DNA of 64,000 nt from Escallonia rubra (taxonomy: Eukaryota > Streptophyta > Magnoliopsida > Escalloniales > Escalloniaceae): positions 620,001 to 684,000 of the forward strand of contig JAVXUO010000911.1 in assembly GCA_033065855.1 (NCBI GenBank). The letters are read 5' to 3'. Of the stretch, positions 1 to 64,000 are shown one piece after another. The notes under the pieces are model-generated. The model ran no database searches. It saw nothing but the letters and a program-made list of their open reading frames with translations, and was not told the DNA's origin. How positions within the stretch are numbered: the first letter of the stretch is position 1; the number at the start of each line of letters is the position of its first letter. The position numbers and the translations under genes were made by a program.

Positions 1-845
1 CACTTTTACTTGGCATAGTCTTCGTTTCAAACGGACATGGACTGCAGCATGACATGGGCGATTTGACAAGAGAAAGTCTCAAAACACACCTTTATACGAT
101 TGACTATTCAAACTTCAGATGCAACATGTATCACTCATGAGTAACTGTTTTATATTTGTATTACTTTGACTTTCTTCTGCATCAGTAAGCACAATTTTGT
201 CATATATAGTGCTAAATATGTTCCTTATAAAGTCTTTGGTAGCATATTAAGTCCTGCTCTAACCACATGTACAACACTAGATTCCGTGGAAAAACTTTAG
301 AAATTTATGGGCAATATTCACATTCAAAAGTCTAAACGGTTTGTTAAGAAGATGAAAAGAAGAAAGAGAAGACTCCTGCGAAGTAGGGCTTCATATACTC
401 ACCTTTGAAGATTTTTTTTTCCCGAATTCCCTGTAAAATCCATGTTTTATTTTTTCTTCACATCTATCTATAAAACGAAGGGGCTTTCTGCGTGGCCCTA
501 TCATCTGCAGGTGTCCTATTTAGGATTCTCTCAGGACACTTTCCATTGTATGACATGTTATTCCTACCATCTAAGTTATTAGGTTATTGATACTTTCATT
601 TTAGTTACCAATGGTTAAAAGTGAATCTAATTTGTTTGTGTAAGATCACAAAGTTATGCCTCTTCTTGTCATCTGTAAATCTCCTAATCGTAGTCTGTTA
701 CTAATTTCTTTTAACTTTTTGTAGTTTTTAGTTGGTGTACACAGTTATAGCACTGTTGATTCTGATGAGGATTAGTCAGTGCTTCTGTTTTTTATCATTT
801 TGATCAATCATGTCACTTTTTACACTATGTTTCTTCGCGTGGAAG
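1..845. other. Non-coding sequence upstream of first visible PGLP2 exon
   Basis: No exon matching the upstream part of the phosphoglycolate phosphatase gene could be recognised here. The stretch is AT-rich with stops in all frames and ends in an AG acceptor at 844-845, so it is most simply an intron of the gene that continues left of the window. Confidence 0.5.
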
Positions 846-3800
846 GTACGGGACACTATGCATACGTGAAAACCCAGGGTGTCTGTTCATTGCTACAAAT
901 CGTGATGCTGTCACTCATTTAACAGATGCTCAGGAGTGGGCAGGTTTATCTCTCTGATGACTTCTTTACAGATTTTTCTACTTCTAATTTTGCAGTTATT
1001 TGTTTGAAGTGTTTTAATGCTTCATACTCCAAAAATGCTTTTCGAAAGGTGACCTTGGTTCAAAAACAGCTGATTAGTTGATTTCCTGCACATTTAGTTA
1101 GTAGATCACCTTCCTAGGCTGTTAATAGTTGCACAAAAAGTGGTGTCCTCTGCCATACGGAAAGTTAATTGCTTTTTCAAAGTCGGAAGGGGGTGGTGAA
1201 ATTCATCTCGAACCCATCCATAACTGGTCCCAATTATCCAGAACCCAGTTGTGCCGGAGCCCACTTGAAACCCTAATAGTACATCCATTTGAGGCAGAGA
1301 GGTACCCAATGGGTGGCGCCAAATGCGACCTTTGGTTTTCTCTACAGTTTTCTGAGCTTAATAGAATATTTGCTTTCTCTAGACCCTTGTCTTGGAGTTG
1401 TCACTATCTCATGAACACTTTGTCTAGATCTTTTCTTTCTTGTGGAAATGAGATGAGTGAATAGTGGGATGTACGACTGACTGCCATATCCTTGCTATTC
1501 TTAGGAGCTTAGGGACAGTACGAGTTTACAACAATGTTGGTTTTTGTGTAATTACTTAATTAATATGAGTCCTATTTTTCATGTCATGATAGCAGGATTC
1601 TAGCAACCAGGCTGCAAGAATCAAATTGTGATCTGTTAAGTAGCCTATGAAGTGTTGTGCCACAAGGCATGTACAGGATTATGAAGTAGTACTATATACA
1701 TGTCAAGGCAATCATAGTCAAGATTATGGTTGAAGTTTAATTAATCATCTAGTTTAGCAGTTGTGAAGTTTGAACATTATTAAAGCTCCATCTAAGAAGA
1801 GAAAAAGAAAACCATATCTATTGCGTCTTTGTTACATTTACATACATTTACGTTATAATTATTTTAAAGCTGTATTAATATGTTCTGGATTTAGGTGGTG
1901 GTTCTATGGTAGGTGCGCTTGTTGGATCTTGTCAACGCGAGCCAGTTGTTGTAGGAAAGCCCTCAACATTTATGATGGACTATGTAGCAAAAGAGTACGT
2001 GCTTGAGCATCTTTTTTTCTTCTCTGTTTATGTGATAACATTAATGTGCCTAGATTTGCTTTACCAATAAGCATGTTGCTTGATATCTCATTTTTAGAGA
2101 GCATAGATAAAAGGTCCAGGTCAGTATTTTATGCCTTCAAGTTTATTCAAGCCAGTTGCTATCTATTTGCACTGAAGTCTTGTAGTTTGCATCTGTCAAT
2201 TAAGGCCCTGTTTGGTGAACCCATCCATAACTGGTCCCAATTATTCAAGCCAGTTTCCAGAAAACATTTTCTTCATTGTTCCGTCATTTTGGTGAAGCAC
2301 ATAAAACTCAGCAGCAGAACGACTTACATCGCCCCTTCACCAACCATCATTGGCCTCAACAACAAAGCCATTGCCAACTACCTTGGTTTTTCATCCTTCA
2401 CATCCCAATAAGTTAAACTTGAGAATTTTGATACGGTTTAGTTGGACCCATCTAAACAATACACCAAATTAATGTATTGTTTTCTTTCTTGATTGTGATG
2501 TGCACAAAATGATTTTATTAGTTTGAACGAATGTTACCTTCAAATCCCACTCAAACAGCAAAAAGACATGTTTTATCAACAAAGTATTTCCCTATAAATT
2601 TGCAAAAAGACGTGTTTTCTCAACAAAATGAGTTTCTTGTCGATCTAGTAGCTGAGACAGAAGAAGCGAGAGCTGCAAGATATCCATTCAAGAGTAGATT
2701 GGTTTAAAGTTTATCTTGTTCAGGATGTCCACACTTACGCATTGAAGTTTCACCAGCTTCTAGATCGACAAGAATTTGGCCGATCAGCAATCGGGCCTGA
2801 AGAAAGTTTGGAAGGAATGATGGTAATCTTAAGTGGAATTGTGGTATCAGAGAGTTCTGCAGGAACATACTGCAAACTAAAGCCAATAGAGTATGGGACA
2901 TCTGGAATCCTGAGCAAAACTAATAAAAATGCATATCTAATAGAATTCCCTGAGGAAATGTCGATATCGAGGACTTCTAGATTTGCAGTTTTGAACAGAT
3001 ATTATCCTCGTGGGGAGGCAGTATTCCAGAAATACCTTCTGGGAAAGTTGTATTTTGAAAGTGTTGCCGTGTGACTTCCTGTAGTTTTTGGACCCTTTCA
3101 ACTCCAGAAAAAATCCCAGTGCAGGCGGTCACTGTTTTGGCCATCTCTTTCAAGCCGTAAGGAGTTCCAGTGCCCTGAGTGCTCAACACGATTGTATAGT
3201 AGTTCTCTATGACATAATAAATCGCTTCACTTTTAGGTCTGCTTCAAAGACGGCCATTAAACCACTTTCTCGTTTTGTGTGAAAAACTTTGCCATTTGGC
3301 TGTTGTAGTTCATATTCCGATTTTTCATCCCTAAGTTGTTTAGAATGTTGGGTGTTCTTGAACTCTCTTACTTATTAGAAATTCCCTTGTCTCGGTTTAT
3401 CTTGCTTCAAGTTATATATAGGTCTGTTGCTCATAGAGCAAACGAAAACTATTTGTCAATAAAATCTCGTCTTCTCTTGAGAGTTTGTCCGTAGAAGCCA
3501 GACTGACTTGTGGATACAAGGATCATCTCTCTGTCCAACTAGGGATATCTAGTCGATGCACGCAAGCTCGAGAGTTATCGAGGCTAAAGTCTTGACTGTA
3601 TCAATTTTAAATTCTCATATTTTTCCCCCTTGAGATAGTCTAGTTTTATCAGATCATGGTTTCTTCTTTTCTCTATTAAATGTTTTAGCTTTTAAAAGCG
3701 TAAAAGAGACCGACTTTGTAATAAGCTGAGGAATCTTAAGCCTACTTTCTTCAGATTTGGTTCATGCCAATTTACACATGGTTCTTAAACCAGCTAGTAA

Positions 3801-4173
3801 CTGGACTAAAGTTTTAGGGTTTGATCTGCAATATATTGCTCACCTCAGAATTTAAATCATCAACAGATTTGGCATCCTCAAGTCACAAATATGCATGGTT
3901 GGTGATAGATTGGATACCGATATTCTTTTTGGACAAAATGGTGGTTGCAAAACCCTTCTTGTTCTGTCAGGTGACCTCTGTGCTCACTTGTCCTCGTTTT
4001 AAGTTCCAGCTCTAATTGGTATGTTTCCTTACAAAGATTCTCTCTTTTTTTTTCCCCTGGTTATAGGTGTGACGAGTTTGTCGATGCTTCAAAACCCGAA
4101 CAATTCCATACAGCCTGACTTTTACACTAACAAGATTTCGGATTTCCTCTCTCTTAAAGCTGCGGCTGTCTGA
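846..4173 (+). CDS. PGLP2: Phosphoglycolate phosphatase 2-like, last four coding exons (5' part outside window)
   Basis: HAD-superfamily phosphatase. The family hydrolyses 2-phosphoglycolate (and related phosphoesters); PGLP2 is the cytosolic plant form. Four exons read through in phase: 846-943, 1895-1994, 3867-3970, 4067-4173. Each internal boundary has GT at the donor and AG at the acceptor, and split codons join cleanly (phases 1, 2, 1). Conserved blocks visible are [72 protein letters not shown] (the HAD motif with the Mg-binding GDRLDTD), [15 protein letters not shown] and the C-terminus ending at TGA 4171-4173. No frame break was seen. The intron 1995-3866 is unusually long (1,872 bp). 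Assignment rests on recognised family sequence and is firm at family level; PGLP2 rather than the plastid PGLP1 is likely because of the C-terminal block. Confidence 0.9.
1995..3866 (+). other. Long intron of the PGLP2-like gene
   Basis: GT at 1995-1996 and AG at 3865-3866 bound an intron of 1,872 bp. A segment near 2203-2270 repeats, with small changes, sequence also present in the preceding intron near 1206-1240, so the two introns share a dispersed repeat. The stretch 3410-3610 contains a TATATATAGG box and an AATAAA and could be solo-LTR-like, but I found no bounding TG/CA ends with a TSD. No coding exon was recognised inside. Confidence 0.7.
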
Positions 4174-5130
4174 GGTATGTTGCTAATGTATGCAGCGTCA
4201 TCATTCGTTAATATGAAGTAAATAGGCGTATGTCCTGGTGGTGGAACTCCTTTGATTGATTAGGAGCTGGTTAATAGAGAACGATTTGTATCTATGTTAG
4301 GTTTTGAATCCAAATCAATATAGTACATCACTGTAGAGGTTTCTTCTCTTGCTATTCATACTTGTTCTTCCCTCTGTAAGTTATATGATGAATGTCCCTA
4401 TAGAAATTAACCATTGTTTGGATCAATGTGAATACATTCCCATATGAGTCATCTTCTTTTGCCATTTCCTTAGGATGATGATATGTGCCACTGGGCAGTA
4501 TCATGATCGAACGCAAGATAGTTGAACATGAAAATTTCCATTTTCAACAAAATTGAGATTATCTTGGAAAGCTACTATTATGCACTTCTCTATCTTCACA
4601 ATATTGACTGTGTGTGCATCCTACAGTTGTAAGATCTTAAACTGCATGGGGTACTTCCAGCTCTTGAGCCTCAATACATATTGCTAATTTGCAAATAGTG
4701 AAGCTTGTAAGAATAAAATCCTGCCAAAGAATCACAATACTGACTCGAGAAGCATGATTTTACCGGAGTTCCTCCCTTCGTCCTGTATATGCATATTTTT
4801 TTTTGGTTTGAAAAAGCCTATCAATCTATTGATAAGCATGTAGTACAAGACAGATCACAAATGAATAGAACATGATACCGTGATTTCAAACGCATTACCA
4901 CGTCTGTCCAGGACTATAACATGCCAAACTCTTTAACCATACAGATTGGAAAAGCATGAAGAAGACGAGTGTCACACAATTTTCTTGTTTAGTTATGTAG
5001 GGTTCCCTCGCTTAAGAAATATCTACTTCTTTTTAGTGACATTCACATAATTTTTATGTTATGCGGGGGTTAATGACATGATATCTATGGCTGACTTCTT
5101 TGTTTTTTCATGCTCTCTTCATCCATTTTA
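4174..5130. other. 3' UTR and downstream flank of PGLP2, no other gene seen
   Basis: Sequence after the PGLP2 stop codon. It is AT-rich and non-coding in all frames, with no recognised protein. The 3' UTR must start here but no convincing plant polyadenylation cluster could be picked out over the AT-rich background. Confidence 0.5.
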
Positions 5131-5140
5131 TAATTATTAG

Positions 5141-5948
5141 GGAAAATCACACTCCAACTGTTGGATCGTTGCCCCTCTCATTCAAAAAATTACACTGACA
5201 GCTCTCACCGTTGGATAGTGTTAAATTTTTTATCAAAATGACTTAACTGCCCTTACAAGAATGACGAATTTCTAAACTTTAACCCCAAGTTAATTGCCCA
5301 CTTCCTACTGCCGGCAACCCACCTCTCGTCTCCATCCTCCCATGGCGGCCAACTTCAACCTATTACCCACCTAACCTCCCATGTCACCCACCACCAATTT
5401 CCACTGGCCGTCGATACCACCATCCTCCACACACAAAACTCACTACACCCACCCATCCCTCGTCCCCCACCTCCAACCTCCACACACACACTCAGACATT
5501 GCATACCCGCACACACACAACGACCACCCCCCCAACCCCACCCCACCACACACCTGCATACACACACTCGTTGCGCACACCCACTTATCCTGCGCACGCA
5601 CGCACATTGTCATCGCGCGAGCACACACACCCACGAGCCACACCTACGACACTCAAAGCCACACACATAGCTTGTGTGCCATGTGTGTGTGTGAGTGTCG
5701 GTAGGGGGTGGGAGTGCTAGTGGTGGAACCTTTAGGCAACCGGTGGTTTGGGTTTGATTTTAGGATTTAGGAGTATTTTTGGGTTTCCATTAAATTTTAA
5801 CCAAATCTTTTTTTATGTTAATATAACGGGATGGGATTTATGAGACACGAACCTTAATGTCAAGGGTGGTTAGGTGTATTTTTTCTATATAAGGAGGGTA
5901 ACAATTGTATTAAACCAAAAATTCAGGAGTACCAAGTGTAATCTTTCC
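5141..5948. mobile_element. Short Mutator-like non-autonomous element with 10-bp TSD
   Basis: The 808-bp element is flanked by the identical 10-bp direct repeat TAATTATTAG (5131-5140 and 5949-5958). Its ends are short imperfect inverted repeats: GGAAAATCACACT on the left, and the complement of AGTGTAATCTTTCC on the right. A 9-11-bp TSD is the usual signature of Mutator-like elements. The interior has no transposase; its middle is a CA-rich low-complexity block. Superfamily assignment rests on TSD length and is an inference. Confidence 0.7.
5440..5700. repeat. CA/CACA-rich low-complexity block
   Basis: Degenerate runs of CACACA, CCACCC and ACGCAC fill this stretch inside the small MULE. They create long open frames on both strands whose products are His/Thr/Pro-rich or Cys/Val/Gly-rich and look non-coding. 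The compositional shift is sharp against the AT-rich flanks. Confidence 0.75.
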
Positions 5949-5958
5949 TAATTATTAG

Positions 5959-8900
5959 ATATTGAACCTCAAAAAAAAAAAAAAATTAGCAATTTTTTAC
6001 AAATGAAGTTGGTTTCGTAATTCTTTTCTTCACATGTTTTGATTATCGCTAGTTCTATTAACAAAGCAGATTTGGCTTTTACATTGCTACCAAAGGCAGC
6101 AAAATGGCCTCAAAAGTGTCATAATGCAAGCCAAAATATAACACTTTAGTAGTAGAGTTTAGATAGCTTTTCCAAAAGCGTGGAATGGGCTATGTTGGGT
6201 GGCCGATGGTTGCGGTAAACCAAAGCAATCTCGGGTATGTCACACATCAAGAGGATAGTTAAGGCGATGAAGAGTGAGCAAGTATATGCCACATTTGCTA
6301 GAGTTGAAGATTATGCATGATTGAGACTCAATGTTTGGAGGTGAAATTGTGATATCTCACATCGTAAGTAAGTTAGTACGAGAATTTTTCTTAGAAGACC
6401 GGAAGTTCTTACTTGACTAGCCCTTTTAATAAAGACATTACCTTGTGGTGGCGTCATGGACTAGATCAACCCTACCCCACCCTTCAACCTTCCGACCAAG
6501 CATTGAACCTAAAAATGACCCACGGAAGGCAGACAATGAAAACAACACATACTAATTTTAGACAAATTTCAAAAGAGTCATCCTAACCTATAACTCGATT
6601 TAACTCGGTACTTACCATGATAAAAAGAAAAAAAGAAATACTCATACACCACAGAAAGCACGACAACAACCGAAAATACATGGTACTCTTTCTCGCCATC
6701 TTGGGAGCACTACGAAACAAACTCCATAAAACGATCAACACCTAAATCACAATAACACGAGATCTCTAATGTATTAGCCGTACCCATTGCCACCAAAGGC
6801 CGAGCATCAGAGAAATCAATCGATATCCATATCAGCCCCGGGGAATTGCGTCATCTTCGACTAGAAAGGCAGGCCTGCGGTCATTTTTCTTCACACAGCT
6901 CCCTGGATTTAAGCCAATATCCACGGATTCATGTGTGCACCAAAAAGGGACTTTGAAATATATTTACTTCTGCCACCACTTTTATCTTGCTTATCTTGGC
7001 TATTGATACAGCCAACTCATTTCCAAGCTTTACCACATATCTAAAGATCGTTACTTTTGCCCTTCAAACTTCTATGTCCAGACCTGATGACTCCATAATT
7101 TCATCAAAGCTACTCTCAAGTAAAACAAGCTTCGCAATCAATCCATAAGGGAACTCATTTTGTGGTGGCAAATGGTACCAAGGGAATTATGTGTTTTACC
7201 TGAACTGTACCAAAAGAATTATATGTATGTTGATAGTATGCACTCAGGGACTGTTTGATAAAACTTAAGTGTCAAAAACTTAAACATTAAAATTGTAAAA
7301 CTGAAAACTTTAAGCGGATGATTTTTTATCACTAAAAAACAAGTTACCTTGTTTGATAAACCAAAAGCAAATGTCCCAAAGTTGTTTCATTTTACGCACT
7401 TGTCCATTTGACCGGAACTATAGTATGTGCTTCACATTTTTTTATTTCCAAACTATGTTACAAGCTTTGGGACTCTTGCAAACAGATTTGTGGGATAAGC
7501 AAGGGCACACTTTACATATATTTGTCTATACCAACTCAAAACGTTTGTTGGAATAGATGATAGGGAGGGAGCACTAGTGTTAAGCTGCTCTAGTATTGTA
7601 TGATATATCACTGTAGTATATTACTGGAAAGCAAGAGCCTACTAACTAAAGCAACCTCTTTGGTCACTTTTGCGTCCAAATCCAGATCGCACATATCTAT
7701 GGTTTGTATTACCCCAGTACTAGATAGTTTCAGATGATCTAGCTTTGTAGACGTGGTGAACACTAGTTAACTTTCCGTCTTTTGTGTCTCTTGAAATATG
7801 TTGAAATACGTAAATATTTTTCATTTACCTTAGAAATTTATGGCCAAATGCTGAGAGGAAGATGATGTTTTAAATATTCTATTTTAGGCCCAGCGGAAGA
7901 CGAAGAATCGAATTCTTCGTCCGCTAAGGAAGAGCCTTAACCTAAGGCTCGCTCAATCTCATGCATGGAAAGTGCTGGAGAAGGGGAATAGGCGTACGGG
8001 TCTGAGATGAGACCACCACTTTCGGAGCTCAGGACCAGTGCCAATGAGCGGTTAACATCAGTAGCATCTTGTTCTATGGAACTAAGGTCCAAAATATGGA
8101 ACCCAAACGGGGTATGGATATACATAGAGGTTTTTCCCAAGAAACGGAAATTCGCCGACCGGAGTTATCGTAAGTAAGCATGTAGTGGATGTTATATAAA
8201 CTAAAGCAACTTCTTTTAAGTTTAGACAGCTTTAATGGTAATGATAAACGTCTCATACTAAGCAAAAAAACAATTTGAGCTTATCCCCCTCTTGAGTTTA
8301 TCACGCTGAAACAAACTGCCCATCGGCACATCTCATAATGCCATCGATATCCAACTTGTAACGTCGACTAGCAAAAGCTATGCCGACCCGCACAATATAT
8401 GTTATAATGATAGCTAAAATACAATGCTCTTATTAGCTTTCTATTAGCTTTCTAAAACTCAAAAGCTGTCTAAACTCAAAAGGTGCCAAACAACACTTTG
8501 TTAAAGGAAAAGTTTATTTTCACACTCAACATCACAGTTTGTCGCTAAAAAGCGTAACAATAACCAAAAAATAGCTTTTTAGTGACAAAATTAGGCATGA
8601 AGAAACATACGAGAATGTGAATATAAACATTGTTTCTTGTTAAAGAGTAACAAGAAATGATCCTACTAAATATCTTAGATCTATAACACAAAAACAAAAC
8701 AAAAAATGGGAATAGTTGGAGTGCTGCAATTTGGTAAAAGAAGTGGAGGAGTAAACTCAAATTCATTTCAACAACAAAATAATGAAGCTAGAATTTTTTG
8801 CTCCTCCCTCCAAAAAGATCAATTGTCACTCAATTTGTCTAAATTAAAACTGACCGGCCGTTAATCGGCTGCGTCTGAGATAAAGCGTCATTCAAAACTC

Positions 8901-9924
8901 ACACACTTACAGACATATGGAGGCAATAGAGAGTATATTAAGAGAATACTTTTATTCCACTTGATATCCTTACAAGTTCATATCTCTATAAAATTTCCTC
9001 TTGCATCATACAAATGAATAGACGACATTTTATAGCGTGCTAATAAATTAGACATGTAATAAAAAAAACACTAGTCGCTTCACTATATACACTATTAGTA
9101 GACCGCTGCTCAACTTCACAAATTCACTAGTAATGTACTTGTAATACATGCACTACTAACACACCACTAATACTTCATTTTACTAATACTAAATAAATTG
9201 CCTTTACTTTTCAACACCCTTTCTAAACTTGACTTATCACACCCTATTTTTTTAGACGATGAGAAGTCCCGAATGTCATCGTCATGTTCAATCCCATCAA
9301 CTCCACGTACAATCTTCTTTGCCATCTCTTTAGAAATAATTTCGCACGTTGATCTTCTTCGTGTTGAACTTGTTGTTAACTTTCTTCCCCGTTTGTGTGG
9401 ATATTTGGTCTTGACCATTTCCCTTAGACATTTCTTGTAACTCCTCTGAATCAAAATTAACAAACCATGTTCATCAAATCTGCATCACTTAGAATATTCT
9501 GTACATGAAGATGAGAATTATAATCTTCTTTTTTGATAAACTCATTTTCCTTAACAAGTATGACAAACTTGTCACAATAACTATCACTAGCATAGTTTGT
9601 CAAAATGTCATCCTCGACGATATTTTCTTAGGGTACTATTTCAATATTCTGAACTACATGAAAAAGCGTCTATTACCTCTTCTAATTGTGACTCTTCATC
9701 TAATGAAGTTGCGTGAAACACATATTCTTCTTACCCATGAAAATGAAACGTTACACCTCTTAATCATTTATGAACTTTTACGTCTATGTCCATATTCTCG
9801 ACATCTTCCATTTTCGTTATTTTAACCATTGTCATCATCATTTCTTTTCTCATTCTCCTATGTTTCTTTAGAAATTTCTTCAACTTTTGTCTCTTTTAAA
9901 GCTTGAAATTCTTCTTCCAATTTA
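5959..9924. other. Gene-poor region, no confident gene
   Basis: About 4 kb with only short chance frames. The segment 7252-7400 is clearly related to the first ~140 bp of the Harbinger-like element at 9925 (shared blocks ACTTAAAC, GTTTGATAAACC, AAAGCAAATGTC), so a solo terminal fragment of the same family lies here. The minus-strand frame 9167-9463 is Lys/Arg-rich but I recognise no family in it. Confidence 0.5.
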
Positions 9925-11237
9925 GGAGTTGTTTGGTAAAATTAAATTTTAAAAAACTTAAACGTTGAATTCGTAAAACTAAAAATTTTAAGCGACTGAA
10001 TTTTTACCACTAAAAAATAAGTTAACATGTTTGGTAAACCAAAAGCAAATGTCTGAAAATTATTCCATTTACGATTATCCATTTTCAAAAATTATGCATT
10101 TACCTATGTACTTTTGCCAAAACTGTGTTAGTGGTGATGGCAGTGGCGATGGAGTAATAATGGTGGTAGTGGTGATGACCATGACGAGAAATCAATGGTG
10201 GTGGTAGTGGTGCATGAAGATATGGTATTGGTAATTGTGGCGGTGGCAATAGGCCGCGACATGGCAGTCATGGCAATAGTTGTAGTGTGGTGGATATTTA
10301 GATGGTTTTGATGGATATGGACGTGGTGGCCGCTGCGATGGTCTGGTGGAGGTGACAGTGTCCTTGTGGTGGTGGTGGTAGAAAGGTATTAATGGTGGCA
10401 GTAGTGGTGCATGAAGATGTGGTATTGGTAAATGTAGTGGTGGCAGCGGTGGAAAGGTGTTAATGGTGGTTGTAGTGGTGCATGAAGATGTAGTGTTGGT
10501 AATTGTCGTGGTGGCAGTAGACGGCAACATAACAGTTATGGCAGTGGTTATAATCTAGTGGAGGTGGCGGTGTCCTTGTGATGGTGGTGGTAATGGCTAG
10601 GTTGTGGTAATTGTGGCGGTGGAAATGTGTCAATAGTACCGGTAGCGGTGCATAAAGATGTGGTGTTGGTATTTGTGGTGGTGGCAGTAGACGGCAACAT
10701 GATCTAGTGGAGGTGGCAGTGTCCTTGTGATGGTGGTGGTGGTAATGGCTAGGTTGTGGTAATAGTGGCGGTGGAAAGGTGTCAATAATACCGGTAGTGG
10801 TGCATAAAGATGTGGTGCTAGTAATTGTGGTGGTGGCAATAGACAGCAACATGGTGATTATGACAGTGGTTATAGTGTGGTGGATATTTAGATGATTTTG
10901 GCAAATAAGAACATTGTGGCGGCGCGATGGTGTGGTGGAAGTGGCAGTGTCGTTGCAATGGTGGTGGTAGTGGCTAGATTTTGGTAATTGTGGTGGTGGT
11001 AACAAAAGAAAATAATGGTTGTAGTGGTCACTGTAGCGCGGTGGATGTTGTATTGCCAGCAAATTAATTATGGCGGCATATCCTAATGTCAATTAGTTCA
11101 ACAAATTAATTTTAGTTTATCTTTTATAGGAATTAATTTTTTAAATGATAAAACATTTAACATTAACAAACACACTTAATTGATAATCATTAAAAACTAT
11201 AAATTTTAAATGCTTAATTGCGTTATCAAACACACCC
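9925..11237. mobile_element. Harbinger/Tourist-like non-autonomous element, TTA TSD
   Basis: The ends are GGAGTTGTTTGGTAA and, on the other strand, GGGTGTGTTTGATAA, bounded by TTA at 9922-9924 and 11238-11240. A TTA/TAA trinucleotide TSD and a G-rich TIR followed by TGTTTGG are typical of PIF/Harbinger (Tourist) elements. The 1,313-bp interior has no DDE transposase and is dominated by a GTGGTG-type repeat. Confidence 0.65.
10130..11060. repeat. GTGGTG/GTGATG degenerate minisatellite inside Harbinger-like element
   Basis: Imperfect higher-order repeats of roughly 150-200 bp recur here (blocks such as GTGGAGGTGGC, GTGTCCTTGTG and GGTGCATGAAGATG), built on a GTG/GTGG core. The minus strand is open for about 210 codons but encodes only His/Thr/Pro-rich low-complexity sequence, so coding is unlikely. 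Confidence 0.75.
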
Positions 11238-11240
11238 TTA

Positions 11241-13355
11241 GTCTCCTACTCTTCGACTCCGGTTTTCATCCTCCATTAAAGTTTGTACTTCATAATTTTT
11301 ACGGTCTTCATTTGTGAACTAATTGACACTAGGATAAGTCTTATTATTGCCGAATTTGAGGTTTCCTGAACTTCCAAGTAAGGACACGGAAACTAGTGAG
11401 AGAAGAAGAAATTTAGAAAACAGAGAATTTATTAGTCAATGTGGAATTCAAATTATAAATGGTGGTAAATGGAATATCTTAAAGATTGGTGCATGACATC
11501 TACTATATATCTATTTGGATTCAATTGACATAGAGTTTGCTTTCTAAGCCCTTTATTTTTTACATTTCTAAAATACAATTAAATAAGTGTTAAATTACTT
11601 TTGCTAACAAAGTAACCTCTAACCCCATGAACTCTGACCGTCGCACCCTATCCAATGAAATTGACTTTTGCGCTCATTCTAATGAAGTTGATTTTTGCCC
11701 TCATTCTAATAAGAACTCTCAATTGGAAAGCCCACAAGCGATTAATACTAGATTAGGGGGTGATTATATCCCAGGGCCGAGATAAGGACTACACGTAAAG
11801 AGATCGGGCGCCTAATGTGGTGCGACGAGGATGATGCCTTCTTCAATTCCGTTTTAAGTAGCTAGGTTCTCAAATTTAAAACACAGAGGAAGAGAAAGGA
11901 GAGGGGGAGGAGGAGGAATTCATTTTTGGAAAGATGAAGAAGAAGCTTGGTGGTGAGAAGATGAGAGAGAAGTTGAGAATTCCATCAGTTCTGTGCTCAA
12001 AAAGGAGAAGGGGAAAAAGAAAGAAAAAAAAACAGTGGCGAGTGGCAAAAAGGAGGATAAAATGGTAAAATTAACATACTTTAACCAACTTCCTTAAAAT
12101 TAGTGCAAATTCAAGTGTTGCACATTAACCAATTCAAGTGTTTACTTTAGCTAGTCACTTACCCCATAAAAAGAATTAATAAAAACCAAAAATGTATTAA
12201 AAAAAAATTAAAAATCAAAAATTAAACAATGGTTCTTTATCTTTGTGATCTTTTTCTCTTTCTTTTTAGCGTTACTTATCGGATAAGGTTGTCATCCGTT
12301 ACTAACATTGTATGGCTCTGTAATCCCAGAGGCTAGGAATGTTAGCCTCGTTTACTTCCTGATGATATATATTTCTGATAATTCTCAACAAAAAAAAAAA
12401 ATTAGACTGGGATGGAGGGGAGTAGTACAAGAAGAATGAAGCATGCCTTGAGACTTACTCACCGGCTTGTATATACTTTCTTATAGTATCTGATGCTGAA
12501 GAGCGCACTTTTCAAGTGCGCTCTGCTAGAGAAGAGAAAATGAAACAGTTACAGTAGAGCAGATCAACAAACTCTTGCAAGGATTGCTATATGAGAACTC
12601 CCAGTGAAATATTTAAGAGTACTGATCATATTTACCAAACTTAAAGCTAAAATTATTATAGGGTACAATTATACACTCACACATATATAATAAAAGAAAA
12701 AAAAATTAAATTACGAATGTGTGTAAGTATACTAGTAAGGATCACGTGCTTTACACGTTATACAGTGATTTGAAAGAAAAATGTTATAAAGCTTAGTGAA
12801 AAATACAATTATAATTACTTAACACAACTATTATAATTAAACCACAATAAGTAAATATGATGTTGTTAGCCATTAGGTCCTGTTACAATGCTGAAAAAGG
12901 GCAGATTGGTTGTCTAGAAGTTCGCTCTATGTATGTACTATAACCACAACAGTTTTGAGATATGTAGGATGAAAGCAAAATCCATCTCCAGTTAGAATTT
13001 GCCTGCATACAGGAACCACTTGATAACAATTTCTGGCCACTGCCATGTTGGCTGCCTAAAATGGCCAAGGACAAAGGGCTAGCAAGATCTTGAACATGAA
13101 ACCAAGCTATTTCATACATATAACTCAAGGTAGAAATTTGCAATTGTTTGTCAAGTGACAGCTCTTTGGCATAGAACTCTAACCACCAAATCAGATAACT
13201 AAGAAGCGCATTTCCTTTAATATGAAGAGCCAGTTTAGGTATTCAACGGTTTGCATTGGAGCGTCTGTTTGTGGCAAAAAGAACACAAATATAGGCGTCT
13301 AAACCTTGCTAAACTTCTAACCACCACAATGCAGCTGGCTGCAAGTTTTCAACAT
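11241..13355. other. AT-rich non-coding region
   Basis: No gene recognised. It contains a small perfect hairpin at 12500-12524, a short A-run near 12390, and a minus-strand frame (12883-13143) with no recognisable family. Confidence 0.5.
12500..12524. repeat. Perfect 11-bp stem hairpin
   Basis: AGAGCGCACTT at 12500-12510 is followed by the loop TTC and the exact complement AAGTGCGCTCT at 12514-12524. No U-run or gene end lies next to it, so there is no basis to call a terminator. Confidence 0.8.
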
Positions 13356-13364
13356 TTATAGTAC

Positions 13365-13824
13365 CTTGCTGTCCTTGTTCAGAATTTTTGTTGAAGTGCG
13401 TTCCCCGGGTGATATTATAGTCATGGTGAGTTGAACTTGTTGGGCCCTTACACTGAGAAGGCCACCAAGGCCCCTAGCAAAAGCTTCTTGAACCATGTCA
13501 ATAGACTCGATGAATGAAAAGGTGCCGCCTGATGCATCAGATATATCATTCAGCATCTCAGAGTCATGGTCTAAGCCAAACCCAAAAACTGCTGCGTAGA
13601 CAGATGGAAGCACGCAAATTTTGGTTGATGTTAAGGTGGCTGTGGCCTTTTCTATCTTGTCCATCCGATAGGAGCATGATGCTTGCAACTGGATTCTTTC
13701 TCATTCGCTTTTCAAGAACGCGAGCCCTTTTCTTCAGTCGTCCCACAATGTCAGTCTCTCCAACTATTGGTGGATCTCCGAATGAAACTCGGATCTTTAA
13801 CTGTTGTTTAGTTTGACGAATCAT
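13365..13824 (-). pseudogene. Frameshifted fragment of a WAV3-type VWA-domain (RING E3 ligase) gene
   Basis: Two overlapping minus-strand frames encode consecutive parts of a von Willebrand A domain. The upstream frame (to about 13600) has RVLEKRMRKNPVASIMLLSDGQD, in parts matching the VWA strand and the conserved LLSDGQD. The downstream frame has VFGFGLDHDSEMLNDISDASG, GTFSFIES and GGLLSVRAQQ. This order and wording is that of plant WAV3/WAVH RING-type ubiquitin ligases, in which the VWA domain follows the RING. A shift of frame is needed in 13590-13680. The 3' end still has a good splice donor (AAG|GTACT, exon ending at 13365). The N-terminal RING and the first VWA metal-site strand were not found upstream, so this is probably a relic, though one sequencing indel could also explain the frameshift. 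Confidence 0.6.
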
Positions 13825-13830
13825 TCCATC

Positions 13831-14239
13831 AAACTAAGCAATCTATTTTTCATTTCGGGTCCATAATGAAAATTCTATTCCGGTTTGATCAATTGAACCA
13901 AATGGGTCGTGGTATAGGCATGCCTGTTTAATTCAATAACCGGTGAAGTGACCATAGAGTTCAGATTCCAATCAAGGCGTTCGTGTTCCAAAGTATCATT
14001 ATCGCCCATAGTTCCAATTCATCAACCAACAACTATCTCATTCATAAGCCCATTGATGTGAAGTTAACAGCAAGCTACCTTGGTAGTTAGACATTGAAGG
14101 GATGGTACCCTTTTAAGTTCCACAAACAACAAAAGCCTTTAAACAAAGGAGTTTGAACATATTTCTATTCGGCTAGAACTAGGTTCGCGTACAGCGCTAG
14201 GGTAGCCCACTTACCCATCTAAATTGGAAGCACAAAATG

Positions 14240-14279
<40 letters not shown>

Positions 14280-14349
14280 CATTTTGGCCCCAAAATTTGA
14301 ACATAATTATTAGTTAACCTATAAAATTAAAAATAATTTCAAACATACT
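13831..14349. other. Non-coding spacer between VWA relic and PAL-1
   Basis: No gene was recognised. It contains an (AT)n tract and ends where inverted symmetry with 28093 begins. Confidence 0.5.
14241..14277. repeat. (TA)n microsatellite
   Basis: Uninterrupted TA dinucleotides, about 18 units, flanked by a small inverted repeat (AAAATGTAATA on one side, TATTACATTTT on the other), so the whole tract can fold. Confidence 0.9.
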
Positions 14350-16764
14350 CTTTAAAACTTTGTAAATATTACAATTAAATCATTGGACAAGTATTTACAC
14401 TTTAAATTTAATGAACTATGTTTGAGATGATTTATACACTTCTAGAAAGCCTTTGACGTCTAATTTCTTATAATTATGAGTTGATCATGAAATTTAAGAT
14501 ACTTTGGACAAGAATTTTTTTGTAATTTACATTTTTTTTATGTTCTATAAAACTTAATGATATGTTTCGAAAGAGTTGCTTTGTGTATGGTTCCAACTAT
14601 AAACTTGTGCAATTTTCTATGTTGCGTATTGTTTGAACTTGGATAGGACTTTACACTTTAAATTACCAGAACCTTCTCTAATGAACTATCTTTAAGATGA
14701 TTTTTAAATCTCATCAGCTTCCACTTTTCTTCAATAGTATGACGAAGCCAAGAATTCTGATTAACGCCCAAAACTCACTATTTTACTAATTTCTAAGTAC
14801 AATTTTAAGTATCTAAATATCAAGTCAAGTTCAAATTGGAATAAACAATCAGATGAGTAACTATTACTTAATGAGTCAAATGATAGCTGATGAGTGATAA
14901 GTCAAACGCACTGCCTACACGACTAATGCCCCGTGAAACACAAATGACTCGAACACAGTAACACAGATAATGTATTCCTCAACATGTATACTTGTTGAAG
15001 TCACGACCCACCTATCATCTAGGTAACATAAATGACAATTTACGTATACAAGTTTTCACCAGGTACATAGAAGACATAATATATTAACATGGGAGATTCA
15101 ACACACATGCATTTGCTACACGAAAGATGACACCTATAAACATAGTAGAGTCGACTAGCAGCACAAATAAGGTATTCTTCTACAAGGTACAGTGGAGTCG
15201 ATCAATCTGTAAACAACCCAGGTATACCACCACTCGTAGGCACCCCAACACCTCCCAAAACAAAATAAGTGGGAATCAACGCAAAGACGACGACAAAAAT
15301 ATCACAAGGAACTAAGATTGATCAACATTCAGAGTTACAGTACTTACCATGTGTAAAAGATCGCGATACATGTCTCTTTCTGCTTGCACCTTCCCTATGT
15401 TTTCATCTCTTTCACTCACCGCCCTTTGGAGCTGTTTCACAAGGGCCGCAGACGTGCTGCCACAAGTTGCCAAAGAGGTATTGCTGCTAGGAGTGGCTGA
15501 AGAGGTCTTGGCACCATCAATGAGTGAAATGATGATCTCGTTTGCCCAAGTGAAACAATGGCAATCTGCGAATTACTATTAAATGGGCTAGAAACTAATG
15601 GAGAAGAAAGACACACTTACATGCTAAGCTACATTAACCAAGAAGATAAAAACACTTACAGAGTGGCGGCATCTGTAGTAGTGCCGCCCCATCTATGGTT
15701 AAGTTGGTGGCCAATTTTTTCACATCAAATAAAGTAAACAGTTCTTTCCATGGATGAGCGTACATTTTGGTAAGTTTCTTGATTTTCCTTTTGTCCCAAT
15801 GATGACTGTATTTTCCTGATATATTTGCTAATACATATACTTTCATTTGTCTGTAACAGTAGCCGCTGTTCAAAGTCAATTGTTGACCTTCATCGAAGTT
15901 GCCAAAATTCTGAATTCGAGTTGTCTTGCTTGTTGCAAGGATTTAAGGAATGATGGAATCTCAAGAGGTTGTGAGGAAGTAGCTCTTGGAGATAATAGGA
16001 AAATCATTTGTGCTACAGATATGGGTGGATGTGGTAAATGTGAAATAGAGCTCAGGACAGTTCCTCTGAATGATAAGATCATGAATTTGGTAGAGACAAC
16101 AAATAGAGTATTAGGCCTAATTGAGCATTGACCAAACGGAATTTAAGGAAACTTGTCCAAAAAATCATAGTATTTTACCTAAAGCAGTTTCAAGAGAAGG
16201 CTCCAACAATAACTTATGTGAAATAGCTTCAGGAGAATGCTTTGACGACGTGATTGTTTGTGGTCTTCTCGAGATGAAGAATGGTCTAAGCTGGAAGCCA
16301 ATGGTTATGCCGCGTGCACTGTATGAAAACAATTATTCAATGATAAATGTCATTGATTGTGATAGTGGTGAAGAGATTAGTACAGTCATCTCTTTTCTAG
16401 TATAGTTGACTATAGTAGTATGCGTTTGTTAATTACATTTGCAAAAGCATTATAGGGGTTGCAACGAATTAATAGGAAAATCATGTAACTTTGTTATCTA
16501 AATATAGTAAGTATTTCCTTTTTGGAACAAAACTAAATAAGGAAAGTACCTCTTTCTATGGAATGGAGGGAGTAATATTTGCAGAAATTTACTACTTAGA
16601 ATCCGAATTCTTGTTGTGATGTGCAGATTGAAATTAGTACTTCTGATTTCTTCAAAGGTTATACAGAAGGCTGTACATCTACAAGCTCCTTGCGTCCGAT
16701 GCTCAAGCTAAAGGATCGACCCCCATCAGATAATTTTGAGGAATTCTTGCCACGTCACTGTGAC
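14350..16764 (+). repeat. PAL-1 left arm
   Basis: Reverse-complementary, with divergence, to 16828-18375 followed by 27250-28093. The outer ~830 bp are non-coding; the inner part contains JmjC-derived exons in + orientation. Confidence 0.85.
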
Positions 16765-16827
16765 GATTTTATGGGTTTATTGCTATTCTTGGAATACACT
16801 GATCCTAGTGATGGAATTCTCAAACTC
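15915..16827 (+). pseudogene. JmjC histone-demethylase (JMJ25/IBM1-like) fragment, PAL-1 left arm and loop
   Basis: Pieces of a plant KDM3-type JmjC protein occur in order. LACCKDLRNDG is the Cys-rich zinc-finger region. GGCGKCEIELRTV follows, then GSNNNLC, then GLLEMKNGLSWKPMVMPRAL, which is the conserved block just before the JmjC fold. After an intron with acceptor GTGCAG, the next exon runs ISTSDFFKGYTEG, MLKLKDRPPSDNFEEFLPRH and FLEYTDPSDGILKL. Family members remove methyl groups from H3K9. The copy is broken by frameshifts (near 16120) and lacks about 32 codons present in the right arm. The iron-binding JmjC core itself is not included, so no active enzyme is encoded. The end of the coding match lies in the palindrome loop. 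Confidence 0.75.
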
Positions 16828-17690
16828 GTCACAGTGACGTGGCAAGATTTCCTCAAACTTATCTGATGGGGGCCAATCCTTTAGCTTGAGCATCGGACGC
16901 AAGGGGCTCGTAGATGTACAACCTTCTGTATAACCTTTGAAGAAATCAGAAGTACTAATTTCAACCTGCGTATCACAACAAGAATTCGGATTCTAAGTAC
17001 TAAATTAACAAACGCATACTACTATAGTCAACTATATTATAAAAGATATGAATGTACTTACCTCTTCACCACTATCACAATCAATGACATTTATCATTGG
17101 ATAATTGTTTTCACACAGTGCACACGACATAATCATTGGCTCCCAGCTTAGACCATTCTTCATCTCGAGAAGACCACGAACAATCACGGGTACACCTCTA
17201 GCCAAGAGTCTGCGGAAGCACAAGAGCCCCTCCTCCTCTAGAATTTCCTTGCCAGAGAGACAATAGAACCCGTCGTCAAAGAATTCTCTTGAAGCTCTTT
17301 CACATAAGTTATTGTTGGAGCCTTCTCTTGAAACTGCTTTATGTAAACTACAATGATTTTTTGGACAAGTTTCCTTAAACTCCGTTTGGTCAATGCTCAA
17401 TTAGGCCTAATACTCTATTTGTTGTCTCTACCAAATTCATGATCTTATCGTTCAGAAGAATTGTCCTGAGCTTTATTTCACATTTACCACATCCACCCAT
17501 ATCTGTAGCATAGTAGCACAAATGATTTTCCTATTATCTCCAAGAGCTACTTCCTCACAACCTCTTGAGATCCCATCATTCCTTAAATCCTTGCAACAAG
17601 CAAGACACAACTCGAATTTAGAATTTTGGCAACTTCGATGAAGGTCAACAATTGATGTTGAACAGCGGCTACAGTTACAGATAAATGAAA
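16828..17690 (-). pseudogene. JmjC histone-demethylase fragment, PAL-1 right arm (inverted copy)
   Basis: Inverted counterpart of the left-arm fragment. The minus-strand frame 17032-17400 is the more complete one. It keeps GFYCLSGKEILEEEGLLCF and LLARGVPVIVRGLLEMKNG, corresponding to the family block ending in EPVIVR that the left arm has lost, then GLSWEPMIMSCALCENN. The exon nearest the loop has DFFKGYTEGCTSTS and LPRHCD. The Cys-rich segment (LACCKDLRNDGISRGCEE) lies at 17473-17650, followed by an in-frame disruption. Not a functional gene. Confidence 0.75.
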
Positions 17691-18375
17691 GTATATGTAT
17701 TAGCAAATAAATAAACAAATATATCAGGAAAATACAGTCATCATTGGGACAAAAGGAAAATCAAGAAACTTACCAAAAGGTACGCTCATCCATGGAAAGA
17801 ATTGTTTGCTTTATTTGATGTGTAAAAAATGGCCACCAACTTAACAATAGATGGGGCGGCACTACTACTGATGCCCCCACTCTGTAAGTGTTTTTATCTT
17901 CTTGGTTAATGTAGCTTAGCATGTAATGTTTGTCTTTCTTCTCCATTAATTTCTAGCCCATTTAATATTAATTCGCAGGATTGCCACTGTTTCGCTTGGG
18001 CAAACGAGATCATCACTTCACTCACTGATGGTGTCAAGACCTTTTCAGCCACTCCTAGCAGCAATACCTCTTCAGCACCTTGTGGCAGCACGTCTGCGGC
18101 CCTTGTGAAATAGCTCCAAAGGGCGGTGAGTGAAAGAGATGAAAACATAGGGAAGGTGAAAGCATGTAACGCGATCTTTTACACATGGTAAGTACTGTAA
18201 CCCTGAATGTTGATCAATCTTAGTTCCTTGTGATATTTTTGTCGTCGTCTTTGCGTTGATTCTTTTGGGCGCGAAGCATTCCCACTTATTTTGTTTTGGG
18301 AGGTGATGGGGTGCCTACGAGTGGTAGTGTACATGGGTTGTTTACTGATTGATCGACTCTACTGCACCTTGTAGA
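16828..18375 (-). repeat. PAL-1 right arm, inner part
   Basis: Mirror of about 15175-16764. It ends exactly at the hAT target duplication CTTGTAGA (18368-18375); continuity of the arm resumes at 27250 in GGAATACCTTATTTGTGC. Confidence 0.85.
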
Positions 18376-18904
18376 TAGTGGTGTCAAAGGGCCGGGCTTG
18401 GGCCGACCCAGCCCAGGCCCAATGGGCCAAAAGAGAAAAAGGGTCGGGGCCGGGCCAGAGAGAATGGAAACTGGGTCGGGCCGGGTCAAATTAATGGGGT
18501 ATCTAGGTGCAGTCCAAGCCCTGGCCCTGGGCCCCTATATTTAGGGCCGGGCCCGGGCCCAATCCTCTCTTTTTTTATTTCTTGTTATTATGTAAGCAAA
18601 TTGTAATGTAATAATTAGTGTATACATATTACCACATATATGTGTATACAACCAAATAAAACAACTAAAAATTCCTAGGCACGCACACATATATGTAGTA
18701 ATATGTGTGTATACAATAAATATTTATAGCATTCAAATATTGGAGTTAAATTGAAGATAAATTTATTCATAAGCCCTCTGTTATCTTGCTCGCGATATTT
18801 CGCGTACATACCTCGAGTGACTCGGAGTTAAGCCGACTCCTTTTGTCATCCAAAACCCTCACAATATATATATATATATAAACTCTGCTAGCGCTAGCAA
18901 TGGA

Positions 18905-20968
18905 TCAGCTCCCATTAAAATTAACCTGTTCTTGCATCAATAAATTAGCATAATGATTAGAATTGAAATATAAACCAATCTCATTAAAAGAGGAAAAAGT
19001 AGACGAACCTGCCGTATTAGAAGTATCTTCACCTGGTAGTTGTTTTGCTACTAGATGTTCGAGGCCCTTAAGGTATGGCGCATAATACATCTCACCAGTC
19101 GATGATGAAGCTCGTCTGCGCACGTCAGCGGAACTATTATAGAGGTTGAACAGATCCTCAAATTTCTTGCTCACTTTCGTTGTGAGTGTAGTTGTATCCT
19201 CTTGTGTGTAGTTCATTAGTTTTGCAATCTCTTATATCGACACATTCACGCCATGCAACTAACCTAGGATCTAAACAAGTAGCCACAACAAAAATAATAG
19301 GCAATTTCTTTCAATATTTATTAAATTTTGTATCCATCTCTTCTACTATTTGTTAAAAGGGTCCAATATATCTCCATTTTGTTAACAGGTCCAATATATC
19401 TGCATTTTGTTAACAGGTCCTATATATCTGCATTTTGTTAACATTATAGCCATCTTGAGGATTTCTATTATAGCGATAGGAGATGTGGGATAGTACGTAC
19501 CAGACAATAAGTTGGTAGACGTGTAAAATACCTCCAAAAATCCAGATAGGTATGTAGCCATCTGTCATTCCTCCTGAGTTGGCAAGCCAGCTGGAAATGA
19601 GGTTAGTAGATAATGTGTATAGACTTCTTTGTATGCCAGAATATATAAAATCATATGGTATGTAGAGTTCCACTTGTGGGCCACATCTGTAAGCGGTCTC
19701 CTGCGAGGCATATTATAATGAACACACAACGTTTTAAATTGTTGTGTTCTCGGACCTGAACTATTAACATACGCTGTCATACCCCTCATTTTGAGAAGAA
19801 TATCTCCTGCAGCAACTAAACCATCTTGAACAATTAAATTAATAATGTGACAAACACAGCGAACATGAAATAATTCACCATTAAGTACAGGTTGAAGGAT
19901 GTCCTTTAAAGTACAGGTTGAAGGATGTCCTTTAAAGCAACATCAGCTTTATTATTAGAAGCATTATCAAAACTAACACTCATAATCTTATTCTTTATTT
20001 TAAATAGGGTACATGCATTAGTTATAATACTAGCTACATTATTTGCATCATGCGAAAAAAGAAATAGTTCGAATGCGATGATTCTTTTTGTTCATAACCC
20101 AATCAACATCAATCCAATGGGCCGTCACACAAGCATAACTAACAAAAGTAAACGGAGATTGCCAAATATCAGAAGTAAGACTAACTCTACCGTCAAAATG
20201 GTCGAAATAATCAATCAAGCGTGCTTTAGCAGCATAATACTGCCGAAATGCATCGGATCTGGTGGTGTTTCGTGTAACATTTTTGTTCAAAGGTTTTACG
20301 TATGTGTTCATACATCTAGAGTGCTTAGAATTATCGGCAAAACTAAAGGCTTGTTCATCATGAATAACAAATTCAGCGAGACCGTCTCTTTGTTCTCACT
20401 GATTATAAACAAATAACTTACCGTCAAAGGATAACTGCGTTTGGCTAGGTTCGACGTGGCCGCTTCGAGGTGCACACATAGTGTAATGCTTGTTAAGATG
20501 TCCATTACCAGAACCAGTTGGACATAATTTAGTACAGTACTTACATCCGCCATCCACCGTAATTTCTTCAAAATGATTCCAACAGTCGACTTTTTTTCAC
20601 CTTTTTGGACTTATGGCTGGCTACCGGAAGTATTGCTCGGCCCTTCTCCATCACGACCGCTCATCGGATTTATACCACAGAGTAGTAGCTTCACCAACTG
20701 AGCTGCGTCCTTGACTATAATGCGGGGGGTCTAGTGAAGGCATGTATTCAAAATCTAGAATATTTTGATTGAACTCTCAATTGGCTTGGGTATCTATCAT
20801 ATAACATGTACTCATTCGTTCAGGAACGAATGGTTGTGGTGGTGCTTGGATTGGTGTTTGTGATGACCGTGGTGGTGGAGCTTGTGCTGGTGGTGGTGGT
20901 GTTTGTGATGATGATGATGTTTTTTGTGATGAGGATTCACGCTTCAGTTTCTGCAGTAGTTTAGCCAT
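18905..20968 (-). pseudogene. hAT (Ac-type) transposase relic, left arm
   Basis: Starts at ATG 20968 (MAKLLQKLKRESSS, a Ser/Pro/Gln-rich N-terminus). Fragments in several frames follow: the region linked to the BED finger (NLAKRSYPLT), DYFDHFDGRVSLTSDIW (first catalytic Asp region of the RNase H-like fold), then MNYTQEDTTTLTTKVSKKFE and SSTGEMYYAPY. The C-terminal dimerisation segment is cut off and replaced by a (TA)n tract near 18863-18881. Multiple stops and shifts make it non-functional. Confidence 0.75.
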
Positions 20969-21049
20969 ATTTGACGCTAAACTTTTTTACTAGATTGGAA
21001 AATAAAACTAGTAATATTAAACTAAATGTAGGAATAAGAGCAATAACTA

Positions 21050-22434
21050 GGGGTAAATGCTCTTTGCCCCCTATACTTTCAGCGTTATGCAATATGACAC
21101 CCCTTACTTTGAAAACTTCTACTAAACCTACCTCCACTATCGGAAAGTGGGCGCATTAACCAAATCTGTTACGGAGATATTAAAAATACATCATTACCCT
21201 CTTATTTTTCTTTTAATTACTTTATTTCAGGCATTCATTAAATATAAAATTTTTAGGGGCCTAAAGTGCAACTTTTACCCACCGTCAATCTCTCATTCAT
21301 TCACCACCGCAGCGCCGCACAGTTAACCCACCATGAAAACTACCATCTCCAAGAAGTCTGCCACCGCAAACAACCAACTTCACCACCGCAAACCACCATC
21401 GTCAACAGGCCCATCACTTCCAACTATCATCGATAAACCCACCACAAGACCACCGCCAATAACCCCACCACCAGAAACCTCCATTTTCCAATTGCCCACC
21501 ACCATTTTCATCGTTGCCAACAATCCCACCATAAAAAAAATCTCCTGATCCCAACCTCAATCCCACTATAAAAAGGAAAAAAAAACTCTCTTGATATGCC
21601 AACCTCACTGCAAAAACTCTCCACCATCATTTCTTCACACTTCTGCATCTTCTCCCTATTTTCTCGGCTCAGGTGAGCTCTAGCAAAGTGGGTGGTGGTG
21701 GAAATCGATGAAATGGGTAGCAGTGACCGCAGGTTCTTCAAGTTCAGGGCAGTGGACTGGAAGTTGCGGTGGAAACCACGGGCAGCGCATTAGAGGGAGG
21801 TGGTTAGGCGTGGGTAGGGGTGGGTGGTGGCATGAACTCGCCGCTGCCGTCGTCCAGGCTCACCCGTCGTTCTTTTGCCCCTGCCACAGTCGATTGGTTG
21901 GTGGCCTTGGTGGTGCTCCTTAAGTGAGCCGTTGGTGATGGATATGGCTTTGATGACCTCGATTCGTGATGACAATAGAGGTGTTAGCGGTGATTCAATG
22001 GTGGCGTGACGGCAGCAGAGATCCTTGTAGTAGCGATGGCAGCAGAGATCTCCTTTAGCAGCGACGGTGTCCGCATTTTGGGGTGGGGGCAGAGAGAAGA
22101 GAGAGGAATGGGAAAGAGAAAAGATATTAGGGTTAGGTTTGTATAGTGAAATGACAAAATCACCCTTAAAAATGTAGTTTTATGCCACTTGAAAGGGCAT
22201 TTAGGTAAATGAATTGCTAATTTTAAATTATGTGAAGTTAAAAGGGTATATTAGTCTTTAAAATATAATTATGGACTTCAAAGTATTCCCGCTTAAAAAC
22301 ATAGTTAAGTTGGAAGGAAACCGTCTAATGTGCCCATTTTTCAAAAATAGAGGTAGGTTTAGTAGAAGTTTTCAAAGTGAAGGGTGCCATATTGCATAAC
22401 GTTGAAAGTACAGGGGGCAAAGTGCATTTACCCC
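21050..22434. mobile_element. MULE-like non-autonomous element inside the hAT left arm
   Basis: The 1,385-bp element has TIRs of more than 100 bp: the left begins GGGGTAAATGCTCTTTGCCC and the right is its complement with few changes. The TSD is 9 bp, CAATAACTA (21041-21049) against CAATAATTA (22435-22443), with one mismatch. It is absent from the mirrored position in the right arm, so it inserted after the hAT duplicated. The interior (21300-22090) is GC-richer than the flanks, with CCACC/GGTGG blocks and short open frames (for example 21333-21548, 21708-21923); no transposase is present. A Pack-MULE with captured host DNA is possible but no donor gene was recognised. Confidence 0.8.
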
Positions 22435-23255
22435 CAATAATTACTAATTGGAAATAACAATTAAAAATAATTAAAGCGTAACTAACAAATAAGAGTAATT
22501 AGTAACTCAAAATTGGAGAGAGTTAGTAATTAAAAAGAATTTGGTAATAGTAATTAATAAATAAGAATGCACTAATGACTAATTAGTAAACAAAAGAATT
22601 AGAGAGTAACAAATGAATGAAAGAAGTAGGTTAGTAATTAGAATATAGGAAGAACAGTAATAAGTAAACGAGAGTAGTAATTAGCAAGAGTACAAATTAG
22701 TGAGTAGTAATTAACGAGAGTAGTAGTTGGAGAGGAAAATAGTAGCAAAACTTGTATAAATGTAGAATGTTTAGATAAGAGAGAGTAAGAAGATTGGTGT
22801 GAAAAATTAGAAAGAAATGGTGTGAATTTATAAATTTTTGAGGAAAGTTCACAAAAGACTAAAATGCCTCTTAAAACTATCCGTTTATAGTTGTTGGGGA
22901 GGGTAAAAAATCTTAAAAGAGTTGAAAAATTAAGTTAGATCAAAATACCCCCCAAACTACCCGTTATATTGTTGTTGGGGGGGGGTAAAAAAGAAATTTA
23001 GGAAAATAGTGGAGAATATGGTCGTGAGGGGGGAAATGGGGTGGGGGGAATTTGATTTGAAATTAGTGAGGCCAACCCACTTTAGGGCCAGAAAAAGGGC
23101 AAAAAACATGCCAAAAAAGGGCCAGCCCTAAAAACCGGGTCAAGGCCTAAAAAATGGGCCTGTTTTGGGCCAGCGCGTTTTTTAGGGCCTGACCCGGGCT
23201 TTTTAGGGCCGGGCCTGGATAATTCGTTGGAAATATGTGGCCTGGTCCAAAGCCC

Positions 23256-23361
23256 TAAAGTAGCGGGCCGTCACTGTTCACGTGGAGGGCCGGGCCAACC
23301 CGGGCGAAAAACGGGCCAGGTTGGGCCAGCCCGCGGGCCGTCCGGCCTTTTTGACACCTCT
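23256..23361 (+). repeat. hAT terminal segment, internal copy
   Basis: Begins AAGCCCTAAAGTAGCGGGCC and ends in the TIR ...TTTTTGACACCTCTA. It is in the same orientation as the true right end at 27130-27241 and sits in the loop between the two inverted arms. Confidence 0.8.
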
Positions 23362-23582
23362 ATCTGGACCAGGTCACATATTTTATCCAGGCCCAGCCCG
23401 GCCCTAAAAAGCCCGGGTCAAGCCCTAAAAAACGGGCTGGCCCGAAACCGGCCCATTTTTTAGACCCTGACCCGATTTTTAGGGCTAGCCCGAGTTTGGC
23501 CAGTTTTTTGCCCTTTTCTGGCTTCTTTTAGGCCTTTTTCTGGCCCGAAAATGGGTCGGCCCCACGAATTTCAAATCAAAAT

Positions 23583-23611
<29 letters not shown>
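23583..23611 (+). repeat. Homopolymer of 29 C
   Basis: Unbroken C run in the hAT right arm. The mirrored position in the left arm (about 22978-22986) has only a short G run, so the tract expanded after duplication or is partly a sequencing artefact. Confidence 0.85.
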
Positions 23612-23613
<2 letters not shown>

Positions 23614-24283
23614 AACGACTATATTCCCCACTATTTTCCTAAATTTCACTTTTACACCCCCCCTCAACAACAATATAACGGCTAGTTTGGGGGGTATTTT
23701 GGTCTAACTTAATTTTTCAACTCTTTTAAGGTTTTTTACACTCTTACCCTCCCCAAAAACTATAAACGAATAGTTTTAAAGGGTATTTTGGTCTTTTGTG
23801 AACTTTAAAAAATCTATAAAATCACACCTTTTTTTTCTAATTTTTCACACCAATCTTATTACTCTCTCTTATTTAAACATTCTACTTTTCTACAAGTTTT
23901 GCTACTATTTTCCTCTCCAACTACTACTCTTGCTAATTACTACTCACTATTTGTACTCTTGCTAATTACTACTCTCGTTTACTAATTACTACTCTTCCTA
24001 TATTCTAATTACTAACATATTTCTTTCATTCATTTGTTACTCTCTAATTCTTTTGTTTACTAATTAGTAATTAGTGCATTCTTATTTATTAATTACTATT
24101 ACCAAATTCTTTTTAAGTACTAACTCTCTCCAATTTTGAGTTACTGATTACTCTTATTCGTTAGTTACTCTTTAATTCTTTTTAATTGTTATTTCTAATT
24201 AGTAATTATTGTTCTTATTCCTCCATTTAGTTCAATATTACTAATTTTATTTTTCAATCTAGTAAAAAAGTTTAGCGTCAAAT

Positions 24284-26449
24284 ATGGCTAAACTACTGCA
24301 GAAACTGAAGCGTGGATCATCATCACGAAAAACATCATCATCATCACAAACACCACCACCAGCACAAGCTCCACCACCACGATCATCACAAACACCAATC
24401 CAAGCACCACCACAACCATTCGTTCCTGGACGAATGAGTACAGGTTCTATGATAGATACCCAAGCCAATTGAGAGTTCAATCAAAATATTCCAGATTTTG
24501 AATACACGCCTTCACAAGACCCCCGCATTATAGTCAAGGACGCAGCTCGGTTGACGAAGTTACTACTCCATGGCATAATGTTAACCCGATGAGCGGTCGT
24601 GATGGAAAACGGGAGAGCAATACTTTCGGTAGTCAGCCAGAAGTCCAAAAGGTGAAAAAAAGCCGATTGTTGGAATCATTTTGAAGAAATTACGGTGGAC
24701 GGCGCCCGAAAAGCTTGATGTAAGTACTGTACTAAATTATTTACCACTGGTTCTGGTAATGGACATCTTAACAGGCATTACCCAATGTGTGCATCTCGAA
24801 GCGGCCACGTCGAACCTAGCCAAACGCAATTATCCTTTGACGGTAAGTTATTTGTTTATAATCAGCGAGAACAAAGAGACGGTCTCGCTGAATTTGTTAT
24901 TCATGATGAACAAGCCTTTAGTTTTGTCGATAATCCTAAGCACTCTAGATATATGAACACCTACGTGCAACCTTAGTACAAAAAGGTTACACGAAACACC
25001 ACTAGATCCGATGCACTCCGGCAGTGTTATGCTGCTAAAACACGCTTGATTGATTATTTCGACCATTTTGACGGTAGAGTTAGTCTTACTTCTGATATTT
25101 GGCAATCTTCATTTATTTTTGTTAGTTATGCTTGTGTGACGGCCCATTGGATTGATGTTGATTGGGTTATGAACAAAAGAATCATCGCATTCGAACTATT
25201 TCCTTTTCCGCATGATGCAAATAATGTAGCTAGTATTATGTGTGACGGCCCATTAAAATAAAGAATAAGATTAATGGTGAATTATTTCACGTTCGATGTG
25301 TTTGTCACATTATTAATTTAATTGTTCAAGATGGTTTAGCTACTGCAAAATGAGGGGTATGACATCGTATGTTAATAGTTCAGGTCCGAGAACACAATAA
25401 CTTAAAACGTTGTGTGTTCATTATAATATGTCTCGCAAGAGACCACTTACAGATGTGACCCACAGGTGGACCTCTACATACCATATGCTTTTACATATTC
25501 TGGCATACAAAGAAGTCTATATGCATTATCTACTAACCTCGTTCCCAGCCGACTTGCCAACTCAGGAGGAATGGCAGATGGCTACATACCTATCTGGATT
25601 TTTGGAGGTATTTTACACGTCTACCAACTTATTGTCTAGTACGTACTATCCCACATCTCCTATCGCTATAATAGAAATCCTCAAGATGGCTACAATGTTA
25701 ACAAAATAGAGATATATAGGACCCTTTCAACAAATAGTAGAAAAGATAAATAAAAAATTTAATAAATACTGGAAAAAATTGCCTGTTATTTTTGTTGTGG
25801 CTACTAGTTTAGATCCTAGGTTAGTTGCATGGCGTGAATGTGTCGATACAAGAGATTGCAAGACTAATGAACTACACACAAGAGGACACAACTACACTCA
25901 CAACGAAAGTGAGCAAGAAATTTGAGGATCTGTTCAACCTCTATAATAGTTCCGTTGACGTGCGCAGACGAGCTTCATCATCGACTGGCGAGATGTATTA
26001 TGCGCCATACCATAAGGGCCTCGAACATCTAATAGCAAAACACCTACCAGGTGAAGATACTTCTAATACGGCAGGTTCGTCTACTTTTTTCCTCTTTTAA
26101 TGAGATTGGTTTATATTTCAATTCTAATCATTATGCTAATTTATTGATGCAAGAACAGGTTAATTTTAATTTGTTAAATTTTTTGAAACAAAATCAAAAC
26201 ATGTATAGAACTTTAGCCCAAATTGCACGGGATGTACTGCCGGAGCAAGCCTCCACGGTTGCTTCAGAGTCGACATTTTCAGCGAGCGGGAGGATTTTGG
26301 ATGACAGGAGGAGTCGGCTTAACCCCGAGTCGCTCGAGCTACGTGTATGTTGGAAGGATTATCTTGACGCGAAATATCGCGAGCAAGATAAATCGATTGA
26401 TGATAGAAAGAACAGTGACTTGGACGTTGAAATACTAGCGGATGATTAG
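24284..26449 (+). pseudogene. hAT (Ac-type) transposase relic, right arm
   Basis: Begins at ATG 24284 with MAKLLQKLKRGSSS and stops after 62 codons. Further fragments resume downstream: the end of a BED zinc finger (CNHFEE-type start near 24670, MCASRSGHVEPSQTQL), VSLTSDIWQSSFIFVSYAC, HILAYKEVYMHYLLTS, and the hAT C-terminal dimerisation block (ASTVASESTFSASGRILDDR, SLELRVCWKDYL) in an uninterrupted frame 26051-26449. Recognisable as the RICESLEEPER/Ac group; frame breaks throughout the first two thirds rule out activity. Confidence 0.8.
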
Positions 26450-26540
26450 GTAATTTCTTTTTATTTTCCATTTCCCAAGTTTTTAGAATAATTTATTTCA
26501 CAATATATATATATATAGAAATGGAAAATAAAAAGAAATT

Positions 26541-26543
<3 letters not shown>

Positions 26544-26590
<47 letters not shown>
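26544..26590. repeat. (TA)n microsatellite in hAT right arm
   Basis: TA dinucleotide run just downstream of the transposase stop; a shorter run (26505-26517) precedes it. The left arm carries a related run at 18863-18881. Confidence 0.9.
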
Positions 26591-26592
<2 letters not shown>

Positions 26593-27129
26593 ATAGGTTT
26601 TTACAATCAAGATAGATATTTTTTCATATATATATAAAAATAGGTAACTTCGCCTGTTTGTTTACAAGCAACCGGTCCCAAGTCCGGATAAAAGGAAGAG
26701 GGCCTATGAATAAATTTATCTTCAATTTAACTCCATCAGTTTGAATATTTGAATGCTATAAATATTTATTGTATACACACATATTACTACATATATGTGT
26801 GTGTGCCTAGGGATTTTTAGTTGTTTTATTTGCTTGTATACACATATATGTGGTAATATGTATACGCTAATTATTACATTACAATTTGCTTACATAATAA
26901 CAAGAAATTATGGCAATTAAAGTGTTAAATTTGAATAACAAGAAAGTAAAAAAAAAATTGGGCCCTGGCCCGAGCCAAGCCCGACCCTAAATATAGGGCC
27001 TAGGGCCAGGGCTTGGACTGGGCCTAGATACCCCGTTAATCTGGTCCGGCCCCGGCCCTTTTTCTCTTTTGGCCCACTGGGCCCGGGCTGGGCCAACCCA
27101 AGCCCGGCCCTTTGACACCACTGGGCCCA

Positions 27130-27241
27130 GAGCCCTAAAGTAGCGGGTCGTCACTGTTTAAGTGGAGGCCAGGCCAGGCCGGGCTAAAAACGGGCCGAGT
27201 CAGGCCAACCAGAGGGCCGCCTGGCCCTTTTGACACCTCTA
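27130..27241 (+). repeat. hAT terminal segment, right-end copy
   Basis: Direct copy of 23256-23361 (AGCCCTAAAGTAGCGGG, then GTCACTGTT, GTGGAGG, and the TIR). It forms the functional right end abutting the TSD. Confidence 0.8.
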
Positions 27242-28093
27242 CTTGTAGAGGAATACCTTATTTGTGCTGCTGGTCGACTCTACTCTGTTATAGGTGTCAT
27301 CGTTCGTGTAGCCAATGTGTTTGTTTGTTGCATCTCTCATGTTTATATATTATGTCTTCTATGTACCTGGGGAAAACTTGTATACGTAAATTGTCGTTTC
27401 TATTACCTAGATGATAGGTGTGTCGTGACTTTATTATGTTATTTCACTTGAACAAGTATACATGTTGAGGAATACATTATCTGTTTTACTATGTTCGAGT
27501 CATTTGTGTTTCACGGGGCATTAGTCGTGTGTAGGTAGTGCGTTTGACTTATCACTCGTCAGCTATCATTTGACTCATTAAGTAATAGTTGCTCATCGGA
27601 TTGTTTATTTCAATTTGAACTTGACTTGATATTTAGATACATAAAATTATATTTAGAAATTAGTAAAATAGTGAGTTTTGGGCGTTAATTAGAATTCTTG
27701 GTCACCATTTCGTCAGACTATTGAAGAAAAGTGGAAGCTGATGAGATTTAAAAATCATCTTAAAGATAGTTCATTAGAGAAGGTTCTGGTAATTTAAAGT
27801 GTAAAGTTCAAACAATACGCAACATAGAAAATTGTACAAGTTTATAGTTAGAACCATACACAAAGCAACTCTTTCGAAACATATCATTAAGTTTGATAGT
27901 ACATAAAAAAATGCAAATTACCAAAAATTTCTTGTCCAAAGTATCTTAAATTTCATGATCAACTCATAACTATAAGAAATTATACGTCAAAGGCTTTCTA
28001 GAAGTGTATAAATCATCTCAAACATAGTTCATTAAATTTGAAGTGTAAATACTTGTCCAATGATTTAATTGTAATATTTACAAAGTTTTAAAG
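27242..28093 (-). repeat. PAL-1 right arm, outer part
   Basis: Begins with the second TSD copy CTTGTAGA (27242-27249), then mirrors 14350 to about 15175. For example, the block ACTTGTCCAATGATTTAATT near 28050 is the complement of sequence near 14375. Confidence 0.85.
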
Positions 28094-28195
28094 TGGCATA
28101 ACTATGTTAAGTTTTTGTACCATGCCAGTAGCTATAAGAAGCAGATACTATGCCATTAGCTATCAGAAGTAGCCACTAGCTATCCCGCGCTAACA
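28094..28195. other. Short spacer between PAL-1 and E1 with AGCTAT repeats
   Basis: Contains three spaced copies of a TAGCTAT motif (CAGTAGCTATAAGAAG, CATTAGCTATCAGAAG, CACTAGCTATCC). Not part of the E1 palindrome; it could be the true outer end of E1 or PAL-1. Confidence 0.5.
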
Positions 28196-28199
28196 CCGA

Positions 28200-28540
28200 T
28201 CCACACCCACCGGTGGATAAAAAAAATTTCTCCACCCAACCGCATGTAAGAGAAGCAGTTGGGTAGGATTTCTTTTTGTCGTGGGCCCCACCACAAAAAA
28301 GCACTCCTTTTTTTTTAGCCCAACCGCATGTAAGAGAAGCGGTTGGGTAGGATTTTCTTTTTGACGTGGGCCCCACCACAAAAAACACTCCACCCAACCG
28401 CTTCTCTTATACGCGGTTGGGACAATTTTTTTTTTTAACATTTTGCCCGACCGCTTCTCTTAGGTAAGCACTTTTTTTTTTAACAATTTTTTTGCCCACC
28501 AACCGCATATAAGAGAAGCGGTTGGTGGCTTTTGCGTAAC
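28200..28540. repeat. CCAACCGC...GCGGTTGG hairpin array, E1 left end
   Basis: At least four small inverted repeats of the type CAACCGCATGTAAGAGAAGC then GGTTG, separated by GTGGGCCCCACCAC-like blocks. The same units occur at the right end (about 35845-36050), and relatives in E3 (37790-38060). Confidence 0.75.
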
Positions 28541-28589
28541 TTTTTGGCTCCCACACAAAAAATTTCAGATTTTCGAGCAGCACAAGCCT

Positions 28590-28844
28590 GCCACGTGGCG
28601 TCCCCCACGACTGCCACGTGGCCCAACCGCGTGAAGGGGCGCCGGTTGGTTGATGGACCTGCCACGTGGCCTCCCCCGTGCCTGCCACGTGGCCCAACCG
28701 CGTGAAGGGGCGCCGGTTGGGGCGATGCCCTGCCACCTGGCCTCCCCCGCGCCTGCCACGTGGCCCAACCGCGTGATGGGGCGATGCCCTGCCACGTGGC
28801 CCACCGCGTGAAGGGGCCCCGCGGCTTCCCCCCTGCCACGTGGC
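28590..28844. repeat. G-box palindrome array, E1 left arm
   Basis: Seven exact copies of GCCACGTGGC (starting 28590, 28613, 28661, 28684, 28755, 28791, 28835) and one variant (28732, CCACCTGG) alternate with CCAACCGCGTGAAGGGGCGC. CACGTG is the plant G-box core bound by bZIP and bHLH factors; it lies upstream of the element's inward TATA box. Confidence 0.8.
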
Positions 28845-28990
28845 GCCCCCCCCCCCCCCCCACACGCGTCCTTCCCTCCCCCGTGACTTTCCTTCCAAAT
28901 TTTTTTTTGCAGCCTATTCGGGCACTTTGCAGAGACCACTCACGGGGTTTTTTTTTCCCTCTTTTTTCTTCTCTCTTCCTCACTTTTCTC

Positions 28991-29129
28991 TCTTTATAAT
29001 CCCCTCCCCCCAACCCTTCTTCTCCACACTTTTTCTCCACAAACCAAAAAATTTTAGCGCTAGAAGATCTGTGGATAATCGCTAGAAGATCGGTAGATTT
29101 TTCTTCAAATACATCAAGTCACAACAAGT
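28991..29129 (+). promoter_or_regulatory. Inward promoter, leader and splice donor, E1 left arm
   Basis: TCTTTATAATCCCC (TATA box near 28994) is followed about 130 bp later by CAACAAGTAAGTATTTTG, with a consensus GTAAGT donor at 29128. The TATA-to-donor segment includes the conserved leader GCTAGAAGATC repeated twice. The same block occurs in all six arms of E1-E3, which argues for function. Confidence 0.6.
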
Positions 29130-30560
29130 AAGTATTTTGAATTTCCTTATAATTCAATGTTAGGTTTATACAAATCAGCGTATTACATTTAGCGTATTAC
29201 ATTTATAGCGATTCAAAATAGCGTATTACATTTATCGATAGTTTTTCACGAATTTATAAAAAATAACTAGAGCGAGATTTTGCCAAAGTGCAAAAAAGAG
29301 ACCCTAGTTATTCTGAAAGGATCTGTATCAGGTAAAAATTTCAGATTTTTCCAAAGACTGTAAAGGGGCTAACTGATACGGGGAACCGTGTACCTTCGCA
29401 GTCTAATTTAAAATACCAAGCTAGCGCGATTTCGCGCGAAACTTTTACGAGAACCCTAGGATGTTGGGAAGTTCCATTCCCCAGGATTTCGCGCCATTCC
29501 AGAGCCGTTAGCTATTTTTTTGGCCGAACGGTCCTTTCAGCGCTCGATCCGGACAACGGTTCGCGATTTTTGCGCGAAAAATCCGTAAAGTACTTTTTAG
29601 GCCAATGATGAACTCACGAAGCGTAAAGTAACATTTCGAGGGACCTTTGAGATTTTTTCTGATGCCAGGGGCATTTTGATAATTTGCCACCCCGCGAGGG
29701 GTGTTTCTGTAATTTTCCCGCGCCAAGTTTTTAATTAGACAGTTTTAGTCCAGGAATGTAATCACAGAACCTGAAATGTTGTTTTGAAGCTGGTTCGGGG
29801 GCGTTGGGGTGATAGTGAACCCCTGAGGCATTTCAGTAATTTGCCGCTCATCGGGGGCTATTTTGCTAGGAAGGATTCAGCTTTAAGGGCTATAGCATAA
29901 AATAACTTTTAGTTCAGCAAAGGGTGGCAGACACCCGAAAACTTTTATTGGTCCGGGTGAATTCAGGAACTTGTGACGCACCGGCGATGACTGCCAGGGG
30001 GTATTTTGCATAAGTAGCGGGTGTTTTGGTAACTTTCCCCCTTTAAATTTTTTCCTGATATATTTGGTATATAATTGACGTAATACATTTAAAAACTTGA
30101 CTTTAAAGCGGTTTTGAGGTCTTGGGGGTGTAGGGGCCATCGGGGGGGTATATTGCTATATAACCACGTTATTTTTTCGATTTTCCTATGATGGGCCTAT
30201 TCGGGCATACTTTAGGGGTCAATTCATAACGTTCGAAAAATCTTGTAAATTTTTTTGTCACTTTTTTTTCGCTCATTGCACATGAGGCGCGCTAGTTAGC
30301 CCATTCTTATGTATTTCGGCGAAAAACGAGACACGTTATTTTTTCGGTTTTCCTATGAAGGGCCTATTCGGGCATACTTTAGGGGCCAATTCATAACGCT
30401 CGAGAAATCTTGTAAATTTTTTTCAACTTTTTTTCGCTCATTGCACTTGAGGCGCGCTGGTTAGCCCATTATGAACTGTATATTCGCGCACATTTTAGCG
30501 CCAAATTCATATCATGCGAAAAATTATGTACATTTCTTTTTGGTACAGTTTTTTGTAATA
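29130..30560. other. Conserved non-coding interior of E1 left arm
   Basis: About 1.4 kb between splice donor and protease gene with no plausible protein. It contains the ~100-bp blocks (CAAAAAAGAGACCCTAGTTA, GATCTGTATCAGGTAAAAAT, AACTGATACGGGGAACC) that recur in E2 and E3. Mirror sequence lies at 33560-35250. Confidence 0.65.
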
Positions 30561-30569
30561 TCACAGCAG

Positions 30570-32060
30570 CTAGCCACGCACGTCAGGATAATGGTAATGA
30601 AGTCGTCTGGCTTCATTCTTTTTCAGTTCCCAGGCTATCCTATACCTAAACGTCAAGGCATCCTTCCTAGTCCACGAGGAGTGTTTGAGCACTTCCGAGC
30701 GAGCAATGTAGTCCATGTACTTGAGGACGTAAATCCCGCAATCGTTACCGTTATATTGCTTTGGTCGGTCTTTTATCATCACGACCGTCCAAGGCTCCCC
30801 CCGTGGCCGTCCGCACGCTAGCGAGAGGACAGTAGTCTGCATCCAACAATAAAATCGAGAATCAAGCCTATGAAACAACAACAATATACTATGAGCCAAG
30901 GTCAAAAAATAAAAACTAACCACTAAAGTGATGTAGTTGTTGTACATCTGTGCCAGCAGTTGTCCAAGCTCGTCCTCCCTTAGGCTATCGTATATGTGAA
31001 CCGTTCTGAACGCTGGATGGAGAACTAATAGGAACCAGTGGTGCCCATGAAGACAAGGTATCATGATAAGGTTCGCATCAGCAGCGGGACATTGATACTC
31101 TGCGTTCATCATGGATAACACGTTTTGACCTGGTTTCCAATTACTCGTGTTGCCCCCTTGCCTCCATTCATGGAATTCCCGGATCGTTAATTCCACAAAA
31201 TGAGTGGGATACATGTAAGCTTACAGTATTCAGAACGGTTAAATTGATGCTCTCTAATCCGGAGCAGATCTATGTAAGCGTTGATGACAAAATTTGAAAG
31301 ATCTGTCTCCGGCGCCAACATTCTGATATCCGAATGACCTAGGAGTGTCCCAAGAGGGAAGTCTGTTGAATTGACAGGCTCATGCCCGAAGTAGTGCCGG
31401 TCGATCCAACCCATCTTCTCCGGCCTCAATGGCTTCGTCGCTTGTCCTTTGTTCGACCGGAATCTTGGGCGCGAGGCATGGATTCCTACTTGGGGAACCT
31501 GACTCTGGCACTGAGAGTCGTATGCGTCAGGAGGAGGGCGACTATACGGCTCCCACACCTGACTCGAAGTTCCGTAGTCGTACGCGTCAGGAGGAGGGCG
31601 ACTAGACGGCTCCCACACCTGACTCGAAGTTCGGTAGTCGTACGCGTCAGGAGGAGGGCGACTAGACGGCTCCCCTTGGTAACCCCGGTACGTAAGACTA
31701 AAGTTTTGAACATCAGTCTTGTACCTCTCAATGGACCTCTTGATATTGTCAGGAGCCTGCGCGACAAACCAGTCAAACGACTCCAGCTGCTTGAACACGT
31801 CAGTGGCCTGGTCAACCTAAAAAACATGCATAGAAAATATGGCTAATCATTTCATTTGATGGTCGATACGCGTGCGCAAATAAATTATCAAACAACACTA
31901 GCATGACTTACAATGGCCAATGCCCAGAACTGGTCATAGACCTCACGTGGCGCATACGATGTCTCCTTCACCTGGGAAGGGCGATTCACCCTCGTGCGCG
32001 TCACCCTGAGAAACCACTGTAAGTAGTCCTCAGTACTGATGTCGTCGTGCTTCAGCGATA
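30570..32060 (-). pseudogene. Ulp1 (C48) protease gene, E1 left arm, frameshifted
   Basis: Mirror copy of the right-arm gene. The exon nearest the loop (about 31914-32060) encodes TEDYLQWFLRVTRTRVNRPS; the next begins near 31815. A Pro-rich repeat SSRPPPDAYDYRTSSQVWEP occurs three times (about 31515-31690) against two in the right arm. One base is missing at about 31214 (CTTACATG against CTTAACATG in the right arm), breaking the frame between QFNRSEYCKL and MYPTHFVELTIREF. Downstream of the break the protease core is complete: CLHGHHWFLLVLHP (His), VHIYDSLRED (Asp), and QYNGNDCGIYVLKYMDY (Gln and Cys). Confidence 0.75.
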
Positions 32061-32087
32061 CAAGGCTGTCATACGTTTCCTGCCAGG

Positions 32088-33519
32088 TATCGCTGAAGCA
32101 CGACGGCATCAGTACTGAGGACTACTTACAGTGGTTTCTCAGGGTGACGCGCACGAGGGTGAATCGCCCTTCCCAGGTGAAGGAGACATCGTATGCGCCA
32201 CGTGAGGTCTATGACCAGTTCTGGGCATTGGCCATTGTAAGTCATGCTAGTGTTGTTTGATAATTTATTTGCGCACGCGTATCGACCATCAAATGAAATG
32301 ATTAGCCATATTTTCTATGCATGTTTTTTAGGTTGACCAGGCCACTGACGTGTTCAAGCAGCTGGAGTCGTTTGACTGGTTTGTCGCGCAGGCTCCTGAC
32401 AATATCAAGAGGTCCATTGAGAGGTACAAGACTGATGTTCAAAACTTTAGTCTTGCGTACCGGGGTTACCAAGGGGAGCCGTCTAGTCGCCCTCCTCCTG
32501 ACGCGTACGACTACCGAACTTCGAGTCAGGTGTGGGAGCCGTCTAGTCGCCCTCCTCCTGACGCATACGACTCTCAGTGCCAGAGTCAGGTTCCCCAAGT
32601 AGGAATCCATGCCTCGCGCCCAAGATTCCGGTCGAACAAAGGACAAGCGACGAAGCCATTGAGGCCGGAGAAGATGGGTTGGATCGACCGGCACTACTTC
32701 GGGCATGAGCCTGTCAATTCAACAGACTTCCCTCTTGGGACACTCCTAGGTCATTCGGATATCAGAATGTTGGCGCCGGAGACAGATCTTTCAAATTTTG
32801 TCATCAACGCTTACATAGATCTGCTCCGGATTAGAGAGCATCAATTTAACCGTTCTGAATACTGTAAGCTTAACATGTATCCCACTCATTTTGTGAAATT
32901 AGCGATCCGGGAATTCCATAAATGGAGGCAAGGGGGCAACAGGAGTAATTGGAAACTAGGTCGAAACGTGTTATCCATGATGAACGCAGAGTATCAATGT
33001 CCCGCTGCTGATGCGAACCTTATCATGATACCTTGTCTTCATGGGCACCACTGGTTCCTATTAGTTCTCCATCCAGCGTTCAGAACGGTTCATATATACG
33101 ATAGCCTAAGGGAGGACGAGCCTGGACAGCTGCTGGCACAGATGTACAACGACTACATCACTTTAGTGGTTAGTTTTTATTTTTTGACCTTGGCTCATAG
33201 TATATTGTTGTTGTTTCATAGGCTTGATTCTCGATTTTATTGTTGGATGCAGACTACTGTCCTCTCGCTAGCGTGCGGACGGCCACGGGGGGAGCCTTGG
33301 ACGGTCGTGATGATAAAAGACCGACCAAAGCAATATAACGGTAACGATTGCGGGATTTACGTCCTCAAGTACATGGACTACATTGCTCGCTCGGAAGTGC
33401 TCAAACACTCCTCGTGGACTAGGAAGGATGCGGTGACGTTTAGGTATAGGATAGCCTGGGAACTGAAAAAGAATGAAGCCAGACGACTTCATTGCCATTA
33501 TCCTGACGTGCGTGGCTAG
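32088..33519 (+). CDS. Ulp1-like cysteine protease (C48), E1 right arm
   Basis: Likely exons are about 32088-32237 (donor ATT|GTAAGT), 32332-33168 and 33253-33519. The 84-nt segment 33169-33252 has GT-AG ends but is also open in frame. Exon 1 encodes EDYLQWFLRVTRTRVNRP, reminiscent of the plant mobile domain seen in transposon-derived proteins (tentative). Exon 2 has two 20-residue Pro-rich repeats, then the Ulp1 fold. The catalytic set is visible: His in CLHGHHWFLL, Asp in IYDSLRED, and Gln and Cys in KQYNGNDCGIYVLKY. Ulp1 proteases cleave SUMO conjugates; transposon-borne versions have unknown substrates. No clear ATG for exon 1 is fixed because the palindrome loop falls there, so the 5' end may be truncated and the gene may be inactive. 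Confidence 0.7.
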
Positions 33520-34517
33520 CTGCTGTGATGTTACAAAAAACTGTACCAGTAAGAAAGGCACATAATTTTTCGCATGCTAGGATTTTGGCGCCAATATGTG
33601 CGCGAATATACATTTCGAAAAAATAACGTGTCTCGTTTTTCACCGAAATACATAAGAATGGGCTAACTCGCGCGCCTCATATGCAATGAGCGAAAAAAAC
33701 GTGACAAAAAAATTTACAAGCTGTTTCGAAAGTAATGAATTGGCCCCTAAAGTGTGCCCGAATGGGCTAACTAGCGCGCCTCATGTGCAATGAGCGAAAA
33801 AAAAGTGACAAAAAAATTTACAAGATTTTTCGAACGTTATGAATTGGCCCCTAAAGTATGCCCGAATAGGCCCTTCATAGGAAAATCGAAAAAATAACGT
33901 GGTTATATAGCAATATACCCCCCGATGGCCCCTACACCCCCAAGACCTCAAAACCGCTTTAAAGTCAAGTTTTTAAATGTATTACGTCAATTATATACCA
34001 AATATATCAGGAAAAAATTTAAAGGGGGAAAGTTACCAAAACACCCGCTACTTATGCAAAATACCCCCTGGCAGTCATCGCCGGTGCGTCACAAGTTCCT
34101 GAATTCACCCGGAACAATAAAAGTTTTCGGGTGTCTGACACCCTTTGCTGAACTAAAAGTTATTTTAAGGTATGGCCCTTTAAGCTGGATCCTTCCTAGC
34201 AAAATAGCCCCCGATGAGCGGCAAATTACTGAAATGCCTCAGGGGTTCACTATCACCCCAACGCCCCCGAACCAGCTTCAAAACAACATTTCAGGTTCTG
34301 TGATTACATTCCTGGACTAAAACTGTCTAATTAAAAACTTGGCGCGGGGAAATTACCGAAACACCCCTCGCGGGGTGGCAAATTACTAAAATCCCCTGGC
34401 ATCAGGAAAAATCTCTAAGGTGCCTCGAAATGATACTTTACGCTTCGTGTGTCCATCATTGGCCTAAACAGTACTTTACGGATATTTCGCGAACAAATCG
34501 AGAACCGGTGTTCGAAT

Positions 34518-35150
34518 CGAGCGCTGAAAGGGCCGTTCGGCCAAAACAAATAGCTAACGGCTCTGGAATGGCGCGAAATCCTGGGGAATGGAACTTCCCA
34601 ACATCCTAGGGTTCTCGTAAAAGTTTCGCGCGAAATCTCGCTAGCTTGGTATTTTAAATTAGACTGCCAAGGTACATGGTTCCCCGTATCAGTTAGCCCT
34701 TTACAGTCTTTGAAAAAATCTGAAATTTTTACCTGATACAGATCCTTTCAGAATAACTAGGGTCTCTGTTTTGCACTTTGGCCAAATCATGCTCTAGCTA
34801 TTTTTTATAAATTCGTGAAAAAACTGTCTAATTAAAGGGCGAGCGCTGAAAGGGCCGTTCGGCCAAAAAAATAGCTAACGGCTCCGGAATGGCGCGAAAT
34901 CCTGGGGAATGGAACTTCCCAACATCCTAGGGTTCTCGTAAAAGTTTCGCGCGAAATCGCGCTAGCTTGGTATTTTAAATTAGACTGCGAATGTACACGG
35001 TTCCCCGTATCAGTTAGCCCATTTACAGTCTTTGGAAAATCTGAAATTTTTACCGGATACAGATCCTTTCAGAATAACTAGGGTCTCTTTTTTGCACTTT
35101 GGCAAAATCTCGCTCTAATTAGTTTTTATAAATTCGTGAAAAACTATCGA
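34518..35150. repeat. ~323-bp tandem duplication, E1 right arm only
   Basis: A unit beginning CGAGCGCTGAAAGGGCCGTT at 34518 starts again at 34841 with few changes. The mirrored left-arm region (29270-29560) has a single copy. Confidence 0.75.
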
Positions 35151-35250
35151 TAAATGTAATACGCTATTTTGAATCGCTATAAATGTAATACGCTAAATGT
35201 AATACGCTGATTTGTATAAACCTAACATTGAATTATAAGGAAATTCAAAA

Positions 35251-35391
35251 TACTTACTTTGGTGACTTGATGTATTTGAAGAAAAATCTACCGATCTTCT
35301 AGCGATTATCCACCGATCTTCTAGCGCTAAATTTTTTTGGTTTGTAGAGAAGAAGTGTGGAGAAGAAGGGTTGGGGGGAGGGGATTATAAA
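35251..35391 (-). promoter_or_regulatory. Inward promoter, leader and splice donor, E1 right arm
   Basis: Mirror of the left copy: the TATA box is TTTATAATCCC (35381-35391, minus strand), the donor G of GTAAGT is at 35257. It points toward the palindrome loop, antisense to the right-arm protease gene. Confidence 0.6.
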
Positions 35392-35546
35392 GAGAGAAAA
35401 GTGAGGAAGAGAGAAGAAAAAAGAGGGAAAAAAAAACCCCGTGAGTGGTCTCTGCAAAGTGCCCGAATAGACTGCAAAAAAAATTTGGAAGGACAGTCAC
35501 GGGGGAAGGACAGTCACGGGGGAGGGAAGGACGCGCGTGGGGGGGG

Positions 35547-35755
35547 GGCGCCACGTGGCAGGGGGGAGGGGAAGCCGCGGGGCCCCTTCACGGGGTGGGC
35601 CACGTGGCAGGGCCATCGCCCCAACCGGCGCCCCTTCATACGGTTGGGCCACGTGGCAGGCGCGGGGGAGGCCACGTGGCAGGGCCATCAACCAACCGGC
35701 GCCCCTTCACGCGGTTGGGCCACGTGGCAGTCGTGGGGGACGCCACGTGGCAGGC
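35547..35755. repeat. G-box palindrome array, E1 right arm
   Basis: Mirror of the left array with six CCACGTGG palindromes between 35549 and 35752 and the same GGCGCC/AACCGG spacers. Slightly shorter than the left array. An N is present at 35787 just beyond it. Confidence 0.75.
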
Positions 35756-36340
35756 TTGTGCTCGATTTTTTTTTTTTGTGGGAGCCNACCAAAAAATCTG
35801 AAATTTTTTGTGTGGGAGCAACAAAAAAAAAAGTTACGCAAAAGCCACCAACTGCTTCTCTTATATGCGGTTGGTGGGCAAAAAAATTGTTAAAAAAAAA
35901 AAGTGCTTACCAACCGCCCTAAGAGAAGCGGTCGGGGCTAAAAAAAAAGGAGTGCTTTTTTGTGGTGGGGCCCACGACAAAAAGAAATCCTACCCAACCG
36001 CTTCTCTTACATGCGGCCAACCGCTTCTCTTACATGCGGTTGGGTGGAGAAAATTTTTTTATCCACCGGTGGGTGTGGATCGGTTCCCTATATATATATA
36101 TATCCCACCCATCGTCCGGCATGCGGTCCCCCTTCCTGCCTGCCACGTGGCAGGGGTCCCCCCCCCCTGCCTGCCACGTGCCATCCCCCTCCGGTCCCCC
36201 CCCCCCCCCAAATCCGGTTCACCATTTTGCAGCCCCCCTCCCCATTTTGCAGCCCCCCTGCCACGTGCCCGGTTCCCCCGTCCTTTTTTCGACGTTTCTC
36301 GGCTTTCTTTCATCTCTCTCCCTCCCTCATTTTTTTCCTC

Positions 36341-36515
36341 TTTATAAACCCTTCTCCCCAAACCATTTCTTCAACTCCCCATCATCTTTACCAACACACA
36401 CTTCATACTCCATATCTCACTTACATAATCTCCACAACAATACAAACGAAAAAAATTTACGCTAGAAGATCGGTGGATTTTTCTTGATACAAATATATCA
36501 AGTTAAAACAAGTAA
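36341..36515 (+). promoter_or_regulatory. Inward promoter and splice donor, E2 left arm
   Basis: TTTATAAACCC at 36341 is followed by the conserved leader and AAAACAAGTAAGTATTTT with the donor GT at 36512. Confidence 0.55.
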
Positions 36516-37351
36516 GTATTTTAAATTTTTTATAATTCAATGTTAATTTCAAATTGTTCTTACCAATGATTTGTTTAAATTGTGTTTAGCTTAAATTGTT
36601 CTTACCAATGATTTGTTTAAATTGTGGTTAGCTTAAATTGTTCTTACCATAGTCTAAAATTCTTGTTTTTTGAGAGTTTGAAATTAGGGATTGAACTAGC
36701 GTTTATTAGCGAATATTCATTCGAAGTCAAAAAAATTGTCATTTTTATAGGGCGTCAAAATTTGAATTTATTACGAATTTATAAAAAATAGCTATAGGTA
36801 GATTTTGCAAAAGTGCAAAAAAGATACCCTAGTTATTTTTAAAAGATCTATATCAGGGAAAAATCAACTGATACGGGGAACCTTGTAACTTCGCAGTGTA
36901 ATTTATGAGAACCCTAGGCTGTTGGGAAGTTTCGTTTCCCCGGAATTTGCGTCATTCCGATGTCGTTAGCTATTTTTTGGCCGAACGAGCTTTTAAGCGC
37001 TCGATCCGGACACCGGTTCAGGTGTTCAGGTTCTCCGTATCAGTTGATTTTTCCCTGATATAGATCTTTTAAAAATAACTAGGGACTCTTTATTGCACTT
37101 TTGCAAAATCTAGCTCTAGCTATTTTTTATAAATTCGTGAAAAATTCAAATTTTGACGCCCTAAAAAAATGACTATTTTTTGGACTTCGAATGAATATTC
37201 GCTAATAAACGCTAGGTTAATCCCTAATTTCAAACTCTCAAAAAACAAGAATTTTAGACTATTGTAAGAATAATTTAAGATAAACACAATTTAAATAAAT
37301 CATTGGTAAGAACAATTTGAAATTAACATTGAATTATAAGAAAATTTAAAA

Positions 37352-37530
37352 TACTTACTTGTTTTAACTTGATATATTTGTATAAAGAAAAAATCCACCG
37401 ATCTTCTAGTGTAAATTTTTTTCGTTTGTATTGTTGTGGAGATTATGTAAGTGAGATATGGAGAATGAAGTGTGTGTTTGTAAAGATGATGGGGAGTGGA
37501 AGAAATGGTTCGGGGAGAAGGGTTTATAAA
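37352..37530 (-). promoter_or_regulatory. Inward promoter and splice donor, E2 right arm
   Basis: Minus-strand TTTATAAACCC (37521-37530) and donor GTAAGTA (G at 37358). Mirror of the left arm. Confidence 0.55.
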
Positions 37531-38310
37531 GAGGAAAAAATGAGCGATTGAGATGAAAGAAAGCAGAGAAACGTCGGAAAAAGGACGGGGGAACCGGGCA
37601 CGTGGCAGGGGGGCCGCAAAATGGGGGGGGGGCTGCAAAATGGTGACCCGGATTTGGGGGGGGGGGGGGCAGAGGGGGTGCCACGTGGCAGGCAGGGAAG
37701 GGGGGAAATTATATATATATGGGGGCCCTATATATATATATGAGGGACCGATCCCTGTCTACCGGTGGGAAAAATTTTATTTTTCCCACCGAACCGCAAT
37801 TTAGAACCGCGGTTGGGAGAAATGTCAGCCGTCACATTAATGGAGCATTAATGACAGGGAAAAGGACGAAATTTTGGCAAAAATATCACGATAAAATGTG
37901 TGAAAATCACACATTTTGGCCAACCGCATTTCATTTATGCGGAGGGCATTAATGCCCAACCGCATAAATGAATTGCGGACCGAATAAATGCAAGGCCCCA
38001 ACCGCATTTTCTTTATGCAGGCCGCAAACAGGGGCGCAACCGCATAAAGGAAAGGAGCTTCAAATGGCCCCCCCTCCCACGTGGCATCATCCCACCGGTG
38101 ATGCTCTGCCACGTGGCGCCCCCCCCCCCCCCCCGGTGAAGCCCCCACCCGTGTCCTTCCCCTCATTTTGGTGAAGGCACGTGGCCGTCCTTCCCTGTCC
38201 TTCCCTCCCCCGTGACCCTTTCCCCTCTTTTCTTTTTTTGCAGAGATCTGCCAAAGACTTTATTTGCGCTCACGGGTTTTATTTTTTCTGTCTTCTTTCT
38301 TCTCACTTTT

Positions 38311-38516
38311 TTCCTTTATAATCCCCTCTCCCCCAACCCTTCTTACGCACTCTATCCGAAAGATACCAACAATACTCTCCACCACAATACTCTCCACAAC
38401 TCAATACTCTCTACAACTATTTTTCGCCAAAAAATTTTACGCTAGAAGATCGGTGGATAACCGCTAGCAGATCGAAGGAATTTTCTTGAAATATATATAT
38501 CAAGTCACAACAAGTA
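38311..38516 (+). promoter_or_regulatory. Inward promoter and splice donor, E3 left arm
   Basis: CCTTTATAATCCCC (about 38313) then leader TACGCTAGAAGATCGGTGGA and CACAACAAGTAAGTATTTTG with the donor GT at 38514. Confidence 0.55.
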
Positions 38517-38739
38517 AGTATTTTGAATTTCGTTATAATTCAATGTTAGGTTTATCAAAATCAGCGTATTACATTTATAGACTCCAAAATAGCGATTTTT
38601 TAGGGCGCCAAATATAGACAATTTTTCACGCATTTATAAAAAATAGCTAGAGCTCGATTTTGCAAAAGTGCAAAAAAGAGACCCTAGTTATTTTTAAAGG
38701 ATCTGTATCAGGTAAAAATTTCAGATTTTTCCAAAGACT

Positions 38740-39115
38740 GTAACACTATGTGTGTTTAATGCGAATACGAAACGTAATTATCGCTAAAAGCGAAAACTTA
38801 ACTAGACAGATTTTTCACGAATTTATAACAAATAGCTAGCGCTAGATTTTTTCAAAGTACAAAAAAGAGACCCTAGTTAGTTTTAAAGGATCTGTATCAG
38901 GTAAAAATTTCAGATTTTTTCAAAGACTGTAACACTATGTGTGTTTAATGCGAATACGAAACGTAATTATCGCTAAAAGCGAAAACTTAACTAGACAGAT
39001 TTTTCACCATTTTATAACAAATAGCTAGTGCTAGATTTTGCCAAAGTGCAAAAAAGACACCCTAGATATTTTTAAAGGATCTGTATCATGTAAAAATTTC
39101 AGATTTTTCCAAAGA
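38740..39115 (+). repeat. ~188-bp tandem repeats, block 1 of E3
   Basis: Two units starting TGTAACACTATGTGTGTTTA at about 38740 and 38929, each with TTATCGCTAAAAGCG and CAAAAAAGAGACCCTAG. Confidence 0.8.
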
Positions 39116-39689
39116 CTGGAAAGGAGTTAACTGATACGGGGAACCTTGTAAGTCTGCAGTGTATTTTAAAATACCAAGCTAGCGCGACTTCGCGCGAAAA
39201 TTTTACGAGAACCCTAGGATGTTGGGAAGTTCCATTCCCCAGGAATTCGGGCCATTCCGAAGCCGTTACCTATTTTTTTGGCCGAACGGCCCCTTAAGCG
39301 CCCGATCCGGACACCGGTTCGGGATTTTTGGGCGAAACCTCCGTAAAATACTTTTTAGCTCAAGAATGAATTCAGGAAGCGTAAAATAGCATTTCGAAGC
39401 ACTTTGCGATTTTCCGATGCCAAGGGGCATTTCGGTAATTCGCCGCCCCGAGCGGGGTATTCCGGTAATTTTATAGTGTTAAGTTTTTCGACGGACTTTT
39501 TAGTCCAGAAATGAAATTACAAAACCTGAAATGTTGTTTTGGATCTAATGTGGCGCGCATGGGGGTGATAATTAACCCCCGGGGGCATTTCGGTAATTTG
39601 CCGCCCACCGGGGGTATTTTCGTAACTGAACGTTGTAACACAACTGGACTGGAGGAAATAATTGTCAACACTATGTGTGTTCCTAGGGT

Positions 39690-40262
39690 GTAACACTATG
39701 TGTGTTTAATGCGAATACGAAACGTAATTGTCGCTAAAGGCGAAAACTTAACTAGACAGATTTTTTTTCACGAATTTATAAAAAATAGCTAGCGCTAGAT
39801 TTTGCCAAAGTGCAAAAAAGAGACCCTAGTTAGTTTTAAAGGATCTGTATCAGGTAAAATTTTCAGATTTTTCCAAAGACTGTAACACTATGTGTGTTTA
39901 ATGCGAATACGAAACGTAATTGTCGCTAAAGGCGAAAACTTAACTAGACGGTTTTTCACGCATTTATAAAAAATAGCTAGCGCTAGATTTTGCCAAAGTG
40001 CAAAAAAGAGACCCTAGTTATTTTTAAAGGATCTGTATCAGGTAAAAATTTCAGATTTTTCCAAAGACTGGAACACTATGTGTGTTTAATGCGAATACGA
40101 AACGTAATTATCGCTAAAAGCGAAAACTTAACTACACAGATTTTTTGGCAACGAATTTATAAAAAATAGCTAGAGCTAGATTTTGCCGAAGTGCAAAAAA
40201 GAGACCCTAGTTAGTTTTAAAGGATCTGTATCAGGTAAAAATTTCAGATTTTTCCAAAGACT
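39690..40262 (+). repeat. ~188-bp tandem repeats, block 2 of E3
   Basis: Three further units of the same family starting near 39690, 39884 and 40071, separated from block 1 by about 570 bp of unique sequence. The units of block 2 carry G/A variants in the TCGCTAAA(G/A)GCG core. Confidence 0.8.
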
Positions 40263-40533
40263 GGAAAGGGGTTAACTGATACGGGGAACCTTGTAAGCTG
40301 CAGTGTATTTTAAAATATCAAGGTAGGGTGACTTCGCGCGAAAATTTTACGAGAAGCCTAAGATGTTGGGAAGTTCCATTCCCCAGGAATTCGGGCCATT
40401 CCGAAGCCGTAATTTTGACGCCCTAAACACGAATTTTAGACTATGGTAAGAACAATTTAAGCGTAACACAATTTAAACAATCAATTGGTAAGAACAATTT
40501 GAAATTAACATTGAATTATAAGAAAATTTAAAA

Positions 40534-40690
40534 TACTTACTTGTTTTGACTTGAAAAGAATGACGAAAAATCCACCGATCTTCTAGCGTAAAAAAATTTT
40601 GTTTGTATTGTTTTGGAGATTATGTAGGTGAGATATGGAGAATGAGGAGATTGTTTAAATTGTGGTTCGGGGAGGGAGATTTTATAGAGA
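40534..40690 (-). promoter_or_regulatory. Inward promoter and splice donor, E3 right arm
   Basis: Minus-strand CTCTATAAAATCTCC near 40680 and donor GTAAGTA with G at 40540; the leader again contains the GCTAGAAGATCGGTGGA block. Confidence 0.55.
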
Positions 40691-41232
40691 GAAAAGGAAG
40701 AAAGAAGACACTTTCTCCTAGGAAACCCGTGAGTGAGCAGTAGGGTGGTGGGAGGGAAAAATGACACGTGGGGGTGGGGGGAGGGGGGAAATGACGCGTG
40801 GGGGGAAGGGGTCATCACGGGGGGAAAGACGGCATCACGGGTGATGGAAAGGACAATGGGGGTGGGGCCTTGTCTTTCTCTTTCGGGGAAAAAAGGACAT
40901 GCCCGAAGGGTGGGGGCCACCGGGGGGGGGGGGGGGAAGGAAGGTTGACCGGAGGAGGGGTGGGGGGAGGAAGGGTGGGGGAGAAAAAAGGACAAAAACA
41001 ATCGCAACAAAGAGTTGCGATTGGCATTTTTGTGCAATGATTCCTGGAATGATTGTTTTTTTTTTCAATCATTCCAATCGCAATAAAGAGTTGCGATTGG
41101 CATTTTTGTGCAATGATTCCAATCGCAACTCTTTATTGANATTGGATTTATTTGCTTTTGTGGAATCGCTGCTCTTAGCAGCGATTCGGTGGATAAATCG
41201 TTAATTTCCCACCGGTGGATGTTCATCGGCCC

Positions 41233-41277
41233 CTATATTTATATATATACATATATATATATATACATATACATATA
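41233..41277. repeat. (TA)n-rich tract at the E3/viral junction
   Basis: Imperfect TATATA/CATATA dinucleotides directly abut the first viral base (about 41278). Endogenous pararetroviruses in rice and other plants are often found in TA-rich repeats, so this is a plausible integration site. Confidence 0.85.
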
Positions 41278-41997
41278 ATGGGAGGGGGGTTTGGCCGGAA
41301 AGAACAAATCCCAAGATTTTCTGATTTAGTCTACTTCGTTAAACCAGTCGTCAATCCTTGCGGACCTGCCAAGGGCATACCGACGTCTGGTATCCGTAGA
41401 TTAATCATTCAAAAGGGATAGAGTCCCCGGTTGGACCGTGATCCATTAAGGACGAAGCATAATATAGATAAAAACACAGCGGAATACTGAAAAGATTCGA
41501 AAAAGATAGGGCAAAAACTTAGAGAGAGAGAGAGTCTATGTAGAAGATTTCATTTTTCAAAACTTCAGGATGCTGGATAGGTTTTGACAAGACTTCAATC
41601 TCAGGATGCTAGGTTGAACTACCAAGGTTCTCTTTTAAGGTTATAAACTCAGGGCATGCGTTAGTCTGCGGGCTTTCAACGCCATCACTAGGCAATAACC
41701 CTGTACGACTCGCTCCCACTATTGTTTTGAACCCATAAAGAAGACTCTGGTAATTCGTTTTTAAAGCATAATCGATTTAGATCAGGGAAAACCTGGGGTA
41801 AGCATAATCATAAAAAAAAAAAAAAATATTTTAAAAGAGTCTCTCTTTCCCAAGTAAATGCCATATGATTTTGAATCAAAACATTATTAAGATGTTTTTA
41901 GTCATATCAGACTTAGAAATGTTCCTGTTCGATTCATAGAATGTGTTTCGCCATTGAGCGTTTTCACCCCGAAATGATAAACAAGTTTAAAGAGTAA

Positions 41998-42010
41998 AAC
42001 TTACTGGGAA
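41998..42010 (-). promoter_or_regulatory. Candidate 5' splice site in viral leader, copy A
   Basis: CCCA|GTAAGTTTTAC in viral sense, donor G at 42004, about 125 nt after the predicted start. Copies B and C have CCAA|GTAAGT at 51198 and 56622. The GTAAGT core is the plant consensus and is kept in all three copies. Confidence 0.55.
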
Positions 42011-42048
42011 TAAAGCTTGCTGAGTAACTTGCGCTTGAATCGAAAGGT

Positions 42049-42117
42049 TTAAAGAGAAAGGCAGTTGATTGTAAAGAAGAGAAGGATGTAACAAGAGTAG
42101 CTTGAGAGCTTTTGCAT
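42049..42117 (-). CDS. Leader short ORF, 22 codons, copy A
   Basis: First ATG after the predicted start site (ATG at 42117, stop TAA at 42049-42051), encoding a Ser/Leu/Phe-rich peptide that begins MQKLSSYSCY. Short ORFs near the 5' end of the leader are a regular feature of caulimovirids and take part in ribosome shunting; a role here is inferred only from position. Confidence 0.4.
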   Translation of the reverse strand: MQKLSSYSCYILLFFTINCLSL

Positions 42118-42162
42118 ATATGTTCGCCTTCTTATCTCCCTCTTTACCAGTGAATCTGCCTT

Positions 42163-42171
42163 CTACTTATA
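42163..42171 (-). promoter_or_regulatory. Viral TATA box, copy A
   Basis: TATAAGTAG in viral sense, preceded by CCCCTGTC. The same box is at 51347-51355 (copy B) and 56772-56780 (copy C). It is the expected position for the pregenomic RNA promoter, downstream of the transactivator ORF. Confidence 0.7.
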
Positions 42172-42472
42172 GACAGGGGAAAATTTTAAAGCTATTCTAA
42201 GATATTGCATCTGTACAAGAGGACGAAAAAACTTTAAGTTACTACATTACAAACTACTTTTTGCTAAAGTCTTAAAGTAGTGTCTTAAAGTCTAAAGTTA
42301 AACAGTAGGCTAGGATTCCTTGTCTGATAGCCTTTCTTCGCTGTCCTTTGTCTTCTTCTTATTGCCGACGTGCTTGCTGTCAGTTGTGAGTGCGCCTTTA
42401 CCAAAAGAAGAGATGCTTGCTGTCTGATGTCAGTGTTTCTAAAAGAGATTCTTCTTTGCTGTCAGTTTCTCT

Positions 42473-43750
42473 TTATTTTTTGAGAGGCCTATCTTCGTCT
42501 TGGTCTTCAGTCTTGTCAGAAGAATCACTTGATGTAGCAGCAAAACTGGGGCTCTGTCTTTGAGCATCCTGGAATAGTGAATCTTCAGAGTTGCTAGTTT
42601 CAGCCTTGCACGCTATTGTCTTGTTGACTAATTCTGATAGAACTTTGGCTACTTGAGTTTGTATAGCCAGAGCTTGCCTTTTTGCCTTCTTGCTTTTAAG
42701 TTTTCTTAATTCCATTTTTCCCAAATGGACAGGGGTCTCAGGATTTGATGAGTCTTTACCAGTCACCTGTTGAACTGGACTAGGAATATGTTCTCCCATA
42801 TTCAAAGGATTTTCAGTGTTTTTGAGTAAAACACCAACTACATCAGGACTTGAGGAGTCTTTACCAGTAGCCTGTGATACTGGACTAGGTGCTTTTTCTC
42901 CCGAGCACATGGGTTTTTCAGTAATTTTAAGTAAATTACCAACTGTAACAGGACTTGATTTGTCTTTACCAGAAGCCTGTGAATCTGGACTAGGTGTTCC
43001 TTTAATACCCGAAACACTGGGTTTTGATTGTTTGGAAGTAAGAAGGGTAATATATTTTTGCTTCCAATCATTTGCTTCTAATTCAGCCACCTGCAACTGA
43101 GTTTTAAGCTGGTTAATTTGCAAATTAAAATGTGATTTTTCTAAAGATAAATAATCATGTCTTGATTTTAAATTATTGTGGTTTCTAATTAAGGTATTAC
43201 AGTTCGTACAATCTGCTATAGTGTCTGAAATAGAAGTGTCTTGACATTCTGGGCTAATATAATAATTTGGGCCATAATGGGTCTGCATTAAGGTGGTTGC
43301 TTCTTGAAATGTTATAGTGCCTTTGTACCATGGCAATTTTTCATTTCCGACGCCTCCTACCATCGCTTCTGGGTAATTTTTATAAATTCCCGGAATATTG
43401 CCTTTGAATACACAATAAAAGTTGTATTTTTTAGTGTCTCTTATCTTATGAAAATAATTTGCAACAGCATTGACTGTGTTGACAAACCATCCATTGTCTT
43501 TCTTAACATAGGATTGCCATAAATTGTCTAATAGAGTTCTTTGATCGACTGGAAAAGGACCAATTTTATGATCCTTGACTTGGAATCTTGAACCAGCATG
43601 TAAAACTTCTAAATTATTACCATTGTAGTTTATTCTATTTCTACCCAGGTTGTCTACATAACTTAAGAACTGTGTGGGAAAAATAGGATGTGCCTGGTTT
43701 GTCTGGTTTTGTCTCGTCTGAGCAGAAGATGCTGAAGCTGAAGAAGCCAT
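42473..43750 (-). CDS. Viroplasmin/translational transactivator (TAV-like), copy A
   Basis: 425 aa from the ATG at 43750; the reading frame is open five codons further upstream but only through the splice-acceptor tract, with no ATG. The viroplasmin domain (N-terminal RNase H1-like fold) is at about residues 110-160, with YNFYCVFKGNIPGIYKNYPE and WYKGTITFQEATTLM. A coiled coil follows (about 200-235), then three tandem ~36-residue repeats containing PSP..Q.(T/S)GKD.SSP and LLK.TE.P (about 250-345), a basic stretch (KLKSKKAKRQ) and an acidic Ser-rich tail. In caulimoviruses this protein forms inclusion bodies and lets ribosomes reinitiate on polycistronic RNA. The frame is intact. Confidence 0.85.
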   Translation of the reverse strand: MASSASASSAQTRQNQTNQAHPIFPTQFLSYVDNLGRNRINYNGNNLEVLHAGSRFQVKDHKIGPFPVDQRTLLDNLWQSYVKKDNGWFVNTVNAVANYFHKIRDTKKYNFYCVFKGNIPGIYKNYPEAMVGGVGNEKLPWYKGTITFQEATTLMQTHYGPNYYISPECQDTSISDTIADCTNCNTLIRNHNNLKSRHDYLSLEKSHFNLQINQLKTQLQVAELEANDWKQKYITLLTSKQSKPSVSGIKGTPSPDSQASGKDKSSPVTVGNLLKITEKPMCSGEKAPSPVSQATGKDSSSPDVVGVLLKNTENPLNMGEHIPSPVQQVTGKDSSNPETPVHLGKMELRKLKSKKAKRQALAIQTQVAKVLSELVNKTIACKAETSNSEDSLFQDAQRQSPSFAATSSDSSDKTEDQDEDRPLKK

Positions 43751-43770
43751 CTGAAAATAAAACAAGAAAG
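43751..43770 (-). promoter_or_regulatory. Candidate 3' splice site at TAV start, copy A
   Basis: Viral-sense CTTGTTTTATTTTCAG|ATG: a pyrimidine-rich tract and CAG directly in front of the transactivator ATG. The identical arrangement occurs in copies B (before 52932) and C (before 58357). Confidence 0.55.
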
Positions 43771-43807
43771 TTGTCTGTCTCTAAGGAAATCTGTCTGATT
43801 AGTTTAT

Positions 43808-46800
43808 TTAAGAAAGAATCTTTCTAGATAATAAATCTGCAATGGAGTTATCAACTCCTTTAATATGCTGCCATTCTATTTTGTCTATCCTATAATTGCT
43901 TAAGGTAGTCATAAACTTTAACCATCTATTGGTATATCTAGAGTCTTTATTTTTATTGTATCTTACTATGGCTTCACAGTCTGTCCTAATGCAAAATTCA
44001 TATTTTGAAATTAGGAGTGCCTTGAATTGTTCTAGGGCATAAACTATAGCTAGTAATTCAAAGTCTAAACTAGTTAAGTACTGGTTACTTTCTTTGTATT
44101 TGCCGCTAGAGTACCTGCATATTCTTTCTTCTTTCTTATTGCTATATTTATTTGGTTTGCAGTATAAGACTGCTCCCCAACCGTCTTTGCATCCATCTGT
44201 CTGAACTATTAGATAATCAGTGTCTAGGGGTAAATATAAGTCAGGTAAATTTTTAACTTTTTCTTTTATAGTTTTAACTAACCTAATGTCTTCTGAGTTA
44301 AAATGCCTTTGTCCATTTTTTCTAGTCTTATTGTATAAAGGACCTATTAATTTACTAAGGTCTTTAAAATCCATTCTAGCTTGATATATTAAACCTAAAA
44401 AAGCCTGGATTTGATCTAAACCCTCTAATGTGTCTGGAAAATCTAAAATCTTCTTAGCTATATGTTCTTGTAGTTTTATTTTGCCATTACCTATTTCCAT
44501 TCCTAAAAACTTAATATTAGTTTTAAATAATTCTACTTTCTTTTTACTAAGGATTAACACATGTTTGTCAAAAAGATTAAAAACTAAGTCTAAATGAGAA
44601 AGATGTTCAGTCTCATTCTTACTACAGACTAATATGTCATCTATGTATACTAAGATAAAATTATTATACGGCCTAAAAATATCATCCATCTTACGTTGGA
44701 AGATACTAGGGGCTGTCTTAAGACCAAAAGGCATGACTAACCATTCATATAAGCCTTCTGGAGTAGTAAATGCTGTCCATTTAACGTCTTCTGGCCACAT
44801 CTTGATTTGATAAAATCCAGATTTGCAGTCAAATTTGCTAAATATTTTCTTGTCTTGTATTTTGCTCAAAAGGAATGTCCTATTAGGTATATTATAACTA
44901 TCATCTTTTATATTGTCATTAAGCCTTTTATAATTTATTACCATTCTACTTTTTCCTCTAAGTATCTCTGCATGGTTTCTAACTATAAAAGCTGCCGATC
45001 TATGGGGACTATTGCTTGGTCTAATTACTTTTAAATCTGATAGATCTCTTATGTGCATTTTAAATTCATCAGTGTCTAAACTACTTGCTTCTATATTAGC
45101 TGTCTTGACAATATAGTCAGGGTTTATAAGGTCAAGTTTACAATATATCTGATTTAAATCCCATCTTCTGATAGGATCTTCTCCAATAAAGGGGAGTCTA
45201 TCTATAGCTCTAAGTATATCCTGTTTATTATTAAAGTATTTTCTTAGGTTATAACTTATTTTATATACACTGAAAATGTATAAATCGATGTTATCATCTA
45301 TGCTGTTTTCATTTTCTGTTATGTCTTCTATTTTTACCAAATATTCATTTCCTATGTCTATATTGGTTAAACAGCAATTTGTCTTACCATTACTACAGTC
45401 TTCACATATTTTATTTTTTCCTTTAATATTAGCATATTCCCCACCACGCTTCTGAGCGTACTCTGATGGAGTGTCTATATTAATAGGTGTATGTGTAACA
45501 TTCTGTGCTATCTGAATAAAATCTTTAGTAATAGTTAAAGTATTGTTTTTATTTATTAGAAAATTAATTCCTAAAATGATTTTGCCTTCAGAATGTGGGA
45601 CAGGTGTACAAAAGGCTTGTTTTAGAAAATAGGGTTTGCTTTGTGTATTACATGGTGTGAGAAAGGTAATCGCTACATTCGTAATATATTCAGAATATTT
45701 TATGGGATTTCCTGAAAATCCTACCCCAATTAAGGGTTCTTCAAATGTCTTAATATGTGATTTGTTAACTAAGCTTGGATCTATAACAGTTATAGTGCAA
45801 CCTGTGTCTATTATTGCATTTGTTTCTGTTAATATATTATAATGTCTTATCTGTACTCTAGTAGTTATAAGATTATTAAATCTTGCCTTAGTGCAGAATT
45901 TTTCTATCTTAAAGTCCTTTTGTATTTGTTGAAGTAAATGCTTATTATTTCCTATGATTAATTCATTTTCATTTCTTTGCTTTAAGGTTTCTTCTATCTG
46001 AATCACCTTTTGTTCTAAGAATTCTAATCTTCTATTGACATTTTTATCATAATATGTGTCTGTATATGTTTTTTGTTCTATTGGTTTTGTAATTTCTATG
46101 TTATATTTTTGTTTTATGCATTTTACACATGCTTCTATATGACATATATTACATTTGCATCTAACTCTAATTGCAGGAAACCAATTACATATATAGCAAG
46201 GTGTTGTGTCTATACCTTTACCTATTTGCCATTGATGTATACAGTCTTCTTCTAATGCTAGTTTGTCAGCTAAAGGTTTAAACATAAAATTGTATATTTC
46301 TGTATTCTTTAGAGAGTTTATAAATGTATCTAGTTGGTCTGTTGTTTCTATTGGAAAGTTTTCTTCCTCTTCATCACTACTTATAGAGAGATTGTCTTCC
46401 ATGTATTCTTCTATTGATTTAATACTGTATATACTTTCAGTATCACTAAGTGTTTCATCTACTTCTAATAGGTCTTCATTTGTATTGTTAACTATCATTG
46501 CTTTAAAATTATTATTGTTATGTCTTCTAGGGCAATTAGAACTTAAATGGTCTGGTTCTCCACAGGAGTAACAAGTAATTTTATTTTTGTATATTCTCCT
46601 AGTGTCATATTTCCTAACATGTTTAGGATTTCAGAAAGGTTTTCTTGCTTTGCTTTTCCTTAAATAATAATTCTTTCTAGGTTGCCTATACTTTCTATGG
46701 GGCTTTTTATTATATTTTGGTCTAGATTCCTCTTGACCATAATGTTGTGGAGTGTATATTTCTTTACAAAAACTAGTTTCATTCTTTAATTGTCTAGCTA

Positions 46801-48157
46801 TTTGTATATTAGTGCATTTAGATACTAATATTTCTATAACATATTCGAAAACTGTGCCTAAAGAAGGTGTATATGTAGCGTTAAGCTTTTTAATTGTCTC
46901 ATATATTTCTCTTCCTAAAGCGCCTGGTAATTTGTTTAGAAATTTATCTATAACAGTTGGTTTATAAATATTACCACTTTGTGAAGCAAAGTAATAGTAT
47001 TCTTGCATAAAAGGTTTTATGTTATGCCAGCTATATAAATGTACTTGTTCTAATTTTCTAGCTGCTTCTGTTTGTATTAAGGTATCTCCTGTATTAGGAT
47101 TTCTACCTGTTAAAATTAATTGTATAGTGTTAACAAAATTATAAGGATTAGGTCCTAAGTCTGCCATTTGTTTTAAATCATCTGGATAAGTTTTTTGCCA
47201 TTCTTCGAAATTAGCTTTAGCTATTGGTCCTAAAAACTGTATCATATACCTTATCATTTCTTCGCCTGTTTCTAAATTGTCAGATTGTTTAGTTACAAAG
47301 TTTGATACAACTGCATCTTTCCATACTTGTATATAATTGTTTCTTTGTTGAGGATCTACTGCTGTTATATTTAAAATAAAGGGATCTGATGCCTTTTGAA
47401 TTTTAAAGTTTTGTTCTAATGGATGCCTTTTACCTCTAGGTTTATAATTAGGTCTATCTGATCTGTTGTGTTCTATGTCTACACTTCTTCTTGGTATATT
47501 ACCATAAGGATAACTTGGTCTTTCACCTCGTTGAGTGGTATAAAATTTACTTCCATAATCGTTTCTATTATTAGTAACGCCTGAAGTTTCTCCTTCTTCC
47601 ATCAGAAAATAGGGTACTTCATTCATTAGATTATATTTAACATTGTTTGTTGTAATTTGAGTATCTATGGAACTTGTTTCTAATTGTTCTAGATCTACTT
47701 GTATCTGTTCTAATTTTTTAGATTCTAGGTCTTCTTCTATAGAATCTATTATAGTTTCCATTTCTGTTTCTAGCAATATGTTTTGTTCATATAGAGTCTT
47801 ATGTTCCATTCTAATCTGTTCTATTTCTAGTATAGCAGTGTTTATTTTATAATCTAATTCTGTCTTATAATTTTTTAGAGGCGCAGTTATGTTTATGCTC
47901 GGAGTTATATGTGAAGGATAAAGGCTGCTTATATTTTGATCTTTTGAGCTGTCTGGAATAGTAAAATCTAAATTGGGTTCTATAATGTATTCAGGTTGAT
48001 TAAATATATCTAAATTGTCTTCATTTTCAGTAATATTTAGGAATTTTTGTAATTGTTCTATACTTAAGCCTTGTCCTATAAATGTAGATCCTATGGATTG
48101 ATTTAGAATTTTTATGTCTAAGTCTTTTAAGATATCAAAGTCTTGGTAATTATACAT
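43808..48157 (-). pseudogene. CP-PR-RT-RNase H polyprotein, copy A, one in-frame stop
   Basis: Same 1,449-codon frame as in copy C but interrupted by TGA at 46631-46633, where copy C has a Leu codon (residue 509), just before the CCHC knuckle. The 508-codon capsid part and the downstream part (896 codons from an internal ATG at 46498) are otherwise open. Protease DTG, RT YIDD and RNase H residues are kept. A cluster of changes against the other copies lies at 45230-45290. A readthrough or a truncated product is conceivable, but it is scored here as a broken gene. Confidence 0.85.
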
Positions 48158-49118
48158 TCTCTTCGTCTTCTGTGATATCTTGATCTTCTACCTGATTATT
48201 GGCCTCTACGAAATTGGTAAATCTAACAGATCTTCTTCCTGATGCATCTATGTACCACATGTTATCTGTTGGTACTATGCTATTATTAGAACTAGTAGTT
48301 AAAATCTTATCTACTATCCATTCTTGTCCTGCATTTTCTAAGGAATCTACCTTGTAATGGTGTACAAGTCTAATACCTCGATTTATAATAAATTTTGCAG
48401 TGTCATCTATGGTTAACTTGTATCCTACTTGACTACTTTGTGTTAATTTTCCTATAAAGGTGGTGCATACTAAAAGGTTTTTGCCTTGTTGAAAATCTTT
48501 ATATCCTTTTGTCATTATTTTTACTTTTATGTTTTTGGCAAAATCTTTTGTATTAATACAAAAATCTGGTGCACAGTAAAAGATGCCGCCATTGTTGTTC
48601 ATGTCAACTTCTATAGCTCCTATGATAGCTTGTTCACTAGAGAATCTATCATCTACTATAGCTAGGAATACTTTAGCTCCTGTATCTCTTCTAGTTAGGC
48701 CTTTTACTCCTATTACTATTAATCCTATATGTGTTAAGTTAAAATTCCCTCTGGTTAATTCTATTTCAGAGTCTGGGTGTATTAAATTGATACTGGCTAT
48801 TTCTTCGCCTACACATCTATTTTGTGTTTCCCTATAATGCATAAATAGTCTTGTTTGATTAAAATGAGAATTATGTTGATATAGGATTTGTGGAGATATT
48901 AAATCTAGTCTGTTTTGTCTAAATTGTTGTATTTGACTATCAATATCTATTATTTGTTCTAAAGAGATTATTGGAATAGCAGGTGTTCTAAATAATCTAA
49001 GAACTCTATTTTGTAATGTGTTTTCATTACGTCTTCTAGTTTCTGTAGCTAAAACTTCTGTTCTAGTTCTATCTTCTATATTTCCTCTTCCTACAATACG
49101 ACTATTGTGGCTTGTCAT
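48150..49118 (-). CDS. Cell-to-cell movement protein, copy A
   Basis: 322 aa. Recognised as a 30K-superfamily caulimovirid movement protein by the central block LTRGNFNLTHIGLIVIGVKG, RDTGAKVFLAIVDDRF and the following beta-rich core to about residue 240. The family increases plasmodesmal passage and forms tubules. The start ATG lies inside the end of the 114-aa ORF (17-nt overlap), and its stop overlaps the polyprotein start (ATGTATAA, 8 nt). Separate MP and polyprotein ORFs differ from badnaviruses, where MP is the N-terminus of the polyprotein. Confidence 0.8.
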   Translation of the reverse strand: MTSHNSRIVGRGNIEDRTRTEVLATETRRRNENTLQNRVLRLFRTPAIPIISLEQIIDIDSQIQQFRQNRLDLISPQILYQHNSHFNQTRLFMHYRETQNRCVGEEIASINLIHPDSEIELTRGNFNLTHIGLIVIGVKGLTRRDTGAKVFLAIVDDRFSSEQAIIGAIEVDMNNNGGIFYCAPDFCINTKDFAKNIKVKIMTKGYKDFQQGKNLLVCTTFIGKLTQSSQVGYKLTIDDTAKFIINRGIRLVHHYKVDSLENAGQEWIVDKILTTSSNNSIVPTDNMWYIDASGRRSVRFTNFVEANNQVEDQDITEDEENV

Positions 49119-49446
49119 ATGTTAAAAAATTTAAGTCTTTTTTCCTTTTAGGTTTGTCTACTGTTATTTTTTCTAATTTTTTGCATAAGCTTTCTACGTC
49201 TATTTGTGTCTCAACCTTAGTTTTGTCTTGGTGTAATTCTATTTTATGTATTAGAATATCTAGCTTTTCTAAACATCTAATTAATAACATTATAATAACA
49301 TTGTTTTGTTTTCTATTTGTGAGTTCATTAGGAGTACCTACTGTATTTTTTATTAAGCCTTCTGCTGGGCTTAAGTAATATGATGTCTGATCTATAAAAA
49401 CCTTTTTATAGTCTGGATAATTTTCGTAATCGTTGTTATGATTCAT
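49102..49446 (-). CDS. 114-aa viral ORF, copy A
   Basis: ATG 49446 overlaps the stop of the 93-aa ORF (ATGA). It has an N-terminal Tyr/Asn-rich segment (YYLSPAEGLIKNTVGTP), a helical middle (IIMLLIRCLEKLDILIHKI) and a basic end (VDKPKRKKDLNF). No family was assigned. Position and size fit the small pre-MP ORFs of bacilliform caulimovirids; the basic tail would suit a nucleic-acid or virion-associated role, which is inference. Confidence 0.7.
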   Translation of the reverse strand: MNHNNDYENYPDYKKVFIDQTSYYLSPAEGLIKNTVGTPNELTNRKQNNVIIMLLIRCLEKLDILIHKIELHQDKTKVETQIDVESLCKKLEKITVDKPKRKKDLNFLTYDKPQ

Positions 49447-49724
49447 TTATATTCTAAACCTTGTATATTTAAATAATGCCTTAAATTTTCTTCGATTTTA
49501 ATAGTTTGTCTCTCGAGTCTATCTATAGTAATTGTGATTTTTTCTAACTCTGTAGTTATTTTGCTAAATTTGTCTAATATTATGTCTATTTTAGACTCAT
49601 TCTGTTTAGAATTGTCTGAAGATTGCATACAAACTTCTTTCATATAATCTAGGTTTTCTCTAATTATTTTTAAGCTTTTATTGTCTGTTTGAAGATTTAA
49701 ATATTCTATTTTGTTTGCATTCAT
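49443..49724 (-). CDS. 93-aa coiled-coil viral ORF, copy A (virion-associated protein candidate)
   Basis: ATG 49724 follows the stop of the 42-aa ORF directly. About residues 40-85 form a heptad pattern (IIILDKFSKI-like, ITTELEKITITIDRLERQ, IKIEENLRHY). Virion-associated proteins of the family are short coiled-coil proteins encoded next to MP or CP, so this is the likeliest candidate; sequence alone does not prove it. Confidence 0.6.
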   Translation of the reverse strand: MNANKIEYLNLQTDNKSLKIIRENLDYMKEVCMQSSDNSKQNESKIDIILDKFSKITTELEKITITIDRLERQTIKIEENLRHYLNIQGLEYK

Positions 49725-49853
49725 CTATATTCCACTAAAAGAATTGTCTAGATTAGCCAGGGCTTCATCATCCCATGGATAATCATTACTATCTTCATCA
49801 TAATTTAAATAGTCTTCATAATCTAAGTCTGATTCTAACTGTAAACTATTCAT
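49725..49853 (-). CDS. 42-aa acidic viral ORF, copy A (probably 5'-truncated)
   Basis: ATG 49853 to TAG 49725-49727. Strongly acidic (SDLDYEDYLNYDEDSNDYPW). The frame is open for about 23 codons upstream of the ATG, back to a TAA at the 16-bp repeat, so the original ORF may have been longer and lost at the rearranged edge. Confidence 0.5.
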   Translation of the reverse strand: MNSLQLESDLDYEDYLNYDEDSNDYPWDDEALANLDNSFSGI

Positions 49854-49931
49854 ATTGTTTGTGATTTCTAAAGCGACGTTTGTAGGTATCCTTGAATTGT
49901 TTAATTCTAGTGTTTGATTAGAGTTTGGTTC

Positions 49932-49995
49932 TAATTAGGCCTGTATCTAATTAGGCCTGTATCTAATTAGGCCTGTATCTAATTAGGCCTGTATC
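49932..49995. repeat. 16-bp tandem repeat x4 at edge of copy A
   Basis: Four units of CTAATTAGGCCTGTAT in a row, between the acidic ORF and a displaced MP fragment. It is not in the visible part of copy C. Confidence 0.85.
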
Positions 49996-49998
49996 TTC

Positions 49999-50334
49999 AT
50001 CACTTTAGCTCCTGTATCTCTTCTAGTTAGGCCTTTTACTCCTATTACTATTAATCCTATATGTGTTAAGTTAAAATTCCCTCTGGTTAATTCTATTTCA
50101 GAGTCTGGGTGTATTAAATTGATACTGGCTATTTCTTCGCCTACACATCTATTTTGTGTTTCCCTATAATGCATAAATAGTCTTGTTTGATTAAAATGAG
50201 AATTATGTTGATATAGGATTTGTGGAGATATTAAATCTAGTCTGTTTTGTCTAAATTGTTGTATTTGACTATCAATATCTATTATTTGTTCTAAAGAGAT
50301 TATGGGAATAGCTGGTGTTCTAAATAATCTAAGA
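49999..50334 (-). pseudogene. Displaced movement-protein fragment
   Basis: 336 bp nearly identical to 48671-49005 (MP codons about 38-149), same orientation as the parent gene, ending at AATCTAAGA. Detached from any start or downstream MP. Confidence 0.9.
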
Positions 50335-50335
50335 C

Positions 50336-50473
50336 AGTTATATACAAGTATGGAAAGATGCAGTTGTAGCAAACTTTATAACTAAACAATCTGACAATTT
50401 AGAAACAGGCGAAGAAATGATAAGGTATATGATACAGTTTTTAGGACCAATAGCTAAAGCTAATTTCGAAGAA
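50336..50473 (+). pseudogene. Inverted capsid fragment
   Basis: Plus-strand coding piece of the polyprotein: YIQVWKDAVVANFITKQSDN, then ETGEEMIRYMIQFLGP, to FEE. It matches copy C (VVANFI) rather than copy A (VVSNFV). It joins the next leader at GAAGAA|ATGGG with AATGG microhomology. Confidence 0.85.
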
Positions 50474-50474
50474 A

Positions 50475-51654
50475 ATGGGAGGGGGGTTTGGCCGGAAAGA
50501 ACAAATCCCAAGATTTTCTGATTTTGTCTACTTCGTTAAACCAGTCGTCAATCCTTGCGGACCTGCCAAGGGCATACCGACGTCTGGTATCCGTAGATTA
50601 ATCATTCAAAAGGGATAGAGTCCCCGGTTGGACCGTGATCCATTAAGGACGAAGCATAATATAGATAAAAACACAGCGGAATACTGAAAAGATTCGAAAA
50701 AGATAGGGCAAAAACTTAGAGAGAGAGAGTCTTTGTAGAAGATTTCATTTTTCAAAACTTCAGGATGCTGGATAGGTTTTGACAAGATTTCAATCTCAGG
50801 ATGCTAGGTTGAACTTCCAAGGTTTTCTTTTAAGGTTATAAACTCAGGGCATGCGTTAGTCTGCGGGCTTTCAACGCCATCACTAGGCAATAACCCTGTA
50901 CGACTCGCTCCCACTATTGTTTTGAACCCATAAAGAAGACTCTGGTAATTCGTTTTTAAAGCATAATCGATTTAGATCAGGGAAAACCTGGGGTAAGCAT
51001 AATCATTTATCAAAAACAAATTTTTAAAAGAGTCTCTCTTTCCCAAGTAAATGCCATATGATTTTGAATCAAAACATTATTAAGATGTTTTTAGTCATAT
51101 CAGACTTAGAAATGTTCCTGTTCGATTCATAGAATGTGTTTCGCCATTTGAGCGTTTTCACCCCGAAATGATAAACAAGTTCAAAGAGTAAAACTTACTT
51201 GGAATAAAGCTTGCTGAGTAACTTGCACTTGGATCGAAAGGTTTAATGAGAAAGGCAGTTGATTGTAAAGAAGAGAAGGTTGTAACAAGAGTAGCTTGAG
51301 AGCTTTTGCATATATGTTCGCATATTTTTACAAGTGAATCTGCCTTCTACTTATAGACAGGGGAAAATTTAAAACTATTCTAAGACATTGCATCTGTACA
51401 AGAGGACGAAAAACTTTAAGTTACTACATTACAAACTACTTTTAGCTAAAGTCTTAAAGTAGTGTCTTAAAGTCTAAAGTTAAACAGTATGCTAGGATTC
51501 CTTGTCTGATAGCCTTTCTTCGCTGTCCTTTGTCTTCTTCTTATTGCCGACGTGCTTGCTGTCAGTTGTGAGTGCGCCTTTACCAAAAGAAGAGATGCTT
51601 GCTGTCTGATGTCAGTGTTTCTAAAAGAGATTCTTCTTTGCTGTCAGTTTCTCT
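50475..51654 (-). promoter_or_regulatory. Viral intergenic region and leader, copy B
   Basis: About 1.18 kb, close to copy A. TATA box at 51347-51355, splice-donor G at 51198. A short deletion near 51320-51340 changes spacing between TATA and leader ORF. Confidence 0.7.
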
Positions 51655-52932
51655 TTATTTTTTGAGAGGCCTATCTTCGTCTTGGTCTTCAGTCTTGTCA
51701 GAAGAATCACTTGATGTAGCAGCAAAACTGGGGCTCTGTCTTTGAGCATCCTGGAATAGTGAATCTTCAGAGTTGCTAGTTTCAGCCTTGCACGCTATTG
51801 TCTTGTTGACTAATTCTGATAGAACTTTGGCTACTTGAGTTTGTATAGCCAGAGCTTGCCTTTTTGCCTTCTTGCTTTTAAGTTTTCTTAATTCCATTTT
51901 TCCCAAATGGACAGGGGTCTCAGGATTTGATGAGTCTTTACCAGTCACCTGTTGAACTGGACTAGGAATATGTTCTCCCATATTCAAAGGATTTTCAGTG
52001 TTTTTGAGTAAAACACCAACTACATCAGGACTTGAGGAGTCTTTACCAGTAGCCTGTGATACTGGACTAGGTGCTTTTTCTCCCGAGCACATGGGTTTTT
52101 CAGTAATTTTAAGTAAATTACCAACTGTAACAGGACTTGATTTGTCTTTACCAGAAGCCTGTGAATCTGGACTAGGTGTTCCTTTAATACCCGAAACACT
52201 GGGTTTTGATTGTTTAGAAGTAAGAAGGGTAACATATTTTTGCTTCCAATCATTTGCTTCTAATTCAGCCACCTGTAACTGAGTTTTAAGCTGGTTAATT
52301 TGCAAATTAAAATGTGATTTTTCTAAAGATAAATAATCATGTCTTGATTTTAAATTATTGTGGTTTCTAATTAAGGTATTACAGTTCGTACAATCTGCTA
52401 TAGTGTCTGAAATAGAAGTGTCTTGACATTCTGGGCTAATATAATAATTTGGGCCATAATGGGTCTGCATTAAGAAAGTAGCTTCTAGAAAAATTATAGT
52501 GCCTATGTAACATCGCAATTTTTCATTTCCGACGCCTCCTCACATCGCTTCTAGCTAATTTTTATAAATTCCCGGAATATTGCCTTTGAATACACAATAA
52601 AAGTTGTATTTTTTAGTGTCTCTTATCTTATGAAAATAATTTGCAACAGCATTGACTGTGTTGACAAACCATCCATTGTCTTTCTTAACATAGGATTGCC
52701 ATAAATTGTCTAATAGAGTTCTTTGATCGACTGGAAAAGGACCAATTTTAAGATACTTGACTTGGAATCTGGAACCAGCATGTAAGACTTCTAAATTATT
52801 ACCTTTGTTGTTTATTCTATTTCTACCCAGGTTGTCTACATAACTTAAGAACTGTGTGGGAAAAATAGGATGTGCCTGGTTTGTCTGGTTTTGTCTCGTC
52901 TGAGCAGAAGATGCTGAAGCTGAAGAAGCCAT
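51655..52932 (-). pseudogene. Viroplasmin/TAV-like ORF, copy B, disrupted
   Basis: The N-terminal part (ATG 52932) is open to a TAG at 52555-52557 inside the viroplasmin domain, with a further stop a few codons on. The C-terminal 280 codons (coiled coil, three repeats, basic and acidic tail) are open. Divergence is concentrated at 52480-52560. Confidence 0.85.
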
Positions 52933-52989
52933 CTGAAAATAAAACAAGAAAGTTGTCTGTCTCTAAGGAAATCTGTCTGATTAGTTAAT

Positions 52990-55935
52990 TTAAGAAAGAA
53001 TCTTTCTAGATAATAAATCTGCAATGGAGTTATCAACTCCTTTAATATGCTGCCATTCTATTTTGTCTATCCTATAATTGCTTAAGGTAGTCATAAACTT
53101 TAACCATCTATTGGTATATCTAGAGTCTTTATTTTTATTGTATCTTACTATGGCTTCACAGTCTGTCCTAATGCAAAATTCATATTTTGAAATTAGGAGT
53201 GCCTTGAATTGTTCTAGGGCATAAACTATAGCTAGTAATTCAAAGTCTAAACTAGTTAAGTATTGGTTACTTTCTTTGTATTTGCCGCTAGAGTATCTGC
53301 ATATTCTTTCTTCTTTCTTATTACTATACTTATTTGGTTTGCAGTATAAGACTGCTCCCCAACCGTCTTTGCATCCATCTGTCTGAACTATAAGATAATC
53401 AGTGTCTAGGGGTAAATATAAGTCTGGTAATTTTTTAACTTTTTCTTTTATAGTTTTAACTAACCTAATGTCTTCTGAGTTAAAATGCCTTTGTCCATTT
53501 TTTCTAGTCTTATTGTATAAAGGACCTATTAATTTACTAAGGTCTTTGAAATACATTCTAGCTTGATTTATTAATCCTAAAAACGCCTGGATTTGTTTTA
53601 AACCTTCTAATTTGTCTGGAAAATCTAAAATCTTCTTAGCTATATGTTCTTGTAGTTTTATTTTGCCATTACCTATTTCCATTCCTAAAAACTTAATATT
53701 GGTTTTAAATAAGTCTACTTTCTTTTTACTAAGGATTAAACCATGTTTGTTAAAAAGTTTAAAAACTAACTCTAAATGAGAAAGATGTTCAGTCTCATTC
53801 TTACTACAGACTAATATGTCATCTATGTATACTAAGATAAAATTATTATACGGCCTAAAAATATCATCCATCTTACGTTGGAAGATACTAGGGGCTGTCT
53901 TAAGACCAAAAGGCATGACTAACCATTCATATAAGCCTTCTGGCGTAGTAAATGCTGTCCATTTAACGTCTTCTGGCCACATCTTGATTTGATAAAATCC
54001 AGATTTGCAGTCAAATTTGCTAAATATTTTCTTGTCTTGTATTTTGCTTAAAAGGAATGTCTTATTAGGTATATTATAACTATCATCTTTTATATTGTCA
54101 TTAAGCCTTTTATAATTTATTACCATTCTACTTTTTCCTCTAAGTATCTCTGCATGGTTTCTAACTATAAAAGCTGCCGATCTATGGGGACTATTGCTTG
54201 GTCTAATTACTTTTAAATCTGATAGATCTCTTATGTGCATTTTAAATTCATCAGTGTCTAAACTACTTGCTTCTATATTAGCTGTCTTGACAATATAGTC
54301 AGGGTTTATAAGGTCAAGTTTACAATATATCTGATTTAAATCCCATCTTCTGATAGGATCTTCTCCAATAAAGGGGAGTCTATCTATAGCTCTAAGAATA
54401 TCATGTTTATTATTAAAGTAATTTATTAGATTATAACTTATTTTATCTAGACTATAAATGTCTAAATCTATGTTATCATCTATGCTGTTTTCATTTTCTG
54501 TTATGTCTTCTATTTTTACCAAATATTCATTTCCTATGTCTATATTGGTTAAACAGCAATTTGTCTTACCATTACTACAGTCTTCACATATTTTATTTTT
54601 TCCTTTAATATTAGCATATTCCCCACCACGCTTCTGAGCGTACTCTGATGGAGTGTCTATATTAATAGGTGTATGTGTAACATTCTGTGCTATCTGAATA
54701 AAATCTTTAGTAATAGTTAAAGTATTGTTTTTATTTATTAGAAAATTAATTCCTAAAATGATTTTGCCTTCAGAATGTGGGACAGGTGTACAAAAGGCTT
54801 GTTTTAGAAAATAGGGTTTGCTTTGTGTATTACATGGTGTGAGAAAGGTAATCGCTACATTTGTAATATATTCAGAATATTTTATGGGATTTCCTGAAAA
54901 TCCTACACCAATTAAGGGTTCTTCAAATGTCTTAATATGTGATTTGTTAACTAAGCTTGGATCTATAACAGTTATAGTGCAACCTGTGTCTATTATTGCA
55001 TTTGTTTCTGTTAATATATTATAATGTCTTATCTGTACTCTAGTAGTTATAAGATTATTAAATCTTGCCTTAGTGCAGAATTTTTCTATCTTAAAGTCGT
55101 TTTGTATTTGTTGAAGTAAATGCTTATTATTTCCTATGATTAATTCATCTTCATTTCTTTGCTTTAAGGTTTCTTCTATCTGAATCACCTTTTGTTCTAA
55201 GAATTCTAATCTTCTATTGACATTTTTATCATAATATGTGTCTGTATATGTTTTTTGTTCTATTGGTTTTGTAATTTCTATGTTATATTTTTGTTTTATG
55301 CATTTTACACATGCTTCTATATGACATATATTACATTTGCATCTAACTCTAATTGCAGGAAACCAATTACATATATAGCAAGGTGTTGTGTCTATACCTT
55401 TACCTATTTGCCATTGATGTATACAGTCTTCTTCTAATGCTAGTTTGTCAGCTAAAGGTTTAAACATAAAATTGTATATTTCTGTATTCTTTAGAGAGTT
55501 TATAAATGTATCTAGTTGGTCTGTTGTTTCTATTGGAAAGTTTTCTTCCTCTTCATCACTACTTATAGAGAGATTGTCTTCCATGTATTCTTCTATTGAT
55601 TTAATACTGTATATACTTTCAGTATCACTAAGTGTTTCATCTACTTCTAATAGGTCTTCATTTGTATTGTTAATCTTTCTAGATAATAAATCTGCAATGG
55701 AGTTATCAACTCCTTTAATATGCTGCCATTCTATTTTGTCTATCCTATAATTGCTTAAGGTAGTCATAAATTTTAACCATCTATTAGTATATCTAGAGTC
55801 TTTATTTTTATTGTATCTTACTATGGCTTCAAAGTCTGTCCTAATGCAAAATTCATATTTTGAAATTAGGAGTGTTTGGCCGGAAAGAACAAATCCCAAT
55901 GGGAGGGGGGTTTGGCCGGAAAGAACAAATCCCAA
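52990..55935 (-). pseudogene. Chimeric RNase H tail-protease-RT-RNase H frame, copy B
   Basis: Open for 981 codons, but the first 20 codons are leader sequence of copy C and there is no ATG before residue 57 (55767). Residues 23-88 repeat the C-terminal RNase H segment (LISKYEFCIRTDFEAI to LLSRKI), joined in frame to residue 557 of the normal polyprotein (NNTNEDLLEV). Downstream are the second Cys array, protease DTGCT, RT YIDDIL and a full RNase H. MP, capsid and the CCHC knuckle are missing. Confidence 0.8.
55672..55868 (-). repeat. Duplicated RNase H tail at the B/C junction
   Basis: 197-bp direct duplicate of the 3' end of the pol gene (compare 53005-53200), carrying a Cys-to-Phe change beside the RNase H Asp (RTDFEAI). 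It joins leader sequence at GGAGT|GTTTGG. Confidence 0.85.
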
Positions 55936-57079
55936 GATTTTCTGATTTTGTCTACTTCGTTAAACCAGTCGTCAATCCTTGCGGACCTGCCAAGGGCATA
56001 CCGACGTCTGGTATCCGTAGATTAATCATTCAAAAGGGATAGAGTCCCCGGTTGGACCGTGATCCATTAAGGACGAAGCATAATATAGATAAAAACACAG
56101 CGGAATACTGAAAAGATTCGAAAAAGATAGGGCAAAAACTTAGAGAGAGAGAGTCTATGTAGAAGATTTCATTTTTCAAAACTTCAGGATGCTGGATAGG
56201 TTTTGACAAGACTTCAATCTCAGGATGCTAGGTTGAACTACCAAGGTTCTCTTTTAAGGTTATAAACTCAGGGCATGCGTTAGTCTGCGGGCTTTCAACG
56301 CCATCACTAGGCAATAACCCTGTACGACTCGCTCCCACTATTGTTTTGAACCCATAAAGAAGACTCTGGTAATTCGTTTTTAAAGCATAATCGATTTAGA
56401 TCAGGGAAAACCTGGGGTAAGCATAATCATTTATCAAAAAAAAAATTTTTAAAAGAGTCTCTCTTTCCCAAGTAAATGCCATATGATTTTGAATCAAAAC
56501 ATTATTAAGATGTTTTTAGTCATATCAGACTTAGAAATGTTCCTGTTCGATTCATAGAATGTGTTTCGCCATTGAGCGTTTTCACCCCGAAATGATAAAC
56601 AAGTTTAAAGAGTAATACTTACTTGGAATAAAGCTTGCTGAGTAGCTTGCCCTTGAATCGAAAGGTTTAGTGGGAAAGGCTGTTGAGTCTAAAGAAGAGA
56701 GGGTTGTAGCAAGCGTAGCTTGAGAGCTTTTGCATATATGTTCCCACCTTTTTTACAAGTGAATCTGCCTTCTACTTATAGACAGGGGAAAAATTAAAAA
56801 TATTCTAAGACATTGCATCTGTACAAGAGGACGAAAAACTTTAAGTTACTACATTACAAACTACTTTTAGCTAAAGTCTTAAAGTAGTGTCTTAAAGTCT
56901 AAAGTTAAACAGTAGGCTAGGATTCCTTGTCTGATAGCCTTTCTTAGCTGTCCTTTGTCTTCTTCTTATTGCCGACGTGCTTGCTGTCAGTTGTGAGTGC
57001 GCCTTTACTAAAAGAAGAGATGCTTGCTGTCTGATGTCAGTGTTTCTGAAAAAGATTCTTCTTTGCTGTCAGTTTTTCT
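55899..57079 (-). promoter_or_regulatory. Viral intergenic region and leader, copy C
   Basis: Same layout as copy A: TATA 56772-56780, splice donor G at 56622. At the left end a partial duplication places GTTTGGCCGGAAAGAACAAA twice (from 55873 and 55909). Its promoter would read into copy B's chimeric frame. Confidence 0.7.
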
Positions 57080-58357
57080 TTATTTTTTGAGAGGTCTATC
57101 TTCGTCTTGGTCTTCAGTCTTGTCAGAAGAATCACTTGATGTAGCAGCAAAACTGGGGCTCTGTCTTTGAGCATCCTGGAATAGTGAATCTTCAGAGTTG
57201 CTAGTTTCAGCCTTGCACGCTATTGTCTTGTTGACTAATTCTGATAGAACTTTGGCTACTTGAGTTTGTATAGCCAGAGCTTGCCTTTTTGCCTTCTTGC
57301 TTTTAAGTTTTCTTAATTCCATTTTTCCCAAATGGACAGGGGTCTCAGGATTTGATGAGTCTTTACCAGTCACCTGTTGAACTGGACTAGGAATATGTTC
57401 TCCTCTATTCAAAGGATTTTCAGTGTTTTTGAGTAAAACACCAACTATATCAGGACTTGATGAGTCTTTACCAGTAGCCTGTGATACTGGACTAGGTGCT
57501 TTTTCTCCCGAGCACATGGGTTTTTCAGTAATTTTAAGTAAATTACCAACTGTAACAGGACTTGATTTGTCTTTACCAGAAGCCTGTGAATCTGGACTAG
57601 GTGTTCCTTTAATACCCGAAACACTGGGTTTTGATTGTTTGGAAGTAAGAAGGGTAATATATTTTTGCTTCCAATCATTTGCTTCTAATTCAGCCACCTG
57701 CAACTGAGTTTTAAGCGTGTTAATTTGCAAATTAAAATGTGATTTTTCTAAAGATAAATAATCATGTCTTGATTTTAAATTATTGTGGTTTCTAATTAAG
57801 GTATTACAGTTCGTACAATCTGCTATAGTGTCTGAAATAGAAGTGTCTTGACATTCTGGGCTAATATAATAATTTGGGCCATAATGGGTCTGCATTAAGG
57901 TGGTGGCTTCTTGAAATGTTATAGTGCCTTTGTACCATGGCAATTTTTCATTTCCGACGCCTCCTACCATCGCTTCTGGGTAATTTTTATAAATTCCCGG
58001 AATATTGCCTTTGAATACACAATAAAAGTTGTATTTTTTAGTGTCTCTTATCTTATGAAAATAATTTGCAACAGCATTGACTGTGTTGACAAACCATCCA
58101 TTGTATTTCTTAACATAGGATTGCCATAAATTATCTAATAGAGTTCTTTGATCGACTGGAAAAGGACCAATTTTATGATCCTTGACTTGGAATCTTGAAC
58201 CAGCATGTAAAACTTCTAAATTATTACCATTGTAGTTTATTCTATTTCTACCCAGGTTGTCTACATAACTTAAGAACTGTGTGGGAAAAATAGGATGTGC
58301 CTGGTTTGTCTGGTTTTGTCTCGTCTGAGCAGAAGATGCTGAAGCTGAAGAAGCCAT
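57080..58357 (-). CDS. Viroplasmin/translational transactivator (TAV-like), copy C
   Basis: 425 aa from ATG 58357. Same domain order as copy A: viroplasmin domain about residues 110-160, coiled coil, three PSP/GKD/LLK repeats, KSKKAKRQ basic patch, acidic tail ending DQDEDRPLKK. Only a handful of substitutions against copy A (for example Asp to Tyr near residue 85). The acceptor tract TTTTATTTTCAG directly precedes the ATG. Confidence 0.85.
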   Translation of the reverse strand: MASSASASSAQTRQNQTNQAHPIFPTQFLSYVDNLGRNRINYNGNNLEVLHAGSRFQVKDHKIGPFPVDQRTLLDNLWQSYVKKYNGWFVNTVNAVANYFHKIRDTKKYNFYCVFKGNIPGIYKNYPEAMVGGVGNEKLPWYKGTITFQEATTLMQTHYGPNYYISPECQDTSISDTIADCTNCNTLIRNHNNLKSRHDYLSLEKSHFNLQINTLKTQLQVAELEANDWKQKYITLLTSKQSKPSVSGIKGTPSPDSQASGKDKSSPVTVGNLLKITEKPMCSGEKAPSPVSQATGKDSSSPDIVGVLLKNTENPLNRGEHIPSPVQQVTGKDSSNPETPVHLGKMELRKLKSKKAKRQALAIQTQVAKVLSELVNKTIACKAETSNSEDSLFQDAQRQSPSFAATSSDSSDKTEDQDEDRPLKK

Positions 58358-58414
58358 CTGAAAATAAAACAAGAAAGTTGTCTGTCTCTAAGGAAATTTG
58401 TCTGATTAGTTAAT

Positions 58415-61400
58415 TTAAGAAAGAATCTTTCTAGATAATAAATCTGCAATGGAGTTATCAACTCCTTTAATATGCTGCCATTCTATTTTGTCTATCCTAT
58501 AATTGCTTAAGGTAGTCATAAACTTTAACCATCTATTGGTATATCTAGAGTCTTTATTTTTATTGTATCTTACTATGGCTTCACAGTCTGTCCTAATGCA
58601 AAATTCATATTTTGAAATTAGGAGTGCCTTGAATTGTTCTAGGGCATAAACTATAGCTAGTAATTCAAAGTCTAAACTAGTTAAGTACTGGTTACTTTCT
58701 TTGTATTTGCCGCTAGAGTACCTGCATATTCTTTCTTCTTTCTTATTGCTATATTTATTTGGTTTGCAGTATAAGACTGCTCCCCAACCGTCTTTGCATC
58801 CATCTGTCTGAACTATTAGATAATCAGTGTCTAGGGGTAAATATAAGTCAGGTAAATTTTTAACTTTTTCTTTTATAGTTTTAACTAACCTAATGTCTTC
58901 TGAGTTAAAATGCCTTTGTCCATTTTTTCTAGTCTTATTGTATAAAGGACCTATTAATTTACTAAGGTCTTTGAAATACATTCTAGCTTGATTTATTAAT
59001 CCTAAAAACGCCTGGATTTGTTTTAAACCTTCTAATTTGTCTGGAAAATCTAAAATCTTCTTAGCTATATGTTCTTGTAGTTTTATTTTGCCATTACCTA
59101 TTTCCATTCCTAAAAACTTAATATTAGTTTTAAATAATTCTACTTTCTTTTTACTAAGGATTAAACCATGTTTGTCAAAAAGTTTAAAAACTAAGTCTAA
59201 ATGAGAAAGATGTTCAGTCTCATTCTTACTACAGACTAATATGTCATCTATGTATACTAAGATAAAATTATTATACGGCCTAAAAATATCATCCATCTTA
59301 CGTTGGAAGATACTAGGGGCTGTCTTAAGACCAAAAGGCATGACTAACCATTCATATAAGCCTTCTGGAGTAGTAAATGCTGTCCATTTAACGTCTTCTG
59401 GCCACATCTTGATTTGATAAAATCCAGATTTGCAGTCAAATTTGCTAAATATTTTCTTGTCTTGTATTTTGCTAAAAAGAAATGTTTTTTTAGGTATATT
59501 ATAACTATCATCTTTTATATTGTCATTAAGCCTTTTATAATTTATTACCATTCTACTTTTTCCTCTAAGTATCTCTGCATGGTTTCTAACTATAAAAGCT
59601 GCCGATCTATGGGGACTATTGCTTGGTCTAATTACTTTTAAATCTGATAGATCTCTTATGTGCATTTTAAATTCATCAGTGTCTAAACTACTTGCTTCTA
59701 TATTAGCTGTCTTGACAATATAGTCAGGGTTTATAAGGTCAAGTTTACAATATATCTGATTTAAATCCCATCTTCTGATAGGATCTTCTCCAATAAAGGG
59801 GAGTCTATCTATAGCTCTAAGAATATCATGTTTATTATTAAAGTAATATATTAGATTATAAATTATTTTATCTAAACCGTAAATGTCTAAATCTATGTTA
59901 TCATCTATGCTGTTTTCATTTTCTGTTATGTCTTCTATTTTTACCAAATATTCATTTCCTATGTCTATATTGGTTAAACAGCAATTTGTCTTACCATTAC
60001 TACAGTCTTCACATATTTTATTTTTTCCTTTAATATTAGCATATTCCCCACCACGCTTCTGAGCGTACTCTGATGGAGTGTCTATATTAATAGGTGTATG
60101 TGTAACATTCTGTGCTATCTGAATAAAATCTTTAGTAATAGTTAAAGTATTGTTTTTATTTATTAGAAAATTAATTCCTAAAATGATTTTGCCTTCAGAA
60201 TGTGGGACAGGTGTACAAAAGGCTTGTTTTAGAAAATAGGGTTTGCTTTGTGTATTACATGGTGTGAGAAAGGTAATCGCTACATTCGTAATATATTCAG
60301 AATATTTTATGGGATTTCCTGAAAATCCTACACCAATTAAGGGTTCTTCAAATGTCTTAATATGTGATTTGTTAACTAAGCTTGGATCTATAACAGTTAT
60401 AGTGCAACCTGTGTCTATTATTGCATTTGTTTCTGTTAATTTGTTATAATGTCTTATCTGTACTCTAGTAGTTATAAGATTGTTAAATCTTGCCTTAGTG
60501 CAGAATTTTTCTATTTTAAAGTCTTTTTGTACTTGTTGAATTAATTGCTTATTATTTCCTATGATTAATTCATCTTCATTTCTTTGCTTTAAGGTTTCTT
60601 CTATCTGAATCACCTTTTGTTCTAAGAATTCTAATCTTCTATTAACATTTTTATCATAATATGTGTCTGTATATGTTTTTTGTTCTATTGGTTTTGTAAT
60701 TTCTATGTTATATTTTTGTTTTATGCATTTTACACATGCTTCTATATGACATATATTACATTTGCATCTAACTCTAATTGCAGGAAACCAATTACATATA
60801 TAGCAAGGTGTTGTGTCTATACCTTTACCTATTTGCCATTGATGTATACAGTCTTCTTCTAATGCTAGTTTGTCAGCTAAAGGTTTAAACATAAAATTGT
60901 ATATTTCTGTATTCTTTAGAGAGTTTATAAATGTATCTAGTTGGTCTGTTGTTTCTATTGGAAAGTTTTCTTCCTCTTCATCACTACTTATAGAGAGATT
61001 GTCTTCCATGTATTCTTCTATTGATTTAATACTGTATATACTTTCAGTATCACTAAGTGTTTCATCTACTTCTAATAGGTCTTCATTTGTATTGTTAACT
61101 ATCATTGCTTTAAAATTATTATTGTTATGTCTTCTAGGGCAATTAGAACTTAAATGGTCTGGTTCTCCACAGGAGTAACAAGTAATTTTATTTTTGTATA
61201 TTCTCCTAGTGTCATATTTCCTAACATGTTTAGGGTTTAAGAAAGGTTTTCTTGCTTTGCTTTTCCTTAAATAATAATTCTTTCTAGGTTGCCTATACTT
61301 TCTATGGGGCTTTTTATTATATTTTGGTCTAGATTCCTCTTGACCATAATGTTGTGGAGTGTATATTTCTTTACAAAAACTAGTTTCATTCTTTAATTGT

Positions 61401-62764
61401 CTAGCTATTTGTATATTAGTGCATTTAGATACTAATATTTCTATAACATATTCGAAAACTGTGCCTAAAGAAGGTGTATATGTAGCGTTAAGCTTTTTAA
61501 TTGTCTCATATATTTCTCTTCCTAAAGCGCCTGGTAATTTATTTAGAAATTTATCTATAACAGTTGGTTTATAAATATTACCACTTTGTGAAGCAAAGTA
61601 ATAGTATTCTTGCATAAAAGGTTTTATGTTATGCCAGCTATATAAATGTACTTGTTCTAATTTTCTAGCTGCTTCTGTTTGTATTAAGGTATCTCCTGTA
61701 TTAGGATTTCTACCTGTTAAAATTAATTGTATAGTGTTAACAAAATTATAAGGATTAGGTCCTAAGTCTGCCATTTGTTTTAAATCATCTGGATAAGTTT
61801 TTTGCCATTCTTCGAAATTAGCTTTAGCTATTGGTCCTAAAAACTGTATCATATACCTTATCATTTCTTCGCCTGTTTCTAAATTGTCAGATTGTTTAGT
61901 TATAAAGTTTGCTACAACTGCATCTTTCCATACTTGTATATAATTGTTTCTTTGTTGAGGATCTACTGCTGTTATATTTAAAATAAACGGATCTGATGCC
62001 TTTTGTATTTTAAAGTTTTGTTCTAATGGATGCCTTTTACCTCTAGGTTTATAATTAGGTCTATCTGATCTATTGTGTTCTATGTCTACACTTCTTCTTG
62101 GTATATTGCCATAAGGATAACTTGGTCTTTCATCGCGTTGAGTGGTATAAAATTTACTTCCATAATTATTTCTATTATTAGTAACGCCTGAAGTTTCTCC
62201 TTCTTCCATCAGGAAATAGGGTACTTCATTCATTAGATTATACTTAACATTGTTTGTTGTGATTTGAGTATCTATGGAACTTGTTTCTAATTGTTCTAGA
62301 TCTACTTGTATCTGTTCTAATTTTTTAGATTCTAGGTCTTCTTCTATAGAATCTATTATAGTTTCCATTTCTGTTTCTAGCAATATGTTTTGTTCATATA
62401 GAGTCTTATGTTCCATTCTAATCTGTTCTATTTCTAGTATAGCAGTGTTTATTTTATAATCTAATTCTGTCTTGTAATTTTTTACAGGCTCAGTTCTGTC
62501 TATGCTCGGAGTTATATGCGAAGGATTAAGGCTGCTTATATTTAGATCTTTTAAGCTGTCTGGAATAGTAAAATCTAAATTGGGTTCTATAATGTATTCT
62601 GGTTGATTAAATATATCTAAATTGTCTTCATTTTCAGTAATATTTAGGAATTTTTGTAATTGTTCTATACTTAAGCCTTGTCCTATAAATGTAGATCCTA
62701 TGGATTGATTTAGAATTTTTATGTCTAAGTCTTTTAAGATATCAAAGTCTTGGTAATTATACAT
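58415..62764 (-). CDS. CP-protease-RT-RNase H polyprotein, copy C, intact
   Basis: 1,449 aa from ATG 62764. Coiled-coil/acidic N-terminus (about 100-165); capsid core about 250-460 (VWKDAVVANF, GEEMIRYMIQFLGPIAKANF, LYSWHNIKPFMQEYY); basic stretch 478-528; CCHC knuckle CYSCGEPDHLSSNC at 529-542; acidic segment; second Cys array with exact spacing C-X2-C-X11-C-X2-C-X4-C-X2-C at 654-680; aspartic protease DTG at 784-786; RT motifs about 1050-1200 with YIDD at 1171-1174; RNase H acidic residues near 1320, 1367, 1393 and 1436. The start overlaps the MP stop by 8 nt. Fusion of capsid to pol with a separate MP is unlike both Caulimovirus and Badnavirus. Confidence 0.92.
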   Translation of the reverse strand: MYNYQDFDILKDLDIKILNQSIGSTFIGQGLSIEQLQKFLNITENEDNLDIFNQPEYIIEPNLDFTIPDSLKDLNISSLNPSHITPSIDRTEPVKNYKTELDYKINTAILEIEQIRMEHKTLYEQNILLETEMETIIDSIEEDLESKKLEQIQVDLEQLETSSIDTQITTNNVKYNLMNEVPYFLMEEGETSGVTNNRNNYGSKFYTTQRDERPSYPYGNIPRRSVDIEHNRSDRPNYKPRGKRHPLEQNFKIQKASDPFILNITAVDPQQRNNYIQVWKDAVVANFITKQSDNLETGEEMIRYMIQFLGPIAKANFEEWQKTYPDDLKQMADLGPNPYNFVNTIQLILTGRNPNTGDTLIQTEAARKLEQVHLYSWHNIKPFMQEYYYFASQSGNIYKPTVIDKFLNKLPGALGREIYETIKKLNATYTPSLGTVFEYVIEILVSKCTNIQIARQLKNETSFCKEIYTPQHYGQEESRPKYNKKPHRKYRQPRKNYYLRKSKARKPFLNPKHVRKYDTRRIYKNKITCYSCGEPDHLSSNCPRRHNNNNFKAMIVNNTNEDLLEVDETLSDTESIYSIKSIEEYMEDNLSISSDEEEENFPIETTDQLDTFINSLKNTEIYNFMFKPLADKLALEEDCIHQWQIGKGIDTTPCYICNWFPAIRVRCKCNICHIEACVKCIKQKYNIEITKPIEQKTYTDTYYDKNVNRRLEFLEQKVIQIEETLKQRNEDELIIGNNKQLIQQVQKDFKIEKFCTKARFNNLITTRVQIRHYNKLTETNAIIDTGCTITVIDPSLVNKSHIKTFEEPLIGVGFSGNPIKYSEYITNVAITFLTPCNTQSKPYFLKQAFCTPVPHSEGKIILGINFLINKNNTLTITKDFIQIAQNVTHTPINIDTPSEYAQKRGGEYANIKGKNKICEDCSNGKTNCCLTNIDIGNEYLVKIEDITENENSIDDNIDLDIYGLDKIIYNLIYYFNNKHDILRAIDRLPFIGEDPIRRWDLNQIYCKLDLINPDYIVKTANIEASSLDTDEFKMHIRDLSDLKVIRPSNSPHRSAAFIVRNHAEILRGKSRMVINYKRLNDNIKDDSYNIPKKTFLFSKIQDKKIFSKFDCKSGFYQIKMWPEDVKWTAFTTPEGLYEWLVMPFGLKTAPSIFQRKMDDIFRPYNNFILVYIDDILVCSKNETEHLSHLDLVFKLFDKHGLILSKKKVELFKTNIKFLGMEIGNGKIKLQEHIAKKILDFPDKLEGLKQIQAFLGLINQARMYFKDLSKLIGPLYNKTRKNGQRHFNSEDIRLVKTIKEKVKNLPDLYLPLDTDYLIVQTDGCKDGWGAVLYCKPNKYSNKKEERICRYSSGKYKESNQYLTSLDFELLAIVYALEQFKALLISKYEFCIRTDCEAIVRYNKNKDSRYTNRWLKFMTTLSNYRIDKIEWQHIKGVDNSIADLLSRKILS

Positions 62765-63725
62765 TCTCTTCTTCTTCTGTGATATCTTGATCTTCTACCT
62801 GATTATTGGCCTCTACGAAATTGGTAAATCTAACAGATCTTCTTCCTGATGCATCTATGTACCACATGTTATCTGTTGGTACTATGCTATTATTAGAACT
62901 AGTAGTTAAAATCTTATCTACTATCCATTCTTGTCCTGCATTTTCTAAGGAATCTACCTTGTAAGGCGGTAAAAGTCTAATACCTCGATTTATAATAAAT
63001 TTTGCAGTGTCATCTATGGTTAACTTGTATCCTACTTGACTACTTTGTGTTAATTTTCCTATAAAGGTGGTGCATACTAAAAGGTTTTTGCCTTGTTGAA
63101 AATCTTTATATCCTTTTGTCATTATTTTTACTTTTATGTTTTTGGCAAAATCTTTTGTATTAATACAAAAATCTGGTGCACAGTAAAAGATGCCGCCATT
63201 GTTGTTCATGTCAACTTCTATAGCTCCTATGATAGCTTGTTCACTAGAGAATCTATCATCTACTATAGCTAGGAATACTTTAGCTCCTGTATCTCTTCTA
63301 GTTAGGCCTTTTACTCCTATTACTATTAATCCTATATGTGTTAAGTTAAAATTCCCTCTGGTTAATTCTATTTCAGAGTCTGGGTGTATTAAATTGATAC
63401 TGGCTATTTCTTCGCCTACACATCTATTTTGTGTTTCCCTATAATGCATAAATAGTCTTGTTTGATTAAAATGAGAATTATGTTGATATAGGATTTGTGG
63501 AGATATTAAATCTAGTCTGTTTTGTCTAAATTGTTGTATTTGACTATCAATATCTATTATTTGTTCTAAAGAGATTATTGGAATAGCAGGTGTTCTAAAT
63601 AATCTAAGAACTCTATTTTGTAATGTGTTTTCATTACGTCTTCTAGTTTCTGTAGCTAAAACTTCTGTTCTAGTTCTATCTTCTATATTTCCTCTTCCTA
63701 CAATACGACTATTGTGGCTTGTCAT
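62757..63725 (-). CDS. Cell-to-cell movement protein, copy C
   Basis: 322 aa from ATG 63725, intact and almost identical to copy A; differences include the segment after NRGIRL (LPPYKV against VHHYKV) and one acidic residue near the C-terminus. 30K-superfamily core as in copy A. It overlaps the 114-aa ORF by 17 nt and the polyprotein by 8 nt. Confidence 0.8.
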   Translation of the reverse strand: MTSHNSRIVGRGNIEDRTRTEVLATETRRRNENTLQNRVLRLFRTPAIPIISLEQIIDIDSQIQQFRQNRLDLISPQILYQHNSHFNQTRLFMHYRETQNRCVGEEIASINLIHPDSEIELTRGNFNLTHIGLIVIGVKGLTRRDTGAKVFLAIVDDRFSSEQAIIGAIEVDMNNNGGIFYCAPDFCINTKDFAKNIKVKIMTKGYKDFQQGKNLLVCTTFIGKLTQSSQVGYKLTIDDTAKFIINRGIRLLPPYKVDSLENAGQEWIVDKILTTSSNNSIVPTDNMWYIDASGRRSVRFTNFVEANNQVEDQDITEEEENV

Positions 63726-64000
63726 ATGTTAAAAAATTTAAGTCTTTTTTCCTTTTAGGTTTGTCTACTGTTATTTTTTCTAATTTTTTGCATAAGCTTT
63801 CTACGTCTATTTGTGTCTCAACCTTAGGTTTGTCTAGGAGTAAATCTATTTTATGTATTAGAATATCTAGCTTTTCTAAACATCTAATTAATAACATTAT
63901 AATAACATTGTTTTGTTTTCTATTTGTGAGTTCATTAGGAGTACCTACTGTATTTTTTATTAAGCCTTCTGCTGGACTTAGGTAATATGATGTCTGATCT
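63709..64000 (-). CDS. 114-aa viral ORF, copy C, truncated by window
   Basis: Same ORF as 49102-49446, open to the window edge. It retains CLEKLDILIHKI and KPKRKKDLNF but differs in the middle (LLLDKPKV against LHQDKTKV). The N-terminal ~18 residues lie outside the window. Confidence 0.7.
   Translation of the reverse strand, partial: DQTSYYLSPAEGLIKNTVGTPNELTNRKQNNVIIMLLIRCLEKLDILIHKIDLLLDKPKVETQIDVESLCKKLEKITVDKPKRKKDLNFLTYDKPQ

What the first reader, a model, noticed from the sequence alone, without database searches (positions are those of the whole stretch)
41278..64000. A caulimovirid with a mosaic genome plan: badnavirus-like front and zinc array, plus a transactivator ORF
Seen: small ORFs, separate MP, a single CP-PR-RT-RNase H polyprotein, then a viroplasmin-domain ORF. 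Known: Caulimovirus has separate CP and Pol ORFs plus a transactivator; Badnavirus has MP, CP and Pol fused and no transactivator; Tungrovirus makes a fourth ORF from a spliced RNA. This layout matches none of these exactly, so the virus may belong to an undescribed or poorly described genus.
Basis: partly seen in the sequence, partly recalled or inferred. Interest (0 to 1): 0.9.

Follow-up and report, generated by a model that had tools for sequence, protein, structure and literature searches.

The report
Endogenous plant virus, half-split gene plan
Three broken copies of a plant DNA virus sit side by side in this plant chromosome, and their gene layout is an unusual in-between: a translation-helper gene and a separate movement gene, yet coat and replication enzymes still made as one long protein.

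Summary
The layout is real, but it is three rearranged, 97.9-98.3% identical copies of one endogenous caulimovirid on the minus strand (41277-64000), not one genome. Copy A shows a movement protein (322 aa), a CP-zinc-PR-RT-RNase H polyprotein (1449 aa) starting 8 nt before the MP stop, and a 425-aa ORF whose transactivator-type domain is supported by homology to endogenous relatives from rice and wheat. Copy C adds two small ORFs and a truncated third upstream. No tRNA-Met primer site was found, so the genome's start is missing. RT-RNase H trees put it on the Badnavirus side of the family but outside Badnavirus (AU p 0.016). The badnavirus-type zinc array and the transactivator both recur among relatives there, so retained old characters explain the plan better than recombination. 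Nearest published plans: Dioscovirus (transactivator, MP still fused) and Solendovirus (CP separate). New variant of a known kind; a new genus is possible, not shown.

The parts
55898..64000 (-). Copy A of the endogenous virus; runs off the window at its 5' side; every gene visible in it is open
   Evidence: 98.3% identical to copy C over 8117 columns; ORFs
50474..55673 (-). Copy B, 3' part only (polyprotein remainder, ORF5 in two pieces, 3' region)
   Evidence: 98.2% identical to copy A over 5202 columns; ORF list; 2 new stops in its ORF5
41277..49930 (-). Copy C (5' limit approximate); polyprotein frame interrupted between 46498 and 46631; the only copy in the window that shows ORF1 and the truncated upstream frame
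55672..55874 (-). 203-bp extra fragment of the RNase H end of the polyprotein between copies B and A
   Evidence: 98.5% identical to 58424-58626
50002..50334 (-). 333-bp extra fragment of the MP gene at the 5' end of copy C
   Evidence: 99.4% identical to 48670-49002
50334..50473 (+). 140-bp inverted fragment of the polyprotein gene (CP part) between copies C and B
   Evidence: 99.3% identical to 61947-61808 reversed
49725..49934 (-). Truncated upstream frame (called ORF0 here), 69 open codons, acidic end; its TAG directly precedes the ORF1 ATG
   Evidence: sequence, frame reading
49443..49724 (-). ORF1, 93 aa, no accepted domain
49102..49446 (-). ORF2, 114 aa, overlaps ORF1 by ATGA, no accepted domain
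62757..63725 (-). MP ORF of copy A, 322 aa, 30K movement protein domain at 63078-63530
   Evidence: PF01107 E 3.7e-11
48150..49118 (-). MP ORF of copy C, 322 aa, same start and stop arrangement as copy A
   Evidence: 5 differences in 969 nt
58415..62764 (-). Polyprotein ORF of copy A, 1449 aa; its ATG lies in an 8-nt overlap with the MP end. CP domain 61349-61684, CCHC 61139-61180, zinc array 60725-60805, protease 60140-60424, RT 59099-59566, RNase H 58517-58825
   Evidence: read and searched in three separate pieces; coordinates converted by hand
57080..58357 (-). ORF5 of copy A, 425 aa: viroplasmin/transactivator-type domain (57767-58195), then a leucine-zipper-like stretch and a tail with a repeated unit
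   Evidence: repeat 57345-57603
42473..43750 (-). ORF5 of copy C, 425 aa
   Evidence: 10 differences from copy A
56667..56735 (-). Leader short ORF, 22 codons in all three copies; a predicted stem of about 124 nt opens 1 nt after its stop in all three; TATA-like box at 56772-56780
55898..56780 (-). 3' intergenic region / start of the pregenomic leader, folds better than 20 of 20 shuffles (z -2.6; copy C z -3.3)

Best explanation
This is an endogenous caulimovirid: DNA of a plant pararetrovirus was captured, at least once, next to an AT-rich microsatellite in a plant chromosome and now lies there as three rearranged, partly decayed tandem pieces. The parent virus belonged to the half of the RT tree that holds Badnavirus and endogenous relatives from rice and wheat, but not to Badnavirus itself. 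Its RNA carried at least three small ORFs, a separate MP, a fused CP-PR-RT-RNase H polyprotein and a transactivator-type ORF. Most likely mechanism: ribosomes pass the structured leader by shunting after the 22-codon short ORF (inferred), then translate the consecutive ORFs by transactivator-assisted reinitiation at tight stop/start overlaps (inferred from domain, overlaps and internal AUGs); the protease cuts the polyprotein, RT and RNase H copy the RNA (domains shown, activity inferred), and MP serves cell-to-cell movement (domain shown, function inferred). The unusual plan is best read as an intermediate: the transactivator is present, and only MP stands apart from the rest of the MP-CP-Pol set.
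For: Domains and order; zinc array exact; ORF5 homologous to the segment after RNase H in endogenous relatives P0018 (wheat), P0038 (rice) and P0100 (62 bits, 0 of 2000 shuffles; P0100 passes Pfam Cauli_VI at 2.6e-10). Tree: window with P0028 and P0045 (86; 95/85), inside a 36-row clade at 100/100 that also holds rice/wheat rows and Badnavirus, apart from Caulimovirus and rose yellow vein virus. Endogenous state: three copies with rearrangements, interrupted frames, microsatellite at the left junction; AT repeats also flank 93% of ERTBV ends in rice (PMC526188, passages). Reinitiation over leaky scanning: besides own and next start codons, ORF1, ORF2 and MP hold 4, 5 and 13 further ATGs ([quoted passage not shown] MP/polyprotein arrangement the same in copies A and C.
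Against: No primer-binding site and no complete front, so the true ORF number and genome length are unknown. Stand-alone MP and ORF5 found no homolog in the protein search (0 of 1051 candidates at E 1e-4; 0 of 3167 at 1e-3), so the separateness of MP rests on this one locus. Two neighbours in the window's part of the tree, P0033 (Taraxacum) and P0079 (Olea), have 326 and 204 residues after RNase H without a transactivator match, though these are automatic gene models. Of the relatives said to carry the domain, only P0100 passes the Pfam cut-off; P0038 (0.0045) and P0018 (0.059) do not, and P0013 has no Cauli_VI match listed. Support for the window's place is moderate, and a grouping with the rice/wheat rows is not rejected (p 0.14). 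Translation, processing and movement were not tested.
Confidence: 0.7

Rival explanations
1. It is an ordinary member of an already named endogenous group (Yendovirus, or the lumped OTU 'Unclassified V. vinifera + Yendovirus + Orendovirus'), whose plan may already stand in supplements that I could not read.
For: RT domain 62.4% identical to rice P0013 and wheat P0018 and 68% to the unnamed rows P0017 and P0030; a 62% threshold defines genus-level OTUs in PMC13308828 (passages). Yendovirus-01 is reported only in Liliopsida, including Oryza and Hordeum (PMC9794742, passages), so the rice/wheat rows are probably Yendovirus; that label is my inference. Grouping with them not rejected, p 0.14.
Against: The window sits with P0028/P0045 rather than with the rice/wheat rows. 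The identity threshold does not transfer cleanly: strawberry vein banding virus, a Caulimovirus, still scores 56% with my domain limits.
Confidence: 0.45
2. The parent was a Dioscovirus-like virus with MP fused to CP-Pol, and the separate MP is a mutation of this lineage fixed before or at integration.
For: Dioscovirus has two small ORFs with atga overlap, a fused MP-CP-PR-RT-RH ORF and a transactivator ORF (PMC6135502, passages). Copies A and C are 98.3% identical, so they are not two independent witnesses. MP differences between A and C show no sign of constraint (0 of 4 changed codons synonymous).
Against: MP is an intact 322-codon frame and the polyprotein has its own ATG inside an 8-nt overlap, in the style of the neighbouring junctions (4 nt between ORF1 and ORF2, 17 nt between ORF2 and MP). 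Shared by both copies that cover it.
Confidence: 0.17
3. A recombinant mosaic: a badnavirus-like front and polyprotein joined to a caulimovirus-like transactivator.
For: The feature set mixes traits that reviews assign to different groups (PMC5902531, passages; PMC4926197, passage).
Against: The transactivator segment follows RNase H in 4 of 120 listed RT relatives (P0013, P0018, P0038, P0100; three of them built the profile); P0013 and P0018 lie in the rice/wheat clade and P0100 in another branch of the same half (P0038 was not in the trees). The zinc array is in 5 of 7 listed relatives with at least 350 residues before RT; P0009 and P0023 are in the rice/wheat clade, P0028 is the window's neighbour, P0037 sits beside Badnavirus (P0063 not in the trees). 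But no MP or transactivator tree could be built, so differing histories were not really tested.
Confidence: 0.12

Closest known systems
Dioscovirus (Dioscorea nummularia-associated virus)
   Same: Two small ORFs, atga overlap between them, badnavirus-style polyprotein, a transactivator ORF just after it (PMC6135502, passages)
   Different: MP fused into the polyprotein there, separate here; at least one more small frame upstream here; polyprotein-transactivator spacing 1 nt there, 57 nt here. Sequences not compared (no Dioscovirus sequence available)
Endogenous caulimovirids annotated in rice and wheat (P0013, P0038, P0018), probably Yendovirus
   Same: RT domain about 62% identical; transactivator-type segment after RNase H; zinc array in the related rows P0009, P0023 and P0063
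   Different: Window falls outside their clade with moderate support; in the deposited gene models the transactivator is joined to Pol; their MP is unknown to me
Solendovirus-type elements (TVCV, LycEPRV)
   Same: Separate MP and a transactivator ORF; described as intermediate between caulimoviruses and badnaviruses (PMC1899175, passages)
   Different: CP is a separate first ORF there (CP, MP, POL, TAV); here CP is fused with Pol and follows MP. RT not compared
Badnavirus
   Same: CX2CX11CX2CX4CX2C second Cys motif, CP-PR-RT-RH in one ORF, small front ORFs, same half of the RT tree
   Different: Transactivator present, MP separate, front ORFs with internal AUGs, RT outside the Badnavirus clade (AU p 0.0156)
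Caulimovirus
   Same: Separate MP and a transactivator ORF at the 3' end
   Different: CP and Pol fused here, badnavirus-type zinc array, RT in the other half of the tree
Sweet potato pakakuy virus (Badnavirus)
   Same: Its ORF III is also reported split (PMC5902531, passage)
   Different: No transactivator; RT within Badnavirus (row P0050)

Membership tests
Caulimoviridae | 30K MP, CP, aspartic protease, RT with RNase H | tested here: met
   All above Pfam cut-offs in copy A
Caulimoviridae | tRNA-Met primer-binding site | tested here: not met
   None in the viral span at up to 2 mismatches over 12 nt; best 14-mer match there 10 of 14. The start of the genome is probably outside the window, so this speaks for truncation rather than against membership
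Badnavirus | RT-RNase H inside the genus | tested here: not met
   Outside a Badnavirus clade supported at 100; union with 10 rows taken as Badnavirus AU p 0.0156
Badnavirus | MP, CP and Pol in one ORF, no transactivator | tested here: not met
   Separate MP and ORF5 transactivator homolog
Badnavirus | Second Cys motif CX2CX11CX2CX4CX2C | tested here: met
   Exact match at 60725-60805; but also in rows outside the Badnavirus clade, so not diagnostic
Caulimovirus | Separate CP and Pol ORFs; RT in the genus | tested here: not met
   One ORF; RT apart from SVBV and FMV
Dioscovirus | Fused MP-CP-PR-RT-RH ORF followed by transactivator ORF | tested here: not met
   MP is in its own frame in copies A and C; transactivator part met
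Dioscovirus | RT in the genus | not testable with these tools
   No row named Dioscovirus was among the 120 listed
Solendovirus (and Cavemovirus) | Order CP, MP, POL, TAV in four ORFs (PMC1899175, passages) | tested here: not met
   CP domain lies in the Pol ORF, after MP; RT placement not tested
Tungrovirus / Orendovirus | MP-CP-RT polyprotein, no recognisable transactivator (PMC5902531, passages) | tested here: not met
   Separate MP, transactivator homolog present; RT placement not tested
Yendovirus (endogenous OTU) | RT clusters with the OTU | tested here: inconclusive
   62.4% RT identity to rice/wheat rows that are probably Yendovirus; no labelled sequence to test with
Wendovirus (endogenous OTU) | Two aspartic proteases in two ORFs, MP joined to one of them (PMC9794742, passages) | tested here: not met
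   Protease matches in the polyprotein piece only, none in the MP ORF
Transactivator/viroplasmin (TAV) proteins | RNase H1 N-terminal-like (Cauli_VI) domain | tested here: met
   Below Pfam cut-off directly, but homologous to tails of relatives of which P0100 passes it
Transactivator/viroplasmin (TAV) proteins | Promotes reinitiation after long ORFs | not testable with these tools
   Needs an experiment

The most novel reading that the evidence does not exclude
A genus-level lineage of Caulimoviridae caught half-way between the family's two main organisations: it carries the transactivator and has MP as its own ORF, while CP, protease, RT and RNase H stay fused and keep the zinc array once called exclusive to Badnavirus. 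It would show that the transactivator was present before the Badnavirus line, was lost there, and that polyprotein splitting went stepwise, MP first.
Probability: 0.33. Interest if true: 0.65.

Novelty: new variant of a known kind. Interest (0 to 1): 0.47.

Why it matters
A review groups the family into viruses with a transactivator and without an MP-CP-RT polyprotein, and viruses with that polyprotein and no transactivator, and proposes that gaining the transactivator allowed the polyprotein to be split (PMC5902531, passages). This element, like Dioscovirus, fits neither group cleanly and, unlike Dioscovirus, shows one cut already made, so it gives the proposal a concrete intermediate to test. 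It also shows that the second Cys motif described as found only in badnaviruses (PMC4926197, passage) is shared by lineages outside the Badnavirus clade.

Tried and rejected
Two scans of viral contigs gave no relative, so no relative's ORF order could be read from DNA. Structure prediction of ORF5 was not available. The search of the window's own assembly did not complete, so host, copy number and the missing 5' end stay open. Primer-site search failed. Leader folding is suggestive only: the outermost pairs in copy C use a stretch that copies A and B lack, and the stem beside the short ORF is only about 124 nt. Codon comparison between copies is mixed: RT-RNase H A/B 12 of 21 changed codons synonymous (neutral 0.19-0.33, p 1e-4 to 0.02) and polyprotein N piece A/C 13 of 24 (p 2e-4 to 0.02) suggest changes made under selection in the virus, ORF5 A/C is 4 of 8 (not tested), but RT-RNase H A/C 8 of 26, MP A/C 0 of 4, and ORF5 A/B 9 of 27 with 2 new stops do not (not corrected for several tests). 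I therefore claim nothing firm about whether the copies are separate virus variants. Identity thresholds from the literature were not used to assign a genus, because a Caulimovirus row also passes 55% with my domain limits.


Full report
WHAT IS THERE. The right third of the window (41277-64000) holds three copies of one virus-like sequence, all on the minus strand: copy A 55898-64000 (runs off the window), copy B 50474-55673 (3' part only) and copy C 41277 to about 49930. They are 97.9-98.3% identical pairwise. Between them lie a 203-bp extra piece of the RNase H end, a 333-bp extra piece of MP and a 140-bp inverted piece of the CP region. All three copies stop at the same viral position (41277, 50474, 55898). 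Copy C is followed there by an AT/TATG microsatellite, the kind of neighbour that flanks 93% of the ERTBV ends in rice (PMC526188, passages). The polyprotein of copy C and ORF5 of copy B are interrupted; every gene visible in copy A is open. This is an endogenous caulimovirid and not an assembled virus genome. Two-kb windows inside the viral genes have 29-30% GC, those that include intergenic parts 33-38%, and the flank (1-40000) 34-47%.

GENE ORDER. Reading the minus strand: a truncated frame ending at 49725; ORF1 (93 aa); ORF2 (114 aa, ATGA overlap with ORF1); MP (322 aa, 17-nt overlap with ORF2); polyprotein (1449 aa, 8-nt overlap with MP); ORF5 (425 aa, 57 nt after the polyprotein). Pfam finds MP, CP domain, CCHC knuckle, aspartic protease, RT and RNase H above cut-off; ORF1 and ORF2 have no accepted match. 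Between knuckle and protease there is an exact CX2CX11CX2CX4CX2C array, which a review gives as the second Cys motif found only in badnaviruses (PMC4926197, passage).

IS ORF5 A TRANSACTIVATOR. Pfam alone is not enough (Cauli_VI E 0.0082, below cut-off). Relatives found with RT carry, after RNase H, a segment that matches ORF5: wheat P0018, rice P0038 and P0100. A profile from these three hits ORF5 at 62 bits, E 4.7e-18 in a list of 2007, with 0 of 2000 shuffled ORF5 and 0 of the 6 other window proteins. P0100 passes Cauli_VI at 2.6e-10; P0038 (0.0045) and P0018 (0.059) stay below the cut-off, and P0013 has no Cauli_VI match listed. After the domain come a leucine-zipper-like stretch (weak HALZ match 0.0074) and a repeat-bearing tail. 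Homology to transactivators is well supported; the activity is inferred.

WHERE IT BELONGS. The protein search with the RT-RNase H piece matched 1442 proteins, of which 120 were listed. The first tree used 100 of 121 rows (the window plus the 120 listed; rows with short coverage dropped, 7 short ones kept by hand, P0071 dropped by hand). The second used 49 hand-picked rows. Both put the window with P0028 and P0045 (86; 95/85). In the second, the window's half (36 rows, 100/100) also holds a rice/wheat clade and a Badnavirus clade, and the other half holds strawberry vein banding and figwort mosaic viruses (Caulimovirus) and rose yellow vein virus (Rosadnavirus). Holding the window together with 10 rows taken as Badnavirus is rejected (p 0.0156); of those rows P0039, P0050 and P0104 bear virus names in the listing and the rest were labelled by me from their place in the first tree. 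Holding it with the rice/wheat rows is not rejected (p 0.14). The groups were named after the first tree had been seen. Missing from both trees, as far as names show: Tungrovirus, Dioscovirus, Vaccinivirus, Cavemovirus, Solendovirus, Soymovirus, Ruflodivirus, Petuvirus and any sequence labelled Yendovirus or another endogenous group.

MOSAIC OR RETAINED. The transactivator segment occurs in 4 of the 120 listed relatives (P0013, P0018, P0038, P0100); three of the four built the profile, and P0013 is a rice sequence much like P0038, so this is a census by one profile and not four independent finds. P0013 and P0018 lie in the rice/wheat clade and P0100 in another branch of the window's half. Of 26 rows with at least 100 residues after RNase H, 23 have no match; by my count on the tree, 18 of these 23 are in the Badnavirus clade, and the other five are P0033, P0071, P0079, P0120 and P0125. 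P0033 and P0079 are neighbours of the window, which speaks against universal presence there, unless their gene models are faulty. The zinc array occurs in 5 of 7 rows with at least 350 residues before RT (P0009, P0023, P0028, P0037, P0063; not P0043 or the rose virus P0117), in several branches of the same half. Both traits thus look older than the split between the window's line, the rice/wheat line and Badnavirus, and their combination needs no recombination; a recombinant origin is not excluded, because MP and transactivator trees could not be built. Most listed proteins are too short to show either trait, and gene models such as P0018 and P0100 may join ORFs that the virus kept apart.

HOW IT LIKELY WORKED. 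Caulimovirids without a transactivator reach their third ORF by leaky scanning through front ORFs free of internal AUGs; those with one are thought to reinitiate after long ORFs (PMC5902531, passages). Here ORF1, ORF2 and MP hold 6, 7 and 15 ATGs, of which 4, 5 and 13 are neither their own nor the next ORF's start; letter shuffles give 4.6, 5.4 and 17.6, so there is no marked depletion. A scanning ribosome would hardly reach the polyprotein. With tight stop/start overlaps and a transactivator homolog, reinitiation is the better reading. Upstream, a TATA-like box is followed by a 22-codon short ORF that keeps its length in all three copies, and in all three a predicted stem of about 124 nt opens 1 nt after its stop; the region folds better than 20 of 20 shuffles in copies C and A (z -3.3 and -2.6). 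That fits the shunt arrangement described for the family, but the stem is short and the evidence is modest.

KNOWN OR NEW. Dioscovirus has the nearest published plan, with MP still fused (PMC6135502, passages). Solendovirus-type elements have CP, MP, POL and TAV in four ORFs and were already called intermediate between caulimoviruses and badnaviruses (PMC1899175, passages). Orendoviruses lack a recognisable transactivator (PMC5902531, passages), Wendoviruses have two proteases (PMC9794742, passages), and the cotton element has separate CP and RT ORFs (PMC10458927, passages). I found no text with MP separate, CP-Pol fused and a transactivator in the searches (listings) and the passages read. 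Figures and supplements, where the Capsicum Yendovirus genome would stand (PMC5766536, passages and two sections), were not readable, and the plans of Soymovirus, Rosadnavirus, Ruflodivirus and Vaccinivirus were not read in detail. Verdict: a new variant of a known kind, possibly a new genus-level lineage, with the separate MP resting on one locus.

Noticed in passing
28898-35486: A nested palindrome of about 6.6 kb centred near 32074 (arms 97-99% complementary) with Ulp1/Peptidase_C48 ORFs in both arms (30570-31214 minus, 32674-33519 plus): a fold-back transposon, possibly of a Mutator-like kind that carries Ulp1 genes (recalled), or an assembly fold-back.
   Followed up: partly
14350-28093: Further sets of long inverted repeat arms (90-98% complementary), including a smaller palindrome at 15381-18164.
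   Followed up: no
38615-40338: Satellite-like units of 188-193 bp in two runs beside the viral array, with related pieces at 29235, about 34557-35137 and 36765.
   Followed up: no
49931-50001: Short tandem units (GATACAGGCCTAATTA type) exactly at the broken 5' end of copy C.
   Followed up: no
41277-55898: All three copies end at the same viral position (41277, 50474, 55898), and beside copy A a partial 24-nt repeat of that end follows. This could mark a fixed DNA end such as the strand discontinuity at the (missing) primer site.
   Followed up: partly
28587-28799: GC-rich 71-bp tandem unit with CCACGTGG boxes.
   Followed up: no
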